Below the pieces are notes generated by a model that saw nothing but the letters and a program-made list of their open reading frames with translations, was not told where the DNA came from and did not search any database. Shown one piece after another: positions 1 through 64,000 of a DNA stretch of 64,000 nucleotides (the stretch's first letter is position 1; the number at the start of each line of letters is the position of its first letter). The position numbers were made by a program, and so were the translations under genes. The stretch covers positions 5,919,001-5,983,000 of the forward strand of contig NZ_CP019630.1 in the NCBI RefSeq assembly GCF_001999245.1, read 5' to 3'. The stretch comes from Roseibium algicola. Its GTDB lineage: Bacteria; Pseudomonadota; Alphaproteobacteria; Rhizobiales; Stappiaceae.

Positions 1-127
1 CCGATCCGGCGATCGCCTCCACTGCCCTAATGCGTCAAAAACTCGGCTCGTGTCGATTCGAAATCGGCGCTTTCAACAGACAATCCGATCTCTTGCCGAA
101 CAGGGCAGAAGAGCCGAACGTTCTTGT

Positions 128-433
128 TCAGTGGGTCCAGGGCGCAGACCGGTTGAATTTGAAATTGTCCGCATAGGCAGACCCGCGCACTTTGCGTTCC
201 TGGGCTTTCTCAACCCTGTGCGGAATGCCATGGCGCTTCGCATATGCGACAGCTTCTTCAGAAGTCTCGAAATAGAGCCGGATTTGCTGCTTCATGTCGG
301 AAGACGACGTGTAGCCCATCAAAGGTTCGACGGACTTGGCGACCTCCGGCTCGTAATCCAGCACCCATCTCTGGGTTTTCGCCTTGCCTGACTGCATGGC
401 GGTTTTCGCCGGACGGTAGATACGCGCAACCAT
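128..433 (-). CDS. NDUFS4-like NADH dehydrogenase accessory subunit (ETC complex I subunit family)
   Basis: A 101-residue protein that I recognise as the short alphaproteobacterial homologue of the mitochondrial 18 kDa complex I subunit NDUFS4. It keeps the family pattern: an N-terminal RIYRPAKTAMQSG segment, the WVLDYEP core, a central region ending in YFETSEEAVAYAKRHG, and a C-terminal basic NFKFNR patch followed by PWTH. The family attaches peripherally to the matrix/cytoplasmic arm of respiratory complex I and helps stabilise it. The full expected length is present and there is no signal peptide or membrane segment. It stands alone here, away from any nuo operon, which is common in this class. 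It is a useful taxonomic marker for Alphaproteobacteria. Confidence 0.85.
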   Translation of the reverse strand: MVARIYRPAKTAMQSGKAKTQRWVLDYEPEVAKSVEPLMGYTSSSDMKQQIRLYFETSEEAVAYAKRHGIPHRVEKAQERKVRGSAYADNFKFNRSAPWTH

Positions 434-781
434 GTGACAGTGCCCTCAAGTCTGAATATGTGAGATGCAATTCCTTACAGCAGCTTTTTCCCGCCTTTGC
501 CGCCGGTGTCAACACCGATATTGGCCGCAACCCGCAATCTTCGGTTCGTCGGCGACTCATTTAACAGCACAAGTATGTATTAACGGTGTTGGTGGAGAGG
601 CGAATTATGACATTCACGTAACATGACATGGAGGCGCAACTCATGCTATTAACTACCCTAACGTGAACTTGTCTGGAAGACGCCGATTTTCGGAACGCAG
701 TGCAGGTTCAAAAAATACAGAATCGCAGGGCCGGACAGCCTGAAAGGGCCGATCCAAAGATCAAAACGATAAGGCTTTGAC
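434..781. other. intergenic region, 348 bases, upstream of two divergent small genes
   Basis: No gene, RNA or convincing terminator was recognised. The segment separates the NDUFS4-like gene (minus strand) from a small plus-strand gene starting at 782, so it should contain both promoters, but I could not pick -35/-10 boxes with confidence. Very short ATG-initiated reading frames occur near 607 and 643, the latter behind a GGAGG; they run only a few codons and are not called. Confidence 0.4.
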
Positions 782-1030
782 ATGCATTACGAATTTCTGA
801 AAAGACTGGAAGGGTATGTTCCGGAACATGTTCGGCCGGTTACCAGAGCGCCGGAAAAAATTGCGCCGGTCGAACTGAAAGCGGCGATCGACGACGCCAA
901 TCTCACTGAAATGTGGGACATGATCCTGACGCTGGACTATTCGGTATCCGACCCCACCGATCTGTCACCGGAAAAACGCGACGAATTCCTGAATGTCATG
1001 TCGCTGTTGTTGAAAGCCTTCGACCGGTAG
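782..1030 (+). CDS. small conserved-looking hypothetical protein
   Basis: An 82-residue acidic protein beginning MHYEFLKRLEG, with an AAGG element 7 bases ahead of the ATG. It has no signal peptide or membrane helix and appears helical, ending in LLLKAFDR. The codon use looks like that of neighbouring genes, and the frame is closed by TAG just before the next gene's leader. I do not recognise a family. It is followed about 90 bases later by another small unknown on the same strand, so the two may be co-transcribed. It could be a small regulatory or adaptor protein, but nothing in the sequence decides this. Confidence 0.5.
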   Translation: MHYEFLKRLEGYVPEHVRPVTRAPEKIAPVELKAAIDDANLTEMWDMILTLDYSVSDPTDLSPEKRDEFLNVMSLLLKAFDR

Positions 1031-1117
1031 AAATGGTTATTGGCAAACGGCGAAAGATTTGCGGTGTCGCTGGTCGTTTTTTGCCGGATGGAACAAATCA
1101 AAACATGAGAGAGGACC

Positions 1118-1624
1118 GTGCTAACACGCCCTGATACTCATTTTTCGGAACTCGGCACACAGGCCATTGAAAAAGGGCTTGCCGACCCGGCTGTGTCTGC
1201 GTTCTACGACAGCATCATGTCGACCGATGCGGTTCAGATCCAGCAATGCCTGAAACCGTTCCTGCCTCATTTGAGCCTTTGCTCGGACAAGATGCCCGGC
1301 AACGCTCCTCCTCCGATCTTCTATGTCGGTAAGGAAAGTGGGCAGCGACACCTGTTCGGCGAAGACTGGGCAAGCCCGGCGACACCCGCTTGCGGTCTGC
1401 GCACACCTGATCCGGACCTGGAGAAGGCTTCGGCGGAAGGTTATCGCAAGGCATTGGAAGGCACGCCTTATTACGGCTACGCCCACACGAAAATTCAGGT
1501 CAATGGCGAATTCTATGAAGTTGCGTTCGAGCGGTTGATCGTCGCCGTGCGACCTTCGTTGCAATCCGATCTTCGCTTCTGCGCCTACCTGGGTGTCATT
1601 CAGGATCTTCAGCGGACGTCCTGA
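1118..1624 (+). CDS. hypothetical protein, possibly PAS-like
   Basis: A 168-residue soluble protein. I chose the GTG at 1118 because GAGAGAGGA lies immediately upstream at good spacing. The middle has two Pro/Cys-containing loops, and the C-terminal 70 residues alternate in a beta-strand pattern (YYGYAHTKIQVNGEFYEVAFERLIV, then DLRFCAYLGVI) reminiscent of small PAS-like sensor domains, though no family is recognised with confidence. Its 3' end overlaps the 3' end of the convergent gene on the other strand by about 29 bases (1596-1624). No membrane or export signal is visible. Confidence 0.5.
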   Translation: MLTRPDTHFSELGTQAIEKGLADPAVSAFYDSIMSTDAVQIQQCLKPFLPHLSLCSDKMPGNAPPPIFYVGKESGQRHLFGEDWASPATPACGLRTPDPDLEKASAEGYRKALEGTPYYGYAHTKIQVNGEFYEVAFERLIVAVRPSLQSDLRFCAYLGVIQDLQRTS

Positions 1625-2315
1625 GGATAAGTTTTACAAGGCCGTGTAGATCGCTTCTGGTGGCATAGACCAGCCAGTCATCCGGCCTGATATGTCCAGG
1701 CGCAATCTCCCAATGCGTTCCGCGTGGCACGAACCTGCGGTAACCGACCCGGATGCCAAAGCCTTTTTCTGCGCTTTTTGCAGCCATCAGGCCATAGAGA
1801 TAATCCGGCGACCACTTCAATAGTGAGAGCAGAAACCCCAACTGGGTCAAAGGCTCGGCAAGGCCCTGCCCCCGGATGTCCCGTCTCAGCCAGAGATTGC
1901 CGTGATAGACGATACGCCCGCGCATGAAATAGGCGTCATGCGCGTGCTCTGTCCCGAAGCGAACCTGAGGGTTTGGATCGACAAAGATCCTGCGTTGCTG
2001 CTGGTGCCAGTGCTCGGCAAGGCTCCTGTCTTTCAGGTCTTCCACCTTTGCAGCTTGCACAGACACGACGTTACCATGGCTGTTGACGGCCCCTACCCAG
2101 AACGCAGTCGTCCCGTGCAGGTCGAAAAACCGCGGTGAAAAATCTTCCATCAGGTATTTGTCTTCGGTGCTCCGGACGGTCTTTTCGAAAAGCGCAAAAT
2201 CCGCGCTTTCCTTCAGAGAAAGCCCGGCCTTTTCAATTCTGGACTGCAGCACGGCTATCGCCGCCGATACATCCAGCGTCGCCTGGTCGTCAGGATCCGG
2301 TATCATCAGCCCCAT
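1596..2315 (-). CDS. GNAT-like acyltransferase domain protein
   Basis: A soluble protein whose C-terminal half resembles the acetyl-CoA binding core of GNAT enzymes. The segment LWLRRDIRGQGLA has the RxxGxG/A-type pyrophosphate-binding loop followed by an amphipathic helix, then a GYRRF strand typical of the end of the fold. The start is uncertain. The open frame extends to a TTG at 2411, but the first part is Arg/Pro-rich and unlike a folded domain. I favour an ATG at 2315 or 9 bases further in, where purine-rich sequence precedes the codon. Substrate unknown. It converges on, and overlaps, the plus-strand gene ending at 1624. Confidence 0.6.
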   Translation of the reverse strand: MGLMIPDPDDQATLDVSAAIAVLQSRIEKAGLSLKESADFALFEKTVRSTEDKYLMEDFSPRFFDLHGTTAFWVGAVNSHGNVVSVQAAKVEDLKDRSLAEHWHQQQRRIFVDPNPQVRFGTEHAHDAYFMRGRIVYHGNLWLRRDIRGQGLAEPLTQLGFLLSLLKWSPDYLYGLMAAKSAEKGFGIRVGYRRFVPRGTHWEIAPGHIRPDDWLVYATRSDLHGLVKLILRTSAEDPE

Positions 2316-2537
2316 CCGGCGCGGCCTGCATGCCGTCGCAAGCGGCGTCACTCCCAAAGGCATTGGAAACGCCCGTCTGACCAGTCTGTTATGCGGCGAT
2401 AAGTTGCACAAGACACCAGCGTAGCTTGGCCCTAGTTATCCCGGCCTTTAGGCACGGAACCACAGCAAGCGCATGGATTTGCATTGCAAAGTCCCAAGTC
2501 ACGCGCACCGCATCACATCGATTTTCAGGAGAATGAA

Positions 2538-2614
<77 letters not shown>

Positions 2615-2977
2615 AACAGTTGATGCGCTCGGATTTATAGGCCACAGACTCTATCGTCAAGCTAGAACAAACCAAGAATATCCGAGTTTTGTGGGCAAAA
2701 CCTGACAAACATGTCCCGTACTTTGTTCTCAGTTTGCACACAAAAGCAAAACGGCACGCCCGATGACCGCGAACGAGCCTCGTAAACGCGACGGCCAAGG
2801 CATCGTGCCGTCACGGTCTTTGAAAGTGCAAACTGAACTTCAGTATATTTGCTTGATCAACCAGATTACTGGCGGCATTCTCCCGCATGAAAAGTATCCA
2901 AGCAATTGAATGAAATACCAAAACGTTTACATCAGCCAAATTACAATTTTTGATATAGATTTCAGGAAAAGAAATAG
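2615..2977. other. intergenic region with tRNA-Pro promoter and AT-rich leader
   Basis: The left end carries the tRNA-Pro promoter (listed separately). The right half, about 2830-2977, is distinctly AT-rich compared with the window and leads into the unknown gene at 2978; it probably contains that gene's promoter, but I cannot assign boxes. No other gene or RNA is visible. A 68-residue minus-strand open frame here runs through the tRNA and is rejected. Confidence 0.4.
2634..2660 (-). promoter_or_regulatory. probable promoter of tRNA-Pro
   Basis: On the minus strand a TTGACG (-35, at 2660-2655) and a TATAAA (-10, at 2639-2634) lie 15 bases apart, about 20 bases before the tRNA 5' end. The spacing is a little short, but both boxes are near consensus and the position fits a stable RNA promoter. 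Confidence 0.55.
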
Positions 2978-3505
2978 ATGATCACCAAAGATGACTTCAC
3001 AAAGGCATTAAAAGATTTCGGTGGATCCGAGTCCCAGAAAATACTTCAGGATCCACAAGCATACCAAGCTACCTTTGACCTGCTGATCACCGTCGCAGAA
3101 GATTCGTCAATCTTCCAAAAAAAGCTGTCGATCGCCAATACAGCAGCGGGTGTAGCCAATATGGCCGTTGGACACTCCTCTGCCGACCGTCGGACAAAGA
3201 ATGCCGTTCGCGCGGGATCTTTTGCTTTGAGCCAATTCCAGCAGACAGCGAATCTAGCAAGTGTCACCAAGTTATCGCCAGGAGCCGCGATGGTTGCTGT
3301 CAGTGCCACAGTCGTCAACAAGACAGGTATTATCGTGTCCTTTGCAGGCGGAGACAAAAAGAAGGCTCAGTGCATCGGTGCGGTGATGGAGCTTTCTGCT
3401 TCCGCGGTAATCACCGCCGTGTCTGCACCAACAGGCGTCCTGCTGGTCCTGTCGGTCGCCAGTCTGGCCGCCTCATCGGTCAACGCATATAATTCATGTT
3501 TTTAG
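2978..3505 (+). CDS. hypothetical protein with hydrophobic C-terminus
   Basis: A 175-residue protein preceded by AGGAAAAGAAATAG, a good ribosome site for the ATG. The first 60 residues are helical and charged. The remainder is rich in Ala, Ser, Val and Gly, with two hydrophobic stretches near the end (about residues 130-168) that could form a helical hairpin in a membrane, finishing in YNSCF. There is no N-terminal signal peptide. I do not recognise a family. The AT-rich leader and Lys/Asp-rich N-terminus look less like the local genome style, which could mean recent acquisition. A small pore-forming or effector-like protein is one possibility, but nothing proves it. Confidence 0.5.
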   Translation: MITKDDFTKALKDFGGSESQKILQDPQAYQATFDLLITVAEDSSIFQKKLSIANTAAGVANMAVGHSSADRRTKNAVRAGSFALSQFQQTANLASVTKLSPGAAMVAVSATVVNKTGIIVSFAGGDKKKAQCIGAVMELSASAVITAVSAPTGVLLVLSVASLAASSVNAYNSCF

Positions 3506-3541
3506 AATTTTCGGGCAGGCTGGAATAGGTGCAATTCGGTT

Positions 3542-4027
3542 TCATTTCAGCCCCATGGACGGGCTGCTGACCTTGTCTCCGGCCGAGATATCGAGTTTTT
3601 CCGACAGACCGGCGTTTATTTCGAACACGTACTTCGCCGGACCAAGCGAGGGAATGACGTCTTCGGAAAAAGGCGTGGTGTTGTCGGCGATGCTGACGAT
3701 GGCCCCCTTCGCGTCAATGAAAATGATGTCGAGCGGCAGAGGTGTATTTTTCATCCAGAAGTAACGGTCGCCCTCCCCTTCGAAGAGGAACAGCATGCCG
3801 CGTTCCGCCGGCATCTCTTTGCGGAACATCAATCCCATCGACCGTTGCCGGTCCGTTGCCGCAACCTCCGCCTTGAACTGGTGTTCCTTGTCTCCAGACC
3901 GAATGAGAAGATCTTCCACCGGCAGGTTCAACTGCGGGTCCTGCGCCAGCGCCTGTCCTGGCGAACCCGCGAGCGAAATCCAGAGTGTTGCAGCAAAAAG
4001 CGAGAGGCACAGAAAGAAAGGACGCAT
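3542..4027 (-). CDS. DUF192 family secreted protein
   Basis: A 161-residue protein of the DUF192 family. I use the ATG at 4027 because AGGAAG lies 8 bases upstream and because it gives a proper Sec signal peptide (MRPFFLCLSLFAATLWISLAG, cleavage near GQALA-QD); the longer open frame to 4087 adds unsupported residues. The mature part shows the family signature: Q-R-S-M-GLMFR, then RGMLFLF, FWMKNTPLPLDIIFID and an ending in FEINAGLSEK. The family folds as a small beta-barrel of unknown biochemical function and here should be periplasmic. It lies downstream of the cold-shock gene but is separated from it by a terminator-like hairpin. Confidence 0.85.
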   Translation of the reverse strand: MRPFFLCLSLFAATLWISLAGSPGQALAQDPQLNLPVEDLLIRSGDKEHQFKAEVAATDRQRSMGLMFRKEMPAERGMLFLFEGEGDRYFWMKNTPLPLDIIFIDAKGAIVSIADNTTPFSEDVIPSLGPAKYVFEINAGLSEKLDISAGDKVSSPSMGLK

Positions 4028-4141
4028 TCTGAAAACTTCCTGAAAGGCCCGGCAGAACCGGTTTGGGAAACTGGCAGTCAAAGGCAAGACCGGAATATCA
4101 CTTCCCGTCTGCCGAAGAAGATTGCCTGAAGGTCGGCAAAC

Positions 4142-4165
4142 AAAAAGGCCGGAACATGTCCGGCC
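4142..4165 (-). terminator. Rho-independent terminator of the cold-shock gene
   Basis: On the minus strand, 7-bp arms GGCCGGA/TCCGGCC with a 5-base loop (4165-4147) are followed by TTTTT (4146-4142). It sits about 30 bases after the stop of the gene ending at 4197. Confidence 0.75.
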
Positions 4166-4196
4166 GAGTCAATGTGCAGAATGACGGAAAGTGGGG

Positions 4197-4778
4197 TCAG
4201 TGAGAGGCAGGTATATGGGTGCCTGTCCCGACCGGCCGGATTTCAGCGGCCATGCGGCCTTTCGGGCCTTCGCCGAAGCGCACCAGCACATCCTGGCCGG
4301 GACGCAATTCAGTGATGCCGAAGCGTCGCAGCGTCTCCATGTGAATGAAGATGTCTTCTGAACCTTCACCCTGGGTCAGAAACCCGAAGCCCTTGACGCG
4401 GTTGAACCATTTCACGGTCGCTTTTTCGAAACCGCTTTCGGGGACAACCTGAACATGGGTGCGCGACGGAGGCAGCTGCGACGGATGGGTCGCGGTGCTT
4501 TCGTCCATCGACAGGATGCGGAAGGCCTGAAGACCGCGCGGCCTGTCGAGTACTTCGCAAACAACCCGCGCGCCTTCATAAGCAGTCTGGTACCCGTCTC
4601 GCCTGAGGCAGGTGACGTGCAAAAGGATATCACCGTCGCCGTCGTCCGGGACGATGAAGCCATATCCTTTCCCGACGTCGAACCACTTAATCGTTCCGGC
4701 AATCTCGAGAACATCAACGGCGACTTCGTCCGTCAATGTTTCGAGTGCGCGGGGCTCCCGTGCGGTTTTAACCCCCAT
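4197..4778 (-). CDS. tandem cold-shock domain protein
   Basis: A 193-residue cytoplasmic nucleic-acid binding protein with two cold-shock domains. The first, around residues 26-92, starts GTIKWFDVGKGYGFIVPDD (RNP1 KGYGFIV, RNP2 ILLHV). The second, about residues 118-185, starts ATVKWFNRVKGFGFLTQGEG (RNP1 KGFGFLT, RNP2 DIFIHM). A Pro/Ser-rich linker joins them. Two-domain CSD proteins of this size are typical of Rhizobiales and relatives, while the 70-residue CspA has only one. They act as RNA chaperones or anti-terminators. The first domain is more diverged, so the second may be the main binding unit. The gene ends in a clear terminator. Confidence 0.9.
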   Translation of the reverse strand: MGVKTAREPRALETLTDEVAVDVLEIAGTIKWFDVGKGYGFIVPDDGDGDILLHVTCLRRDGYQTAYEGARVVCEVLDRPRGLQAFRILSMDESTATHPSQLPPSRTHVQVVPESGFEKATVKWFNRVKGFGFLTQGEGSEDIFIHMETLRRFGITELRPGQDVLVRFGEGPKGRMAAEIRPVGTGTHIPASH

Positions 4779-4932
4779 AGCCTTTTGTCCCGTCTCTGGT
4801 CCGCATCATTAAGCTGAAGGCAAAATTCGACTCACCAGCCAGCTGATTCCTAACAAAAGGATAACATTGTGCTTTCTGGCGAGAAGGGAAATTGTCGGAC
4901 TAACCACAGACCATTTACGGAAATCAGGCCGG

Positions 4933-5694
4933 TTATTCGCCAAATCTCGCAAATGTTTGAGCTAAAGGCGTTCGAATGACTGTTGACGCATAAGAATCGA
5001 GCGGCGTTTCCTGGCCGTTTAGAATCACTAGGTCTGCACCGCCACGAACGGCGATGGCCGGCAGTTGTGCAGCTGGATGCACGACAAGTGACGAGCCCAA
5101 CACCAGAAACAGATCGCAAGCAGCAGCAGCCTCCGCTGCCCGCTCCAGTTCCATTTCCGGCATCTGCTGCCCGAAACTTATGACCGCCGCCTTCAACAGT
5201 CCGTTGCAATCTGGACATCTCGGACTTTGCCCGGCGTCAACAATCGGCTTCTGAGCTTCCAGTTCAGCCCGCGCCCCGCAGGAAAGACAGGTTGCGAATG
5301 TGGAATTGCCATGGATCTCGACAAGCAGGTCTTCCGGAAACCCTGCTCGCTGGTGCAGGCCATCGACATTTTGTGTGATGAGGCAATGAAGCTTGCCGGC
5401 CTGCGCCAGGCTCGTCATTGCCAGATGTGCTGCATTCGGCTCCGCTCTTGCGAAATAGTCCATCATTTCGAACCGGCGTTCCCAGTCTTCCAGGCGGCAA
5501 TCCTCATCGGCGACAAAGTCCTGGTATTGAACAGGCTGACGTTTGGACCATATCCCGCCAGGTGAACGGAAATCCGGAATTCCGGAGTCCGTCGATATCC
5601 CCGCCCCGGTCAGGGCAACGATCTGCCGGTAGGAACCTTCCTTGAACTGTGCCACAAAGCGCTGAGCTTCGGGCAAGGTATCAATGCACTTCAT
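4933..5694 (-). CDS. NAD-dependent protein deacylase, sirtuin (Sir2/CobB family)
   Basis: A 253-residue sirtuin that removes acyl groups from lysines of proteins, using NAD and releasing nicotinamide and O-acyl-ADP-ribose. Visible motifs, in order, are the NAD-binding GAGISTDSGIPDFRS (residues 30-44), TQNVDGLHQRAG (108-118), the catalytic His128 in EIHGN, and two zinc CxxC pairs (C136/C139 and C160/C163). The C-terminal Rossmann part carries GSSLVVHPA and an N-G-Q near the end. I use the ATG at 5694: the open frame reaches 5763, but that extension overlaps the start of the divergent glyoxalase gene. Cytoplasmic; substrate range not predictable from sequence. Confidence 0.9.
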   Translation of the reverse strand: MKCIDTLPEAQRFVAQFKEGSYRQIVALTGAGISTDSGIPDFRSPGGIWSKRQPVQYQDFVADEDCRLEDWERRFEMMDYFARAEPNAAHLAMTSLAQAGKLHCLITQNVDGLHQRAGFPEDLLVEIHGNSTFATCLSCGARAELEAQKPIVDAGQSPRCPDCNGLLKAAVISFGQQMPEMELERAAEAAAACDLFLVLGSSLVVHPAAQLPAIAVRGGADLVILNGQETPLDSYASTVIRTPLAQTFARFGE

Positions 5695-5748
5695 CGGCCG
5701 GTCCGGTGCCCGTTTGGAAAATCCCTCGATTGAGGAAAAGGATAGGAC

Positions 5749-6189
5749 ATGCGTTATTTGCACACGATGGTCCGCGTGACCAACATTGAAGACTCACTTG
5801 ATTTTTATTGCAACAAGATGGGCATGACGGAAGTCCGTCGCTACGAAAACGAAAAAGGCCGGTTCACCCTGATCTTCCTCGCCGGATCCGATGATGTCGA
5901 AGCCGGAAAGGCAAACGCTGCGCCGCTTCTAGAGCTGACCTACAATTGGGATCCGGAAACCTACACCGGCGGCCGCAACTTCGGCCATCTCGCCTATGAG
6001 GTCGATAACATCTACGAATTCTGCGAGAACCTGCAGAACAAAGGTGTCACCATCAACCGTCCTCCACGTGACGGCCGCATGGCCTTCGTTCGTTCGCCGG
6101 ACAACATCTCCTTCGAGCTGCTTCAAAAGGGTGAAGCGCTTGAAATCAAAGAACCCTGGGCCTCCATGCCCAATACCGGCGAATGGTAA
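5749..6189 (+). CDS. gloA: lactoylglutathione lyase (glyoxalase I)
   Basis: A 146-residue VOC-superfamily enzyme that converts the hemithioacetal of methylglyoxal and glutathione to S-lactoylglutathione. The four metal ligands of GloA are all in place: His5, Glu62 (LLELTYNW), His80 (NFGHLAYEV) and Glu123 (ISFELLQKG). FMRVRS-like and PDG-type family blocks are slightly altered (MAFVRSPDN). The protein has the usual single-domain length. It is divergent from the sirtuin gene, with start codons only 54 bases apart, so their promoters must overlap. It is followed by tRNA-Glu. Confidence 0.92.
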
Positions 6190-6215
6190 AACCGGACAGT
6201 TTTCAACAGGCGCAG

Positions 6216-6231
6216 GCCCGGGATTCCGGGC
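6216..6231 (+). other. small GC-rich hairpin after gloA
   Basis: GCCCGG and CCGGGC arms with a 4-base loop lie 27 bases after the gloA stop. No T-run follows on the plus strand, so it may be a weak or Rho-assisted terminator or an mRNA 3' end stabiliser. Confidence 0.4.
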
Positions 6232-6256
6232 TTGCAAAAAATTGTCGCAAAGGCTC

Positions 6257-6285
6257 TTGCGGGCTGCTCCAATCCCGCCTATAAG
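6257..6285 (+). promoter_or_regulatory. probable promoter of tRNA-Glu
   Basis: TTGCGG (6257-6262) and TATAAG (6280-6285) are 17 bases apart, placing the start of transcription a few bases downstream and about 20 bases before the tRNA. Confidence 0.55.
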
Positions 6286-6314
6286 CCTCCCCACGACGCA
6301 GCCGCGTCGACCGC

Positions 6315-6390
6315 GCGCCCATCGTCTAGCGGTCTAGGACGCCGCCCTTTCACGGCGGAAACACGGGTTCGAGTCCCGTTGGGCGTGCCA
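6315..6390 (+). tRNA. tRNA-Glu(UUC)
   Basis: A 76-nt tRNA with encoded CCA. The acceptor arm GCGCCCA pairs with TGGGCGT (one wobble). The D-arm contains TCTAGCGGTCTAGGA, and the anticodon stem GCCGC/GCGGC carries a CTTTCAC loop with anticodon TTC. The T-arm is ACGGG-TTCGAGT-CCCGT. Confidence 0.96.
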
Positions 6391-6444
6391 ACTTCTTCCC
6401 TTCCGGTTCAGAAGCAGGCACCTGGCATTGGCGTAAGCTACTGG

Positions 6445-7299
6445 TCAAAGTGCACCTGGCGATACGTAACTGCCTTTTATATCCAGGGCAGGTTCGTCCT
6501 TGCGGAACAATGTCCGCCCCGGAAATTCCTTTTTGTAGTATGCTTCGATATCTGCGGCTGCAGGGCCGGCATACTCTATCCGTCCGCTTGGGAAGAATAT
6601 GTCCAGGTCGTCATCCTTGTGCTCCGTCGCATAGGTTTCCTGCGATCCGTGCAAGACCATGGCAATGCCGAGCCGGTTGTTGACGAAATGCTGCACGTCA
6701 AAAAACTTTGGCGAGCGCGTGTGCTTCTGACCCAGGCGATCCTCTCTGACGCGGATCAACTGGTCAGGAGCGTCCATATCGACGATGCCGTAGAGATCGA
6801 AGTCTCCGTGTACACACTTGGCCGCGGTGATAAGCGAACTGGACGAGAACTTCACACAGCCGAAATAGGGGTCTTCTGGATTGCGTTCGACGAAATAAAC
6901 GCCTCCACGCGGAATGTAGGTCAGTTTCCGTTGCTGTTCGAAGGTTGCCATTTCAGGTCGCAACTGTTTTTGAAATTCCATCCATTCCTCGATCACCTTT
7001 GCCATCTTGCTCGCCTTGAAGGCCTTTTCGCCAACGATTTTTGGATCGACTACCAGGCCCGCAAAGTTCTTGCGCTGCGCGTCCGGACACTTGCTTCCGA
7101 CGGGCTTAACATCGAAATCCGCAGTCTTGGCCTTGCAATCCAGGCGCTTGGGCGTGGCGTAGGGTTCGCCAACGTGCTCAAGGGATGCTGTGTTTGTCCG
7201 TCGTACCAGAATCGCAACGTTGTAGAGCCGGGCTGCGGACTGAAATACGCCGACATGCTTGGCTCTCATATGTTTGAGAATATCTGCTCTTCCGGCCAT
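6445..7299 (-). CDS. anthrax edema factor/ExoY-like nucleotidyl cyclase domain protein
   Basis: A 284-residue protein with no signal peptide, started at the ATG at 7299 because GGAGAA lies 7 bases before it (the open frame continues upstream to 7386 without support). Reading it against edema factor and ExoY from memory, the key catalytic elements line up in order. Arg33 in ILVRRTN corresponds to LFRPVN. Lys51 and Lys58 are seven apart, as in TKGxxVxGKSS. Lys residues near 87-98 follow VVDPK. The metal-binding pair Asp166-x-Asp168 lies in HGDFDLY (matching TADYDLF), and His217 in LHGSQ is followed by KDDDLDIFFPSG (matching KDNEIFIINPEG). The Asn/Glu of the third motif are not clearly conserved. 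Such proteins make cAMP or cGMP/cUMP when activated inside a host cell. Length fits a bare catalytic core. Confidence 0.72.
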   Translation of the reverse strand: MAGRADILKHMRAKHVGVFQSAARLYNVAILVRRTNTASLEHVGEPYATPKRLDCKAKTADFDVKPVGSKCPDAQRKNFAGLVVDPKIVGEKAFKASKMAKVIEEWMEFQKQLRPEMATFEQQRKLTYIPRGGVYFVERNPEDPYFGCVKFSSSSLITAAKCVHGDFDLYGIVDMDAPDQLIRVREDRLGQKHTRSPKFFDVQHFVNNRLGIAMVLHGSQETYATEHKDDDLDIFFPSGRIEYAGPAAADIEAYYKKEFPGRTLFRKDEPALDIKGSYVSPGAL

Positions 7300-7775
7300 A
7301 ATGTGTTCTCCGCTGAGTGCAGGCTTCAACCGGGCCTGCGAAAACGCGCATTTGCAATGAAACCAGATTACCAGACAGTCTCCCAAACTCGGTGATTCAA
7401 GTCACAAAGCGTTTTTTCAGGTCGAAAAACCCGGTCCGTTTTCAAGTTGTGGCCGGCAAAAAATCCGCTACCACCTTCCCTAACGTCCTTTCGTGTTAAC
7501 GTAACTCGAAAAATGGCAGCAACTGTCTGTTGAAAAGTGGTTTTTAAAAAAAGGATTGGCTATAGTCTGCAACTGATTTTAGTGGGGTCATCAACGGACC
7601 GTTGCGGTCCGGATTCAGTTGGTTGCAGGGACAGCTTCTTCTATTTGACGTTCCTGTGACGCGTATTACAGAAACATAGTGCCATCCGGGGTACCTGTTC
7701 CTCTCAAGAGGACAAAGACCTCGTGTAAAGATCGGTTCAACCGACAGGCAACCATGATCTACGAGAGGACAGGAT
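7300..7775. other. intergenic region with structured leader of the caspase-like gene
   Basis: This 476-base gap separates the cyclase-like gene (minus) from the caspase-like gene (plus). It contains a nested stem-loop at 7567-7628: outer arms CTGCAAC/GTTGCAG, and an inner hairpin CGGACC-GTTGC-GGTCCG at 7595-7611. A TATAGT at 7561-7566 may be a -10 box, but no good -35 is paired with it. GAGAGGACAGGAT directly before 7776 is the ribosome site of the next gene. Confidence 0.4.
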
Positions 7776-9344
7776 ATGTTCAAACGAATGATCGCCGTGC
7801 TGGCAATAATTCTCGCAGGGACGGCTCCGGCACTGGCTAAGCGCGTTGCCCTCGTACTCGGCAACGGCGCTTACGAGCACACAGTACAACTTCCTAATCC
7901 GGCAAATGACGCCGAGCAGATGGCCGCCAAACTCAAGGCCCTCGGCTTCGAAGTCGTCGCCGGGCAGGACCAGACTTATGGCGAAATGCGCAGATCCGTC
8001 ATGGATTTTGCGAAAAAGGCATATGGCGCGGATATCGCCATTCTCTTCTACGCCGGCCACGGCCTTCAGGTCGCCGGTCAGAATCACCTGGTACCTATCG
8101 ACGCCACGATCGAGGATGAAACCTCGCTCGACTTCGAAACCATTACCGTTGATTTCATCATGCGCCAGATGTCCAAGGACGTGAAGGTTCAGATGGTGTT
8201 CCTGGATGCCTGCCGCGACAATCCGCTGGCCCGCACCCTCGCACGCCGCATGGGACCGAGCCGCTCCGGCAGCATTGGTGCAGGTCTTGCTGAAATCAAG
8301 ATTCAGGAAACCGGCGGAGAAGGCTCCGTGATTGCATTCGCGACCAGCCCGGGAGATGTTGCCCTGGACGGCGACGGTGCGAACTCGCCCTTCACCTCTG
8401 CGTTGATCAGACATATCGACACGCCGAACGCTTCCATCCAGACAGTCATGACTCGCGTTACCGGTGAAGTCTATGAAGAGACGGAAAAGAAGCAGCGCCC
8501 GTGGGTGAATGCATCTCTGATCGGCGAAGTGTTCCTGAACAAGCAGGCCGCACCGGCCGCGACGACCACTGTTGCCTCCCTTGGCGACACCGCGACGTCC
8601 GCTCCGCAGCAGCCGGTTGTCAACAATGCAGCAACGACCTCCCCCAGCCAGTCGGCAATTGCATGGGAACGTGAGAAGCTCATCTGGGAAACTGCCAAGT
8701 CCAGCAACACCGTTGCTGACTACAAGGCTTACCTGGATGCCTACCCGTCAGGCCTCTTCGCGGACTTTGCGCGCAATTCCATCAAGCGGCTCGAAGCCGG
8801 CAGCCAGGTTGCTTCGGTCAATCCGACCGTCGTCCCAGGTGCAGCAACGGCTCCTGCCGCCAGCACCACGGGCGTTGTGGCGACCCTGCCGGACCCGCAA
8901 AAGGCCGTTCCGGGTAATGAGGCGACCGAAGCATCACTCGGCTGGAACCGTACTGCCCGCCGCGAAGTTCAGACCCGTCTGAACCTGGCTGGTCAGGATG
9001 TCGGCCGCCCGGATGGTGCCTTCGGTCCGAAGACCCGCGCCGGTGTGAGTGCATGGCAGGCTGCCAACGGCATCGTCGCCACGGGTTACTTCACCGCCGC
9101 CCAATACGCCTTGCTGACTGCACAGACGGCGACGCAGTATTCGGTCTACCAGGCTGAAGTGAACCGCAAGCAGCAGGCTGCCGCGAGCGCCTCTCGCAGT
9201 GCGACTTCCACGCGCCGCACCAACAACACCACCACTCACCGTGCGAACAACAACAACAACAACGGTGGTAACTTCAACCCGGCTGGAGCCGCTTTCATCG
9301 GTGGCGTTGTGGGTGGCATCATCGGCGGTGCAATCGGTCGCTGA
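7776..9344 (+). CDS. secreted caspase-family (C14) protein with peptidoglycan-binding-like domain and glycine zipper
   Basis: A 522-residue protein. A Sec signal peptide (about residues 1-21) is followed by a p20 caspase domain (about 22-250) with the catalytic dyad His95 (FYAGHG) and Cys146 (LDACRDN), so it looks active. Residues about 295-345 hold a helical WEREKLIWE...YLDAYPSGLFA repeat often seen after bacterial caspase domains. Residues about 395-450 resemble a peptidoglycan-binding_1 domain (LNLAGQDVGRPDGAFGPKTRAG). The end has an Asn-rich tract and a glycine zipper (GGVVGGIIGGAIG) that could insert in a membrane. It is monocistronic, with a strong terminator. Role probably periplasmic proteolysis linked to the envelope; substrate unknown. 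It is one of three caspase-like genes in this window. Confidence 0.85.
   Translation: MFKRMIAVLAIILAGTAPALAKRVALVLGNGAYEHTVQLPNPANDAEQMAAKLKALGFEVVAGQDQTYGEMRRSVMDFAKKAYGADIAILFYAGHGLQVAGQNHLVPIDATIEDETSLDFETITVDFIMRQMSKDVKVQMVFLDACRDNPLARTLARRMGPSRSGSIGAGLAEIKIQETGGEGSVIAFATSPGDVALDGDGANSPFTSALIRHIDTPNASIQTVMTRVTGEVYEETEKKQRPWVNASLIGEVFLNKQAAPAATTTVASLGDTATSAPQQPVVNNAATTSPSQSAIAWEREKLIWETAKSSNTVADYKAYLDAYPSGLFADFARNSIKRLEAGSQVASVNPTVVPGAATAPAASTTGVVATLPDPQKAVPGNEATEASLGWNRTARREVQTRLNLAGQDVGRPDGAFGPKTRAGVSAWQAANGIVATGYFTAAQYALLTAQTATQYSVYQAEVNRKQQAAASASRSATSTRRTNNTTTHRANNNNNNGGNFNPAGAAFIGGVVGGIIGGAIGR
9246..9263 (+). repeat. AAC trinucleotide run inside the caspase-like gene
   Basis: Six AAC codons in a row encode the poly-Asn part of the linker before the glycine zipper. 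It is a simple-sequence tract that could vary in length between strains. Confidence 0.6.
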
Positions 9345-9375
9345 TCAACCGACCTGTAGTCACATGTCAAACCAG

Positions 9376-9411
9376 AACGGGCCGGTTCTGGCAACGGACC
9401 GGCCCGTTTTT
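9376..9411 (+). terminator. Rho-independent terminator of the caspase-like gene
   Basis: Arms AACGGGCCGGT and ACCGGCCCGTT (11 bp) with an 11-base loop are followed by a run of T. It lies between the convergent caspase-like and exbD genes, 31 bases after the caspase stop. Confidence 0.85.
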
Positions 9412-9477
9412 GTAGCCACAGACGGGGTTTTGCGTACGAACGGTTCGTTTGCATTGCAGGAACGCCTTGTGTTCCTG

Positions 9478-9903
9478 TCAATCGAGATGCAGCCGAACGC
9501 TTGTCAACTTTGACGTTCGGGCTTCGTCCAAAATCCGCACGACCTGCTGAAAATCGGTTCCCTTGTCAGGTAAAAGAACAGCGTCCCTGGCACCAGCTTC
9601 TGCCAATCGGTTCAGTTCCTGTGCCAACCCTGCAAGTGGCAGTGCATTTCCATTAACAGTCACGGCGGACAGATCTTCACCGGAAACAGACTTCACGACG
9701 ATCAGGACTGCGGGAACGCTGGCGTTCGAGTGTGCCTCTGCCCCCCCTGCCGGCGCACCACCACCAAGCGCAACTTCCATCGGCCGCCAGACACCAAATG
9801 TGGAAGACAAAAGAAAGAACATGATCAGGATAAAGATCACATCGATCAGCGGTGTCAGCGGAATGCGCTTTCGCCTTGCAAGCGGTGTTTCGATGGAGAT
9901 CAT
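9478..9903 (-). CDS. exbD: ExbD/TolR-family biopolymer transport protein, Asp-containing
   Basis: A 141-residue inner-membrane protein. A short basic N-terminus (LARRKRIPLTPL) leads into one transmembrane helix (about residues 18-38) with the essential proton-carrying Asp21 in PLIDVIFILIMFFLL. The helix is followed by a periplasmic domain ending in the typical VVRILDEARTSKLTSVRL helix-strand. With an ExbB partner such proteins form a proton-driven motor that energises TonB-like proteins. It stands alone on the minus strand, divergent from the secreted DUF1036/ExbB operon that starts at 10049. The likely channel partner is the ExbB-like protein at 11041. Confidence 0.9.
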   Translation of the reverse strand: MISIETPLARRKRIPLTPLIDVIFILIMFFLLSSTFGVWRPMEVALGGGAPAGGAEAHSNASVPAVLIVVKSVSGEDLSAVTVNGNALPLAGLAQELNRLAEAGARDAVLLPDKGTDFQQVVRILDEARTSKLTSVRLHLD

Positions 9904-10048
9904 GGCTCAGGCCATCCCGGCTCTTCAGGTCATTTCGAAAATCGAGTTTCGCCGAAATAGGACTTCAGCTCAATCGACTTTCCTAAATTGACCGCGGGTT
10001 CGCAATTCCTTAGCGTATTTAGCAGGTTGGCAAACTGGAAACACGAGC

Positions 10049-10507
10049 ATGAAAACGGACCGCGACAGCGGCAAGGTTAGGCAAGGACGCCGGATCGGGT
10101 TACGCGGGATCGCGTTATTCGGGGCGGTGGCGCTGTCTGGAATTTTGTCGACCTCTGCTGCTCACGCGGGCCTGCGTGTTTGCAACGGGTCCGTTGATCT
10201 CGTGAACGTCGCGATCGGCTATGAAACCGACGAAGGCATGCGGACTGAAGGCTGGTGGACAATCACTGCCAACGCCTGCAGCCAGGTGCTGCAGGAACCT
10301 CTCGAGAAAGCACGCTACTATTTGCACGTGGCAGACGGGTTTGGCGAAAGCCGTCTTGGAGGCGATATCACGCTTTGTATTCGCGAGGAAAAATTCGTTC
10401 TTTTCGATGGCGATCAGTGCTGGCAACGCGGGCTGATCGAAGCAGATTTCTTTCAGGTCGAAACCGAGGGAAAACAGGATTGGACGGTCCTATTGTCTTA
10501 CGATTAG
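10049..10507 (+). CDS. DUF1036 domain secreted protein
   Basis: A 152-residue protein with a long basic n-region, then a hydrophobic signal segment (about residues 22-40, cleavage near AHA-GLRVCN). The rest is the DUF1036 domain: LRVCNGS, VNVAIGYETDEGMRTEGWW, a Cys in TANACSQVL, and ALYLHV-like and CWQRG-type blocks. DUF1036 proteins are small periplasmic proteins common in Alphaproteobacteria; their function is not known. Several Cys residues suggest disulfides. It is the first gene of an apparent plus-strand operon with the secreted gene at 10574 and the ExbB-like gene at 11041. Confidence 0.85.
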   Translation: MKTDRDSGKVRQGRRIGLRGIALFGAVALSGILSTSAAHAGLRVCNGSVDLVNVAIGYETDEGMRTEGWWTITANACSQVLQEPLEKARYYLHVADGFGESRLGGDITLCIREEKFVLFDGDQCWQRGLIEADFFQVETEGKQDWTVLLSYD

Positions 10508-10573
10508 GAACGGCAAAGACCGGCATTCACAATCCTTTCCAACATTCATTGACGCATTAACCGGGGGAACAAG

Positions 10574-11005
10574 ATGCGGATATTGGTTCAAAGAGTTTTT
10601 ATAGCGATTGCAGTTGCCATTTTGGCGGCACCCGCACAGGCACAGCAAGTGACGGGTAAAATCAGCCTCGAACTCAACCAGTTGCAACCGACAGCGGACG
10701 GCGGCTGCCGCCTTTCGATCATCGCGACCAATGGCCTTGAACGCCCCATGGACAAGCTCGGCCTGGAAATGGTTGCCTTCAACAAGGACGGCCTGGTGGA
10801 TCAGTTTCTGCGTCTTCAGTTCTCCCGCATATCCGCCGGTAAAACCAAGATCCTGCAATTCGACCTTGCCGGGAAGGCTTGCGACAGCCTTTCGCGGCTT
10901 CACATCAACGACGTCATGAATTGTGTGCCTTCCAGCATTACCGATGTCTATTGCCCGGATCTGCTGGACCTGAGCAATCGTACACCCATCGAATTCGGCG
11001 ATTGA
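10574..11005 (+). CDS. small secreted hypothetical protein next to ExbB
   Basis: A 143-residue protein with a clear Sec signal peptide (MRILVQRVFIAIAVAILAAP, cleavage after AQA). The mature part has alternating beta-strand character, Cys residues near positions 43, 108, 121 and 130, and a C-terminal segment CPDLLDLSNRTPIEF. GGGGGAACAAG precedes the ATG. I do not recognise a named family; it may form a disulfide-bonded periplasmic beta-sandwich. The ExbB-like gene begins 35 bases later, which suggests joint expression and a role in the periplasmic end of that transport module. Confidence 0.65.
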   Translation: MRILVQRVFIAIAVAILAAPAQAQQVTGKISLELNQLQPTADGGCRLSIIATNGLERPMDKLGLEMVAFNKDGLVDQFLRLQFSRISAGKTKILQFDLAGKACDSLSRLHINDVMNCVPSSITDVYCPDLLDLSNRTPIEFGD

Positions 11006-11040
11006 CCCTACCCTTGAACGTCTGATGGAGCGTCTTTCGC

Positions 11041-11712
11041 ATGGTCGAGACATCTTCCTCCCTTCTGGAGCTTGGCGGGCCGGTCGTGCTCATCCTGCTC
11101 GCAATTTCCGTTGCAGCGCTTGCAGTCATCCTCGCCAAGACCGTTCAATTCTCCACGGCCCGTGTTGGCCGTCACGGACTTGTTCGTCAGGCTGTCACCC
11201 AATGGCGAAGTGGTGAACGCACCAAAGCCGCGCAAAACCTTTTGAAGGACAGATCCTTGTCGGGTGCACTGGTGCGCAGCGCCATGGACGCCATCCAGAT
11301 GCTGGATCAGCAGCCCCTGTCCTCTCAAGTGCGCGACATCAGGGAAGAACGACTACGTGAGGAAATTTCTGCCAGGGCTGCCGACCGTCTCTTCGGCCTC
11401 GCCAGTTGGCTGAAGGCGCTTGATCTGGTGACGCAGATTTCGCCCTTGCTCGGCCTGTTCGGCACGGTTCTCGGGATGATCGAAACGTTCCAGACCCTTC
11501 AGGAATCGGGTGCGTCCGCCAATCCTGCCACGCTTGCCGGTGGCATCTGGGTAGCGCTCCTGACAACTGCCTGCGGCCTTGCCGTTGCAATGCCGGTATC
11601 CATTGCCGTCACCTGGTTCGAAACGAGGCTGGAAAAGGAACGGGCCGCGCTGGAAGTTCTCCTCACCGGCGTCTTCACTGCCGGTGCTTCATCATCGCAA
11701 CCCTCAGCGTGA
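11041..11712 (+). CDS. exbB: ExbB/TolQ/MotA-family proton channel protein
   Basis: A 223-residue inner-membrane protein. Three membrane helices lie near residues 13-33, 122-146 ([22 protein letters not shown], the family signature) and 165-190 ([19 protein letters not shown]). A cytoplasmic region lies between the first two. It should form the pentameric channel around ExbD helices. It is encoded as the third gene of the plus-strand operon. Its 3' end overlaps the convergent TonB-like gene by 9 bases. The two ExbD-like genes are nearby but on the opposite strand, so the motor is encoded in three transcripts. Confidence 0.88.
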
Positions 11713-13437
11713 CACCTTGAACGCCGTCAGCGAATAGACCCCAGGCTCTGCCAGTATCTCGGCCACCCGTTCGGAAGGAAGCCGTCCGAATCGAGAAGGC
11801 TGCCGCTCTGAAGGGCGGTTCCAGATTGCGAGCACGAGCGCTGTCTCGTCACTCTTGTCGCTGGCAATCATCGTCACCGGCACCTTGAAGCGCCAGCCGC
11901 CTGCCGTCTGACTGTTCGATGCAGGCAGAAGAAACTCCCGGCCGTCATGGATCTGCCCGGCATCATCGATCAGGTACAGTTCAGGTGGCCCCTTGCCGCT
12001 GAGATCCAGTCCCGACTGTTCCGCGCTTGCGATCCGCTCAATCGGCAAGTCACGCTGAATCACTCCTGAAACAGGGGTTCCGCTGCGCACGACCGTCCGG
12101 TCCAGTTCGACCAGACCGGCAGCTTCAATGCCTTCAGAAACGCCAAGGGCATCCAGCAAGGCGCATTGCCTGCGCGTCACCAGTCGGACTTCGATCTTTG
12201 CCTCGAAACCCTGATCAGCCTTGAAGCGCTGATCGAAGATAGCGAAAGGCGCTATGCCTGCGCCAAAGGCCGTAACTTCCGCGGTATCCGCACCAGCTGC
12301 AAGAACAGACATATGTGTGCATTCACCGAACTTGTAACTGGCAACATAGTCCGACACCTTTGCCAGTGGATCTATGGAAGCGACCGCGACGGGCGGCACG
12401 TTTTCTGTCAACTCCCCTTGAGGCTGCATTGCGGGGACCGTTGAAGAGACCGGGACATTGGGCGCTAGCTCGGGCGTTTCCGTTTCTGTGGGCTGCAGGG
12501 CAGCAACCTGTTGTTCCGCTGGCAATACCGCATCCACCTCCGCAGTAACCACCGGATCGACAGTAACGCTGGTATCGGGTGCAACAATGCCCGGGCTTTC
12601 AACGGAAGGCTGCGTTTGTGGAACAAAGACCTCAGACACGACTTCGTTGCCAGTGGGTTCGGCAGGTGTCTGATCGACTGCGAGCGGAGCCAGAACAGGA
12701 CTTTCCTGCACAGCCGAAACGAATGTCTGCGTCTCACCTGCGGCGGCAACCTCACCGATATCCGTTGCAACCGCTACCGAAGGCACCACTTCCACCGTGG
12801 CAGGGACTTCGGCACCGGAAAGAGTGACTTCAGATCCGGCAACAACGCTTGGCGCGACGGGCGTCACAGCGACAACGGCATCCGGTACAGGCGTGGCGGC
12901 GACAACGGTGGAGGCGGTTTGCGGAACAACAGAAGGCTGAGTCACCTGAAGCTGCTCCGGTGGCGTTGCGGTGACCGGGTTTGTTTCGACAGGGCTGACT
13001 TCTAGCGCTTCAATGATAGGCGTGTCGTCCGAAAGCGATTGATCCAGAACCGTTACCGGAACGGCTTCAACCAGTGTATTAATTGGGCTTTCGGTGACCA
13101 CCGGCTCAGACAATACCGGCTCCAGGATCTCCGCAGTCTCGGAATTGACAACCGTTTCCACTGGCACAGAAGTCTCGACGGGCAAGGGAGTGTCCGGTTC
13201 GAGCGGTTGTGTGATTTCAGTTTCGACACTTGCCAGATCCTCAAATGGCAGACCACCACTTTCCAGGATCACTTCGGTCTCGACCGGTGGCACGGGGGCT
13301 TCTTCCGTCCAAGGCAACGCTGGCAGGCCGTAGATCAGCGCGGAAACATGCAAGGCAACCGAAACGCCCAGAACAGCCGGCCAGACGTACCCCGGGATAT
13401 CCCATTGCCGGTCCTGGTTATAGGCGACAACGGTCAA
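11704..13437 (-). CDS. TonB-like transmembrane protein with Pro/Val/Glu/Thr-rich spacer and kinase-shared C-terminal domain
   Basis: A 577-residue protein: a short cytoplasmic start, one N-terminal membrane helix (about 17-36, [20 protein letters not shown], the TonB-like anchor with an internal His), and a long low-complexity spacer (about 45-355) rich in PVET-type words. A C-terminal folded domain follows (361-577). That domain is clearly homologous to the end of the Ser/Thr kinase encoded just upstream: both have [YF]V[AS]SY, two matched Cys, PF-x2-FD-x2-F-x3-QGFEAKI-x-V-x-LV and RTVV. The start overlaps the stop of the ExbD-like gene as ATGA. By architecture it bridges the periplasm, as TonB or TolA does, but the C-terminal domain is not the usual TonB fold by motif. 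It is the last gene of the T6SS minus-strand operon. Confidence 0.75.
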
Positions 13438-13856
13438 GGTGCACCTGCCTCAACAGTCATCAGCGTCAGGCGTTTCACACCGCCAGCTTTCAATCTGTCG
13501 GCAAGCGCAGAAACGGCTTCCATTCTGGTTCGCTTGTCGACCTGAACCACCATGTGGGGCCTGTCGGATTGCCGAGCTTCAAGAAATGGGCCCAGATCGT
13601 CGTAAGCCAGAACTTCACCGTCGAACCAGACAGTCCCTGCCCTGTCCAGCACAAGACTGCCTTCCAGTTTGCCGCTGCCATCGTTCTGTTGCGTTTCCGC
13701 CCAGTCGAACCCTTCAGGCAAGGGTGGTCGCAGCGTTCCGGATACCAGTAGAAACAGCAGCAGCAGGAACACCACGTTGATCAATGCAAGGGAGCTGTCC
13801 GCACGCCGGTGCGGTTTCAGCTCCTGCAAATGGATCGGTTTGGTGTAGCGTTTCAT
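13434..13856 (-). CDS. ExbD-like protein with Asp-to-Asn change in the membrane helix
   Basis: A 140-residue ExbD/TolR relative with the same layout as the gene at 9478: basic N-terminus, one helix (about 22-42), and a periplasmic domain finishing in VSALADRLKAGGVKRLTLMTV. The helix reads SLALINVVFLLLLFLLVSG, so the residue matching the proton-carrying Asp of ExbD is Asn27 (codon AAC). It is therefore unlikely to carry protons alone. It lies 39 bases after the kinase gene and overlaps the TonB-like gene by 4 bases, so it is part of the T6SS operon. It may pair with the Asp-containing ExbD, or act as an inert structural partner. Confidence 0.8.
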   Translation of the reverse strand: MKRYTKPIHLQELKPHRRADSSLALINVVFLLLLFLLVSGTLRPPLPEGFDWAETQQNDGSGKLEGSLVLDRAGTVWFDGEVLAYDDLGPFLEARQSDRPHMVVQVDKRTRMEAVSALADRLKAGGVKRLTLMTVEAGAP

Positions 13857-13895
13857 GGTTGGCCAGAATATCCGCTGCGCCAGGTCTCTTCCCGG

Positions 13896-15875
13896 TCAGG
13901 GCACCACTTTGACCGTGGTTGCCGTTGCCCGCAAGACCGGACCATCCTGCATCAGCTTTTCGAAATAGTCTTCCGGATCGTTTTCGCGGCGCTCAGAAAG
14001 CGTCTTGGTTATGTCCGGGCCCACCATGGCAATGATCAGGCCGGTTTCTTCAGTAGACGTTTTCAAGGTCAGCGGCACAACGAAACCGGCGCCCCGGTCG
14101 TCCGTCTGCAGATATGGGGACAGATTGACCGTCTCCCCCTTGCTGTTGACGAATATAAGCCCGAGCCCACCCGTTGATGGTTCATAACCGGAAATGCGTC
14201 CGGCCATGTTGCTACCGTTCGGCACGACCGTCCGCTGCATGTCGAGACGCAGTTCGGTCTTGGCGTTTCCCTGTGGTGTTCCTCTCAGAAAAGCTATAGC
14301 CGGACATTGCGCATCGCTCACCAGGTTGACCTGGATCTTCGCTTCAAACCCCTGTGACTGGGTGAAGTCGCTGTCGAAACTGATGAATGGCGGCGTCCTG
14401 GAAGCAAATCCCTCAATCTCTGCGGAACGGCTCGCGATCTCTATCGGCTGCAAGTACATGCAATCGCCCGCCTGGTAACTGCTCACGAAGTTCCGGATCC
14501 GGTCTTCAGGGGTCACGTTTTCAGGCGTCTCTTGCGGATCGGTTGCCACCGGTGGCCGGGTAACGGTTTCGGTCGGTTCCGGTTTCGTGTCGACGGTCTC
14601 CTCTGGAGGCGTGGTCGGAATTGTCGGCACGGTGTTGTCCGGCGTCGTCGGCGCCTGCGTTTCCGGCGTTTGTGTTGAAGGCGACTGAAGTGCAGTTGTT
14701 TGCGTTTCAGTTGGCTGCTGGGACACTGGTTGCTGCGTTGCCGGTTGCTGGGTCGTTGGCGTCTGCGTTTGTTGTGTCACATTCGTCTGCTGCGACGGTG
14801 CGTCCGGCGCATTCGGTCGTGGCGGTGCCACGAGCACAGGTTTCTGGTCCTGCTCGGGCACGGATTGACCGACCAGGAAATAGACACCCCCGGCACCGAC
14901 ACCGGCGAATCCGAGCAGCGACAAGGCGACCAGAATGCGCTTGCCCCAGTTTGCCTGAGGCGGCGGTTGATCCAGTGCGGATTGTTCCGGCGGTGGCGCA
15001 GAAGATGGCCGAATGATCGTGCGGTCCTGGTCCTGCCGCCCCATCGGAGCACCTAGCGTCCAGTCCGCAATTTCCTTCATGCTGGCCGGACGGTTTGCCG
15101 GGTCGGGCTGTAACATGGCCTCCAGCAACGGACGGAAACGATTGTCGATACCTTCCAAGGGAGGCGTCTGCCGTCGTTTGTCGACGATCTGCACCTGCGT
15201 GCCGCCCATGTCGATCTGTTTGCCGGTCAGGGCTTCCGCAATGACCAGGCCAAGCGAATAGATGTCGCTGCGCGCAGTCACCTTGGCATCGAAAATGCCG
15301 ACCTGTTCTGGCGAAACATAATTGACCTTGCCTGCAAAGCCGTCACCGATAATGGTCGGCCCGCCCGTGTTTGCCCGCGAAATACCGAAATCGATGATTT
15401 TAGCCTGCGCGACATCGCCGTTCTGGAGAATGACGTTGTCCGGCGAAAGATCCCGGTGGATCACTTCCCGGTCGTGAACGGCCTGCAGGGCTTCAGCCAG
15501 ACGTTTGATCAACCGTGCCACCGCCTCCGGCTCAAGCGGACCGGATTCAAGGCGCGTGCTCAATGACGGGCCACTGACGAACTCCATCGCCAGGTAATAA
15601 ATCCCGAGCGTAGGCTCCTTCGCGAACACGTAGTACTGGGTCAGTGCGTCGTGTTTGAGTTTGCGAAGGATCTTTGCTTCCCGCTTGAACAGATCCAGGA
15701 TCATCGGGTCGCGCGAGAAGGTCGCGAGAAGGACCTTTACGGCAACCGGATCCCCGCTTTCCACGTCCCTTGCCTTGTAAACCGTCCCGATACCGCCATC
15801 GGCAATATGTTCTTCAATCTCATAGAGATTGTTGAGCCGGGTTCCGGCAGGCAGCAGGTGGGCACCAACGTTCAT
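13896..15875 (-). CDS. ppkA: T6SS transmembrane Ser/Thr protein kinase PpkA-type
   Basis: A 659-residue Hanks-type kinase of the T6SS threonine phosphorylation pathway. The cytoplasmic kinase domain (about 18-275) has the glycine loop IADGGIGTVYKA, Lys47 (VAVK), the HRDLSPDN catalytic loop (Asp142, Asn147), DFG at 162-164, and an SPEQ P+1 region. A juxtamembrane DRTIIRPSS motif places Thr286 as a likely autophosphorylation or FHA-docking site. One membrane helix (about 313-336) is followed by a Pro/Thr/Gln-rich spacer and a periplasmic domain (about 458-659). That domain is shared with the TonB-like protein and contains two conserved Cys. The stop and start overlap the phosphatase gene by one base (TGATG). 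In known systems PpkA phosphorylates Fha or TssL to trigger assembly. Confidence 0.9.
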   Translation of the reverse strand: MNVGAHLLPAGTRLNNLYEIEEHIADGGIGTVYKARDVESGDPVAVKVLLATFSRDPMILDLFKREAKILRKLKHDALTQYYVFAKEPTLGIYYLAMEFVSGPSLSTRLESGPLEPEAVARLIKRLAEALQAVHDREVIHRDLSPDNVILQNGDVAQAKIIDFGISRANTGGPTIIGDGFAGKVNYVSPEQVGIFDAKVTARSDIYSLGLVIAEALTGKQIDMGGTQVQIVDKRRQTPPLEGIDNRFRPLLEAMLQPDPANRPASMKEIADWTLGAPMGRQDQDRTIIRPSSAPPPEQSALDQPPPQANWGKRILVALSLLGFAGVGAGGVYFLVGQSVPEQDQKPVLVAPPRPNAPDAPSQQTNVTQQTQTPTTQQPATQQPVSQQPTETQTTALQSPSTQTPETQAPTTPDNTVPTIPTTPPEETVDTKPEPTETVTRPPVATDPQETPENVTPEDRIRNFVSSYQAGDCMYLQPIEIASRSAEIEGFASRTPPFISFDSDFTQSQGFEAKIQVNLVSDAQCPAIAFLRGTPQGNAKTELRLDMQRTVVPNGSNMAGRISGYEPSTGGLGLIFVNSKGETVNLSPYLQTDDRGAGFVVPLTLKTSTEETGLIIAMVGPDITKTLSERRENDPEDYFEKLMQDGPVLRATATTVKVVP

Positions 15876-16639
15876 CAGTTGCGAACTCCTTCGCGCGCAG
15901 ACATTGCATCGATATCGACAATCACGACAGTCACGTTATCCGAGCCGCCCTCTTCGAGCGCTCCATTGATAAGACATTGTGCCGTCGGCTTCGGCGCGCC
16001 GTTCATCAGGAAAGTACCAATCACACTATCGTCCAGATGTCCGGTCAAGCCGTCCGAACACAAAAGAAACCGATCGCCCTGACGCAGATTTCCTGAAACC
16101 AGTTCTAGTTCAAGCTCGATCCCGGATCCGATCGCCCTGGTGATGACATGCCTGCGGGCGAACGTCCTTGCTTCTTCAGGCGTCAGCACGTTCTGGTCCA
16201 CCAGTTCCTGCGCCTCGGTATGATCTGTCGTCAATTGTTCGAGACGGCCATTGCGCAGACGGTAGACACGGCTGTCGCCTGCCCAAAGGCACGCAAAGTT
16301 TGATCCGGAAATCAGAAGCGCGGCGATCGTTGTGCCCATGGCGGCACCGTTCGCCTTGGCCGCGGCCTGTTCGATCCGGTCCTTTGCAGTAATCAACCTG
16401 CTTTCGAACTGCTCCAGAAGGTCTTCCGCGCTGCGCGGTTGAGCGATACTGGCAAGGGCCTCACGCACGAGACTGGATGCCATCGCACCGTCATGCATGC
16501 CTCCCGCTCCGTCCATCACTGCGAAAACGCCCTTGCTCTCGTCAACGTAGAACGTGTCCTCATTGTGCTGCCGAACCCGGCCAACATGGGTCAGTCCAAT
16601 CGCAAAGCCACGCATAGAGGCTTCCATTTGTTCGATCAT
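15875..16639 (-). CDS. pppA: T6SS PP2C-type protein phosphatase
   Basis: A 254-residue soluble phosphatase that should reverse the kinase's threonine phosphorylation. PPM-family metal-site motifs are all present: RQHNEDTFYVD, VMDGAGGMHDG, LWAGDSRVYRLRNG, LLCSDGLTGHL and GGSDNVTVVIV. The length is the minimal catalytic domain. Its start overlaps the tagF stop by 4 bases, and its end overlaps the kinase start by one base, so tagF, pppA and ppkA are translationally coupled. Confidence 0.93.
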   Translation of the reverse strand: MIEQMEASMRGFAIGLTHVGRVRQHNEDTFYVDESKGVFAVMDGAGGMHDGAMASSLVREALASIAQPRSAEDLLEQFESRLITAKDRIEQAAAKANGAAMGTTIAALLISGSNFACLWAGDSRVYRLRNGRLEQLTTDHTEAQELVDQNVLTPEEARTFARRHVITRAIGSGIELELELVSGNLRQGDRFLLCSDGLTGHLDDSVIGTFLMNGAPKPTAQCLINGALEEGGSDNVTVVIVDIDAMSAREGVRN

Positions 16640-17310
16640 GTTCGATGATCCTCCGGATGAAATCGCCCATGACTATTCCCTGCCACGTCCTGTCGAGCTT
16701 CCGAACCGGCGTAGGTTTCCGGGAGCAGCAGCCATTGAAAGGCGCTTGCGTCCGGCAGGCCTGCACACGAAAACTCAAAACCCACTTCTCCTGCACGGCA
16801 CCAGAATTCGGATGACAGAACATCCGTTCCTGGCATCGTCGGTAACTCGGCATCCCTGCCCTTCTTGCCGCTTGCCTCCACCGCAATTGGCGTTTCCAGA
16901 CTTGCGACAGCCTGTTGAAAGTCTTCCAGGCTGGCATCTTCCTGCAAGGTGTCACGCAAGATTATCTCGGCACGGTCATACCAGGTCTCCTCCGGTCGAC
17001 CATTCTGCGTTTCCAGTCGGATGTCGCAGGCAAGTGTCAATGGAAAGGTCCGGCCGACCTTGTCGACATTTGGCATGAAAGCACCGGCGACGGCCTGAAC
17101 AGGTTCGCCCCCCTCTGAAGCGTGCAATAGCCAGAATCGCCACACCGGCATTGTCATGAAGGCTTCCTCCCACCCCGCGCCCAGATCCAGACGGGATTGA
17201 GCCAGTCCGGTCATCAGGAAGGCCTCCCAGCTTTTCAGAAAGCCGGCTGGGCACTGCCCGATGACAAAATCCGCTCGTGCCGGCAGTTTGCCGAAATAAC
17301 CGGTTCCCAT
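16636..17310 (-). CDS. tagF: T6SS-associated protein TagF
   Basis: A 224-residue TagF/ImpM family protein. It starts with the family hallmark GTGYFGKLPARADFV, then RLDLGAGWEEAFMTMPVWRFWLLHA, and a later region matching the T6SS TagF core (AFMPNVDKVGRTFPLTLAC). TagF proteins are cytoplasmic and act as post-translational repressors of T6SS firing, in some species by binding Fha. In rhizobia TagF can be fused to PppA; here they are separate but overlapping genes, which supports a joint repressing role. It starts one base after tssM ends. Confidence 0.92.
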   Translation of the reverse strand: MGTGYFGKLPARADFVIGQCPAGFLKSWEAFLMTGLAQSRLDLGAGWEEAFMTMPVWRFWLLHASEGGEPVQAVAGAFMPNVDKVGRTFPLTLACDIRLETQNGRPEETWYDRAEIILRDTLQEDASLEDFQQAVASLETPIAVEASGKKGRDAELPTMPGTDVLSSEFWCRAGEVGFEFSCAGLPDASAFQWLLLPETYAGSEARQDVAGNSHGRFHPEDHRT

Positions 17311-17311
17311 T

Positions 17312-20300
17312 CTAGAAGCTCGTAGGGCAACTGAAATCGCCGACTGCAGACAGGAAGAACGGGTTCGGATTCGTTCTAAGCGTCACCGTGAAGGCAACCT
17401 GTCTGCCGCCAAGCGTTTCGCGCACGACGAACTTGTTCTGACCGGAACTGACCCTGTTATCGCGAACGAAGCGATAGAAGGCCCAATCTCCATGGATTTC
17501 ACGACGAGATCTGTAGCCAGGCACTTCCGGCTGAATCACCAGTACAACGCGCGGGGTAGCCGTGTTGCTGGGCCAATCAAAATTGGCCGGCAACGGTTCG
17601 ATTTCCGCATTGAAGCCGGGACCACGCGTCACCAGTACGAGATTGCCGTTCACTTCAAGGCTGGCCGCGTCAGCCTGCTGAGACAGGGCGCGCGGAACCA
17701 CCTGAAGTCCGACGGACGGAAACGCGTTTCCTGTCGGGAAGAAGGCCTGCTTGATCAGGTCTGCACGTTCGAACTGCCGAAGCGTTGCGTTCGACAGACG
17801 GTCCGCCTGAGACACTTCAGGCTTCCAGTTCCAGGGGCGCGTCGAGGTATCGACAAGCGGCTTCAGGTTTTCATCGAAAAACCGCTGCATGATTCCCGTC
17901 GGTGCGAACAGTTTGGCAAATTCCGTCATCGGCACTTCGGAGCGACCGTTTTCAAACGGGTAGTTCCGGGCGACGATCCTGCGGCATTCACCAACAACCT
18001 GGGTGCTCAGCTTCTCGTTCAGCTGCGTGATCGAGGTTTCCTTGAACTCCTCGTCAAATTCCTTCGCAGCCTGGATAATCAGTTTATCGAAAGGCGGCGG
18101 GAAACGCGTCGCGTTGCTTCTCAGCAGAGACGCCTGAATTTGCACGTTGGAATTTGCAGTTTCGCTCTGCAGCGGGTTGTTGGCCACGATCAGAAGGTTG
18201 TCGAGGATGTTCTTGAAGTTCAGCAGCAAGGCATCGATCTTGCGGCTGTTCTCGCCTTCCACAAGTACATGGTAAGGACGGAAGTGATCCTCGATCGCCT
18301 TGCCCGGAATAATGGTTGGACCTCCGCCACCAGCGGCAGTTCCAAGCGCATTGGACAAACCTCCCGGCGCGATTGCCTGAAGTCCGGCTTCAAGGCCGAT
18401 ACGTTTCAATCCACCGGACGAATCCAGCACGTAGCGCTGGAAGATCTTCTGTGCAGCGTCAGTGCCGGCATCTTGCGCATTGCCGCCTGTCAGGTTTCCG
18501 GCAAGGCCTTCACTCGACAGATCCTGGGTGAGCAGGGTTTCGCGCCGAATGCTCTCAAGAAGCTGCACGACGGGTGATGTTGGTGCCGAGACGGCCTGAA
18601 GCGTCGTGTAAAGCGGCTTGTCGTTGCGCATCGACTTGAATTTCAAGTTGCCGAGCGCCTCTTCCCAGGCTTCGATGAAATCCTTGGTGTAAAGCGCCAG
18701 GATCTCGCCGGGAAGCGACTGATATTGGTCGGAAAAGGCATCGGCTTCCCCGACGTCTCCAAACACCCACTTGTCCCGTTCCAGTTCTTCACGAATGCCG
18801 GCAAGGTTCGGCAGAACGGAAAGGTGGAAGCCCGGATAGGTGAAGAACTTGTCGACCGCGACCGTGTCCAACGTGTCGCCATTCTCCGTTTCGAAAACGG
18901 TCTCCATGTCGGAGCCGCCACGTTGTTCAGCAATCCAGTCTTCGCTGGCAAGACCCTTGGCACGAGACTTGAGAAGTGCATACCCACGCTCGGCGAGGCT
19001 GACACGTCCGAGCTCTCGCTGGACCTCTGCAACCAGAATGCCGTCAAGCTGATCGGTCAGGACGTTGCCACCGAAATCGAGATCGAGCATCGCGGCAACG
19101 TGGTTGTTGAGCTCGTTGCGCAAGATCTCGCCCTGAGGACCAGGGAAGCTTTGCAGGAAGTCGGCGCGGAACGAATTCTTGATCTGCTCCTTGTCGATTT
19201 CCGGCGCATCCCCCGCCACCATGCGGTACAGCTTTGCCAGATTATAGAGCGTATCGACGTCCTGTCCGCCCGGACCGGTGCGATTGTCGAGCACCTCGGT
19301 CATCTGCTCTTCGATCCTCAAGAGCAAACGCGGCCGCAACAACCTTTCCAGACCACTTCTGTAGGACGTCACGCCAGCTGCTTCCAGACGATCGCGTTGG
19401 CTTAGGCCGAACTGTTCCATGACAGGCGTTGGCGTATCGCGGCTGTCGTAACCGGCCGGCAAGCCCCGCAACATCGACAGGATGTAGGCGGTATCCGCCA
19501 GATTGTCGTCGCGTACAACCCGCTCCGCCAGAACGGTTTCGCCGTTTACGCGCACCGTGTCCACAGCCTTGGCGGTTTCGTCAATCAAGGCCTTGTTGTT
19601 GAGATAACTGATCCCCCACAAGCTGCCGAGGCCCAGGGTCACGAGGGCAATGGCTGCGTAAGCCGCAATGCGGGTTGCGGTCGCAACTCTGACGGCCTGC
19701 CGGTTATGGGTTACCCAGCCGGCTTCTCCGATAATCACCTTGGAAAGAAGATCACGCAGGAAGTAGCTCTTGCCCTGACCGGATAGAGCGGCCGCCTGAT
19801 AGGCTGTCCCGAAGGCCTGGCTCATTGAGCCGATGACCCTGTCGATGGCCGTGCCTTTTTGGGTGCCGGAGGTAAAATAGAAACCGCGCAGAACAGCATT
19901 CGGATAATACCGGCTCGGTTCGAAAATCGCATTCAGGAAACCGGTCAGACGATCCTTCAGAGCAGCGACCTGTGTCGGGAAGCCATAGAGCATCAGCCGG
20001 GCGCGCGGATCCGGTTCTTCCTGAAGACGATCCGCCATCTCCTCGTTGAGACGCTCCACCAGAAGATCAAACTCGGCGGGCGCTTCCGACACCATGTTCT
20101 TGGTTTTTTCGCGGGTCTGGAAGGTCGCTCCCCAGACCAGGTTGCGACGGGTTTCGGGATAGGAGCCGAAAAACTCCATGAAGCCCGCAACCGTGTCGGC
20201 CTTGGTGAAGATCACATAGACCGGGAAATCGATTTTCAAGGTCTTGTAAAGTTCGATCAAGCGCGTGCGGATCGCATCGGAATGCTGTTTCAACTCATCG

Positions 20301-20965
20301 TCAGACAGCGTCATCAGGTCTTCAAGACTGATTGACACCATGACGCCGTTGATTGGCTGACGCGGTCGGGCTTTGCGCAGAATATTGAGGAACCCGTGCC
20401 AAGCTTCGCGATCATGCTCTTCGTCGGAATCCTGCGTGGTGTAACGCCCTGCCGTATCGATCAGCACAGCCGTTTCAGCAAACCACCAGTCGCAATACCG
20501 GGTTCCGCCGAGGCCCTCCAGCTTCTGGGCCTCTCCCTTTGCGCGCGAACCGGCAAACTTCAAACCGGAGTGCATCAAAGCCGTGGTCTTGCCGGCGCCC
20601 GGAGGGCCGATCATCAGGTACCAGGGCAAGTCGTAAAGATAAGTGCTCGCGTTTCCGCTGGACGTCTTGAGCGTCTTCAGAGCGTCCTTCATGCGCTCCG
20701 ACATGATCTGCAGGTCGGCATCACTTGCCTTGGGCTGCAGGATCTCACTCTCGAGTTCCCGGTTGGCCTTGACGCGTTTGTAGATCCGGTAGCCGGTCCA
20801 GCCGCCAACGATCAGAAGGACAAGCGCAACCAGCGACAACCTTACCCAGAGAGGTTCGAAGGGCCTCACACCGGCGATCGACAGGAACGGCCCGCCAAAC
20901 CAGATCAGACCGATCAGGGCGAGTATGCCGATGACGATTGCCGTTATTCCGAGCCAGAATTTCAT
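17312..20965 (-). CDS. tssM: T6SS membrane complex protein TssM (IcmF)
   Basis: A 1217-residue inner-membrane protein of the trans-envelope complex. Two N-terminal helices (about 5-25 and 42-62) precede the cytoplasmic NTPase-like domain with an intact Walker A GPPGAGKT (120-127) and a Walker-B-like VLIDTAGRYT. A third helix near residues 425-450 leads to the large periplasmic region, which ends with the C-terminal beta domain (WAFYRFVRDNRV...FVVRETLGGRQVAFTVTLRT). TssM normally binds the lipoprotein TssJ at the outer membrane; no TssJ is encoded in this locus. It has the full usual length, lies between tssL and tagF, and is separated from tssL by 33 bases. Confidence 0.97.
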   Translation of the reverse strand: MKFWLGITAIVIGILALIGLIWFGGPFLSIAGVRPFEPLWVRLSLVALVLLIVGGWTGYRIYKRVKANRELESEILQPKASDADLQIMSERMKDALKTLKTSSGNASTYLYDLPWYLMIGPPGAGKTTALMHSGLKFAGSRAKGEAQKLEGLGGTRYCDWWFAETAVLIDTAGRYTTQDSDEEHDREAWHGFLNILRKARPRQPINGVMVSISLEDLMTLSDDELKQHSDAIRTRLIELYKTLKIDFPVYVIFTKADTVAGFMEFFGSYPETRRNLVWGATFQTREKTKNMVSEAPAEFDLLVERLNEEMADRLQEEPDPRARLMLYGFPTQVAALKDRLTGFLNAIFEPSRYYPNAVLRGFYFTSGTQKGTAIDRVIGSMSQAFGTAYQAAALSGQGKSYFLRDLLSKVIIGEAGWVTHNRQAVRVATATRIAAYAAIALVTLGLGSLWGISYLNNKALIDETAKAVDTVRVNGETVLAERVVRDDNLADTAYILSMLRGLPAGYDSRDTPTPVMEQFGLSQRDRLEAAGVTSYRSGLERLLRPRLLLRIEEQMTEVLDNRTGPGGQDVDTLYNLAKLYRMVAGDAPEIDKEQIKNSFRADFLQSFPGPQGEILRNELNNHVAAMLDLDFGGNVLTDQLDGILVAEVQRELGRVSLAERGYALLKSRAKGLASEDWIAEQRGGSDMETVFETENGDTLDTVAVDKFFTYPGFHLSVLPNLAGIREELERDKWVFGDVGEADAFSDQYQSLPGEILALYTKDFIEAWEEALGNLKFKSMRNDKPLYTTLQAVSAPTSPVVQLLESIRRETLLTQDLSSEGLAGNLTGGNAQDAGTDAAQKIFQRYVLDSSGGLKRIGLEAGLQAIAPGGLSNALGTAAGGGGPTIIPGKAIEDHFRPYHVLVEGENSRKIDALLLNFKNILDNLLIVANNPLQSETANSNVQIQASLLRSNATRFPPPFDKLIIQAAKEFDEEFKETSITQLNEKLSTQVVGECRRIVARNYPFENGRSEVPMTEFAKLFAPTGIMQRFFDENLKPLVDTSTRPWNWKPEVSQADRLSNATLRQFERADLIKQAFFPTGNAFPSVGLQVVPRALSQQADAASLEVNGNLVLVTRGPGFNAEIEPLPANFDWPSNTATPRVVLVIQPEVPGYRSRREIHGDWAFYRFVRDNRVSSGQNKFVVRETLGGRQVAFTVTLRTNPNPFFLSAVGDFSCPTSF

Positions 20966-20998
20966 AGATACAGCCTTGTTCTGCGGTTGCCCCGGATA

Positions 20999-22573
20999 TC
21001 AGTTGTTTATCACCAGCCCTTTGGCCGGTGGCTTCAGGAAGACTTCCACACGTCTGTTGAGCGCCTTGCCTTCCCTGCTTGTATTGGGAGCGATCGGCTC
21101 GTCGGCGCCACGTCCTTCCACCTGCACCCGCCCCGGTGTCTGGAGGACTGATTCCATGACGGCAGCAACTGCCTTTGCCCTTTCAACGGACAGGTGCCAG
21201 TTGGTCGGGAACCGCGGATTATTGCGGATCGGGTCGCTGTCCGTATGGCCGACGACCAGAATTTCACCTTCCACCTGATCGAGGGTCTGGCTGACCTGCT
21301 CGACAAGAAGCTGGAATTCAGGGCGCAGCGTGGCAGCTGCGACGTCGAACTGCGCGCGCATGCGCAACATGATCGCTGGTCCCGCCTGCGAAATTTCCAG
21401 GCCATCGATACCTGCCAGCTGTGCGGAGACAGTATCGATTGCCGCATCTTCCGGCGGTGGTGGCGCGGGTGGCGGTTTGGGTTGGTAGCCCTCGCGCGCC
21501 AGTTCAATCGGGCCTAACGGGTAAAGCGCACTTGCGCGTCCAGCGACAACTTCGCTTCCGCTCGACAGAAGAAGCATCAAGGTGACGTAGCCCCCAAGAA
21601 GCAATGCGCCTGCAACGGCCGCGACCGACCAGATCGGTACCGAGAACCCTGCCCGCTTTTGCAGGAGTTCCAGTCCGCGCCAATGGGGAGAGAGATCGTC
21701 TCCAGGCCGCGGACGAACACGACGCAGAATTTCATGCAGGTCGCGTCGTTCGCGCTCCAGGCCCTGCTGGCCACCCTGGATCGCACGGTACTTGCCGTAA
21801 AAGCCGAGTGACAGACAGGAATGCATGACCTCCAGAACACCGTAGTTACGACCGGGATCCTGCTTTGCCTTTTCCAGTAGCTGATAGAACTCGACACCGC
21901 CGGTTGCCTGACCGAAGAACTGGGTCAGCATGGAGTATTGCGTCCATTGGTGACGTCCGGCAGACGGCAGGTTCTGAACGATATCGTCTGATGTCGCACA
22001 GAGCGCATAGGCGGCGGAACGGATCTGGTCGTCCGTGATTCCGGCGCTCCGCAATTCTTTCTCGAACGTCTTGATGGCGCTGTAGACATCGCGCATCAAC
22101 TGGTCGAACTGGGCGTCCGTCATTGTCAGGTGAAGCCGGCCCAGAAGCAGAAGCAACGGGGCAGCCGCACGGGAAATCGGATTTCGATTGGCAACGCGGA
22201 TCTGGTTGATGTCCGGCATATGCGCCAGTTTACCGGCACCTTGTGCAGGTGCGGCCGCCGGCTGTGGCGCAGCGCCTTGCGGTGCCTGGTAGCCGCCTGG
22301 CGGGGTTCTGAGATCCGGTGCCTGCTGCTGGCCATACTCATACCCGGCTGGCGTCGGAGCGTAAGGATCACGTCCTCCGCCGCCTCCCCCGCTTTGCCAC
22401 GGATCCGAGCCACCGGAAGGCGGATTGTGTGGCGGTGGCGGAGCTGCCTGTCCAGGAGGCGGCTGCCCGGGTTGTCCTGGCTGGCCTTCGCTCCATCGCC
22501 CGCCCGGATTGGGCATTACAATTGTCTTTCCCTTGCGTTTGGAAACGCCAAAGGGATCGTCATTGTCCGACAT
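20999..22573 (-). CDS. tssL: T6SS membrane protein TssL (IcmH/DotU) with OmpA-like peptidoglycan-binding domain
   Basis: A 524-residue evolved TssL. A Gly/Pro/Gln-rich cytoplasmic N-terminus carries GKTIVMPNPGGR, with Thr17 in a position similar to the PpkA-phosphorylated Thr of Agrobacterium TssL. The DotU domain (about 110-300) includes NPISRAAAPLLLLLGRL and ends in the single membrane helix (about 310-335). The periplasmic part carries an OmpA_C domain (about 400-515) with VVGHTDSDPI and NRRVEVFL. It therefore anchors the complex to peptidoglycan by itself. TssL and TssM stabilise each other; TssK ends at its start codon (TGATG). Confidence 0.96.
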   Translation of the reverse strand: MSDNDDPFGVSKRKGKTIVMPNPGGRWSEGQPGQPGQPPPGQAAPPPPHNPPSGGSDPWQSGGGGGGRDPYAPTPAGYEYGQQQAPDLRTPPGGYQAPQGAAPQPAAAPAQGAGKLAHMPDINQIRVANRNPISRAAAPLLLLLGRLHLTMTDAQFDQLMRDVYSAIKTFEKELRSAGITDDQIRSAAYALCATSDDIVQNLPSAGRHQWTQYSMLTQFFGQATGGVEFYQLLEKAKQDPGRNYGVLEVMHSCLSLGFYGKYRAIQGGQQGLERERRDLHEILRRVRPRPGDDLSPHWRGLELLQKRAGFSVPIWSVAAVAGALLLGGYVTLMLLLSSGSEVVAGRASALYPLGPIELAREGYQPKPPPAPPPPEDAAIDTVSAQLAGIDGLEISQAGPAIMLRMRAQFDVAAATLRPEFQLLVEQVSQTLDQVEGEILVVGHTDSDPIRNNPRFPTNWHLSVERAKAVAAVMESVLQTPGRVQVEGRGADEPIAPNTSREGKALNRRVEVFLKPPAKGLVINN

Positions 22574-23907
22574 CAGCGACCCTCCCGGACGGCATAGAAC
22601 TCAAGCTGCAGATCCGGCCAGTTGCCTGAGAATTGCAGCCCGATCGCCGAGTCCTGGCTAAATTCGCGCCAAAGCGGGGTCGTCTTGTCCAGCCGGAAGT
22701 AGACCCGGTCCGTGAGAGCCCGGATCTGTGCCGGTGGTACCGGCATGTGGATCAGCGGAATACCCGGCAGGTTGGAGTAGACGATCTGGCGCATCTGACC
22801 GAAGGGGCCAACCTTGAAGAGCCTTGGAAACTCGTTCTGAATTTCCGTCAAAGGCCTGCGGGCAGCCACTTCGATGACAAAGCCCGCCTGCGAGAACAGG
22901 TTGCGATCGACGATGGTCGACTTGAACGCATTCGGCGCCAGCTGTTCCAGAGGCAAGCGGATTGCCCGCCGGTCATAACCGGCCGACAGGAACGCCTGTA
23001 TGTCGGCCAGGACCGGCTTGAAGATATCATGCAGCTTGTCGTGGTCATAAACGGGATAGTTGCGCGCTCGGCGCTCTTCCGTTGCGAACGTTGCAAGCTC
23101 CCCCGCCAGCTGCAGGAACAGGATGTACAGCCGCTCCGGATGCACATAAGCCGATTTGCGCAAGTGCATCAGCAAAGGATAAGTGCGGTTGAGCAGCTGC
23201 AACGTCAGATAATCGAAATTCTGCAGCCCGCCCCCCGCGGACGTATCGGCGGCGTAACGCGCCAGTTCGCTCAGTTTTCGCTCCACCCAGCCAATGACGG
23301 AGTCAATCCAGCCGGTGATGACCGGATGCACATGACAGGCAAGTACCGGTGGTGCAAAGGAACCATCGGTTATGACAATGCGATCCTTGATTTCCGTGAT
23401 ACGGGCGACCGGCAGGCAGACCTGACCGGGATGGGGTGTCGAGCGGATCGAATACTGCAGGCGCGGATGCGCAACATCGATCTCCTCCTCCTGGCGGATG
23501 GTGGAGGTGGAATCGATGATCGTCTCCCTGCCCTGAATATATCTCGTGGCGGCATCGTCGCGGCCATTGGCGACTTCCACCGCATTGACGGTCGTCTCGG
23601 GAATTCCCAGCCAGACGATTTGTCCTGCCGCGTCCTCCGGAACGTCGATTGCAGGCGGCGGCGTGCCGTCGGCCGGGAAGTTGAACACCGTTCCGTCGGA
23701 GAATATGCCTCGGCCATAGCGAAGCGCGAACCGGCATTGCTGTCCTACGTCCTGATCTATTTCCAGCTCGGAAAAGCCCCAGGGATAGGGAGAGGCAAAA
23801 CGGACCCGTTCGTCCAGCATATGCTCCGCGTACCGGTCGCTCTGCTGGAGATGATGAGGCCGCAGAAACAAGCCTTCGGTCCATGCAACCTTGCTATACC
23901 ACGACAT
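22573..23907 (-). CDS. tssK: T6SS baseplate adaptor TssK
   Basis: A 444-residue TssK (ImpJ/VasE) protein that links the baseplate (TssF/TssG/TssE/VgrG) to the TssL-TssM membrane complex. It starts with the family hallmark SKVAWTEGLFLRPHHLQQSDRY. Further typical blocks are RFALRYGRGIFSDGTVF, RTYPLLMHL, HP-x-LY-like segments and the C-terminal RIQFS-like part. The length is usual. It begins 58 bases after tagH and its stop overlaps the tssL start. Confidence 0.96.
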   Translation of the reverse strand: MSWYSKVAWTEGLFLRPHHLQQSDRYAEHMLDERVRFASPYPWGFSELEIDQDVGQQCRFALRYGRGIFSDGTVFNFPADGTPPPAIDVPEDAAGQIVWLGIPETTVNAVEVANGRDDAATRYIQGRETIIDSTSTIRQEEEIDVAHPRLQYSIRSTPHPGQVCLPVARITEIKDRIVITDGSFAPPVLACHVHPVITGWIDSVIGWVERKLSELARYAADTSAGGGLQNFDYLTLQLLNRTYPLLMHLRKSAYVHPERLYILFLQLAGELATFATEERRARNYPVYDHDKLHDIFKPVLADIQAFLSAGYDRRAIRLPLEQLAPNAFKSTIVDRNLFSQAGFVIEVAARRPLTEIQNEFPRLFKVGPFGQMRQIVYSNLPGIPLIHMPVPPAQIRALTDRVYFRLDKTTPLWREFSQDSAIGLQFSGNWPDLQLEFYAVREGR

Positions 23908-23965
23908 AAAGGTACTGCTCCCTTAACACTTTCGCGCCTTCGCGCTCTTAAAACTGGCAAATGTC

Positions 23966-25690
23966 TTAATTCATCAGTCCGGAGCTCTGCTCCGGATCGT
24001 CACTGCTCAATTCTTCATAACCTTCGGTAAAGTATTGCGTGAAAAGCCCGACCACGCCATCGTCGTACGAACCGGACAAGGAACTCCAGCGTTCCTGAAT
24101 CCGCTCCCATAGCTTGGCCTTCTGGTTACCGAATGTACTCTTGGCGATCTGGCCTTCTGCTTCGATCGCCTTGGGGGAAAGCTTTTCTTCAAATCTTCCT
24201 GCAGCCTTCTGCATGGCTGCATAAGTCCAGACATGATGTTTCTGGATGTCCTTGAAAGCAGCCTGCATGGCCTTTGAAATCGGCAAATACCCGTTTTCTT
24301 CCGCTCCTGGGGCCAGCATCGTCTGCAATGCCATTTGCGGTGTCGGCGAAAACTTCAGGGCATTGTTCCCGCTGCGCATGATCAGCGTGCGGTTGGCGTT
24401 CCGGGTCATGGCTTTCACCTGACTGCGTGCCTGCAAAAGACCCATCAAGTCGCCGGTGATGCCTTGCAATATGGCCCCGACTTCCCGGGCAAATTCTTCC
24501 GGATCGCGGCCGGCAAGCGTTGCAGCCGGGATACCGGCTCCTTCGGCGAAAGCCTTGATAAAATCAACAGTGGCCGCCGGAATATTAGCCGGCTCAACAT
24601 CAACCTTTGCAACCGCCGCTGTGTCTGCCTTCGCTGGTTCTTGCGGGGCAACAACAGGCATGGCCGCAGGTGCAGCTTGCTCCACAGGAGCCGGTTGTTT
24701 AGGCTGTGGTTCCTGGACCGTTGCCGGCTGTGTTTCCTCTGCCTCCGGCGCGCTCCAGACAGGCGCTTCGGGAAACGGCGACGCTGTGGGCTCTCCTGCA
24801 GGTGGCGGAGCAGATTCGGCCGCCGGTTGCTGGGTTGGTGCCTCTGGTTGAAGATCCGGCATCTGGAAAAGCGGCTCAGCACTTTCCTGCGCCGGGTTTT
24901 CAGACAGCGCCGGAAACGGAGATTGAGCTACAGGTTCCGGAAATCCAAAAAGCGGCTCTGCGGGTGCGGCTCCGGCAGATTGAAGATGCGGTTGCTGGGC
25001 AAGATGATCCAGCGGGTCCGCCTGGGCCGGTCGAGGCGCTTCCCGTTCGCCGATGTGCGCATTCGGATCGTACAGCGAAGGATCCGCCGTACCCCAGCCG
25101 TGTCCTTGCTGGCTCCAGACATCATCTGCCGGCGTGCCTATGCCTGGATTGGAGGAAGGCGGAGCGTGTCGCCCTTCCATGCCCGCTCCCGGTGTAGCCC
25201 AGGGCCCACCCTGATTTTCCATTGGATAGTGACCGGGTGCCGCGCCCGCCGGACCAGGCCCCGTAGGCCAGGAGGAGCCACCGGGTGTAGACGAGGTTTG
25301 CGGTGCGTCCCAGGGCTGAGGAGCAGCGGCGGCGACTGGTGCTGCGGACATGGCTGGCTGCCCGGATCCGGCTTCCAGCGATACGACGATGATGTAATCG
25401 CCAATCATCAGCCGATCGCCGGAGCGCAGCACATGTGCCTTGTCCATGCGGGTCTGGCTGCCATTAAGGAAAGTGCCGTTTGTCGAATAGTCGTAAAGAA
25501 CGAAATTCCCGCTTTCAAAGCGCACTTCGCAATGTTTACCGGAAATCATCCGCTGGGGATCGGGCAGACTCCAGTCCAGATGTTCGTGCCGACCAATGTC
25601 GAAGCCTCGGTCGGCACAGCTGTAGGACAGCTGACCGCCGGTCTCCAACCGGTCAACATTTTCAATCTGGAGCGTTATGCGCATTCCCAC
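23966..25690 (-). CDS. tagH: T6SS FHA-domain protein TagH (Fha)
   Basis: A 574-residue cytoplasmic regulator. The N-terminal FHA phosphothreonine-binding domain (about 20-105) has Gly33-Arg34, Ser50 with His53 (SGKHC), and TNGTFLN. A long Pro/Gln/Ala-rich linker follows (about 115-375), then the C-terminal T6SS FHA-associated domain (about 385-565, including NNALKFSPTPQ). In Pseudomonas and Agrobacterium the Fha protein is recruited by threonine phosphorylation and promotes assembly. The candidate ligands here are the T-[VI]-[IV] motifs in TssL, PpkA, TssG and the M23 peptidase. It lies between the DUF6931-type gene and tssK. Confidence 0.95.
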   Translation of the reverse strand: MGMRITLQIENVDRLETGGQLSYSCADRGFDIGRHEHLDWSLPDPQRMISGKHCEVRFESGNFVLYDYSTNGTFLNGSQTRMDKAHVLRSGDRLMIGDYIIVVSLEAGSGQPAMSAAPVAAAAPQPWDAPQTSSTPGGSSWPTGPGPAGAAPGHYPMENQGGPWATPGAGMEGRHAPPSSNPGIGTPADDVWSQQGHGWGTADPSLYDPNAHIGEREAPRPAQADPLDHLAQQPHLQSAGAAPAEPLFGFPEPVAQSPFPALSENPAQESAEPLFQMPDLQPEAPTQQPAAESAPPPAGEPTASPFPEAPVWSAPEAEETQPATVQEPQPKQPAPVEQAAPAAMPVVAPQEPAKADTAAVAKVDVEPANIPAATVDFIKAFAEGAGIPAATLAGRDPEEFAREVGAILQGITGDLMGLLQARSQVKAMTRNANRTLIMRSGNNALKFSPTPQMALQTMLAPGAEENGYLPISKAMQAAFKDIQKHHVWTYAAMQKAAGRFEEKLSPKAIEAEGQIAKSTFGNQKAKLWERIQERWSSLSGSYDDGVVGLFTQYFTEGYEELSSDDPEQSSGLMN

Positions 25691-25705
25691 GTTTCCTCTT
25701 TGCGC

Positions 25706-26302
25706 TTAGGAAAAGGCTGACGAAGAGCTGCTGACGGTCACCGCGGGCATCGCCCCACCTCCGGCGAAGGACAGCCCGGCAGACAGGCAAGATTTCAGGG
25801 CCTCATCCCGTTTGGCAGGCTCAAGTGTTCCAAGCGCAATCAACACAGCTGTATTTACGGCCTTGGCCGTCAGGTCGTCCGGCATGTCCACCCGGTGCTC
25901 GGGGCTCGGCGAGAGGGATCCGCCAGACCAGCCTGCAGCAAGACCGATCCAGACGGACGCGCTATCCTTCTTGGCGGCCTCAGCCGCCGCGTGAACCGCA
26001 ACACGGGCATCTTCATCCCCCTCGCGGACCCAGGTCTCGCTGAGTTTAAGAACCTGCCGGTCATCCTCGTTCTTGGCCTGATCCAGACCGGCAACGCAGT
26101 TCATGCCCCACCAGACCGATTCCCGTTTCGGCAGGATATGAGCGAAATAGGCGATCGCCGACAGCGGTGCCTCGCTTTTCTGCAATTCCAGAGTATAGGC
26201 GTCCGGAGCGATATCCGTGGCCGGTTCGCTTACCGTTTCCGACAACTCCGGAAAAGTTTCAAATACCTGTCTAGCCTTTGTAAAGCGGATACGTGATCCC
26301 AT
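25706..26302 (-). CDS. T6SS-associated hypothetical protein (DUF6931-type)
   Basis: A 198-residue soluble protein rich in Ala, with the core SAIAYFAHILPKRESVWWGMNCV followed by a helical part with AAEAAKKDSASVWIGLAAGWSGGSLSP. This matches small proteins found next to tagH/vgrG in proteobacterial T6SS clusters that I associate with DUF6931; the family assignment is from memory. No signal or membrane helix is seen. It ends 16 bases before tagH and begins 51 bases after vgrG, so it is in the same operon. Role unknown; a chaperone or adaptor for spike loading is one possibility. Confidence 0.7.
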   Translation of the reverse strand: MGSRIRFTKARQVFETFPELSETVSEPATDIAPDAYTLELQKSEAPLSAIAYFAHILPKRESVWWGMNCVAGLDQAKNEDDRQVLKLSETWVREGDEDARVAVHAAAEAAKKDSASVWIGLAAGWSGGSLSPSPEHRVDMPDDLTAKAVNTAVLIALGTLEPAKRDEALKSCLSAGLSFAGGGAMPAVTVSSSSSAFS

Positions 26303-26353
26303 CTGCTCTACTCCGTTTTTTCTCTTGGCCGCATTCGTTCAAGAACCGCAGCA

Positions 26354-28180
26354 TCAATTGATCAGTACAAGGCCGCCCTTGAGTTTCAGCAACGCACTGC
26401 CTGTCACATTGGTCATTGTACCCTTGGCGTTGAGCATGCCCGAAGCCACGATATCGATTTTCACCGACTCGATCTTGATCGAGGCAGGCGTCATGGTGAT
26501 TTTGCTGGCGCCGCAAATAAACTCGATCTTCGCTCCGGCAGTTACCTTCCAGTTCATGCCGATATCTTCAGTCGTGTTTCGGCCAACCGATTCCGTTCGG
26601 TCAACGTCGATCTGGGTCTCGCGGCAGTTTTTTACATGCAGCATTTCGTTATTCTCGATAACGGTCTCCATGTCTTTTTGGGCATGAACCCCAACAAGCT
26701 CATTCCCTTTGGTGTCGTCGAGCACGAACTCGTTGTAACCGCCGCCGCCTACCGTTGAATCCGACTTGATGCCAGCTTTGTTTTTCTCGCCTGGCAAAGA
26801 GTAAGGCGGCATGTTTTCCGCATTGTAGACTGTGCCGACGATGATCGGTTGATCCGGATCGCCTTCCAGAAACTGAACAATCACTTCCTGGCCGACACGA
26901 GGGATATAGATGCCACCCCAGTTCTTGCCTGACCACACTTGCGCCACACGAACCCGCCGAGACGCTGTCTTGTCGCGGTCCCAGTGAAAGGCGACCAGGA
27001 TCTGACCGTATTCGTCCACATCGATTTCGCCTTGCCCCACGACTTTTGCCGTTTGCGGGCCGGGTATTCGAGGTTTGCGGGTGATGGCCGGTGTGCGGAA
27101 CGTTATACTGGAAGGCAGAACGTCATATGTCCCGGTATAGGCTTCTCCCTGGGCCCCACCACCACCGGATCGATATGCCTCGGTGATGATCCGATGGCTT
27201 GCACGCACGATCAGGTGCTCCACGTTCTGCGGTTTGTGGGGATGGTTGAATAACGTGAACAACCCACCTGCAAAGAACCGCGGCACTTCGCCGGCTGTTT
27301 CAATTCGCTTGTCCGCAGCCTGTTCGGCTTCCATACGAATCTTGCTGAAGGTGCTGCCCTTGTCTTTTTCGGTGTACCTTCCCGGATAGTCATAGTTTTC
27401 CAGAGACCCAGCCCGATATTTAGTACCTGCATCACGCTCTGCTTCCAGCAGCGCACTCGGTTTCTCGAAATCATAATCATTGACTGCAAACTTGCCGGTC
27501 CGAAACTTGCGCGTCGGAATCCAATGGTAAAGATGCTCCTTATCCCTTTGACTGTCGCCGCCAAGAGCAATGTAGGGAATGGAGCTGTCACCAACGATCG
27601 GGCTGTAGGACGATTTGGCGTCCGCCAGAATCATGATGTGCTTGCCGTCCTTGTGTTCGAAGAAATAGGAAATTCCGAATTCTTCCATCAACCGGCAGCA
27701 GAAATCGTAATCCGATTCCCTGTACTGGACGCAGTAATGAATCGGATCATAGGATTCAGTCAGCTTGATCTGGAAATCGGCGAAGTCATGCTCATTCAGG
27801 ACGTTCTGAATGATTTCAGGCGCGGACATGTCCTTGAAAATTCGACAATTTGAGTTCTTGGTGAGCAGCCAGAACCAGGGGCGTAGCGTCAATTTGTAGA
27901 TGTAATAGGAATCGCGATAGCCCATCCATTTCGCATCGGTCAGAAGACCGTCGAAATGCCGCGTATCACCATTGTTGGTGACAACCTTCACCGTCATGGA
28001 AGTCGCTATGGCCTGGTCGAAATCCAGATCCTCTTTCTGACTCAGAACCTCAAGCCTGATCTCAAAATCTTCGCTGAGACCCTCGTCGCACTCGATGGTG
28101 ACAACGGAAAGCTCATCCTTGCCAAAGACCGATGTCAGCTCGGCCATTCGGTTAGCTTGTTTAAGTTGTCCTACGGCCAC
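26354..28180 (-). CDS. vgrG: T6SS spike protein VgrG (TssI)
   Basis: A 608-residue spike protein. I use the GTG at 28180, preceded by GAGGAGATCTTTC, rather than the more distant first codon at 28216. The gp27-like part covers about the first 380 residues (with a YCVQYRESDYDFCCRLMEEFGI block). The gp5 OB-fold segment follows (VDEYGQILVAFHWDRDK, GKNWGGIYIPRVGQEVIVQFLEGDPDQPIIVGTVYN), and then a beta-prism needle of about 130 residues ends in LLKLKGGLVLIN. There is no C-terminal effector extension. It is the first gene of the minus-strand T6SS operon, divergent from the ompA-like gene. Confidence 0.96.
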   Translation of the reverse strand: MAVGQLKQANRMAELTSVFGKDELSVVTIECDEGLSEDFEIRLEVLSQKEDLDFDQAIATSMTVKVVTNNGDTRHFDGLLTDAKWMGYRDSYYIYKLTLRPWFWLLTKNSNCRIFKDMSAPEIIQNVLNEHDFADFQIKLTESYDPIHYCVQYRESDYDFCCRLMEEFGISYFFEHKDGKHIMILADAKSSYSPIVGDSSIPYIALGGDSQRDKEHLYHWIPTRKFRTGKFAVNDYDFEKPSALLEAERDAGTKYRAGSLENYDYPGRYTEKDKGSTFSKIRMEAEQAADKRIETAGEVPRFFAGGLFTLFNHPHKPQNVEHLIVRASHRIITEAYRSGGGGAQGEAYTGTYDVLPSSITFRTPAITRKPRIPGPQTAKVVGQGEIDVDEYGQILVAFHWDRDKTASRRVRVAQVWSGKNWGGIYIPRVGQEVIVQFLEGDPDQPIIVGTVYNAENMPPYSLPGEKNKAGIKSDSTVGGGGYNEFVLDDTKGNELVGVHAQKDMETVIENNEMLHVKNCRETQIDVDRTESVGRNTTEDIGMNWKVTAGAKIEFICGASKITMTPASIKIESVKIDIVASGMLNAKGTMTNVTGSALLKLKGGLVLIN

Positions 28181-28577
28181 GAAAGATCTCCTCGGAAATA
28201 ACGCGGTTTTCTGCAAAAAGGCAGCCTGGCGGCTACCACGTTTCAGACACTAAGGCGTTTCCGGCAAAAATAGTGTGCTCAAGAACACACTTGATGCAAA
28301 TACTTTGAACTTCAAACTCTTTTGTGAAGGAGGCGGCACTTGCCCCTTCCCCAAGTGCGGCTAAAAAACACCGCCTGCTGCTTTTAAATACCAACCCTGC
28401 TCACCGACGTCACCCCAACAGCTCTCCTCTTGCTTATTGCCGATAAAACGACATACTGACATCAAATCGCACTTTAGTGACTTTCGCCACACTATTATTC
28501 TTATCCATATGGCACGATCCATTTCGAAGCCCAAAGCGACATCGCTTTTGAACACTCCACAAGGGAGGATTGAAATC
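28181..28577. promoter_or_regulatory. divergent control region between the two T6SS operons
   Basis: This 397-base gap must hold the promoters of both T6SS arms. Three symmetric elements are visible. A GTGTG/CACAC stem-loop lies at 28273-28290. A perfect palindrome TTTGAA-C-TTCAAA lies at 28304-28316, and a GCACTTG/CAAGTGC stem-loop at about 28337-28359. The palindrome is a reasonable candidate operator, but no regulator gene is in the window. GGGAGGA at the right edge is the ribosome site of the ompA-like gene. Confidence 0.45.
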
Positions 28578-29282
28578 GTGACCCCTACTGTATTTTCGCT
28601 CGACCGGAACAATGCCGCTCGGACCGGCCTTCGCCGCGCTCTCCTGGTTGCTTCCGTTTCTCTCGCCATTGCCTTGCCGGCACTTGGAACCGCTCCGGCT
28701 TTTGCCCAGGACGCCACCTATTCGGCCGATGAAGTCAGCAAGCACTTCAAGCAGCTCAAAACGCGTTCACTGAAGCCGGCTGGCGGAACACGAGCTCTTT
28801 GTATCGGTACTCGCGACGAATGTAATCCGAACGCCAAACCGGAAGAAGGCGGTCAGGTCGCAGTCTCCCAGGACGGTGCAAAGACCGAAGGTGGTGAAAC
28901 GGAACAGACCCTTGTGGTCGATCCGGAAACCAACGCCATCGACGCTGCCTTCAACCTGCTGGTTTCGTTCGAATATGCTTCGGCCAAGCTCAGCACGTCC
29001 GCACAGGCCAACCTTCGTGAGTTTGCCAAGGGCATCAATGATCCCGATCTGGCCAAAGCCACATTCGTGATCGAAGGCCATACCGACGGAATTGGCTCGA
29101 CCAACTACAACCAGCGTCTTTCCGAAGACCGTGCGCAAGCGGTTACCCAGTATCTTGTCAACCTCGGCGTCAGCCGGGACCGCCTGAAAACTGTTGCCTA
29201 CGGCGAATCCCGACCAAAGGTTGCTGATGTAAACGATCCGGCAAACCGCCGCGTTGAAAGCAAGCTGGTACTCGAGCAATAA
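28578..29282 (+). CDS. T6SS-linked OmpA-family peptidoglycan-binding protein
   Basis: A 234-residue secreted protein. I start it at the GTG at 28578 because GGGAGGA lies 8 bases upstream and this yields a signal peptide (hydrophobic core LLVASVSLAIALPAL, cleavage after FAQ near residue 43). The N-terminal mature part is unique and carries two Cys (ALCIGTRDEC). Residues about 118-234 form an OmpA_C domain with FEYASAKLS, FVIEGHTDGIGS, NQRLSEDRAQAV and NRRVESKLVLE. No lipobox is seen, so it should be free in the periplasm or weakly outer-membrane associated. As first gene of the plus-strand T6SS arm, in a locus without TssJ, it may help anchor the apparatus to the wall. Confidence 0.85.
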   Translation: MTPTVFSLDRNNAARTGLRRALLVASVSLAIALPALGTAPAFAQDATYSADEVSKHFKQLKTRSLKPAGGTRALCIGTRDECNPNAKPEEGGQVAVSQDGAKTEGGETEQTLVVDPETNAIDAAFNLLVSFEYASAKLSTSAQANLREFAKGINDPDLAKATFVIEGHTDGIGSTNYNQRLSEDRAQAVTQYLVNLGVSRDRLKTVAYGESRPKVADVNDPANRRVESKLVLEQ

Positions 29283-29302
29283 AAATACACACACCAGACA
29301 TG

Positions 29303-29360
29303 CCGGACCGGAGCTTTTCCCGGTCCGGGTCTCCTGAACAATAACCGGGACCGATCCCGG
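29303..29360 (+). other. two GC-rich hairpins between ompA-like and tssA genes
   Basis: Perfect arms CCGGACCGG/CCGGTCCGG with an 8-base loop (29303-29328) and CCGGGA/TCCCGG with a 4-base loop (29345-29360) occupy the 116-base gap. No T-run follows, so they are more likely mRNA-stabilising or processing elements, or a Rho-dependent attenuator, than a simple terminator. Confidence 0.55.
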
Positions 29361-29398
29361 ACATACCACCGGAATGCATACCGGGCTGGGGAGCACGA

Positions 29399-30682
29399 AT
29401 GAATTTCGATCCGGAAACCTACGGCACTGAAGTAGCGCCGGGTGCTGGCTGCGGGCCGGACCTCTATGATACCGAACCCGCATTTGCCGCGCTTCTGGAT
29501 TCGTGTGAGGAATTGCTGCCGGAGCGGTTCAGCGAATTCGACCGATCCGAGATCGACTTTACCGACCTCTTCAAGCAGATGGACGGCTTCCTGAAGCAGT
29601 CCAGAGACTTGAGACTGCTTGTCATTCTCGCGCAGTTCGGTCTGCTGAGCGGTCAAGTCCATACGTTTGCGAACTCGATTCGCATCATTCGCAAACTTTT
29701 GGAGAACCATTGGGACGACGTCCATCCAAGCGATGCCGACTTCGGCCACATGGAACGAATCGGAGCGCTCGAATCCCTCAACAACAGGCCCACGGTCGTT
29801 CTACCGCTGGAAGCAGCGCCCCTGCTCAAAACCAGACGGACAGGGCCCATCAGCTATCGCGCCATCCAGATTGCGGCCGGCGATGCCACGGCACGTCCGG
29901 ATGAGCATACAATCTCACTTGGCGCGATTGAGGCGGCACTGACATCGGGCGAACTCGAGCAGGACGCTATCGACGAGATCCTCAAGGACCTTGGAGACCT
30001 GCCGGACGAACTTCAGACCATAGCCGAGTTGTGCACCGAAAAGCTCAAGGAGAGCGGTGCGAAAGCAGCTCCTCCCAATTATGAGGCCTTGTCCACTCTC
30101 CTGAAGGAGATGAATGCCGAACTGAACAAGCGGCTCGGACGCCTCTCCCCTGAAGAGACGGAGGCCTCTTCGTCTGAAGATACTGCAGCAGAGGCAGCAG
30201 TAGCCGACACGTCGCAGGCGTCTCAGTCAGAAATCAAGAATGCCGCCCAGGCAAAACTGATTCTGGACGCTGTCGAAGACTATTTCGCCAGCCGCGAACC
30301 GTCGCATCCGGCGCTGTTTCTGGTGCGTGAGGCTCGCGGCCTCGTCGGCAAGTCCTACCTGGATGCCTTGAAAATACTGATGCCACGCAGGTTCGACGAC
30401 GTAGCGCTGATTCTGGGTGCCAGCGGTTTACAGCTTTCCAACGATCGGCTGATCGACCTGAACGACGGTGGTGACCGGGAACTGGGCGAAATTGACGATT
30501 TCGCAGTGATGGTGATCGAAAGCCGAAGTGACGCAATGAAGGGTATTGCGGCGGTCAAGGGTTACTATTCTTCCAATGAACCCACCAGCCCGATCCCCCT
30601 TTTGCTGGATGAGGCGCAGAATATGAGTTCCGGTTCATTCACCGGTCTTCTCAACCTCTTCCTGAGGCCAGAGGAGGACTGA
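29399..30682 (+). CDS. tssA: T6SS baseplate/tail protein TssA
   Basis: A 427-residue TssA (ImpA) protein. The ImpA N-terminal domain occupies about residues 8-130 (GCGPDLYDTEPAFAALLDS, LIRKLLENHWDDVHPSD). A variable middle includes an acidic Ala/Glu-rich linker (about 255-280). The C-terminal helical part has KLILDAVEDYFASREPSHPALFLVREA and a repeat of the same motif near the end (AAVKGYYSSNEPTSPIPLLLDEA). It coordinates baseplate docking and sheath polymerisation. GGGGAG lies 5 bases before the ATG. A 270-base gap follows before tssB. Confidence 0.94.
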   Translation: MNFDPETYGTEVAPGAGCGPDLYDTEPAFAALLDSCEELLPERFSEFDRSEIDFTDLFKQMDGFLKQSRDLRLLVILAQFGLLSGQVHTFANSIRIIRKLLENHWDDVHPSDADFGHMERIGALESLNNRPTVVLPLEAAPLLKTRRTGPISYRAIQIAAGDATARPDEHTISLGAIEAALTSGELEQDAIDEILKDLGDLPDELQTIAELCTEKLKESGAKAAPPNYEALSTLLKEMNAELNKRLGRLSPEETEASSSEDTAAEAAVADTSQASQSEIKNAAQAKLILDAVEDYFASREPSHPALFLVREARGLVGKSYLDALKILMPRRFDDVALILGASGLQLSNDRLIDLNDGGDRELGEIDDFAVMVIESRSDAMKGIAAVKGYYSSNEPTSPIPLLLDEAQNMSSGSFTGLLNLFLRPEED

Positions 30683-30952
30683 TTCAACTGCCATTACAAC
30701 CCCTATGTTACCTAGGGTTTTCAGCTTCTTACTTGACACCAATGGCCAACGGGTCCTCAATATTTCGAGAAAAAATAAACCATCGATCATGTGACCGTGA
30801 TCACTTCCCGTTCCCCAGAAACGCAGTACATAGATATCAACGAAACGCAGCGCCGACCTAAGTACAGCAATTAGCAAACAAGAGTTACGCGCTAGTATTT
30901 GACTAAAATTGACCTTTATTCTTCTGGGTCATGAAAATGAAAGGCAAGTACA

Positions 30953-31507
30953 ATGGCATCGAACAGTGGGCAAGGCTTTATCAAGCGCAACAGACCTCCG
31001 CGGGTCCACATTTTCTATGAAGATCCGTTTGACGCGGAACAGAAGGTGGAACTGCCATTCGTCATGGGCATCATGGCCGATCTTTCCGGCGACAACCCTG
31101 GCGTGGAAAAAGCCGATATCGATGACCGCAAGTTCCTCGACATCGACATGGACAACTTTTCCAAGCGCATGGAAGCAATTGAACCTGGCACTTCCTTCAC
31201 CGTGAAGGACAAGCTGTCCGGCGAAGAAAACTCCAAAATGAGCGTCCAGCTGCGTTTCAAGAGCATGGACGACTTCACCCCGGGACGCGTTGCCGAACAG
31301 GTTCCGGCACTCAAGAAGCTGCTCGATGCACGCCGCAGCCTGGCTGCATTGCGCACCATGATGGACGGACGTGTCCAGGCGATCTCCCAGCTCGAGGAGC
31401 TGACCCGGGACCCGGCCCTGATGCAGGCACTTGCTCAGAAAATCGAAGCCGACAAGGCATCGTCCGCCGACAAGCAGGCAGACGGCGACGGCACGGAGGA
31501 GGCATAA
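30953..31507 (+). CDS. tssB: T6SS sheath small subunit TssB
   Basis: A 184-residue TssB (VipA/ImpB) protein that co-assembles with TssC into the contractile sheath. It starts with the family's RNRPPRVHI-type block (IKRNRPPRVHIFYE), then PFVMGIMADLSGD, RKFLDIDMDNF and an MDDFTPGRVAEQVPALKKLL core, and ends with a charged tail. The gene ends one base before tssC begins. The 270 bases upstream contain no gene and may carry a separate promoter; two TTGAC words occur near 30898-30915. Confidence 0.97.
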   Translation: MASNSGQGFIKRNRPPRVHIFYEDPFDAEQKVELPFVMGIMADLSGDNPGVEKADIDDRKFLDIDMDNFSKRMEAIEPGTSFTVKDKLSGEENSKMSVQLRFKSMDDFTPGRVAEQVPALKKLLDARRSLAALRTMMDGRVQAISQLEELTRDPALMQALAQKIEADKASSADKQADGDGTEEA

Positions 31508-33031
31508 ATGAGCAGCACCGATACCAGCGCCCAGGCAAGTGGCGCAGCAGCCGGCGAAGTTGCGGTTGAGAAGAGCCCCGAGGAGTTCGCTTCGATCCTG
31601 AAACAGAATTTCCGGATCAAGAACGAAAACGATACGGCCAATCAGCTGGTTGACAACGCCATGTCGACCTTCCTCGCCGAAGCCCTGTCCGATCAGGCGC
31701 TTATCAAGGAAGACGTCTACGACACGATCGATGAGATGATCGCGAAGCTGGACGAAAAACTGACGGCTCAGGTGAACGAGATCATTCACGCCGAGGAGTT
31801 CCAGACACTTGAAAGTGCCTGGCGCGGGATCGATTACCTCGTGCACCAGTCTGAAACCGACGCTTCGCTCAAGCTTCAGTTCCTGAACATCTCCAAGAAA
31901 GAACTTGCAGGCGTGTTCAAGAGCTACCGCGGCGCCAAGTGGGATCAGAGCCCGCTGTTCAAGCAGATCTATGAAGCCGAATTCGGCCAACTGGGTGGTC
32001 AGCCCTACGGCTGTCTCGTGGGTGACTATGAATTCTCCTACGACCCGCAGGACATCACCGTGCTGCGCGGCATGGCAAAGATCGCTTCGGCAGCCCATGC
32101 ACCGTTCCTGGCAGCGGCCAATCCGCAACTGATGCAGATGGATAGCTGGACGGAACTGCCGGCCAAGCGTGATCTGTCCAAGATCTTCGATACGGAGATC
32201 CATGCCCAGTGGCGGACGCTGCGGGAATCCGAGGACTCCCGTTACCTTGGTCTGACAATGCCCCGCGTGCTGGCTCGCCAGCCCTACGGTGCGAAGTCCG
32301 ACCCGGTGGAAGAATTCGCCTTCGAAGAAGAGTTCGGCGAAGACAGCCACGAGAATTACGCCTGGATGAGCTCGGCTTATGCCATGGCAACCAACGTCAA
32401 CCGTGCCTACAAGGAATTCGGTTGGACTGTGCGCATCCGCGGCGTCGAAAGCGGTGGTCTGGTGGAAAACCTGCCGACCCACGTCTTTGAAACCGACGAT
32501 GGCGGTGTGGACCAGAAGTGCCCTGCGGAAATCGCGATTTCCGACCGGCGCGAACACGAGATCTCCCGTCTGGGCCTGATCCCGCTGATCCACCGCAAGA
32601 ATACGGACCAGGCAGCCTTCCTTGGAGCTCAGTCCGTCTTCAAACCGCGCCAGTTCTCCGGACCGGACGGCAAGGATGCAACGGCATCGGACAACCTGTC
32701 TGCCCGCCTGCCCTACATGTTCGCGACCACTCGTTTCGCCCACTACCTGAAAGTGATGGTGCGCAACAAGATCGGTTCGACCAAGGAATCGGCGCAGCTG
32801 CAGCGTTGGCTGAATGACTGGATCATGGACTACGTCGATGGTGATCCGGACAACTCGACCGAGGAAACCAAAGCGCGCAAGCCGCTGCGGGAAGCCAAGG
32901 TCACTATCGTGCCCGACGAGGAAAACCCCGGATATTACCGGGCTCAGTTCTTCCTTCGTCCGCACTATCAGCTGGAAGGCATGGACATCGGCATGAGCCT
33001 GGCGTCCCGCATTCCGCAAGACGGTAATTGA
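31508..33031 (+). CDS. tssC: T6SS sheath large subunit TssC
   Basis: A 507-residue TssC (VipB/ImpC/EvpB) sheath protein. Typical landmarks are the N-terminal helix with an LDEKLTAQVNEIIHAEEFQTLE-like region, LVGDYEFS-type sequence (GCLVGDYEFSYDPQDI), PFLAAANPQL, a GEDSHENYAWMSSAYAMA stretch and the C-terminal PGYYRAQFFLRPHYQLEGMD. The length is standard. It follows tssB directly. Downstream there is a highly structured 204-base segment before hcp. Confidence 0.98.
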   Translation: MSSTDTSAQASGAAAGEVAVEKSPEEFASILKQNFRIKNENDTANQLVDNAMSTFLAEALSDQALIKEDVYDTIDEMIAKLDEKLTAQVNEIIHAEEFQTLESAWRGIDYLVHQSETDASLKLQFLNISKKELAGVFKSYRGAKWDQSPLFKQIYEAEFGQLGGQPYGCLVGDYEFSYDPQDITVLRGMAKIASAAHAPFLAAANPQLMQMDSWTELPAKRDLSKIFDTEIHAQWRTLRESEDSRYLGLTMPRVLARQPYGAKSDPVEEFAFEEEFGEDSHENYAWMSSAYAMATNVNRAYKEFGWTVRIRGVESGGLVENLPTHVFETDDGGVDQKCPAEIAISDRREHEISRLGLIPLIHRKNTDQAAFLGAQSVFKPRQFSGPDGKDATASDNLSARLPYMFATTRFAHYLKVMVRNKIGSTKESAQLQRWLNDWIMDYVDGDPDNSTEETKARKPLREAKVTIVPDEENPGYYRAQFFLRPHYQLEGMDIGMSLASRIPQDGN

Positions 33032-33042
33032 TTTCACAAATT

Positions 33043-33208
33043 GCCGGCGGGGCGGCAGCCTGCCCCCCGGCATGCATCCCACGGGATGCAGCCCGGTTTT
33101 CCCGGGCGGAGGTACAAACAAGGTGCGCAAGCGCCTAGGGGTTTGGACCGCGAGGTCCGAGGTAGTTGTCAGGAATAGCAGAGTTTGAGCCAGGAACATT
33201 TACCTGGC
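33043..33208 (+). other. array of six hairpins in the hcp leader
   Basis: Within about 165 bases between tssC and hcp I count six consecutive inverted repeats: 33043-33071 (GCCGG/CCGGC extended by GGGGC/GCCCC), 33073-33090 (TGCATCCC/GGGATGCA), 33091-33107 (GCCCGG/CCGGGC), 33125-33134 (GCGC/GCGC), 33145-33158 (GGACC/GGTCC) and 33189-33208 (GCCAGG/CCTGGC). No long T-run follows any of them. The segment could be a processed leader that stabilises the abundant hcp mRNA, an attenuator, or a small RNA. A weak 21-codon GTG frame at 33123-33188 behind GGAGG is an alternative reading. Confidence 0.55.
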
Positions 33209-33235
33209 CCTCAACAACCAAGAGGATCTATTAAA

Positions 33236-33721
33236 ATGGCCGTCGATTTTTATCTGGAACTTGAAGGTATCAAAGGCGAAGCACAGGACAAGACCCATAA
33301 GGACAAGATTGACGTCCTTTCCTGGTCCTGGGGCGCTTCCCAGTCCGGCACCACCCACATGGGTTCGGGCTCCGGCTCCGGCAAGGCACACTTCCAGGAT
33401 CTGAGCATCACCAAGTTCGTCGACAAATCCACCCCTGTGCTTCTGCAGCACGTGTCGACTGGCAAGCATATCACCAAAGGCACTCTCTTTGTTCGCAAGG
33501 CTGCCGGTGATAACCCGCTGGAATACATCAAGCTCGAAATGAAGGACATTATCGTGACCAACGTTTCGACCGGCGGCAGTGGCTCCGACGATCGCATCAC
33601 GGAGAGCGTCACGCTGAACTTCGGTGAGTACAAATACATCTACACCGAACAGAAGCCGGACGGCTCCAAGGGCGCAGCCCCCGAGTTTGCCTGGGACATT
33701 GCAGCAAACGAAAAGAAATAA
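33236..33721 (+). CDS. hcp: T6SS tube protein Hcp (TssD)
   Basis: A 161-residue Hcp that forms hexameric rings stacked inside the sheath and is secreted. The ATG at 33236 is chosen, preceded by AGAGGA, because it gives the canonical MAVDFYLELEGIKGEAQD start. Family blocks follow: IDVLSWSWGASQSG, GKAHFQDLSITKFVDKSTP, a GTLFVRKA and YIKLEMKDIIVTNVSTGGS segment, and an ESVTLNFGEYKY end. It is followed by a strong terminator, so hcp can be expressed as a separate abundant transcript. Confidence 0.98.
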   Translation: MAVDFYLELEGIKGEAQDKTHKDKIDVLSWSWGASQSGTTHMGSGSGSGKAHFQDLSITKFVDKSTPVLLQHVSTGKHITKGTLFVRKAAGDNPLEYIKLEMKDIIVTNVSTGGSGSDDRITESVTLNFGEYKYIYTEQKPDGSKGAAPEFAWDIAANEKK

Positions 33722-33736
33722 GGCTTCGGCCTGCAG

Positions 33737-33770
33737 GGCTGCCGCGCTTCGGCGCGGCAGCCTTCTTTGG
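33737..33770 (+). terminator. Rho-independent terminator after hcp
   Basis: An 11-bp perfect stem (GGCTGCCGCGC/GCGCGGCAGCC) closed by a TTCG loop (33737-33762) is followed by a T-rich stretch. It lies 15 bases after the hcp stop. Confidence 0.85.
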
Positions 33771-33865
33771 TTTGGACCGGCGATGCAGACTTTCAACTTT
33801 TGAAGCGGCACCGCCACGGTCATACTTAGGAATTTCCGGGGCAGCAGTCAGCGTGGGCTTGGCCG

Positions 33866-34417
33866 ATGGCTAAATCAAATGTGAAAATGCACTCCCCGCT
33901 GATGTGGGCCTTCCGTGCAATGGACGACCCAGACTACAAGGCCGCTCAGGACAGGCAAAAAGAAGCACAGAACGGCGCCAACCTCAGATCCGGTCGGCGG
34001 CTTTCCAGATCCTACGGGGTCTCTGAACACACCCTGCTTTCCGAAGTACGGCAAGACCTGCAGGCGCTCCTCAATACGGTCAACCTCAATTCCACTCAGG
34101 ACCTTTCCGATTTTCCGGAAGTTGAGAGCTCGATCATCAATTACGGATTGCCGGACCTTTCTGTCCATATTGTTGACAGCGTTCGCATTGACCGACTTGC
34201 CGAAGACATCCGACAGGCCCTCATCCATTTCGAACCGCGCATGGACCCGCGCACGCTCAAGGTCGAGCGCGACGACAAGGTCGAAAGCGATACCTTCAAG
34301 GTAAGATTTCTCATCAAGGCAGAAATACGCTGCGATCCGATCCGGGTCGCGAGTGAATTCGTAGCCGACGTCGACCCTGCTTTCGGCCGTATCAAGATCA
34401 TCGGGGCAACTGCATGA
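33866..34417 (+). CDS. tssE: T6SS baseplate protein TssE (gp25-like)
   Basis: A 183-residue gp25-like baseplate protein. Its N-terminus has a short basic extension. The conserved core includes SVSEHTLLSEVRQDLQALLNT-type sequence (here YGVSEHTLLSEVRQDLQALL), the LSDFPEVESSIINYGLPD motif and an LIHFEPRMDPRTLKV block. TssE nucleates the sheath on the baseplate. It overlaps the tssF start by 4 bases. The 144-base gap from hcp, with the terminator in it, suggests its own promoter. Confidence 0.94.
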   Translation: MAKSNVKMHSPLMWAFRAMDDPDYKAAQDRQKEAQNGANLRSGRRLSRSYGVSEHTLLSEVRQDLQALLNTVNLNSTQDLSDFPEVESSIINYGLPDLSVHIVDSVRIDRLAEDIRQALIHFEPRMDPRTLKVERDDKVESDTFKVRFLIKAEIRCDPIRVASEFVADVDPAFGRIKIIGATA

Positions 34418-36411
34418 ACCGGGAATTTCTCGACCTCTATAATCAGGAACTCACCTACCTGCGAGAACAAGGGGCGTCATTCGCTGAGGCCTATCCTGCT
34501 GTAGCAGAACGCCTGGGTGGGCTTCTGGAAGACCGTTCCGACCCCATGCTGTCCGGATTGCTTGAAGGTACTGCCTTCCTGTCAGCTCGCGTGCAGCTGA
34601 AAATGAAGCATGAGTTCGCCGAATTCACTTCCAACCTGTTCGAACAACTATATCCAACCGCGCTGGCGCCCATTCCCTCTCTGGTACTTGCCCGCGTGAC
34701 GCCGAAATATGGCGACGCGAATTTGCGCAACGGCATAAAGGTCGATCGCCATGCTCCCATGGAGGCCGTCTTCCGTGAACGCCAGGGAGAGGTTCGCTGC
34801 AGGTTCACTCTCACCTCTCCTATTACGTTGACACCCCTGGAGCTGACAGCTGCAAAGTACCTGAGCTCAGCTGCGCAGGTCTCCGGTCTCGGTGCGGAGA
34901 TGGCTGAAGACAGACGCACGCGCGCAGGTCTGTCCATCACGTTCACACACCGCATGTCCGAGGATCCGGAAAACGAGGTTTCAGCCGAAGAAGCCTTGAA
35001 GAAACCAGAATACCAGGTGGCCGGCTGTCGGATCGATTCACTTCCCGTCCGATTGATCGGACCTCTGGATCTGGCTGCGAAGGTCTATGAACAGATCTTC
35101 GGACATACAATCGCGCTCTACATCCGTACCGAAGACGCCTTCGGTCAGGCCAGCCTGCAGCGCCTGCCCGTCGATGCCATAGAGCAGCTGGGTTTCGATG
35201 AAGAAGATTCCCTCTTGCACAACGACTTGCGCCTGTTCACCGGCTTTGATCACTTGCGCGACTATTTCAACTTTCCGCGCAGCTTCCTCGGGATCCGTCT
35301 GACGGGCTTGCGCCGTTACCTGGATAGGGTCAAGGCAAAAGCATTCGATCTGGTCTTCGTGTTCGATGAAGCAGAAAACCGGTTGCCTGCTCACGTTGAA
35401 CGCAAGATTTTCGCGCTTCACTCAGCGCCGGCCGTCAACTTGTTCGAAAGGCAGACTGACCGGGTGCCGATCAAGAAAGGGCAGCACGAGTTTGCTGTCA
35501 TCACGGATCGGACACGGCCACTGGATTATGAAGTGCATGCCGTCACTGAAGTTTCCGCCCACTTCTCAGGAGGCGAGAAACGACCGGTTGAACCGCTCTA
35601 CAGCGTTGCACCAGACACTGAAAAAGCCGGTCACGAGTGGTTTTATACCATTCGCCGTTTGCCGCGACGCCAGTCGTCTTCTGAAATCCGGCGCATGCAG
35701 CCGAGCCACTACATAGGCACAGAAACCTTCATCTCTATCTCAAGCGGAGCACAGGCTGCCGCCCTGCTGCAAACCGGCAAGAAACGTCTTTCGGAATTAT
35801 CACTGAAAGTATTGGCATCCAACCGGTCGCTGGCCGCAGACCTCCCCGTGGGAACCAACCCGGACAAGTCCGAGATTGGGGATTTCCGCATACTGGAGGA
35901 TATCGGCCTCAAGGTAGATTGTGTTGCCGGCCCGACATCGCCAAGGCCGCCGCTTCTTTCCTACAATGAAAGACTAGGCGAACAGGGTCACGCCGGCGCC
36001 ATTGCCTGGCGGCTCATTAACATACTGGCCTTGAACCATACCGGCCTTGTACACGATGCGGCAGGTCAGGACGGTCGGTCTTTCCGCGATGTGTTGAGCG
36101 TCTTCGCGCCACTTTCCGACAGTTCAGCAGACCGGCAGGCCCAGTCTGTTCGGTCGGTTTCGACAAGGCCAGTTGTACGCCGCCTGCAACAGAAGTCCGG
36201 CACAGGTGTCGCCAGAGGTCTCGAAATCACGATCACGCTCGATGACAAGGCTTTTGAAGGGGCGAGTGCCTTTCTGATGGGGGCTGTCCTCGACCGGTTT
36301 GTCGCCGAATACGCTTCCATCAATCACTTCACGCAGTGTGTGATCGCAACGACAGAGCGCGGCGTTATCATGAAGTGGCCTCCGCGGATCGGCGCGAAAG
36401 GAATTCTATGA
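34414..36411 (+). CDS. tssF: T6SS baseplate protein TssF
   Basis: A 665-residue TssF (ImpG/VasA) baseplate protein, somewhat longer than the usual 580-620. The start is classical (MNREFLDLYNQELTYLREQGASFAEAYP), followed by DPMLSGLLEGTAFLSARVQLK and FTSNLFEQLYP. A later FNFPRSFLGIRLTGL region and a C-terminal GASAFLMGAVLDRFVAEYASINHFTQ complete the family pattern. It is the homologue of phage T4 gp6 and binds TssG. Coupled to tssE and tssG by 4-base overlaps. Confidence 0.96.
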   Translation: MNREFLDLYNQELTYLREQGASFAEAYPAVAERLGGLLEDRSDPMLSGLLEGTAFLSARVQLKMKHEFAEFTSNLFEQLYPTALAPIPSLVLARVTPKYGDANLRNGIKVDRHAPMEAVFRERQGEVRCRFTLTSPITLTPLELTAAKYLSSAAQVSGLGAEMAEDRRTRAGLSITFTHRMSEDPENEVSAEEALKKPEYQVAGCRIDSLPVRLIGPLDLAAKVYEQIFGHTIALYIRTEDAFGQASLQRLPVDAIEQLGFDEEDSLLHNDLRLFTGFDHLRDYFNFPRSFLGIRLTGLRRYLDRVKAKAFDLVFVFDEAENRLPAHVERKIFALHSAPAVNLFERQTDRVPIKKGQHEFAVITDRTRPLDYEVHAVTEVSAHFSGGEKRPVEPLYSVAPDTEKAGHEWFYTIRRLPRRQSSSEIRRMQPSHYIGTETFISISSGAQAAALLQTGKKRLSELSLKVLASNRSLAADLPVGTNPDKSEIGDFRILEDIGLKVDCVAGPTSPRPPLLSYNERLGEQGHAGAIAWRLINILALNHTGLVHDAAGQDGRSFRDVLSVFAPLSDSSADRQAQSVRSVSTRPVVRRLQQKSGTGVARGLEITITLDDKAFEGASAFLMGAVLDRFVAEYASINHFTQCVIATTERGVIMKWPPRIGAKGIL

Positions 36412-37985
36412 GCGGTCCGGCAGACAAGGATCTGACGAAAACCCGTGTTGCACGGGACAAGACCGTTGTGCCTTCATCCTCCCGGAAGGCCCCGGCATGG
36501 CCGACCAAAGAGGAGACGGAGACTGCAATCGAGTCTGATGAGAAGGCCGACGCTGACGATATCTGGACCGTAAAACCGCAGGACAACAACACACCTGAGG
36601 ACGAGACAGAAGCGCTCGCGGTCAAGTCGCCCGCGATTGAATCTGCCGCGATCACATCGCCCGAACACGCCACTCCCTCGCCTGCCGGATCCCAATCAGA
36701 AACGCCTGCACAACAAATCGATCCTCCAGCGGAAACCTCTGTCGAGGGAACGGAAGAGGTGATTGAAGCGCAGACCGAAGAGACTGCGTCTGATCCAGCA
36801 GCTGAGGAAGCAGTTCCGGAAACCCCGCGTATCGAGGTGCCGGTCCAGCAGCAATACGCGTCGTTGCTTGCAGCCCTCGGAGACCGCATCGAGAAGCATC
36901 CAGGTGGACATGATCTGCTGGCGGTGCTGAGAATGCTCGAAGGCCAGACCGCTCCGGGAATTTCCGAAACCGGAATAAAGCCGAAGAACGCCGATGAGCC
37001 CGCTCCACCCAGGATCGGCAAAAGCCGGCGCATGATGGAAGACATCGTTCGCTTCGGTCAGGACCCGTCCAGCGAATTCGCTACATCGACAATTGAGCGT
37101 GCGACAAAAGACGGTGACGGCGGCCTGGTCTTGCTGGAACGCTTCCTTGGTTTGCTTGGGCCGCAAGGCGCTCTGCCTTCCGCCTATACCGACGAAGCGA
37201 TCATGCGCGGGCTCAGAGGCGATGACAGTTTTCCGAGATTCCTTGACCTGTTCAACAACCGCTTCGTGCAGTTGTTCTACCGCGCGTGGGCCGATGCCAG
37301 ACCGATCGTTCAACATGACCGGCCGGACGACGACCGGTTTCTCGCCTATCTCGGGTCGGCGATCGGCATCGGCACCCCGTTTTACCGGGACCTCGACAGG
37401 ATCGATGATCGGCTCAAGCTGCTCTATGCGGGCCTTATGGCCCCCAAGACAAAGAGCGCCGCTCGTTTGAAGGCCCTCATCACGGGCGTTTTCGATGTCC
37501 GGGTAGAGATTGATCAATGTGTCGGGACGTGGCTGCATCTGGACAAGGACGATCAGCTCAAGCTTGGTGGTTTCGGGCCAAGCGGAGCCGGGCAACTTGG
37601 CGCCGACACGATCGTTGGATCAAAGGTCTACAGTGTGAGTGACAAGATCCGGATCAGGATTTTCACGAGCAGTCTGGAGGAATATCGGCAGTTTCTCCCG
37701 CCAACCCGGGCAAGACCCAATCCCTGGACAGAGAAGCTTTTCGACCTCATCGATTTTTATCTGGGTCTGGAAATTGAATATGAAATTGAACTTGCGCTGC
37801 CGAAGAGATGCGCATCCGCTGTCCGGATGGATGCCAACAACTCCGCAACGCTTGGACATATCGGCTGGCTGAAGCCGGCCGCTTCCGGCCCCGACGTCGA
37901 TACTGACCTGGAGGCCGAAGAAGAAGAAATGCTTACCGACACCCGTTTCCGGCCTGTGCGTCGCCACACCACAGTCTACCAATAG
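36408..37985 (+). CDS. tssG: T6SS baseplate protein TssG with long acidic N-terminal extension
   Basis: A 525-residue TssG (ImpH/VasB). The ATG at 36408 overlaps the tssF stop as ATGA. The conserved TssG part begins only near residue 148 (YASLLAALGDRIEKHPGGHDLL) and runs to the end (GIGTPFYRDLDRIDDRLKLLYAGL, FDVRVEIDQCVGTW, LGGFGPSGAGQLGADTIVG). The first 148 residues are an unusual Glu/Ala/Pro-rich, probably disordered extension that starts with a basic DKTVVPSSSRKAP segment (Thr19), similar to Thr motifs in the kinase and the M23 peptidase. TssG normally has about 330-350 residues. Confidence 0.94.
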   Translation: MSGPADKDLTKTRVARDKTVVPSSSRKAPAWPTKEETETAIESDEKADADDIWTVKPQDNNTPEDETEALAVKSPAIESAAITSPEHATPSPAGSQSETPAQQIDPPAETSVEGTEEVIEAQTEETASDPAAEEAVPETPRIEVPVQQQYASLLAALGDRIEKHPGGHDLLAVLRMLEGQTAPGISETGIKPKNADEPAPPRIGKSRRMMEDIVRFGQDPSSEFATSTIERATKDGDGGLVLLERFLGLLGPQGALPSAYTDEAIMRGLRGDDSFPRFLDLFNNRFVQLFYRAWADARPIVQHDRPDDDRFLAYLGSAIGIGTPFYRDLDRIDDRLKLLYAGLMAPKTKSAARLKALITGVFDVRVEIDQCVGTWLHLDKDDQLKLGGFGPSGAGQLGADTIVGSKVYSVSDKIRIRIFTSSLEEYRQFLPPTRARPNPWTEKLFDLIDFYLGLEIEYEIELALPKRCASAVRMDANNSATLGHIGWLKPAASGPDVDTDLEAEEEEMLTDTRFRPVRRHTTVYQ

Positions 37986-38010
37986 GTCTCAAGTCTGAAG
38001 GACCGATATT

Positions 38011-40818
38011 ATGAATGACATTACGGTTGAAAAAGTTGTCAACAAGACCAACTCAACTGCCTACGACAGCCTGGACAAGGCCATGAGGCTTACGAAGGAT
38101 GCCGGCCACCGGCATCTCGAGCTGGTCCACTGGTTTTACTATCTGATCCGCAACGAAAATTCTGATGTATTTCATATTCTGCGGCATTTCGACGTCGATC
38201 TCAGCACCCTGGACAAGGACCTGCAGGCCGCGCTTGCAGAGTTCAAGATCAACCAGACCGAACTTCCGTCCATGTCCAAGCCTTTCCGTGAAGCGCTGGA
38301 AGGAGCCTGGTTCGTTGGCACGCTGACATACGGCGACTACAAGATCCGCACAGCCTATGTCCTTCTTTTCATGCTTGGCGAAGAGAGCACCCGGACGCAG
38401 CTTTTCCAGCTTTCGAAGGCTCTCAACAAGCTCAAGCACGATGAAATCGCGAACAACCTGGACGCCATCGCCGGATCATCCGGTGAAGTGCGAGCGAGAC
38501 CCATCGACGGTTCAAGTCCAGCCTCCGGTAGCGCAGCAGGTGAACCGGGCGCAGAGCCGCTCGCGGCAGGCGGCCCCGGGGAAGATGCACTCAGCCAGTT
38601 CACGGTAGATTTCACAGCTCGTGCGCGGGCAAAGGAATTCGATCCGATCGTCGGTCGGGACGAAGAAATCCGGCAAGTCATCGACGTTCTGATGCGCCGC
38701 CGCCAGAACAACCCGATCCTGACCGGCGAAGCCGGGGTCGGCAAAACGGCTATCGTCGAAGGCTTTGCGCAGAAAATCGTTGCCGGTGATGTTCCGCCCG
38801 CGCTTCTGGGCACGCGCCTTTGTGCGCTGGATCTCGGCTTGCTTCAGGCCGGCGCATCGATGAAAGGCGAATTCGAGAAACGTCTGCGCGCGGTCATTGA
38901 TGCCGTCCATGGTTCCATCGTGCCGACGATCCTGTTTATTGATGAAGCCCATACGTTGATCGGAGCCGGCGGCGCTGCCGGAACGGGCGATGCGGCTAAC
39001 CTTCTGAAGCCTGCCCTTGCCCGCGGCACACTCAGGACCGTCGCGGCTACGACGTGGTCGGAATACCGCCAGCATTTTGAAAAAGACCCGGCCCTGACAC
39101 GGCGCTTCCAGCCCGTGCAAGTTGACGAACCGGATGAGGAAAAGTGCTTTGCCATGGTGCGCGGCCTGCTTGGCCCGATGGAAGATCATCACCAGGTTCG
39201 CATCCTCGATAGCGCTGTGCGGTCGGCGGTATCTTTGTCACATCGCTACATTCCAGCGCGCCAGCTGCCGGACAAGGCGGTCAGCGTTCTCGACACCGCC
39301 TCGGCACGCGTCAACATCTCGCAAGCAGCACAGCCAGCCCGGTTGCTGGACCTGGTTGCCCGAAAAGGTTTTCTGGAGACAGAGAAAAAGGCCCTGACCA
39401 ACGATGCCGAACTGGGCATGGAGCATCAGGAACAGCTCGAGGCACTGTCCAAAGCGATTACAGAAACCGAAAGCGACATTGAGACTGTCCGCAATCAGTG
39501 GGAAAACGAGCGGAAACTGGTAGCCGGAATCCGGCGTTTGAATGCCGCTCTTGCAAAGCTTCGCGGTGTTGAACCTGCGCCTCATCCGGAAAGCGAGGCG
39601 ATCGAAGATCCGCAGCACGACAAGCCCGCTCTAGTTCCGATCGATGAGATCGAGCTTGAACTTGACGTGGACCTGACCAACGAAGACGCCATTCGCGAAG
39701 CGCTCCAGGCGATGCGCACGGAGCTTTCCGAGATCCCTGAAGACGATCGCATGGTCTATGCCTATGTCGACGATGAGGCTGTTGCCAGCATCATTTCCGA
39801 CTGGACCGGCATTCCGGTCGGCCGGATGGTGCAGGACGAAATGCAGACGATCCTGACGCTGACCGACAGCCTCAACAAGCGCGTGATCGGTCAGGCCCAT
39901 GGCCTGGCAATGATCTCGAAGCGCATCGAGACCAGCCGCGCCCAGTTGGGCAATCCGGACAAGCCCATCGGCGTGTTCATGCTGTGCGGCCCCTCCGGTG
40001 TCGGTAAAACCGAAACCGCTCTGGCCCTTGCCGAGACCCTTTATGGTGGTGAGGAAAGCCTGATCACCATCAATATGTCCGAATTCCAAGAAGCGCATTC
40101 CGTTTCCGGTCTCAAAGGCGCTCCTCCGGGATATGTAGGCTATGGCGAAGGCGGCCGGTTGACCGAAGCCGTGCGGCGCAAGCCTTACTCGGTCGTCCTT
40201 CTGGACGAAGTCGAAAAGGCTCATCCGGATGTTCACGAAATCTTCTTCCAGGTCTTCGACAAGGGTTGGATGGAAGACGGCATGGGTCGGAAGATCGACT
40301 TCCGCAACACGTTGATACTGCTGACCTCGAATGTCGGCACCGACATCATCATGAATGCAGCAAGTCACATGCTGGATGCGCCGGTTTCCAGTGATCCGGA
40401 TCTTGCGGCAACTGACCCGAACGCACCGGATCCGGAGAAGCTCGCGGAAACCTTGAGACCAGCATTGCTCGACGTGTTCCCGCCGGCCCTGCTCGGCCGT
40501 ATCGTGACCATCCCCTACTATCCGCTGTCGCCATCCATGCTCGGGTTCATCGTCCGGCTTCAGCTCAACCGTATTGTCAAACGGGTCAAGCAGAACCGGG
40601 ATGCCGTGCTGAGTTATGGCGACGACGTGGTGAGCCATATCGTTTCACTCTGCCGCGACCCGGACAGCGGTGGCCGCATGATCGACAACATCCTGACCAA
40701 CGACCTTCTGCCGAAGCTGTCGCGTGCGTTCCTCACGGCGCAAATGAACGGCGAAGAACTGAAGGGTGTGACCTTGAAAGCGACGGAAACCGGTATCGAA
40801 ATCGAGCCGGCCAGCTGA
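38011..40818 (+). CDS. clpV: T6SS sheath-disassembly ATPase ClpV (TssH)
   Basis: A 935-residue AAA+ unfoldase of the ClpB/ClpV class that recycles contracted sheaths. The N-domain (about 1-150) precedes AAA-1 with Walker A GEAGVGKTA near residue 237 and Walker B ILFIDEAHTLIGAGG. A coiled-coil middle region (about 450-560) follows. AAA-2 has Walker A GPSGVGKTET near residue 660, the ClpV-type pore segment GAPPGYVGYGEGG, and VVLLDEVEKAHP. The middle region contains an acidic insertion around 545-570. It is the last gene of the plus-strand T6SS arm and is closed by a bidirectional terminator. Confidence 0.97.
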   Translation: MNDITVEKVVNKTNSTAYDSLDKAMRLTKDAGHRHLELVHWFYYLIRNENSDVFHILRHFDVDLSTLDKDLQAALAEFKINQTELPSMSKPFREALEGAWFVGTLTYGDYKIRTAYVLLFMLGEESTRTQLFQLSKALNKLKHDEIANNLDAIAGSSGEVRARPIDGSSPASGSAAGEPGAEPLAAGGPGEDALSQFTVDFTARARAKEFDPIVGRDEEIRQVIDVLMRRRQNNPILTGEAGVGKTAIVEGFAQKIVAGDVPPALLGTRLCALDLGLLQAGASMKGEFEKRLRAVIDAVHGSIVPTILFIDEAHTLIGAGGAAGTGDAANLLKPALARGTLRTVAATTWSEYRQHFEKDPALTRRFQPVQVDEPDEEKCFAMVRGLLGPMEDHHQVRILDSAVRSAVSLSHRYIPARQLPDKAVSVLDTASARVNISQAAQPARLLDLVARKGFLETEKKALTNDAELGMEHQEQLEALSKAITETESDIETVRNQWENERKLVAGIRRLNAALAKLRGVEPAPHPESEAIEDPQHDKPALVPIDEIELELDVDLTNEDAIREALQAMRTELSEIPEDDRMVYAYVDDEAVASIISDWTGIPVGRMVQDEMQTILTLTDSLNKRVIGQAHGLAMISKRIETSRAQLGNPDKPIGVFMLCGPSGVGKTETALALAETLYGGEESLITINMSEFQEAHSVSGLKGAPPGYVGYGEGGRLTEAVRRKPYSVVLLDEVEKAHPDVHEIFFQVFDKGWMEDGMGRKIDFRNTLILLTSNVGTDIIMNAASHMLDAPVSSDPDLAATDPNAPDPEKLAETLRPALLDVFPPALLGRIVTIPYYPLSPSMLGFIVRLQLNRIVKRVKQNRDAVLSYGDDVVSHIVSLCRDPDSGGRMIDNILTNDLLPKLSRAFLTAQMNGEELKGVTLKATETGIEIEPAS

Positions 40819-40829
40819 CATCAACCAAC

Positions 40830-40869
40830 AAAAAAACGCCGGACAGGTTCTCCCACCTGTCCGGCGTTT
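40830..40869. terminator. bidirectional terminator between clpV and the PAAR gene
   Basis: A 13-bp perfect stem (ACGCCGGACAGGT/ACCTGTCCGGCGT, arms 40836-40848 and 40855-40867). On the minus strand it is followed by seven T, an excellent terminator for the PAAR-side transcripts. On the plus strand only three T follow, so termination of clpV may be weaker. Confidence 0.9.
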
Positions 40870-40911
40870 CGAGTCCTACCGGAAATCCGGCTGATTGTTG
40901 CAAGTCCTGGT

Positions 40912-41208
40912 TCAGCCCCCGATAAGAACGGTAAATTCCCCTGTCGTGATCGCGCCACCCTTGGCTGTCGGATCGCCAATGCGGGCCGCGGGCAAACTTC
41001 CGATAAGAACAGTCAGCGACCCCATGATAATGGGGTCGACATTTGCCGGCGGAGGCCCGACACACACGCAAAGGTCCGTCATTCTGGCTGCAGGACGCTT
41101 GCCGATCAGGACGTTGATCTTGCATGGCGGCGCAATTGGCAACCCCGGTGGAATGGGTGTCATCGGGCACATATGAAAATCGCCCAGGCGGGCAGCTGGT
41201 CTGGTCAT
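40912..41208 (-). CDS. T6SS PAAR-domain spike tip protein
   Basis: A 98-residue PAAR protein that should sharpen the VgrG tip and bind zinc through His/Cys residues. The motif RPAARLGD opens the protein, with near-repeats RPAARMTD and LPAARIGD and an HMCP segment supplying metal ligands. There is no N- or C-terminal effector extension. It sits at the opposite end of the locus from vgrG, downstream of the M23 peptidase gene on the same strand (107 bases apart), and is closed by a strong terminator. Confidence 0.93.
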   Translation of the reverse strand: MTRPAARLGDFHMCPMTPIPPGLPIAPPCKINVLIGKRPAARMTDLCVCVGPPPANVDPIIMGSLTVLIGSLPAARIGDPTAKGGAITTGEFTVLIGG

Positions 41209-41315
41209 GGCAGCCTCGTGCGTTGTTACACTCTTGCCAGAATGAACGTTCCTGCGACAAATACTGGGACCTGGATCACAGTCTGGCGTATTTCAGCGCT
41301 TCCGCAAGTCCTGTT

Positions 41316-43301
41316 TCACTGCACGCTCAAAATGTCGGCAATCACCGTCCGGTATTCCTGCAGATCCTTGCCCCCGACAGACTGCGGTGCTTCCGCTCCC
41401 GTCTCCATTTCAAAGGCCAGCGGGTCTGTCGGCTCTCCCCTGTGCCTGATTTCGAAATGAAGGTGCGGTCCGGTGGAAAGCCCCGTAGTTCCGACGTAAC
41501 CAATCAGATCACCCGCCTGAACCACAGACCCTAGCTGGATGCCATCGGCGTATTCATGCATATGCGCGTAGCGGCTGGTAATTCCGTCCTTGTGGGTGAG
41601 TTCAATGAAATTGCCATACCCGCCTCGAACATCGCGATAGGTGACCTTTCCGGAAAAGGCCGCGTGGATCGCGGTTCCAGTGGGGGCCGCCCAATCGACA
41701 CCGGCATGCAGGCGTTCCGTTTTCTTGATCGGATGAAATCTCATGCCGAACTTCGATGTCAGAACACCTTTGACCGGGACAAGCATGGCGCCGGACAAGC
41801 TGACCTTGCCGCCTTCGTTCACACAGGCAAAACCGCGATTCCCCGGCGCTTTGAGCACGTAGCAGCGAACGGACCAGTCGTCCCCGCGCCGAACACCGGC
41901 AAAGAGCACCCTGCCACCGCCACGCTTCTCGTCTCGAGCACTGTCCGTGAATACCAGAGTAACTCTCTCATCTGGTTTGATTGACCGCTTCAGGTCGGTC
42001 ATGGGCGCCAAATATGCGATTGCCTCGCCCACGATAGAAGCGGGCACGGCATTGCGGACTGCAGTGGCATAAACACCGTCGATCAAGCGATGCGAGTTGG
42101 CAGGTTGAGTTGCCTCCTCACCCGCGATCTTCTGTTCCACGATCGTCTTGCCAAACCAGGGATCGGCGCCGGCTACGTACCCGTCTCCGTCTCTCCCAAC
42201 CGAATAGGCGGCTGTACCGATATACCCTTCACGGCCGTAGATCGAAATCTGGACAGGCCGATAATAATCGCCAATCCGGCCTACCTTGTTCGGCATGCGA
42301 ACACCACGCACCGCGATCTTGTCGCCTGCGATCAAATCGCTTTTGTCAAAGTTGTCCTTGACGAATTCCACCAGCGAATCCAGGACTTCCTCGTCGAAGC
42401 CTTTGCCTTTCAGGAAATCCTTGAGCGGAGCCGCTTTTGCTACCTCCTCGCGTACTTCGACCCGGCTGGGCCCCTGACCGATGGGACGCTCGGTGAGATA
42501 GAGGTTCAACGTGTCCGTTGACGGTTTCAGAAACACCGGCAAATCGGGAGAACCATCGTCCCCGGGCCGCGCATCTTCTTCAACGACTATGCCCTCGGCC
42601 TCATCCCCGCCCCCGAAATTGCCGAACTGAAAGTCCGCCTCACTACCTGGTGCGCGTATAACAAGGTTGCCGTCATCGTCCAGCATCTGGCTGTCCAGCA
42701 CGTAAGCGGCAACAGACGGTACCGACGCAGCACCGTCCCCGATCGCAGCGGCTGGCACTGGACGCTCCGACAAGTCTATCCGCCGATTGGCGGCACCATC
42801 CTTCAAAAGGACCGGGTCGCCCGCCAACGGAATGACAGCAGAGAGGGCCATGTCGAAAAAAGGATCGGCCGGAACATCGAGATCCTCTTCGTTGGTCAAC
42901 GCAGTGTCATCAACATCCTGTTCCAGGGCTTGGTCATTGGCGGCGGTTTCGTCGGGATCTTGCTGCGGAGCATTTTCCGGAGAGGCGCTGTCCGACACCG
43001 CTTCGGCGATATCCTGTAAGCCGATTTCCTCGGGAGGTGACAAGGATATCGCGCCGGAGGAGATCAGATGGGCAATGCCGCCAGCAGCACCACCCAGCAC
43101 CAGGAACCCGATGGCCATTGCAGCATAAAGCACAATGGGTGACCGTTTCGGAGCTGCCACCTTGGCCGGCGCAGCTCCTGGGTTTGGCGGTGATGTAGCG
43201 GTAGGGCCAGCTTGTGGCGCCTTTTGCGACGGACGGATCACGGTCCTGTCAAACTCTGGGCGATGAGCACCCGGATTTTGGTTGTCAGGCCATTGGACCA
43301 T
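41316..43301 (-). CDS. membrane-anchored M23 family peptidoglycan endopeptidase
   Basis: A 661-residue protein. The short cytoplasmic N-terminus has DRTVIRPSQKAP (Thr20), almost the same as the kinase's juxtamembrane DRTIIRPSS. One membrane helix (about 57-80) is followed by an acidic Asp/Glu-rich spacer, then NlpD/MepM-like domains. The C-terminal M23 domain has both zinc motifs, HAGVDW near residue 533 and HLHFEIRH near 613, plus the SRYAHM active-site block. M23 enzymes cut peptide crosslinks in peptidoglycan, mostly DD- or glycyl bonds. Its position between the PAAR gene and the CHASE2 cyclase, with the shared motif, suggests it opens the wall for the T6SS, as TagX (a different family) does in Acinetobacter. 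Confidence 0.85.
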   Translation of the reverse strand: MVQWPDNQNPGAHRPEFDRTVIRPSQKAPQAGPTATSPPNPGAAPAKVAAPKRSPIVLYAAMAIGFLVLGGAAGGIAHLISSGAISLSPPEEIGLQDIAEAVSDSASPENAPQQDPDETAANDQALEQDVDDTALTNEEDLDVPADPFFDMALSAVIPLAGDPVLLKDGAANRRIDLSERPVPAAAIGDGAASVPSVAAYVLDSQMLDDDGNLVIRAPGSEADFQFGNFGGGDEAEGIVVEEDARPGDDGSPDLPVFLKPSTDTLNLYLTERPIGQGPSRVEVREEVAKAAPLKDFLKGKGFDEEVLDSLVEFVKDNFDKSDLIAGDKIAVRGVRMPNKVGRIGDYYRPVQISIYGREGYIGTAAYSVGRDGDGYVAGADPWFGKTIVEQKIAGEEATQPANSHRLIDGVYATAVRNAVPASIVGEAIAYLAPMTDLKRSIKPDERVTLVFTDSARDEKRGGGRVLFAGVRRGDDWSVRCYVLKAPGNRGFACVNEGGKVSLSGAMLVPVKGVLTSKFGMRFHPIKKTERLHAGVDWAAPTGTAIHAAFSGKVTYRDVRGGYGNFIELTHKDGITSRYAHMHEYADGIQLGSVVQAGDLIGYVGTTGLSTGPHLHFEIRHRGEPTDPLAFEMETGAEAPQSVGGKDLQEYRTVIADILSVQ

Positions 43302-43413
43302 TGTGAGACCTTAAGCGCAGCGTCGCAGCTGCTCAGGCTGCTGAAAATCAATACCCCGATCATGCCGGATGATTGGGAAAGATGCAAAAAATGCTGTGTT
43401 TGAAAGCGCTTCG

Positions 43414-45351
43414 TCAGGAGCGCGGAAACGTGACCAGCTTACTCCTGTCCTGTTCCTGCCGCGCGATCGTCCGTTTTTCTTCCGGTTCCATGTACATTTC
43501 AGGTAGATCCAGAGTGTAAACGATGATGTCGGAACTGAGACCGCGCAATTGTCCCTTCCAGATCTCAGCAACCGGATAGGACGAAGGCAGTTTCTCGGCG
43601 ACCGATTGACTGACTGCGAGACGAACCTTGTGGTCCTTGGCAACGGATTCGACCCGGCTTGCCGTGTTGACGGTGGTGCCCATGACTGTGAAGGAACGGC
43701 GATGCTCACCACCGATGTCGCCGACCAGAACCGGTCCGGCGTTAAGGGCTATGCGCAGGTCCAGCGGCGGTTGTCCGGTGATTTCGCGCAATCTGTCTAG
43801 CAGGTTAATGATTTCTGTTGCGGCATCGACAGCCGATTTTTCGGGATGCTCAACCGTATTGGGTGCGTTCCAGACCGCCATGATCGCATCGCCGATATAC
43901 TTGTCGATATACCCTTGGTGAGCAGTGATCACCTGTCCGATTCTGTCAAAACAGGAATTGACCACGCGTACCACATCCTTATCGGCGAGCTTTTCCGACA
44001 TCTTGGTGAAGCCCACGATATCGATGAAGGCCACGACGACATGCCGGGTTTCCCCACCAAGCGCCGGCAACTGTTCAGAACTCGCCATCAGCTTGATGAC
44101 ATCCGGGGCAAGGTAGTGACCGAAGAGCCTCACCAGAGACCTCTGCCGGCGCTGCAGGATGCCAACCTTCCCGACAGCCGCGATGATTGTCGCGGTGACG
44201 AAGGCAACCGGAGCAACGCCTGGCGAAGGAAACATGCCGAGCTCCATACTGCCAAGGCTCACCCCCAGTCCGCAAAGCACTCCGCCGACAGCCACAACCG
44301 GTAAGACGACCAGCGGAAGCGACAGACCTGCGAGCGCGCCAACCACGGCAAAGATGACTGCAAATGCGGGGACAAGGCCAGCGGGGGGCTCGGTCACGAT
44401 CCTTCCGGCGATAGGCGAGCCGATGAAATCGGCCAGTACAAATACACCGGCGGTTTGCGGCTGTACGCGTGGTCGCCCGCTTGGCCCCGTTTCCGCTAGT
44501 TCTTCCGGCAGATGAGGCAGGAAACGGTCTGAAAAAAGATGCTCGTCTTCATAGGGCAACAGCCCGCCGAACAGTACGATGCGGCCTTCTGCAAAACGGG
44601 CAAGCTCTTGCCTGCCCTCTTCACTTTCCAGAAGCTGTAGAACGTCGATAAGCGAAAGATACGGAACGGACGTCGCGAGGCGGGCGGATGGCACCGGAAT
44701 GTAGGTTTCAGCTAACTCGACACCTGCGATACCCAAAAGCGCATCGATCAGATGTGGAGAAGCGGTGAGAGGTGAATGCGGCTCGTGTCGTCGCACCACA
44801 CCGTCGCTGTCAGTTGAAACGATAACCGACCTGACACCGCCCTCACCGGCTGCAGCGGAAAACATGCGTTGAGGGACGCCTATTTCGGTGTGAGCAATGA
44901 ACACCTTGCCGCGGTTCTGATAGAGGAATCGCTGAAATGCCAGGTCAAAGCCTTTCAATCTGGCTTCGCCGGTGCTGGGATCCACAAAGCCGTCCGCACT
45001 ATAGGCAAATACAAAGTCATAGCCCAGCGCCACCGCGCCGGCATTCAACATGGCTTGTCCGGCCTCTGCCAGAACCGGGGTCATCAGAACCCGCGGTATT
45101 GGTGCCAACCGGTCGGAGTTAAGCGCTTTTTGATCAAGACCGACCACGACAACAGGTGCAGGACCTGCCTGCTCCTTGTTGTCCATGAGGGCCTTGATCT
45201 GGAACAGGCGGTCTGTCACCCACCCTTCCCAGATGGCCTTTTGAGCGGATAAACCGATGGCGATCCCAGCCCCTACCGCAACGAGTGCGATGAGCAAGAT
45301 GAGCTGTTTTCGTCCAATGGCTGCGTCCGCGAACCGGCCGCCAAATATCAT
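43414..45351 (-). CDS. CHASE2-domain class III adenylate/guanylate cyclase
   Basis: A 645-residue membrane cyclase: one N-terminal helix (about 15-33), a periplasmic CHASE2 sensor domain (about 40-320), then three membrane helices (about 325-400), and a cytoplasmic class III cyclase domain (about 430-610). That domain has both metal Asp residues (FIDIVGFTK near 440 and GDAIMAVWNAP near 488). It should convert ATP (or GTP) to the cyclic nucleotide in response to an envelope signal. It starts inside the stop of the upstream FecR-like gene (4-base overlap). Paired CHASE2 cyclase and FecR-like genes are common in proteobacteria. Confidence 0.9.
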   Translation of the reverse strand: MIFGGRFADAAIGRKQLILLIALVAVGAGIAIGLSAQKAIWEGWVTDRLFQIKALMDNKEQAGPAPVVVVGLDQKALNSDRLAPIPRVLMTPVLAEAGQAMLNAGAVALGYDFVFAYSADGFVDPSTGEARLKGFDLAFQRFLYQNRGKVFIAHTEIGVPQRMFSAAAGEGGVRSVIVSTDSDGVVRRHEPHSPLTASPHLIDALLGIAGVELAETYIPVPSARLATSVPYLSLIDVLQLLESEEGRQELARFAEGRIVLFGGLLPYEDEHLFSDRFLPHLPEELAETGPSGRPRVQPQTAGVFVLADFIGSPIAGRIVTEPPAGLVPAFAVIFAVVGALAGLSLPLVVLPVVAVGGVLCGLGVSLGSMELGMFPSPGVAPVAFVTATIIAAVGKVGILQRRQRSLVRLFGHYLAPDVIKLMASSEQLPALGGETRHVVVAFIDIVGFTKMSEKLADKDVVRVVNSCFDRIGQVITAHQGYIDKYIGDAIMAVWNAPNTVEHPEKSAVDAATEIINLLDRLREITGQPPLDLRIALNAGPVLVGDIGGEHRRSFTVMGTTVNTASRVESVAKDHKVRLAVSQSVAEKLPSSYPVAEIWKGQLRGLSSDIIVYTLDLPEMYMEPEEKRTIARQEQDRSKLVTFPRS

Positions 45352-46028
45352 TTCACGATGACGACAGCGGTTTTCCGTCCAACCTGGACCGGGTCAATGG
45401 TGATCGTGCGCATGACGACACCATAGTCTGGCGCCTTGCCTTGCAGGAACAGCTCAACCTCAACGGCCTCGTCTTCCGGCTCACGGTTCGGCATGTCGGT
45501 CAGAATATTGTCGAGCATGTCGAAGCGCTTGGGTTCACCGCCCCCAAAGGAAACAAACACCGTGTCGTATTGATCGCGCAGCTTGTTGTCGAACCGCAGC
45601 ATCAATGACGCAGCTTTCTTGTTTTCCAGTGTAAGGCCACGCAGCGTGACGGTCAGACCTTTGTCAGCCTTTTCGCTGTCGGTTCCGCTGTCTGCCTGCA
45701 AGCAGTTTCCCGCTCTCAGAACTTTCTGTTCAGAACCCTCTGCTGTGTATCCCTCGGAAGATACCTTGAGCACACCGGCCTGAATCCTGACTTCCTGACA
45801 CGCGGAATAGTCCAGCAGGTCAACATGTCCGGTAGCGCCGAGATCGACTACGTCACCAGGCATTAGCTCGGTAAACGCGGACACATCAACACCTTCCGAC
45901 TTGTCCAGCACCAGCGCAATCGGATCCGCTAGTGCAGATCCGGCGGACAGCGCAAACATCAGACCAGCGATAGCACTCGTGGCCTGCAAACTTCGCCTTG
46001 AACAGGCATGCTTCAAAATCCGTTTCAT
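45348..46028 (-). CDS. secreted FecR-like protein, partner of CHASE2 cyclase
   Basis: A 226-residue protein with a signal peptide (hydrophobic core about 17-30, cleavage after ALA-DPIALV). The N-terminal mature part (about 45-105) has FecR-like beta-strands: FTELMPGDVVDLGATGHVDLLDY followed by Cys and VRIQAGVLKV. Two Cys (about 78 and 108) could form a disulfide. The C-terminal part is a second beta-domain. It may bind a periplasmic cue and present it to the CHASE2 domain of the overlapping cyclase gene. Family assignment beyond FecR-like is uncertain. Confidence 0.7.
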   Translation of the reverse strand: MKRILKHACSRRSLQATSAIAGLMFALSAGSALADPIALVLDKSEGVDVSAFTELMPGDVVDLGATGHVDLLDYSACQEVRIQAGVLKVSSEGYTAEGSEQKVLRAGNCLQADSGTDSEKADKGLTVTLRGLTLENKKAASLMLRFDNKLRDQYDTVFVSFGGGEPKRFDMLDNILTDMPNREPEDEAVEVELFLQGKAPDYGVVMRTITIDPVQVGRKTAVVIVK

Positions 46029-46189
46029 GAAGGGCTCCTGATTCCCTGGTCATTCCAAATACGCCCGGCCTTTTCGACGCAGCCCAGCGCTGACTATGGT
46101 TCGATATTACCAGAGGATGGCGAAATGAGTGTGGCCATGGTCACAAAAATTCTTTTCAAGCGCAACAAGATAGAAGGAGACCTCGCGTG

Positions 46190-47815
46190 TCAGCCGGCAG
46201 GCTCCGTGTAGACACCGGCAATACCCACGGCATCTGCATACTGGCCAATCAACTCAAGCAATTTTGGTGTCAGCTCGGCGCTCAGAGGTTTGCCATCGAG
46301 TGCAGCCAATACGCCGACCAATTGAGGCATCGGTTTGGCCGCCCGTACCATAACGATATGGTCCGCACCGAACGGCAGGGCAGCCCTCAAGTTCAACACG
46401 TAAGGCTTGGCTGCCTGAACCGTGGTGTCCTTGCCAAGCGGATCCGCTTTCTTGTTGGGGGCAAGCAGACGAAGCGTGCCGTCTGCTTCCAGCGCGAACA
46501 CGGCCATATTGCCTGACTGGTCCGATTTAAGACCAACCTTGAACGCATCTCCTTCAGGGATATGCCCGACTGACGGCTGGAGTGTTCCTTCAATAGGCTG
46601 GCGCTCACGCGACAAGGCATAAAGATCGGTCAGAAAACCCCATTTGGTCACAACATCGGAAAACCGGTCGATGTTGGTCGCCTTGCCGCGCAGCACCACG
46701 TCGCCAAATTTGGTCAGGACGTCGCCTTCTTCCACATCCCAGAACAGATCCGCGGTCCCATCTTCAACGACCTTGAGGCGGCCCTCCTGTTTGCCGGCCA
46801 GCTGCTGCAATACCGGTGTGGCAGCATTGGTGCTCGCAGACAGGGTCAAGACGCCGTTTTCATGTGCGAATATCTGCTCGTTGACACGCGGCAGGACAGC
46901 GGCGCGGCTGTCACCGCTCATGGTCAGGCTGGGCGACTGGCGTCCCTCCGTTGCGACCCGCACGGTTTCCTTGAGAAACAGGCTGAGCTCCTCCATTGAG
47001 ATACCGCCATCGCGATCCAGATCCGCCCTTCCCTCGACACCGCGCGCAAAGGCCCAGCTCAAGGCACCGCGCGGTTCACCGGCAATCATAAGCTCCGGGA
47101 TGACCTGTCCATCGACAGTAGCGCCTACGTAGATAACGTTGGGAAGGTCCTGGACATCGCCTGACTGCTGCGCGTTTCTGGCCAGCATGGGCGGAAGAGG
47201 TTGAGAGCGAAGGGCGTCGTTCTCGAACGGTGGTAAACCAACCAGCCGCGTCCCCAGCCGCGTGATACGCGGGTCCACGGATCGGGTCATTGTGCCTGAG
47301 TGGCAGCTATCTGCCAGAACCAGAACACTGCGTCCACCAGCAGCCCGGAGCATTGCGGCGATGTCATCGTCTCGCAGTCTCTCGCCATTACCCGGAGCTG
47401 CAATATCGAAACCGGCCAGAAGGAAGACTTCGTCCATGCCGTCTTCTTCCGAACCCTTTACCCACTCGGGCTCCTGCGCCCCGTGCCCAGCATAGGACAA
47501 AACAAGAACATCATCAGCGTCCGCGCGGGAAATGAGATCCTGCCACGACGAAAGGATTGCCTGCCTTGACGCATCGGCATCGTATAGCGTGGTCAGGTCG
47601 GTAACACCGGCAGCTGTCAGTGTTTCGGCGATGTCTCGCGCATCATTGACCGCCCCCTTCAAGGGAGAAACGTGCTGATAGGCGTCGACGCCCACAACGA
47701 GTGCTCGCCACTGTCCGGCTTCCGCTGTCGAGCCAAAGCTCACCGCAATAAGAAACAGGCCGCACATTCTGGCCCAGAAATATCGTCCGGACGCCAGGCC
47801 AAATGGAACATTCAT
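46190..47815 (-). CDS. secreted caspase-family (C14) protein with EF-hand-like loop
   Basis: A 541-residue protein with an N-terminal signal segment (about 15-33). The caspase domain (about 35-300) has His111 (LSYAGHG) and Cys171 (LADSCHSG). The Asp-rich loop DLDRDGGISMEEL near residue 275 looks like a calcium-binding EF-hand, so activity may depend on calcium. The C-terminal part (about 330-541) resembles DUF4384-type domains often seen after bacterial caspases (VGLKSDQSGNMAVFALEADGTLRLLAPN). It is downstream of a lipoprotein and another caspase-like gene, in one apparent operon. Confidence 0.85.
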   Translation of the reverse strand: MNVPFGLASGRYFWARMCGLFLIAVSFGSTAEAGQWRALVVGVDAYQHVSPLKGAVNDARDIAETLTAAGVTDLTTLYDADASRQAILSSWQDLISRADADDVLVLSYAGHGAQEPEWVKGSEEDGMDEVFLLAGFDIAAPGNGERLRDDDIAAMLRAAGGRSVLVLADSCHSGTMTRSVDPRITRLGTRLVGLPPFENDALRSQPLPPMLARNAQQSGDVQDLPNVIYVGATVDGQVIPELMIAGEPRGALSWAFARGVEGRADLDRDGGISMEELSLFLKETVRVATEGRQSPSLTMSGDSRAAVLPRVNEQIFAHENGVLTLSASTNAATPVLQQLAGKQEGRLKVVEDGTADLFWDVEEGDVLTKFGDVVLRGKATNIDRFSDVVTKWGFLTDLYALSRERQPIEGTLQPSVGHIPEGDAFKVGLKSDQSGNMAVFALEADGTLRLLAPNKKADPLGKDTTVQAAKPYVLNLRAALPFGADHIVMVRAAKPMPQLVGVLAALDGKPLSAELTPKLLELIGQYADAVGIAGVYTEPAG

Positions 47816-47839
47816 CGGTGTTACCTTTTCTGTGCGAGG

Positions 47840-48103
47840 TTAGCCCCAGCTACCGCCGCCGCCGCCACTTGGGCCACCGCCGCCGCCACCTCCACCATTA
47901 TCCCGATCCCGTAAACTAGGATCATTGATGGGATCGTACACAGGCGAAGAAGCTGGGCTTGTTGTCGTCTTTGTCCGTGTTACTGGTTTTGCACTTTGTG
48001 GGGGTGAGACTGCTTGCGGAGCCGGATTTTGCTGTGTCTGGCATCCTGCCACCATCAGCGTCAGCAGTCCTGTGACTGGCAATAAGTACAAGAACGATTT
48101 CAT
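47840..48103 (-). CDS. small lipoprotein with poly-glycine C-terminal tail
   Basis: An 87-residue protein with a lipoprotein signal (LLTLMVAGC, lipidated Cys21). A Pro/Thr/Ser-rich middle is followed by a C-terminal tail of two Gly runs (eight and five Gly) separated by PSG and ending in SWG. There is no folded domain. It lies 20 bases after one caspase-like gene and 24 bases before the next, so all three are probably co-transcribed. The Gly-rich tail might be recognised by the neighbouring proteases or embed in a matrix; this is a guess. Confidence 0.7.
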   Translation of the reverse strand: MKSFLYLLPVTGLLTLMVAGCQTQQNPAPQAVSPPQSAKPVTRTKTTTSPASSPVYDPINDPSLRDRDNGGGGGGGGPSGGGGGSWG

Positions 48104-48123
48104 CTGAATATCTCCCTCAACGA

Positions 48124-50841
48124 TTAAAACAGATCATATCTGGGACGGTTCTGTTCCCACTGATGCTTTACCAGTGCAATCAGGGCCTCATCGCCTTCGG
48201 AAGGCGCCCGTCCAGAGGCTTCAAAGAAGTCGGCCAGGGCTTCACGGGTTTTCCGTCCCGGCTGCCCGTCAACCGGTCCTGGATCGAAACCGAGATCGGT
48301 CAGGGTCTGTTGCAACACCTTTGCCTTGAGGTTTTTCCGCGCATCGCCGAGAGCGGTCTTTGCCTGCTCGGCAGCCTGCGAAGACGGTTCAACAGCCACA
48401 GCCATGGCAAGCATGCGAACACGGTCCTGGCCTGCGGCATCGCCATCTTGCTGGCCAAGCATCCACGCGGTGTTGAATGCACCCCAGGGATCTCCGCGCT
48501 GGGCACTTTCACGGAACCAGCGAGTTGCCTCTTCCGCGTTTTTCTCAACACCCTGGCCATTGTAGTAAAGCAGTCCGATGGCCGTGCCTGCGGCGGGGTG
48601 CCCGCCTTCATGTGCTTTCATGAACCAGCCAAGCGCTGCTTCATAGTCCTGCGGCACACCTTTACCATCGCGGTACAGCGTCCCCATGTTCAGGTAGCCA
48701 TAAATGTCGTTCCGCGATGCCGAGCGATTGTAGTAATAAACGGCGCGGTCGATGTTTTCTTCCACGTGCTGGCCATTCAGGTAGAAGCCACCAATGGCAT
48801 TGAACGAGAACGTGTGGCCTGCCTCCACCGACTGCAGCAGTTTGTCCAGGCCGTCCTTTTCGTTCTGGGCCGTGCCTTCGCCCTTGATCTCGGCCATACC
48901 AAGCGAATGCAGAGCATAGGCGTCTCCCCGCTCCGCAGCCTTGCGGTATAGGTCGACAGCCTTCTCACGGTCACGATCGATCCCGGCACCCAGGAAATAC
49001 ATGCGCCCCAGCACCTGGCCGGCACGAACATGTCCCATCTGGTAGGCTTGTTCAAAGTAACCGACAGCCTGTTGCAGGTTACCGGCGGCAAATGCTCCAC
49101 GACCGCGCTGGAAGACGAACCGGCCGATCTCCGGGTAGGCAGCCATCGCTTCGGCGCAGGCCGTATCCACAGCCGCCGCATCAAGATCATTGGCGAGCCG
49201 TCCTTCCGTAACCGCCTGCAAATCGAAAGGCTGGGTTGCCAGGCGATCGCACTGCGTTACACGGGGTTGAACGATCTGCGTGATGGTTCTGGCGGGCGTT
49301 CCTTCGACAGCCGGCAATTCCAGAGCAAATTTCCGCGCTTCGCTTTCGCTGCCGATCTGCGGACGGACGGTCAACGTCGCGAGCGCAGAAACAGGAAAAC
49401 GGTCGCCGGCCTGCAGCAATCGGTTGTCGGAAGCAAGCTGCAGGTCCGTATCGACAGAGACAACCTTCAGCCAATCGCTTGTTGCCGGCAGATCCTCGAC
49501 AGGCGCATCCGGATAGACGTTTACGGGGCCGGTGCCGATATCAGCTTCTACCGCTCCCTTTGAGGCCGTGTTGCCCAGCCATGACAGGAGAGCTTCAAGC
49601 CGCTTTGTGCGGTTTTCCTCCACCTGCTCGTTTTGCACCGGCGTTTCGGCCTGTGCGACCGTAATTGAGGCGATCGCGGATGCAGAACCACCCCATTGGT
49701 CCTCTACCTCGTAGGAGATCAGTTCCACGTCGCCGGGTTGGGTGCCTTCCGGAAAGAACTCGAGACTGGCAAGCTCTGCCGCATCTATCACGTCCCCTTC
49801 GGCAACGGCCCGGCCTCCCGGCAGCTTCAAGGTACCTTTTTCAGGTAGCAAGGTGAGCTTCGCCTTCAGCTTTCCACCTTCCGGCTGAACCGGTTCGGGG
49901 ATGCTGATCGGGACGGATTCAGCCGATGCAGATACACTGACCCTGTGATGAGCAGTCACGATCGGAGCCGGTTTGGGCGGTACGAAATAGAAGCTGGTGA
50001 CGAGCGTTGAATCCTCATATGGGATCTGCTGGCCGCCGGTCTTGCGAACCACGTCATCGCGAACCTTGGTCATCAGGTCCTTGATCTCGAGCGCCGGATC
50101 AAGAGCATTTTCGACCACAGAAGAGGTGAACGGGCTCATCGGCCCCTTGCCGTCGTAGGCAACCTGACCAGGACGTGTGGCATAGGAGATGAATGTGCCG
50201 AGCTTGTTCGGAATCCGGCGCAGCCCTCTGGTCTTTCCGAGCGAATATTCTTCCTCGCCCCAAAACAGGCTTGCGATTTCGAACGGGTTGTCCCGGCAGG
50301 CGTCAAGCATGACGATCTGCAGGCTGGAAGCGGCCTTCATGTAGTCCAACAGATGGGACACCTTGAGGCTTTCGAATTCCAGGTCGTATTGAGAGGACAG
50401 TTTGGCGTCGACAGGAAGAATGAAATTGGATTCGCCAACCTGAAGCGCATGACCGGAATAGTAGAACAGCGCCGTGTCGCCGTCGTTCAGTTCCCGCAGG
50501 AACCGGCGTACGACCTGTTCCAGATCCTTCTTGTTGAGGTCCGTGCCGATCGTCACATCAAAATCGGCCTCCCGAAGGATCCTGGCGATTTCCGTCGTGT
50601 CCGTAACGGGATTTTCCAGCGGGGTCACATACTGGTATTCCTGGTTGCCGATGACCAGCGCAACCCTGCGCCCGTCCTCGGTCTGTGCCATCGCCTGGGC
50701 GGAAGGCAATGCAAGAGCAGCCCCCACCGGCAGGCTCAGAAGGCCCATCCTGACAGCTTTCCTAAACCGGCCAACAGGCTTGGTGGAGGTCATAGATTTG
50801 CCAACTCGTGTGGCAAGAGGTCGATAATCCCGTTTCTGCAT
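48124..50841 (-). CDS. secreted caspase-family (C14) protein with cadherin-like, SEL1 repeat and peptidoglycan-binding-like regions
   Basis: A 905-residue protein. The N-terminus is long and basic, followed by a signal segment (about 32-52). The caspase domain (about 56-275) has His131 (FYYSGHA) and Cys182 (LDACRDN). A cadherin-like beta-domain lies at about 325-395 (LTLLPEKGTLKLPGGRAVAEG). SEL1-type repeats run about 600-790 (AYQMGHVRAGQVLGRMY, AAERGDAYALHSLG, and so on). A peptidoglycan-binding-like segment is near the C-terminus (LTDLGFDPGPVDGQPGRKTREAL). It is the first gene of the minus-strand group 50841-43414. It is probably a periplasmic protease or scaffold. Confidence 0.87.
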   Translation of the reverse strand: MQKRDYRPLATRVGKSMTSTKPVGRFRKAVRMGLLSLPVGAALALPSAQAMAQTEDGRRVALVIGNQEYQYVTPLENPVTDTTEIARILREADFDVTIGTDLNKKDLEQVVRRFLRELNDGDTALFYYSGHALQVGESNFILPVDAKLSSQYDLEFESLKVSHLLDYMKAASSLQIVMLDACRDNPFEIASLFWGEEEYSLGKTRGLRRIPNKLGTFISYATRPGQVAYDGKGPMSPFTSSVVENALDPALEIKDLMTKVRDDVVRKTGGQQIPYEDSTLVTSFYFVPPKPAPIVTAHHRVSVSASAESVPISIPEPVQPEGGKLKAKLTLLPEKGTLKLPGGRAVAEGDVIDAAELASLEFFPEGTQPGDVELISYEVEDQWGGSASAIASITVAQAETPVQNEQVEENRTKRLEALLSWLGNTASKGAVEADIGTGPVNVYPDAPVEDLPATSDWLKVVSVDTDLQLASDNRLLQAGDRFPVSALATLTVRPQIGSESEARKFALELPAVEGTPARTITQIVQPRVTQCDRLATQPFDLQAVTEGRLANDLDAAAVDTACAEAMAAYPEIGRFVFQRGRGAFAAGNLQQAVGYFEQAYQMGHVRAGQVLGRMYFLGAGIDRDREKAVDLYRKAAERGDAYALHSLGMAEIKGEGTAQNEKDGLDKLLQSVEAGHTFSFNAIGGFYLNGQHVEENIDRAVYYYNRSASRNDIYGYLNMGTLYRDGKGVPQDYEAALGWFMKAHEGGHPAAGTAIGLLYYNGQGVEKNAEEATRWFRESAQRGDPWGAFNTAWMLGQQDGDAAGQDRVRMLAMAVAVEPSSQAAEQAKTALGDARKNLKAKVLQQTLTDLGFDPGPVDGQPGRKTREALADFFEASGRAPSEGDEALIALVKHQWEQNRPRYDLF

Positions 50842-51130
50842 AACGTCCTCAGCGCTTAAATCCGCGTGTAACTATCGCGCTAGAGCTGCTGCCTGTCTGT
50901 GATGGAACTCACACGGAGGCACTTCCGGCTCCAAAGCGTCCGGCGCCCCCGTCGATCAAATACCCTTAGGGAAAGTGATGCACACTTGTGGTTCCGACGC
51001 AAGGGAGACGACATCAGCAACCGTCAGCTGTTCAGGCAAAGCCGAGGGAATGCCACCTCAGGCAAGTGTTTCTTTTCATTTCGAGTCATCCTACGCTGCT
51101 GCAAAAGCCTGCAAATGCTCGGGAGGTCAG

Positions 51131-51982
51131 ATGACAGACGCGTTCAGGATTCGCCAGCTGAAGGAAAGTGAGATTCACATTCCACTCGAATTGGCGATGG
51201 AGGAAGGTTGGAACCCCGGGATTGAAGACGGCCCAGCATTCTTCACAGCCGATCCGAACGGGTATTTTGCCGGCGAAATAGACGGAAAGTTGATCAACGT
51301 TATTTCGGCAGTCCGCTACGGCGATACATTCGGCTTCATCGGGCTCTATATCTGCAAGCCCGAATTCCGGACCATGGGATACGGCCACCGGATCTGGGAC
51401 CATGCAATGGCATATCTGGGGTCTCGGGTCATCGGTCTGGATGCGGTAAATGAGCAGACTGCGAGTTATGCCCAGCACGGGTTCAAATCTGTCTACCGGA
51501 ACATCCGGCATGCCGGCATCTCAATGTGCGATACGCCCATGGACCCGCGCCTTGCACCACTGGGTCATGGCCTTTTTCCCGGCATACGTGATTATGACCA
51601 ACGCTTCTTTCCGGCTGAACGCACGCAATTCCTGAAGACCTGGGCCGCCCCCATGCTGGAAACACGTCGCGGCTTTGCCTTTGTCGAAGATGGTCATGTC
51701 AGGGGCTACGGCATTATCCGCCAGTGCCATGAAGGCTACAAGATCGGGCCCCTTTTCGCGGATGAGCCGGAAATTGCCGATACCTTGTTCCGCACACTTG
51801 CCGGTCAGGTCAAAGGACAGACCATTATCCTCGACACGCCCGAACCCAATGCGGCAGCATTGCTGATGGCGGAAAAATACGAGCTGTCACCGGAATTTGA
51901 AACCTTCCGCATGTATCGCGGCCTGGCACCCGATCTGCCTTTGGACCAGCTCTACGGCATCACAACATTCGAATTGGGCTGA
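51131..51982 (+). CDS. GNAT family N-acetyltransferase
   Basis: A 283-residue protein. The ATG at 51131 is preceded by GGGAGG; the open frame upstream to 50975 is Cys/Ser-rich and unlikely. The N-terminal GNAT domain (about 1-135) includes FIGLYICKPEFRTMGYGHRIWDHAM, the acetyl-CoA loop. The C-terminal part (about 150-283) matches the second domain found in YitI-type GNAT proteins (RGYGIIRQCHEGYKIGPLFADE). It acetylates an unknown small molecule or amino group in the cytoplasm. It stands alone, convergent with the next gene. Confidence 0.85.
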   Translation: MTDAFRIRQLKESEIHIPLELAMEEGWNPGIEDGPAFFTADPNGYFAGEIDGKLINVISAVRYGDTFGFIGLYICKPEFRTMGYGHRIWDHAMAYLGSRVIGLDAVNEQTASYAQHGFKSVYRNIRHAGISMCDTPMDPRLAPLGHGLFPGIRDYDQRFFPAERTQFLKTWAAPMLETRRGFAFVEDGHVRGYGIIRQCHEGYKIGPLFADEPEIADTLFRTLAGQVKGQTIILDTPEPNAAALLMAEKYELSPEFETFRMYRGLAPDLPLDQLYGITTFELG

Positions 51983-52017
51983 GGCGGCAGTCCGCCCCGC
52001 GCCCTGTGTGTTTCCAA

Positions 52018-52962
52018 TCAATGCTCGACTGACTGGTAGGCAAGAATGGCGCCGGCAAGGTCTTCCAGCGCTGCCCCCACCGACTTGAACATGGTGATGG
52101 CTTCTTCACTCTGCCGGCCAGGATGGTCACCCCGACAAAGCTCATACAGGTCAGCCTTGATTTCGCCTGGCGACAATACCCCGGCCTTGATCGGCTGAAC
52201 GATATCTCCACCTTCGGAAAGGCACCCATCGCGGGTGTCCACGAAGATCTCTGCCCGCTTGACAAGATCGTCGTCACTCTCGCGCATGCTGGGCTTGAAG
52301 GCCCCCACAAGATCCACATGCGTTCCCGGCTTCAACAAGGCACCCTTGATCAAGGGTTCGGAAGAGAGAGTTGCGGCACTGACGATATCCGCTTCCCCAA
52401 GCGCTTCCTTCAAACTTGTTGCTGACTTCAGTTTCACCGGGAACTGGTCGGCAAGCGAGCGCACGACTTCTTCCGTCTTTTCCCTGGACCGCCCCCAGAT
52501 GGTGACTTCGTCAATGGAACGAACGGCCATATGCGCGGCGATCAGATTGGGAGCAAGGCGCCCGGTGCCGAGTACCAGCAGATGCCGCGCGTCGGAGCGA
52601 GCCAGGTAGCTGGCCGCAAGTGCGGAGGCCGCTGCGGTGCGCCTGGCTGTCAATTCGCCACCGTCGATAAGCGCGAGCATCTCTCCGGTTCGTGCATCCG
52701 ACAAAAGGTATTGCGCAGAAATTGCGGGAAGATTGCGCTCCGAATTGCCCGGAACCACATTGACCACCTTTACGCCCGCATATCCGCCCGGCACCCAGGC
52801 CGGCATCAGCAGCACAGTCGCATCGGGTTCACCGGGTATTTCCATGTCATGATGGTGGCGGGTTGGCATCACGCAGCCAGACCGGAACATCTTTGCCAAA
52901 GCGTCTATCAGATCAGGATATGGCAACGCATCGCGGGTCTGGTCTTCGGTCAAAAGCAGCAT
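52018..52962 (-). CDS. ornithine cyclodeaminase/mu-crystallin family protein
   Basis: A 314-residue NAD(P)-dependent enzyme of the OCD/mu-crystallin family. Features seen are the N-terminal substrate part with a PTRHHHDM block, KVVNVVPGN-type sequence, the Rossmann loop VLGTGRLAPNLIAAH, and DIVSAATLSSEPLI followed by HVDLVGAFKPSMRE. Members include ornithine cyclodeaminase, alanine dehydrogenase and ketimine reductases. The residues here do not let me choose, so the substrate is left open. No operon partner is apparent. Confidence 0.85.
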   Translation of the reverse strand: MLLLTEDQTRDALPYPDLIDALAKMFRSGCVMPTRHHHDMEIPGEPDATVLLMPAWVPGGYAGVKVVNVVPGNSERNLPAISAQYLLSDARTGEMLALIDGGELTARRTAAASALAASYLARSDARHLLVLGTGRLAPNLIAAHMAVRSIDEVTIWGRSREKTEEVVRSLADQFPVKLKSATSLKEALGEADIVSAATLSSEPLIKGALLKPGTHVDLVGAFKPSMRESDDDLVKRAEIFVDTRDGCLSEGGDIVQPIKAGVLSPGEIKADLYELCRGDHPGRQSEEAITMFKSVGAALEDLAGAILAYQSVEH

Positions 52963-53064
52963 GTTGGGCCAATCTGTTAAGTGTTAACTTTATTGATACA
53001 AATCATATTCCCCGGAGCAGTCCAAGCATTTGCTCGGACGAAAAACTCCAGGAGAGCGTAATTT

Positions 53065-54165
53065 TCAGGACAAGTCGAAGATCATCATTACATAGGCGGC
53101 GAACAGTGCCAGATGAACCGCGCCCTGGAGATAGTTCGTCGCCCTGCTGCCGAACGTCAACAGGCTTATGAACAGGGTCAGCACGAGCATGATGATGTCG
53201 GCAGGTTCCAGGCCGAGCTCAATCTTGAGTCCTGTCACCCAACTTACGAGAAGAACGGCTGGCACTGTCAGACCAATGGTCGCCACCGCGGATCCAAGGC
53301 AGATATTTACAGCGCGCTGAAGCTTGTTATCACGTGCAGCCTGCAAAGCGCTGAGCCCCTCGGGCATCAGCACAAGTGCCGCAACAATGAACCCGCTCAA
53401 GGCCAGCGGTGCTCCCAGCCCCTCGATACCGAATTCCACATAGAGTGCGAGCTTCTTCGACAGGAGGATGATCGGAAGAAGTGCCCCGAACAGGCCAATG
53501 ATGTGAAATGGCATCGACCGGACGACCACGCCATGATGCCCTTCATCATGGCCGTCGTCGTCGGGCTGCCGAAAGATATCGCTGTGCGTTACCGTCTGGA
53601 TCGCCAGAAACACGCCATACAGCAGCAGGCACATGACGACATCGAACGCTGACTGTAGCGGAGACAGCTCTCCGCCAGGAGCCGAGTGGGTGATGCGCGG
53701 CAACACGAGTGCAAAGATTGCCAGAGGCACAAGCACCGACAGGAACGCATTCGCGCCTTGCAGATTATAGGTCTGGTTCTTGTGGCGCAGACCGCCTGCC
53801 AAAAGACACAGGCCAACCAGCCCGTTCAGGACAATCATCACGACCGAGAACATCGTGTTGCGTGCCATCGTCGGAATGGCGTCGCCCGACAGCATGATCG
53901 CAACAATCAGCGCAACTTCGATCCCGATGACCGCCAGTGTCAGGATCAAGGTACCGAAGGGTTCGCCAAGCAGGGTTGCCAGGCATTCCGCGTGCCGGAC
54001 GACCGAAAAGGCGCACCACATAACCGTGACGAATATGACCGCCAGTAGCAACAGCGACGGGACAATCCCGATCGTTTCCGGTTTCAAGGCATCGCCCGCG
54101 AAGGTGAAGGCGGCAAAGACCGCAAATCCAGTGAAGCTCGGCAATTCCGATTTGAGGCTGGTCAC
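53065..54165 (-). CDS. ChaA-type calcium (sodium)/proton antiporter
   Basis: A 366-residue inner-membrane protein with about 11 helices in two related halves. The CaCA-family motifs are visible in the first half (EPFGTLILTLAVIGIEVALIVAIM, with conserved Glu) and in the second (GFIVAALVLMPEGLSAL, with conserved Glu). A central cytoplasmic loop is rich in Asp and His (DDDGHDEGHHG), as is usual for ChaA. It exports Ca2+ or Na+ in exchange for protons. It is encoded alone, 131 bases before the liv operon's end. Confidence 0.88.
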   Translation of the reverse strand: MTSLKSELPSFTGFAVFAAFTFAGDALKPETIGIVPSLLLLAVIFVTVMWCAFSVVRHAECLATLLGEPFGTLILTLAVIGIEVALIVAIMLSGDAIPTMARNTMFSVVMIVLNGLVGLCLLAGGLRHKNQTYNLQGANAFLSVLVPLAIFALVLPRITHSAPGGELSPLQSAFDVVMCLLLYGVFLAIQTVTHSDIFRQPDDDGHDEGHHGVVVRSMPFHIIGLFGALLPIILLSKKLALYVEFGIEGLGAPLALSGFIVAALVLMPEGLSALQAARDNKLQRAVNICLGSAVATIGLTVPAVLLVSWVTGLKIELGLEPADIIMLVLTLFISLLTFGSRATNYLQGAVHLALFAAYVMMIFDLS

Positions 54166-54244
54166 AAAGAAACCCGATAAAAAATGAAAACAGTCTGGAC
54201 AGACTATAGGCCGCCGCCGCCGCCTTCAACCAATGCCGGCAGAC

Positions 54245-54273
54245 AAAAAAAGGCCGGCGCTTGGCACCGGCCT
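54245..54273 (-). terminator. Rho-independent terminator of the liv operon
   Basis: On the minus strand, 7-bp arms AGGCCGG/CCGGCCT (54273-54251) are followed by seven T (54251-54245). It lies 25 bases after the livF stop. Confidence 0.85.
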
Positions 54274-54297
54274 TCAGCTTCTGAAATGTCCGCAGGG

Positions 54298-55077
54298 TCA
54301 GATCGCCAGGTATTCCTGACGTAGCTGCGGATTGTCGAGGACTTCCTGTGCAGATCCGTCGAACACGACCTCTCCCATGTCCAGAATGACCGCCCTGTCG
54401 GCAAGGTGAAGCGCCGCGATTGCGTTCTGTTCAACAATGATGGTCGTGATGCCGAGATCCTTCACGCCTTCGAGGATGCGCTCGATCTCCTGAACGATCA
54501 CCGGTGCGAGGCCTTCATAGGGCTCGTCCAGCAACAGCAGTTTGATGTCGCGCGCGAGGATACGTGCAACAGCCAGCATCTGCTGTTCGCCGCCGGACAT
54601 GGTGATGGCGTCCTGCGACCGTCGTTCGGCCAACCTCGGGAAATGCTCGTAGATACGCTCGATCGACCATCCGACCGGCTCGGCAATCTGCGAAAGCTCC
54701 AGGTTCTCCTGAACCGTCAGTCCCGGAATGATGCGTCTGTCTTCCGGAACGAGGCCGACGCCCTGGCGGGCTGCCTGAAAGCTCTTCATGGTGTGAAGCG
54801 GCTTGTGATCGAGCCACACCTCGCCATGTTTCAGCTGCGGATCCTCCATCCGGGCGATTGCACGCAACGTCGATGTCTTGCCTGCGCCATTGCGGCCCAG
54901 AAGTGCAAGGATCTCGCCCTCACGAATGTCAAAACTGACACCCTGAACGATATAGCTTTCGCCGTAATAGGCATGCAGGTCCCACGCAGAGAAAAATGCG
55001 GGGGCGCCGCCTTGAGATTTGCGCGGCGGGACGCCGGGAGCGGACCGGCCGCTGAACTGATCGTCAAGTAGGGTCAC
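54298..55077 (-). CDS. livF: branched-chain amino acid-type ABC transporter ATPase LivF
   Basis: A 259-residue ATPase with Walker A GRNGAGKTST, Q-loop ARMEDPQ region, ABC signature TMSGGEQQML and Walker B LLLLDEPYEGLAP, all typical of LivF. An N-terminal extension of about 25 residues precedes the usual start. It begins with GTG overlapping the livG stop (GTGA). With LivG it energises the LivH-LivM permease. Confidence 0.93.
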   Translation of the reverse strand: MTLLDDQFSGRSAPGVPPRKSQGGAPAFFSAWDLHAYYGESYIVQGVSFDIREGEILALLGRNGAGKTSTLRAIARMEDPQLKHGEVWLDHKPLHTMKSFQAARQGVGLVPEDRRIIPGLTVQENLELSQIAEPVGWSIERIYEHFPRLAERRSQDAITMSGGEQQMLAVARILARDIKLLLLDEPYEGLAPVIVQEIERILEGVKDLGITTIIVEQNAIAALHLADRAVILDMGEVVFDGSAQEVLDNPQLRQEYLAI

Positions 55078-55829
55078 AGATGCGCTCCTCCGAGATAAGC
55101 TTCCTGTACGCGCGGGTCGCCCTTGATCTCTTCAGGCTTGCCTTCCGCGATGATCGTTCCCTGTGCGAGCACGGTGACCTTGTCGGCAAGCGAGAACACG
55201 ACATGCATGTCATGTTCGATAACCACCTTGGTGATACCGCGTCCGGCAATCCGTTTCAGAAGATCGATCGTGTTGTTGGTATCGGCGCGGGACATGCCCG
55301 CGGTCGGTTCATCGAGAAGCAGCAGCTTCGGATCCTGCGAGAGGCACATGGCCAGCTCGAGCCGGCGCTTGTCACCACGTGACAGGGAACCGGAAATAAC
55401 GTCTTTTTTCTCCGCCAGGCCGACGTCCTCCAGCATGTGAAGTGCCTTGTCCTGGATTTCCGCATCCCTATCGAGCCGCTTGAACGGACGCAGTGAGAAC
55501 TGTCCGTCGCGCTTTGCCATGGTGGGGATGATGACGTTTTCCAGCAGGGTGAGTTCTGCGAAAATTTCAGGGGTCTGGAACACCCGAGAAACGCCGACCT
55601 GGTTGATCTCGTAGGGCTTCATGCCTGTGAGCGAGATATCACCGAACTTCACCGTGCCGGTATCCGGGATCAACCGGCCGATCATGCAGTTCAGGAAGGT
55701 CGATTTACCCGCTCCGTTCGGCCCGATGATCGCGTGAACAGTGCCCTGCTCCACCGAGAAGTTGACATTGTTGAGGGCTCTCAGACCGCCGAACGACTTG
55801 TTGACGCCCTCTACACGTAGGATTTCCAT
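55074..55829 (-). CDS. livG: branched-chain amino acid-type ABC transporter ATPase LivG
   Basis: A 251-residue ATPase with Walker A GPNGAGKSTF, signature SLSRGDKRRLE (LivG has a diverged signature), Walker B LLLLDEPTAGMS and the H-loop VIEHDM. Standard length. It is separated from livM by 11 bases and overlaps livF by 4. Confidence 0.94.
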   Translation of the reverse strand: MEILRVEGVNKSFGGLRALNNVNFSVEQGTVHAIIGPNGAGKSTFLNCMIGRLIPDTGTVKFGDISLTGMKPYEINQVGVSRVFQTPEIFAELTLLENVIIPTMAKRDGQFSLRPFKRLDRDAEIQDKALHMLEDVGLAEKKDVISGSLSRGDKRRLELAMCLSQDPKLLLLDEPTAGMSRADTNNTIDLLKRIAGRGITKVVIEHDMHVVFSLADKVTVLAQGTIIAEGKPEEIKGDPRVQEAYLGGAHL

Positions 55830-55840
55830 ATTCTTGTTCC

Positions 55841-56977
55841 TTACTCTGCAGGGGCAGTTGCACGGTTCGGTTCGGACTTGCCGGACGACCGCTTGAACAG
55901 CTTACCGATCCGGGACACGCCTTCCATGATGCCACCAGGCAGGAAGATAACGATCAGCATGAAGAGAACACCGAGCGTAAGATGCCAGCCTTCACCGACG
56001 AACAGGCCGGCAACGGAGATGACGGGGCCTTCGATAAAGTCCGGAAGGAAACCGAAAATCTCATGCAGGGTCTGCTCGTTGAAGGCAGAGAAGATGTTCT
56101 CGAAATACTTGATCAGCGCCGCACCGAAGATCGGGCCGAGCAAGGTGCCTGCGCCGCCGAGAATGGTCATGAGAACGACCTCTCCCGACGCAGTCCATTG
56201 CATGCGTTCAGCACCCGCCAGCGGATCGGTGATGCACATCAAAGCACCGGCCAGACCTGCATACATTCCCGAGATCACGAACGCCGCCAGTGTGTAGGGA
56301 CGCGGATTGAGGCCGGTGTAGGTCATACGGTTCTGGTTGGTCTTCACGGCGCGCAACATGATGCCGAAAGGCGACCGGAAGATCCGCTGTGCAACGAAGA
56401 AGCCGATCAGAAGGATGACCGCACAGAAGTAGAACCCGCCCCACCCGGTCATTTCAATGCCGAACAGGTTCGCGATCAGCGGGCCTTCCTGACCGCCATT
56501 GCCATCGAACAGACGCGGGTCGCTGCGCAGAACACGCAAGCCGGTCTCCCCGTTGGTGATTGGCGTCAGAACCGAATAGGCCAGGTTATAGGACATCTGA
56601 GCGAAAGCGAGCGTCAGGATCGAGAAATAGATGCCCGACCGGCGCAGCGACACATAGCCGATGGCAAGTGCGAAGATGCCGGACGCGATGATTGCCATGA
56701 TCACGGCGGGGATCGGGTTCATGCCAAGCAGCTTGAACGTCCAGACTGCGGTGTAGGAACCGACACCCAGAAACGCGGCATGGCCGAATGACAGGTATCC
56801 AGTCAGACCGAACAGAATGTTGAAACCAGTCGCAAAGAGACCAAAGATTGCAAACTTCTGCAGAAGGTCGGGATAACCGGCACCAATCGGCTCAAGCCAG
56901 ATCGGCATCGTAAGCACCGCGACAGCAAAGATCGCAAAGAAGATGTAGTCGCGTGCAGGAGATGTTTTTGTAGACAT
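55841..56977 (-). CDS. livM: branched-chain amino acid-type ABC transporter permease LivM
   Basis: A 378-residue inner-membrane permease with about ten helices and the family block [13 protein letters not shown] near residue 65. The EAA-type loop is around [29 protein letters not shown] sequence (here [18 protein letters not shown]), and [19 protein letters not shown] follows. The C-terminus is basic ([14 protein letters not shown]). It lies 4 bases after livH. Confidence 0.94.
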
Positions 56978-56981
56978 TTTT

Positions 56982-58010
56982 TTAGTTCTCCATGACGCCC
57001 TTGCGGCCCATCAGCCCGCGCGGACGCACGAGAAGGATGACCACAGCAACGAGATAGATGATGATCTGGTCGATGCCTGGAAGAATGGCCTTGATTTCAT
57101 TCATCGATGCGAAGGACTGCAGGATGCCGAGCAGGAAACCTGCCGCGACGGCTCCAGGCAGCGACCCCATGCCGCCAACAACCACCACGACGAAGCTGAG
57201 CACGAGGAAGTCCATGCCCATGTGATAGTCGGGCGGCAGGATCGGCGTGTACATGACCCCGGCTAGACCGGCGACCACTGCGGCAATCGCGAAAACGATG
57301 GTGAAACGGCGCTCGATGTTGATGCCCAACAGCCCGACCGTATGACGGTCTGCCATGCCGGCCCGGACAACCATGCCGAAGGTGGTGAATTGCAGGAAGG
57401 CGAAGACGGCTGCGATGATGGCGCCTGCGAAGGCAAGGTAGACCATGCGCCAGTACGGATAGACGATCACGCCAGGATCCAAGCCGAGGGCAGCTCCGAT
57501 GTCGGCTGCTCCGCGTACGGCATCTGGCGCGGTTTGCGGGATCGGGTTGGCGCCGAAAATCGACTTGATGATTTCCTGAAGAACGATAGCGAGGCCGAAG
57601 GTGACGAGGATCTGATCGGCGTGCGCCCGGTTGTAGAAGTGCTTGATCAGGCCGCGTTCCATGATGAAACCGAAAAGCAGCATGACCGGAATGGCAAGCA
57701 GGATGGAAACCGGCACCGAATAGTTGAGCACCCAGTGACCGAAGTCTCCGAGGTATGCCTCGATGTAGGGTGTACGGATTTCGAGGGGAGTTCCCCACGC
57801 CGTCGTCTTGGTCGGATCCGTCGTCACGATCTCCAGGCTGAGAAGCTTGTTGAACGACACCGCGCAGAACGCACCAAGCATGAACAAGGCACCATGCGCG
57901 AAGTTGACGACCCCAAGGGTCCCGAAAATCAGGGTCAGTCCCAAGGCGATCAGCGCGTATGCTCCGCCCTTGTCCAACCCGTTCAGCAGTTGAAGAATAA
58001 TCACATCCAT
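56982..58010 (-). CDS. livH: branched-chain amino acid-type ABC transporter permease LivH
   Basis: A 342-residue inner-membrane permease. The start [23 protein letters not shown] and [13 protein letters not shown] are family hallmarks. Later blocks are [17 protein letters not shown] and [23 protein letters not shown]. About eight helices. It is separated from livK by a strong hairpin, so the binding protein should be made in excess over the permease. Confidence 0.94.
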
Positions 58011-58053
58011 GGTCTTGCCGCTATTTGCTGCGTCACTTGCGTCCTGATAAGCA

Positions 58054-58085
58054 GCAGCCGCCGGCGGAGATCCTCCGGCGGCTGC
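58054..58085 (-). other. intercistronic hairpin between livK and livH
   Basis: Perfect 11-bp arms GCAGCCGCCGG/CCGGCGGCTGC with a 10-base loop and no T-run. Such hairpins behind binding-protein genes commonly slow 3' decay of the upstream message or partly block transcription into the permease genes. Confidence 0.7.
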
Positions 58086-58099
58086 CGACGTTCAAGAGC

Positions 58100-59446
58100 T
58101 TATGCGCCGTTGTTGCACGCGCCGAGTTCGCCACCCAGCATGTCTGCCGGGTATTCGACCTGCGAACGCGGAGTGACTTCCACCACTTCGAGAAGGTCGA
58201 ACTGGGAGCTCGGGTTTTCTTTACCCTTCACGACCAGAACGTCCTTGAAGCACTGGTGGTCATCTGCACGATAGAGGGTCGGACCATTGCCCATGCCGTC
58301 GAACTCGAAGCCTTCGAGAGCTGCGGCGATCGCGCAAGGATCGAACGTGCCAGCCCGCTGTGCGGCATCGGCATAAAGCAGGGTCTGGACGTAGCAGGTG
58401 TGCGCAGCCTGGCTCGGCGGGAAGCCGTATTCCTGACCGAAGGACTTGACGAAAGCCTTGGAGCCTTCGTCCTGCAGCGACCAGTGCCAGTTGGTGGAGC
58501 CGAAGATACCCTTCACGTTTTCACCGGCACCCTGCGCCATCAGACGAGAGTACAGCGGAACCACGATCACGAAGTCCTTGCCGTTGACCTGCTTGTCGCG
58601 CAGACCGAACTGAACAGCCTGGGTCAGGGAGTTCACCATGTCCTTGCCATAGTGGTTCAGAACAAGAACGTCAGCACCGGAGTTCAGAACCGGCGTGATG
58701 TACTGCGAGAAGTCACCAGCGCCAAGCGGCGTACGAACGGCAGCTGTTGTCTCCCAGCCCATGCCTTCGGTGTACTTCTTGATGGATTCTTCCTGAGACC
58801 AGCCCCAGGTGTAGTCGGCGGTAAGGTGATAGGCCTTGCGATCGGTGCCGTAGTTGTTCTTCAGAACCGGAGCCAGCGCAGCGCCGGACATTTCGGTGTT
58901 GAAGAAGTGACGGAAACCGTTCTTGCGCTTGTCCTTGCCGGTGGTGTCGTTGGAGTGGGTCAGACCCGCCATGAAGATGACGCCTGCTTCCTGGCAGAGC
59001 GACTGCACGGCGATCGCCACACCGGAGGAAGAACCACCGGTAATCATGATAGCGCCGTCTTTTTCGATCATGCGCTTTGCGGATGCACGGGCTGCATCAG
59101 ACTTGGTCTGCGTGTCACCGGTCACGAAGGCGACCTTCTTGCCGTTGACGCCGTTGCCCTTGAGTTCCTTCGACGAGAAGGTGTTCAACAAACCGCCGTC
59201 GCCTTCACCGTTCAGGTGCTTGACGGCAAGCTGATAGGCGCGCAGTTCGTCTGCCCCTTCGTCGGCATATGCGCCGGTCTGCGGAACGTTGAAGCCCAGA
59301 ACGACTTCAGCGCCTGTCGGTTCGTTGAGATAACCGGCAGACCATGCGCGGCTGGTGAAAATGGTCGGCGTTGCCAATGCGGCACCGCCCAATGCGCCAG
59401 CGCGCAAAATGGAACGACGATTGAGGGGTTTACGAATTAAGCTCAT
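58100..59446 (-). CDS. livK: ABC transporter substrate-binding protein LivK-type, Tat-exported
   Basis: A 448-residue periplasmic binding protein. The ATG at 59446 follows GGGAGGAAAG; the upstream frame to 59599 is not coding-like. The N-terminus has a twin-arginine signal (NRRSILRAGALGGAALATPTI, cleavage near WSA). The mature protein is a Peripla_BP_6 type I fold (VVLGFNVPQTGAYADEGADEL, ITGGSSSGVAIAVQ). It is the first gene of livKHMGF. The ligand could be branched-chain amino acids, amides or urea; the size (over 400) and Tat export resemble the amide/urea group, so the liv name is by operon type. Confidence 0.88.
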   Translation of the reverse strand: MSLIRKPLNRRSILRAGALGGAALATPTIFTSRAWSAGYLNEPTGAEVVLGFNVPQTGAYADEGADELRAYQLAVKHLNGEGDGGLLNTFSSKELKGNGVNGKKVAFVTGDTQTKSDAARASAKRMIEKDGAIMITGGSSSGVAIAVQSLCQEAGVIFMAGLTHSNDTTGKDKRKNGFRHFFNTEMSGAALAPVLKNNYGTDRKAYHLTADYTWGWSQEESIKKYTEGMGWETTAAVRTPLGAGDFSQYITPVLNSGADVLVLNHYGKDMVNSLTQAVQFGLRDKQVNGKDFVIVVPLYSRLMAQGAGENVKGIFGSTNWHWSLQDEGSKAFVKSFGQEYGFPPSQAAHTCYVQTLLYADAAQRAGTFDPCAIAAALEGFEFDGMGNGPTLYRADDHQCFKDVLVVKGKENPSSQFDLLEVVEVTPRSQVEYPADMLGGELGACNNGA

Positions 59447-59930
59447 ACTTTCCTCCCAGAAAGGCGTCGCGTACCCACCTCGGGCACGCCTGCAATAGCT
59501 GTACAGCTGCAAGCAATTCCGGCTTGTTCCCCGTCCGGGATCCCGGCTCCTCCGCACCAAAACTGCAAGCTGCAACGACTGTAAAAAAATCATCTGCAAA
59601 ACAGCAATACGACTATCGGATCGCTCACCCTCACCAACTCATTATACTTTCGAAGTAATCACGGCTAATCTTCGAATTTTCTCGCGATTTTTATTGCATT
59701 GCGTCATTTTGTTTCTTTTTGATTTTCAGCCACTTACTTCTCACGCATACCGCAACGCGAAATTACCTTGACGTAAAGGTTCAAAAATCCGGAATTTCAA
59801 AACGTTAGACCAAAGTGCAAGATCGGACGGAGCTCAAAGGACGTCCGCGGCGAAATTGACGGAGACGGATACGGGCGGATAAGCTGCGGCTCTCGCCTTC
59901 GTCCCCGTACACCCGCCCGGAATCATTTCA
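59447..59930. other. AT-rich divergent intergenic region upstream of livK
   Basis: A 484-base non-coding region between livK (minus) and the PPOX gene (plus). The part from about 59625 to 59800 is AT-rich with T-tracts and should hold the liv promoter. It contains one notable palindrome (listed separately) and a TTCGAA repeated at about 59649 and 59671. No gene or RNA is recognised. Confidence 0.45.
59765..59780. promoter_or_regulatory. candidate operator palindrome upstream of livK
   Basis: ACCTTGACGTAAAGGT is a 16-base inverted repeat (only two positions unmatched). Its shape, ACCTT-x6-AAGGT around ACGT, resembles sites bound by MerR-type regulators of amino/fatty-acid metabolism. No such regulator is in the window, so this is a candidate only. 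Confidence 0.4.
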
Positions 59931-60539
59931 ATGAGCATCCTCACTTCCCTTGAGGACCTTCACGCACACTACGGTACTGCCGGAGAAGCGTCCTTGATCA
60001 AGGAAATCGATCATCTGAGCCCTGCGTATCGCAGGATTGTCGAGGCTTCCAACTTCTGCACACTTGCAACCTGTGGACCAGAAGGGCTCGACTGCTCTCC
60101 GCGCGGCGACGACGGCATGGTTGTCAGGATACAGGATGACCAGACGCTGCTGATGCCCGACCGGCGGGGCAACAACAGGATCGACTCGCTGCGCAATATT
60201 GTTCGCGACCCGCGTGTCTCGCTCATGTTCATGATTCCCGGCTGGAACAACGTTCTGAGGATCAACGGCAAGGCAGTACTTTCCGTCGAGCAGGACCTTA
60301 TTGCCAGCTTCGAGAAAGAAGGCCATTTGCCTCGTTCGGTGATCGTGGTCACGATCGGCTCGGTCTACTTCCAGTGTGCACGCGCCATCATGCGTGCCGG
60401 CCTCTGGGAAACCGAGAACAGGACCGGCAAGGGCGACTTGCCGTCACCAGGTGAAATCATGAAGGAAATCAAGGCAAGTTTCGATGGTGAAACCTATGAC
60501 CGCGAATGGCCGGAGCGTGCCAAGACTTCGATGTGGTAA
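59931..60539 (+). CDS. pyridoxamine 5'-phosphate oxidase-family flavoprotein (MSMEG_1061-like)
   Basis: A 202-residue cytoplasmic protein of the FMN-binding split-barrel class. The N-terminal helix region (HLSPAYRRIVEASNFCTLATCGPEGLDCSPRGD) matches the family once named for MSMEG_1061. A DRRGNNRIDSLRNIVRDPRVSLMFMIPG block supplies flavin contacts. The C-terminus has FQCARAIMRAGLW. The family's substrate is unknown; it may reduce or detoxify small molecules with F420 or FMN. Single gene. Confidence 0.88.
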   Translation: MSILTSLEDLHAHYGTAGEASLIKEIDHLSPAYRRIVEASNFCTLATCGPEGLDCSPRGDDGMVVRIQDDQTLLMPDRRGNNRIDSLRNIVRDPRVSLMFMIPGWNNVLRINGKAVLSVEQDLIASFEKEGHLPRSVIVVTIGSVYFQCARAIMRAGLWETENRTGKGDLPSPGEIMKEIKASFDGETYDREWPERAKTSMW

Positions 60540-60764
60540 GCGGTCTCCAAGGGATGCCAATGACATCGAACGACCGATACAAGACATCATGAGGCAAGCG
60601 ATTGCCGTTGCCTTCCTTACCCACCAAACAGTAACACCGGTTGCCATATCGCGTTCTGCGGCCTGACCGGCTTCAAGGCGCTATTTAGCCGCAGAGTGCT
60701 TGGAACCGATCCCAATCTGCGCCATATGTCGCTGACATCCTTCAAGATACCTTCCGAGGCACAA

Positions 60765-62807
60765 ATGACCGTCAATCCGCTTCTTTCCGACTGGACCACG
60801 CCGTTCGACCTGCCTCCCTTCGAAACGATCTCTCCCGAGCATTTCGAGGAAGCATTCGACGCCGCCATGGCGGAAGCCAAGGCGGACACTGACAGGATCG
60901 CCGATCATGAGGTGGCGCCGACTTTTGAAAACACGATTGTTGCCCTGGAGACGTCAGGAAAGACGCTCACCAAGGTTGCAAGGACGTTTTTCAACCTGAC
61001 CGGTGCCCATACCAATGAGGCCCTGCAAAAGATCGAGCGCGACGTTGCACCGAAGCTTGCCAAACATTCCTCGGAAATGCTGCTGAATTCCAAGCTATAC
61101 GGCCGGATTGCTGCATTGTGGGAACAAAGGGATTCGCTTGAACTCAATTCCGAAGACGCACGCGTGCTCGAGCGGTATCAGAAAATGTTCCAGCGGGCCG
61201 GTGCAGGCCTTGACGATGCCGGCAAGGCGCGGATGGCTGACATTTCGCAAAGACTTGCCACCCTCGGCACCAGCTTTTCCCAGAACGTACTCAAGGATGA
61301 GTCGGATTATCAGCTTGTTCTGGAAACCGAGGAAGACCGTGCCGGCCTGCCTGACTTCCTGCTGACGTCGGCTGCCGAAGCTGCAAACGAACGAGGGCTT
61401 GACGGAAAGCACGTCATCACGCTTTCCCGTTCCTCAATCGAACCTTTCCTTCAATTTTCCACGAACCGGCGTTTGCGTGAAGAAGCCTTCAAGGCATGGT
61501 CCGCCCGTGGAGAAAACGGCGGCCAGACCGACAACCGGGCAATCATCAGCGAAACCCTCAAACTGCGGGACGAGAAAGCCCGGATGCTCGGTTTCAAGAA
61601 CTTTGCGGAGTTCAAGCTCGACGACACGATGGCCAAGACGCCTGACAACGTCAGAGGCCTGCTTGTGAAGGTCTGGGAACCGGCGGTCGCTCAGGCGCGG
61701 GAAGAAGAAGCCAAGCTGGCGGATATGGCGCGCAATGCCGGCGAAAACCATTCTATCGAGGCATGGGACTGGCGCTTTTATTCCGAAAAAGTCCGCAAGG
61801 CCGAACACGATCTGGATGAAACGGAGCTGAAGCCTTACCTGCAGCTTGAAAACATCATCCAGGCTGCCTTTGACACGGCAACACGTCTCTTCGGGCTTAC
61901 TTTCAAAGAACTCAAGGGCATGCCAGTCTACCATCCGGATGTCCGGGTGTTTGAAGTACTCGGCAAGGATGGCAATCACGTCGGTCTCTTTCTGGGAGAC
62001 TATTTCGCACGGTCGTCAAAAAGATCCGGTGCCTGGATGAGTGCATTCCGGTCGCAACACAGGCTGGAAGGCGACGTAACGCCGATCATCGTCAATGTGA
62101 TGAATTTCTCCAAAGGTGCCAAGGGTGAAGCCACACTGCTGACGTTCGATGATGCCCGGACCCTGTTCCACGAGTTTGGCCATGGCCTGCACGGTCTTCT
62201 TTCGAATGTGACCTACCCCATGATCTCGGGCACCAGCGTCTCGCGTGACTTCGTCGAGTTGCCCTCTCAGCTGTATGAGCACTGGTTGTCTCAACCCGAA
62301 GTGCTTTCAAAATACGCCGTTCACTACAAGACCGGCGAACCGATGCCCGAGGCACTTCTCGACAAGCTGCTTGCTGCCGCCAATTTCAATCAGGGATTTG
62401 CGACGGTAGAGTATACGGCTTCCGCACTGATCGATCTCGAACTCCATCAATTGGAAGATCCGGCAGAACTAGATGTTGCAGCCTTCGAAAATGAAGAACT
62501 CGGCAAGATCGGCATGCCGCAAGCCATCACGATGCGTCACCGTATCCCGCATTTCCAGCATGTCTTTTCGGGCGACGGCTACGCGGCTGGATATTACAGC
62601 TACATGTGGTCGGAAGTGATGGATGCGGACGCGTTTGAGGCATTTGAAGAGAAGGGCAACGTATTTGATCCGGAAACGGCTGGAAAACTGTTGACCTACA
62701 TCTATTCAGCCGGTGGCCGGCAGGACCCGGAAGCCGCGTATCTCGCATTCCGGGGGCGTGCGCCACGGATCGATGCTCTTCTTGAAAAGCGCGGCTTTGC
62801 TGCCTGA
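60765..62807 (+). CDS. M3 family oligopeptidase (Dcp/OpdA-like)
   Basis: A 680-residue cytoplasmic zinc peptidase. The ATG at 60765 is preceded by GAGG; the longer frame to 60696 is less supported. Blocks seen include the N-terminal LPPFETISPEHFEEAFDAAMAEA, then the zinc site LFHEFGHGLHGLL (HExGH, near residue 468) with the downstream Glu in SRDFVELPSQLYEHW, and the C-terminal GDGYAAGYYSYMWSEVMDADAF. It is the right length for peptidyl-dipeptidase Dcp or oligopeptidase A; the sequence does not settle which. Degrades short peptides. Confidence 0.93.
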   Translation: MTVNPLLSDWTTPFDLPPFETISPEHFEEAFDAAMAEAKADTDRIADHEVAPTFENTIVALETSGKTLTKVARTFFNLTGAHTNEALQKIERDVAPKLAKHSSEMLLNSKLYGRIAALWEQRDSLELNSEDARVLERYQKMFQRAGAGLDDAGKARMADISQRLATLGTSFSQNVLKDESDYQLVLETEEDRAGLPDFLLTSAAEAANERGLDGKHVITLSRSSIEPFLQFSTNRRLREEAFKAWSARGENGGQTDNRAIISETLKLRDEKARMLGFKNFAEFKLDDTMAKTPDNVRGLLVKVWEPAVAQAREEEAKLADMARNAGENHSIEAWDWRFYSEKVRKAEHDLDETELKPYLQLENIIQAAFDTATRLFGLTFKELKGMPVYHPDVRVFEVLGKDGNHVGLFLGDYFARSSKRSGAWMSAFRSQHRLEGDVTPIIVNVMNFSKGAKGEATLLTFDDARTLFHEFGHGLHGLLSNVTYPMISGTSVSRDFVELPSQLYEHWLSQPEVLSKYAVHYKTGEPMPEALLDKLLAAANFNQGFATVEYTASALIDLELHQLEDPAELDVAAFENEELGKIGMPQAITMRHRIPHFQHVFSGDGYAAGYYSYMWSEVMDADAFEAFEEKGNVFDPETAGKLLTYIYSAGGRQDPEAAYLAFRGRAPRIDALLEKRGFAA

Positions 62808-62871
62808 TCCGACCCCTTCTCCAGGCCTGCCGGCTTGCGCCGGCGGGTCAAACGTTTCCAGGACAAACCGG

Positions 62872-63267
62872 ATGACCCACATGCAGCCTCAGGCGACCCC
62901 GACCGCTCCTCTTCTCAGAACGGGCATGGCCATGGCCAGTGTCTCAGGTGCAGCCGGCGTCGTAAGTCTGGCATTGTCCGCGCACGCCAGCGCGTCAAGC
63001 CTGATAGAAACCGCTGCACACATGCTTTTGTTTCACGCGCCTGTGTTCCTGGGCATCGGCCTTCTCGCCCAATTGCGGAGAGTGCCGCTCCTTCCCGTCG
63101 TTTTGATATTCCTTGCCGCAGGACTGTCCCTGTTCTGTGGTGACCTGTTGATGCGGGCTTTTCTGGAAAGGCGCCTGTTTGCGATGTCGGCGCCAATCGG
63201 AGGCATGATGGTGATCCTCGGATGGCTGATGCTCGCGCTCTGTGCTTTACGTGTTCGGCCCAAGTGA
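62872..63267 (+). CDS. DUF423 family small membrane protein
   Basis: A 131-residue protein started at the ATG at 62872 behind CCAGGACA. Four membrane helices: about 22-38, 47-65, 73-92 and 103-125. The pattern HMLLFHAPVFLGIG, LSLFCGDLLMRAF and APIGGMMVILGWLMLA fits DUF423 (YgdD-like). Function unknown. It lies 64 bases after the M3 peptidase gene. Confidence 0.78.
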   Translation: MTHMQPQATPTAPLLRTGMAMASVSGAAGVVSLALSAHASASSLIETAAHMLLFHAPVFLGIGLLAQLRRVPLLPVVLIFLAAGLSLFCGDLLMRAFLERRLFAMSAPIGGMMVILGWLMLALCALRVRPK

Positions 63268-63324
63268 CTAAAAGCCATCTGACAGGTTATTCCGGTAAAA
63301 CCAGAACCAATTCGGATTTTTTTA

Positions 63325-64000
63325 GTGACTGTTTCCGCACAAATTTCAGGCGACACCCAAAAGGCCGAACCGACAGCCACCAAGGCTGAAGACTTCGTGC
63401 CGCCCTACCCGTTCCGCTATGAAAAGATGCCGCCGGTCTGGAGCCTGATCGGCATGGCCAAGCGCAATTTTCTATCTATTTGGGGCGTTGATGATTTTCA
63501 AAGCCGCCTCAGAAGCAAAAAGATCTTCACTCGTGAACTGGTGATCTGCAACCGGCCAGACGTGGTTCGTGAAGCATTCCAGACCAATCACGAGGTCTTG
63601 CAGCGCAAAAGCCCGCAAATGCGTCATGCCTTGCAGCCTCTTCTCGGCGACGGTCTTTTTATCAGTGATACCGAAACCTGGGCGAAACGCCGCAAGGTGG
63701 TAGCACCGATCATCCACGGCTCGCGCGTCAAAGGATTCGCGCCGATCATGATCGAAACCATCGAGGAACAGCGAGCCGACTGGGCATCGCAGGGCGAAGG
63801 CGCTGAGGTCGATGCGCTCGCCGATATGGCACACCTGACAGCAGAGATCATTTGCCGGACCATTTTTGGACGCCAGCTGGGCAAGGATCATGCTGCCGAA
63901 GTCGTTCAGGGTTTTTCGGATTATCAGCGCCATATCGACCAGGTCGACATCCTCTCCCTCTTCGGACTGCCCGAATGGCTGCCACGTTTTCGTGGCCGTG
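63325..64000 (+). CDS. cytochrome P450, N-terminal part (cut by the window end)
   Basis: The first 225 codons of a soluble bacterial P450 start at a GTG at 63325; the gene continues beyond the window, so the heme Cys is not seen. The N-terminus FVPPYPFRYEKMPPVWSLI leads into the P450 fold. A helix-C WAKRRKVVAPIIH motif (W-x3-R-x2-V-x-P, the WxxxR heme-contact) and HLTAEIICRTIFG are typical. The ribosome site before the GTG is weak, so an internal start is possible. Substrate unknown. Confidence 0.85.
   Translation, partial: MTVSAQISGDTQKAEPTATKAEDFVPPYPFRYEKMPPVWSLIGMAKRNFLSIWGVDDFQSRLRSKKIFTRELVICNRPDVVREAFQTNHEVLQRKSPQMRHALQPLLGDGLFISDTETWAKRRKVVAPIIHGSRVKGFAPIMIETIEEQRADWASQGEGAEVDALADMAHLTAEIICRTIFGRQLGKDHAAEVVQGFSDYQRHIDQVDILSLFGLPEWLPRFRGR

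Follow-up and report, generated by a model that had tools for sequence, protein, structure and literature searches.

The 64,000-nucleotide stretch of the Roseibium algicola genome analysed here (the window) contains a T6SS locus in which four proteins share a short threonine motif. The membrane-complex gene tssL (20999..22573, minus strand; Pfam PF09850, DotU, and PF00691, OmpA) encodes GKTIV in its N-terminal tail (22517..22531, minus strand), where Thr17 of GKTIVMPN is specified by codon 22525-22523. In the membrane-bound Ser/Thr kinase PpkA (13896..15875, minus strand; Pkinase, PF00069, 5e-41) the juxtamembrane sequence is DRTII (15012..15026, minus strand; Thr286 of DRTIIRPSS, codon 15020-15018). 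The baseplate protein TssG (36408..37985, plus strand; Pfam PF06996) has a long N-terminal extension, with its domain starting at residue 196, and DKTVV lies in this tail (36456..36470, plus strand; Thr19 of DKTVVPSSS, codon 36462-36464). The ATG of tssG at 36408 overlaps the tssF stop. The fourth protein is an M23 (LytM) peptidase (41316..43301, minus strand; Peptidase_M23, 3.4e-31) with a short N-terminal tail and a hydrophobic stretch that appears by eye to be a membrane helix; the tail contains DRTVI (43236..43250, minus strand; Thr20 of DRTVIRPSQ, codon 43244-43242). All four stretches, singled out as a common motif in the first-pass annotation, are present in the sequence.

The locus also carries the complete T6SS threonine-phosphorylation gene set, with active and pThr-binding residues intact. 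The catalytic Lys, HRD and DFG of PpkA are intact in 29 of 29 genus loci. Adjoining ppkA is pppA (15875..16639, minus strand; PP2C_2, PF13672, 1.1e-14), a PP2C phosphatase and the proposed eraser, and tagF lies at 16636..17310 (minus strand; TagF_N, 9.4e-34). The proposed phospho-Thr reader is tagH/fha (23966..25690, minus strand), which encodes an FHA domain at residues 31-97 (PF00498, 7.2e-16) and a T6SS_FHA_C domain (3.4e-46); its pThr-binding residues R34, S50, H53 and N71 are found in all 29 genus loci.

Conservation of the motif in Roseibium

The genus set comprised 45 genomes, 29 with a T6SS locus of this type, and the alignments include the window. The motif Thr is kept in all 29 rows of TssL, PpkA and M23, three M23 rows that were cut or missing in the alignment having been read separately. 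In TssG it is kept in 28 of 28, counting 27 of 27 readable tails and G042, where tail and TssG body are in different frames. The Thr is thus invariant in the orthologues of all four proteins, a favourable outcome for the check set in the first-pass annotation, and Ser, Val or Ala never replaces it in any readable row. The Thr is written with three kinds of codon each in TssL and PpkA (28 rows each) and four each in M23 (25 rows) and TssG (23 rows). In these tails, selection at the protein level maintains the motif.

Mean flank identity (±20 residues, core omitted) is 0.32 at TssG Thr19, a value somewhat lowered by three rows trimmed there, 0.47 at M23 Thr20, 0.72 in PpkA and 0.82 in TssL. Therefore, the motif looks like an island strongly in TssG and M23 and more weakly in PpkA and TssL. 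From composition and low conservation, we infer that the N-terminal tails are disordered. The hydrophobic residues that follow show the same degree of constraint as the Thr itself. In FHA domains the residue at +3 is often important; it varies in TssG, a point against FHA binding. According to the available part of a study of A. tumefaciens (PMC3953482), an FHA ligand must be Thr, and a Thr that is invariant and never Ser is as expected of such a ligand.

Definition of the motif and candidates set aside

The original form of the motif was [RK]-T-[VI]-[IV] with Pro within two residues. The Thr and its hydrophobic core stood up, whereas the Pro varies in TssG (TVVQFA also occurs), PpkA (VIRT, VIRS and VIQF) and M23 (VIRR, VIRA and VIRS) and is ruled out as an element. 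The corrected motif is [D/E/G]-[R/K/A]-T-[V/I]-[V/I/L], located in N-terminal or juxtamembrane tails. The lead in TssL is G-K, unlike the D-R/K of the other sites; GRTVI and EKTVI occur in G096 and G030.

As a genome-wide detector, D[RK]T[VI][VI]xP was rejected, its 6 DNA matches against 7 for a reversed-pattern control showing no over-representation. Scans with the broader D[RK]T[VI][VI] gave 33 vs 14, 7 vs 2, 13 vs 5 and 8 vs 4 matches for pattern and reversed control, an approximately twofold excess that could be due to codon usage. We read 30/33, 7/7, 0/13 and 8/8 of these sites; the G-K-T form of TssL falls outside the patterns. The pentapeptide is encoded in some frame at 38 of the 45 sites read. 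Among these 45, read by eye and without annotation, there was no further tail site outside the locus, where the matches resemble folded enzymes or lie in frames that look non-coding. By position, one site of the 13-site scan is the M23 site.

Several stretches within the locus were also set aside. PpkA Thr549 (QRTVVP; 14229..14231, minus strand) matches the literal motif and Thr448 of a TonB-like protein (12094..12096, minus strand) nearly does so; both lie in a domain common to this protein and the PpkA C-terminus, beyond the PpkA membrane helix (assigned by eye), and are decoys. RPTVVLP in TssA is not conserved (11/28 rows), nor are two TssM stretches (6/29 and 8/29 rows). T-[VI]-[VIL] is also conserved in PppA, TssK, VgrG, TssC, ClpV and at TssG Thr401, probably within folded domains, most of which have conserved flanks (the PppA flank reaches only 0.56). 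GPTIIG in the PpkA activation loop (Thr174; 15345..15362, minus strand), with GPTII in 29/29 loci, bears a resemblance to the motif sites that is suggestive only. Across loci, activation loop and TssL motif are similar in some cases and not in others, and we do not claim a strict match between them.

Occurrence of the motif outside the genus and association with kinase genes

An orthologue of the M23 peptidase is present in exactly 29 of the 45 genus genomes, namely those with this T6SS. Roseibium aggregatum IAM 12614 is among the carriers of the M23 gene. Its zinc-ligand motifs HxxxD (HAGVD) and HxH (HLHFE) are found in 29/29, and it is a LytM-domain protein and putative endopeptidase predicted to cleave peptidoglycan. 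Among 15 M23 paralogues fetched, none of the 12 readable ones has the N-tail motif. In 64 of 90 database relatives [DE][RK]T[VI][VI] occurs within the 60 N-terminal residues, the remaining 26 being called from starts downstream of it, and the motif is retained in relatives of 54% and 59% identity. For TssG, 67 of the best 74 database sequences have the motif and three more have DKT[LM]; it is found in 0/46 of the next-best database sequences and 0/33 TssG from other loci, and one relative from the same lineage (P0164) has a tail without it. We saw the TssG and M23 sites solely in the Roseibium lineage.

The core is more widespread in TssL. When kinase or phosphatase genes were sought in the fetched stretch, 20 kb as a rule, T-[VI]-[VIL] was found in 25/53 TssL with such genes and 7/29 without (p=0.058), or 22/47 and 4/25 after removal of near-duplicates (p=0.011). 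In six of the seven motif-positive, kinase-negative exceptions a kinase gene lies at a distance of about 20-29 kb, and the count was therefore repeated with a radius of 35 kb; the seventh, G582, has no Met ahead of the motif, and its start is uncertain. For the 81 TssL of other loci, this gave the core in 31/65 that have a kinase or phosphatase gene within 35 kb and in 1/16 that have none (p=0.003), the radius having been chosen post hoc and kinship ignored. Ten near-identical rows were omitted from the deduplicated counts, and G096 from the 35-kb count because of fragmented contigs. The corresponding numbers for S-[VI]-[VIL] are 5/65 and 0/16 (p=0.58). The strict core is missing in TssL of 34 of the 65 positive loci, some of them without any Thr motif, and in the recount six loci lacking the strict motif became kinase-positive (G116, G641, G653, G763, G767 and G775). 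The expectation that the conserved Thr would be restricted to loci with ppkA and tagH is thus borne out for M23, which is tied to the locus in 29/29, and only in part for the TssL core, within the limits of radius and kinship just given.

Discussion

We interpret the motif as a phospho-threonine element, a set of candidate PpkA phosphorylation sites that would be bound by the TagH FHA domain, and assign this reading a probability of roughly two in three. A shared PpkA/TagH site had been proposed in the first-pass annotation; conservation of the Thr supports that part of the proposal, and Pro as part of the motif does not survive. The term docking site merges a kinase substrate and an FHA ligand, two roles that cannot be told apart from sequence.

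The most likely alternative is that the sites are unphosphorylated linear motifs docking a common partner such as a groove of PpkA or the TagH C-terminal domain, with the Thr kept for packing. Conservation by itself cannot separate a docking motif from a phosphosite, and the residues after the Thr are constrained like the Thr. We nevertheless consider it unlikely, as Ser, Val or Ala is never substituted in readable genus rows, a phospho-Thr has been mapped at the Agrobacterium site, which has the same core, and the locus contains genes for the kinase, the phosphatase and the FHA protein. Somewhat less likely still, TssL and perhaps PpkA would be true pathway sites, and the TssG and M23 motifs would be used otherwise, for example in localisation, or be PpkA substrates not read by TagH. 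The confinement of these motifs to the Roseibium lineage fits such a division (0/33 and 0/46 in the TssG sets above), whereas their fixation in variable tails, the core and acidic-basic lead they have in common with PpkA, and the tie between M23 and this T6SS in 29/29 genomes argue against it. Chance selection of a loose pattern after reading several long low-complexity proteins, as the 6 vs 7 scan and the two decoys within the locus might suggest, is very improbable, being contradicted by conservation over 28-29 loci with free codon use and by the motif in M23 relatives with 54% and 59% identity.

If the motif is a phospho-threonine element, PpkA would phosphorylate the motif threonines, its own Thr286 included, and PppA would take the phosphate off. 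The TagH FHA domain would bind the phospho-threonines, gathering TssL, TssG and M23 around the kinase. In the least certain step, binding of the cytoplasmic tail would place or activate M23, and the wall would be opened at the apparatus assembly site. The switch, already known on TssL, here probably also covers TssG and a dedicated wall endopeptidase. More tentatively, at somewhat below even odds, a single PpkA/TagH pair may mark membrane complex, baseplate and M23 in Roseibium, such that phosphorylation assembles the T6SS and licenses local wall opening; a wall hydrolase would then be under kinase control via its cytoplasmic tail. There is only a partial understanding of how PpkA/Fha triggers T6SS assembly and of how the apparatus passes through its own wall. 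Should a single motif mark all three components, the question narrows to four named threonines, open to testing in a culturable marine bacterium.

Comparison with known systems

The Roseibium M23 shares the LytM domain with HxxxD and HxH with the M23 endopeptidase structures ShyA (6ue4, 6u2a), 3slu and 6muk. The match is confined to its C-terminal half, about residues 391-640 for ShyA and 441-634 for 3slu; T6SS linkage and the tail motif are features of the Roseibium family, unlike these proteins. TagX of Acinetobacter presumably belongs to a different enzyme class, and we know of no phospho-motif in it. Its likeness to M23 is that, going by the title of a study of TagX (PMC5061870), it is a peptidoglycan hydrolase encoded with the T6SS and needed for T6SS biogenesis.

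The accessible parts of the studies on S. marcescens (PMC6082577) and A. citrulli (PMC12607579) describe a kinase, a phosphatase and an FHA protein that control T6SS assembly, as proposed here, but the phosphorylated protein is Fha itself, unlike in our proposal. For S. marcescens, the text names Fha Thr438 as the only PpkA target (PMC6082577), which counts against a multi-target reading.

The closest parallel is the PpkA-Fha-TssL switch of A. tumefaciens, with which Roseibium has PpkA, a PppA-type phosphatase, TagF and an FHA protein in the locus in common, as far as the available part of the account extends (PMC3953482). There, the TssL pThr14 peptide DLPTVVEI is PpkA-dependent and bound by Fha, in agreement with the N-terminal TssL Thr cited in the first-pass annotation. 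The same part mentions no site in the juxtamembrane region of PpkA, in TssG or in a wall hydrolase, and states that Thr14 is not conserved in distant TssL (PMC3953482). DLPTVVEI lacks the basic residue and the proline of the Roseibium GKTIVMPN; both TssL have an N-terminal cytoplasmic Thr and T-V-V fits the shared core (PMC3953482, same part). A wider class of sites appears to share a T-hydrophobic-hydrophobic core, with the Agrobacterium TssL site as one example, and this core may help find PpkA targets elsewhere.

Results

The window genome is of the Roseibium/Labrenzia type, with R. aggregatum among its named relatives. Its T6SS cluster (13896-43301) includes a complete threonine-phosphorylation pathway. 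Pfam matches place ppkA, pppA, tagF, tssM, tssL, tssK, tagH, vgrG and a DUF6931 gene on the minus strand, and tssA, tssB, tssC, hcp, tssE, tssF, tssG and clpV on the plus strand. An M23 peptidase gene (minus strand, Pfam) comes after clpV. The catalytic and phosphothreonine-binding residues of the pathway enzymes are intact at all 29 genus loci (28 Roseibium-type genomes and the window).

The DUF6931 protein, encoded between vgrG and tagH (25706-26302, minus strand; Pfam), is present at 27 of the 28 other genus loci. An ExbB-like gene (11041-11712, plus), an ExbD-like gene (13434-13856, minus) and a TonB-like gene (11704-13437, minus) adjoin ppkA; the TonB-like protein matched no Pfam family. 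Relatives of the ExbD-like and TonB-like genes occur at 27 of the 28 other genus loci; the G023 contig stops before them. PpkA (13896-15875, minus) and the TonB-like protein have homologous C-terminal domains (30% identity, E 9e-19), perhaps a sensor domain common to both. Just upstream of the M23 gene, outside the cluster interval, a CHASE2-adenylate/guanylate cyclase gene (43414-45351, minus) was matched at 24 of the 28 fetched genus loci, several of which stop there. Three caspase-domain proteins (Peptidase_C14, Pfam) are encoded on both sides of the cluster (7776-9344, plus; 46190-47815 and 48124-50841, both minus), two of them with peptidoglycan-binding domains.

The four threonine stretches named in the first-pass annotation can all be read in the window: TssL Thr17 (GKTIV), PpkA Thr286 (DRTII), M23 peptidase Thr20 (DRTVI) and TssG Thr19 (DKTVV). 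We aligned them with 28 same-genus loci fetched around the TssL match. Thr is found in 29/29 rows at TssL Thr17, PpkA Thr286 and M23 Thr20 (the M23 rows of G003, G023 and G040 after separate recovery) and in 27/27 readable TssG tails, window counted. G042 has a tail with RDKTVLRF in a frame different from that of the TssG body, and G023, whose contig stops before tssG, gives no TssG row. Ser never replaces Thr at any site in these rows. The Thr is preceded by Asp or Glu (Gly in TssL, Asn in one TssG) and then Arg, Lys or Ala, and is followed by Val or Ile, then Val, Ile or Leu, and then mostly Arg in TssL, PpkA and M23, or Gln or Arg in TssG. The proposed form, [RK]-T-[VI]-[IV] with Pro within two residues, is kept in its hydrophobic pair, with Leu also allowed at the second position; the basic residue is not strict, and in the genus rows the Pro is dispensable except in TssL.

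In a scan of every T-[VI]-[VIL] stretch in 21 query proteins of the locus, mean flank identity was 0.32 for TssG T19 (lowered slightly by three trimmed rows), 0.47 for M23 T20, 0.72 for PpkA T286 and 0.82 for TssL T17. Thr codons at the sites vary freely, so selection acts on the protein. As judged from these alignments, the motif shared by four proteins of one locus is a real, selected linear motif and not chance. Two look-alikes, PpkA T549 (27/29 rows) and TonB-like T448 (17/28 rows), were rejected, as both lie within the domain common to these proteins. The PpkA activation-loop GPTIIG resembles the four sites (GPTII in 29/29), a likeness that is suggestive only. A juxtamembrane motif is rare in other PpkA, occurring in G548, G720, G836b and G630 among 45 loci.

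Database relatives extend the M23 and TssG results. From 8000 scored candidates, 90 M23 relatives were retained at E <= 1e-60, and 64 carry [DE][RK]T[VI][VI] within the first 60 residues. The annotated starts of the other 26 (in P0013-P0087) lie downstream of the motif, which is why it is absent from many public M23 records. The lowest-identity relatives (54% and 59%) have DDRTIIRP and DNDRTVIV amid otherwise differing tails. Of 45 genus genomes, 29 have this TssL (E <= 1e-265), and precisely these 29 also have the M23 orthologue (E <= 1e-258). In the remaining 16 the M23 matches are all paralogues (~30-37% identity), and none of 12 readable paralogue N-terminal tails has the motif (15 fetched, three masked there). 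Among the best 120 of 1075 TssG proteins, [DEN][RKAQ]T[VI][VIL] lies within the first 70 residues in 67 of the top 74. The seven exceptions comprise three proteins with DKTLV, DKTML or DKTMV, three that are fragmentary or annotated from a late start, and P0164, whose tail lacks the motif. The motif is absent from the remaining 46 and from all 33 TssG of the other T6SS loci compared. In the loci compared, the TssG and M23 motifs are confined to the Roseibium lineage. G096 (locus L119), outside the genus in the same order, has an M23 relative (33-39%) with a short motif-less N-tail, although its TssL has GRTVI (GRTVIVPNPGG), suggesting that the T6SS link of this M23 type may predate the motif.

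The core of the TssL motif is spread more widely. We compared 60 stretches from class- and phylum-wide draws and 23 from relatives, some of the latter being the second T6SS of genus members; a profile search found TssL in 82 of the 83. In the 130 residues preceding the DotU domain, T-[VI]-[VIL] occurs at 25/53 loci whose fetched stretch encodes PpkA or PppA versus 7/29 where it encodes neither (p=0.058), or 22/47 versus 4/25 (p=0.011) after removal of near-duplicates; shuffled tails gave 2.0 and 0.8. A kinase lies ~14-32 kb from TssL in 12 of the 28 genomes of negative loci, and the motif is present in half of these 12. With a 35-kb radius, picked after the exceptions had been seen and with kinship uncorrected, the core was found at 31/65 versus 1/16 loci (G096 excluded; p=0.003), at 25/56 versus 1/15 once ten near-identical rows were removed (p=0.007), and in the form [DE].?[RKAPGSEQ]T[VI][VIL] at 21/65 versus 0/16 (p=0.008). 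The control S-[VI]-[VIL] gave 5/65 versus 0/16 (p=0.58). At 34 of the 65 positive loci TssL fails the strict pattern; several of these have relaxed forms (NDRTQFMPRPGG, NRTFVMPSPGG, DERTMIQPMPGG, GDRTVMIPTPG), and the rest, whose tails are in some cases very short, have no motif. In the second T6SS of other genus members (L104, L105, L107, L108, L109, L111, L112), which has a kinase gene alongside, the [DE]-x-P-T-V motif is present twice in the TssL tail, once resembling LDQPTVAQ or LDHPTVAR and once as DEPTVAF; the Agrobacterium-like site is apparently doubled there.

Discussion

We put the probability that the sites are phosphorylated by PpkA and bound by TagH, the FHA-domain protein (Fha), at about two in three, judging from sequence. 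PpkA would phosphorylate TssL Thr17, and the TagH FHA domain would bind it. In the simplest extension, PpkA Thr286, TssG Thr19 and M23 Thr20 would be further PpkA sites with TagH as reader, so that a single reader would link the kinase with the membrane complex, the baseplate and the wall endopeptidase. TssL Thr17 is the expected phosphosite and PpkA Thr286 a plausible one; TssG Thr19 and M23 Thr20 are new candidates. Among the titles and abstract openings listed by searches of open-licence full text, none mentions a PpkA site on TssG or an M23 enzyme. Both zinc-ligand motifs of the M23 enzyme are kept in 29/29, and it is probably active outside the membrane; a cytoplasmic phosphate would likelier affect its placement than act allosterically.

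PpkA targets differ among species, as two reports name Fha instead: Fha Thr438 is described as the sole target in S. marcescens (PMC6082577), and Fha is the phosphorylated protein in A. citrulli (PMC12607579). The Agrobacterium precedent invoked at first pass agrees with PMC3953482, in which PpkA-dependent phosphorylation of A. tumefaciens TssL Thr14 creates a binding site for the Fha FHA domain (peptide DLPTVVEI). That paper describes Thr14 as kept in Agrobacterium and Rhizobium and not in distant TssL; our comparison suggests a wider spread of a related TssL core. The present locus resembles that of A. tumefaciens in having the same kinds of enzymes, and TssL Thr17 fits the Agrobacterium Thr14 site.
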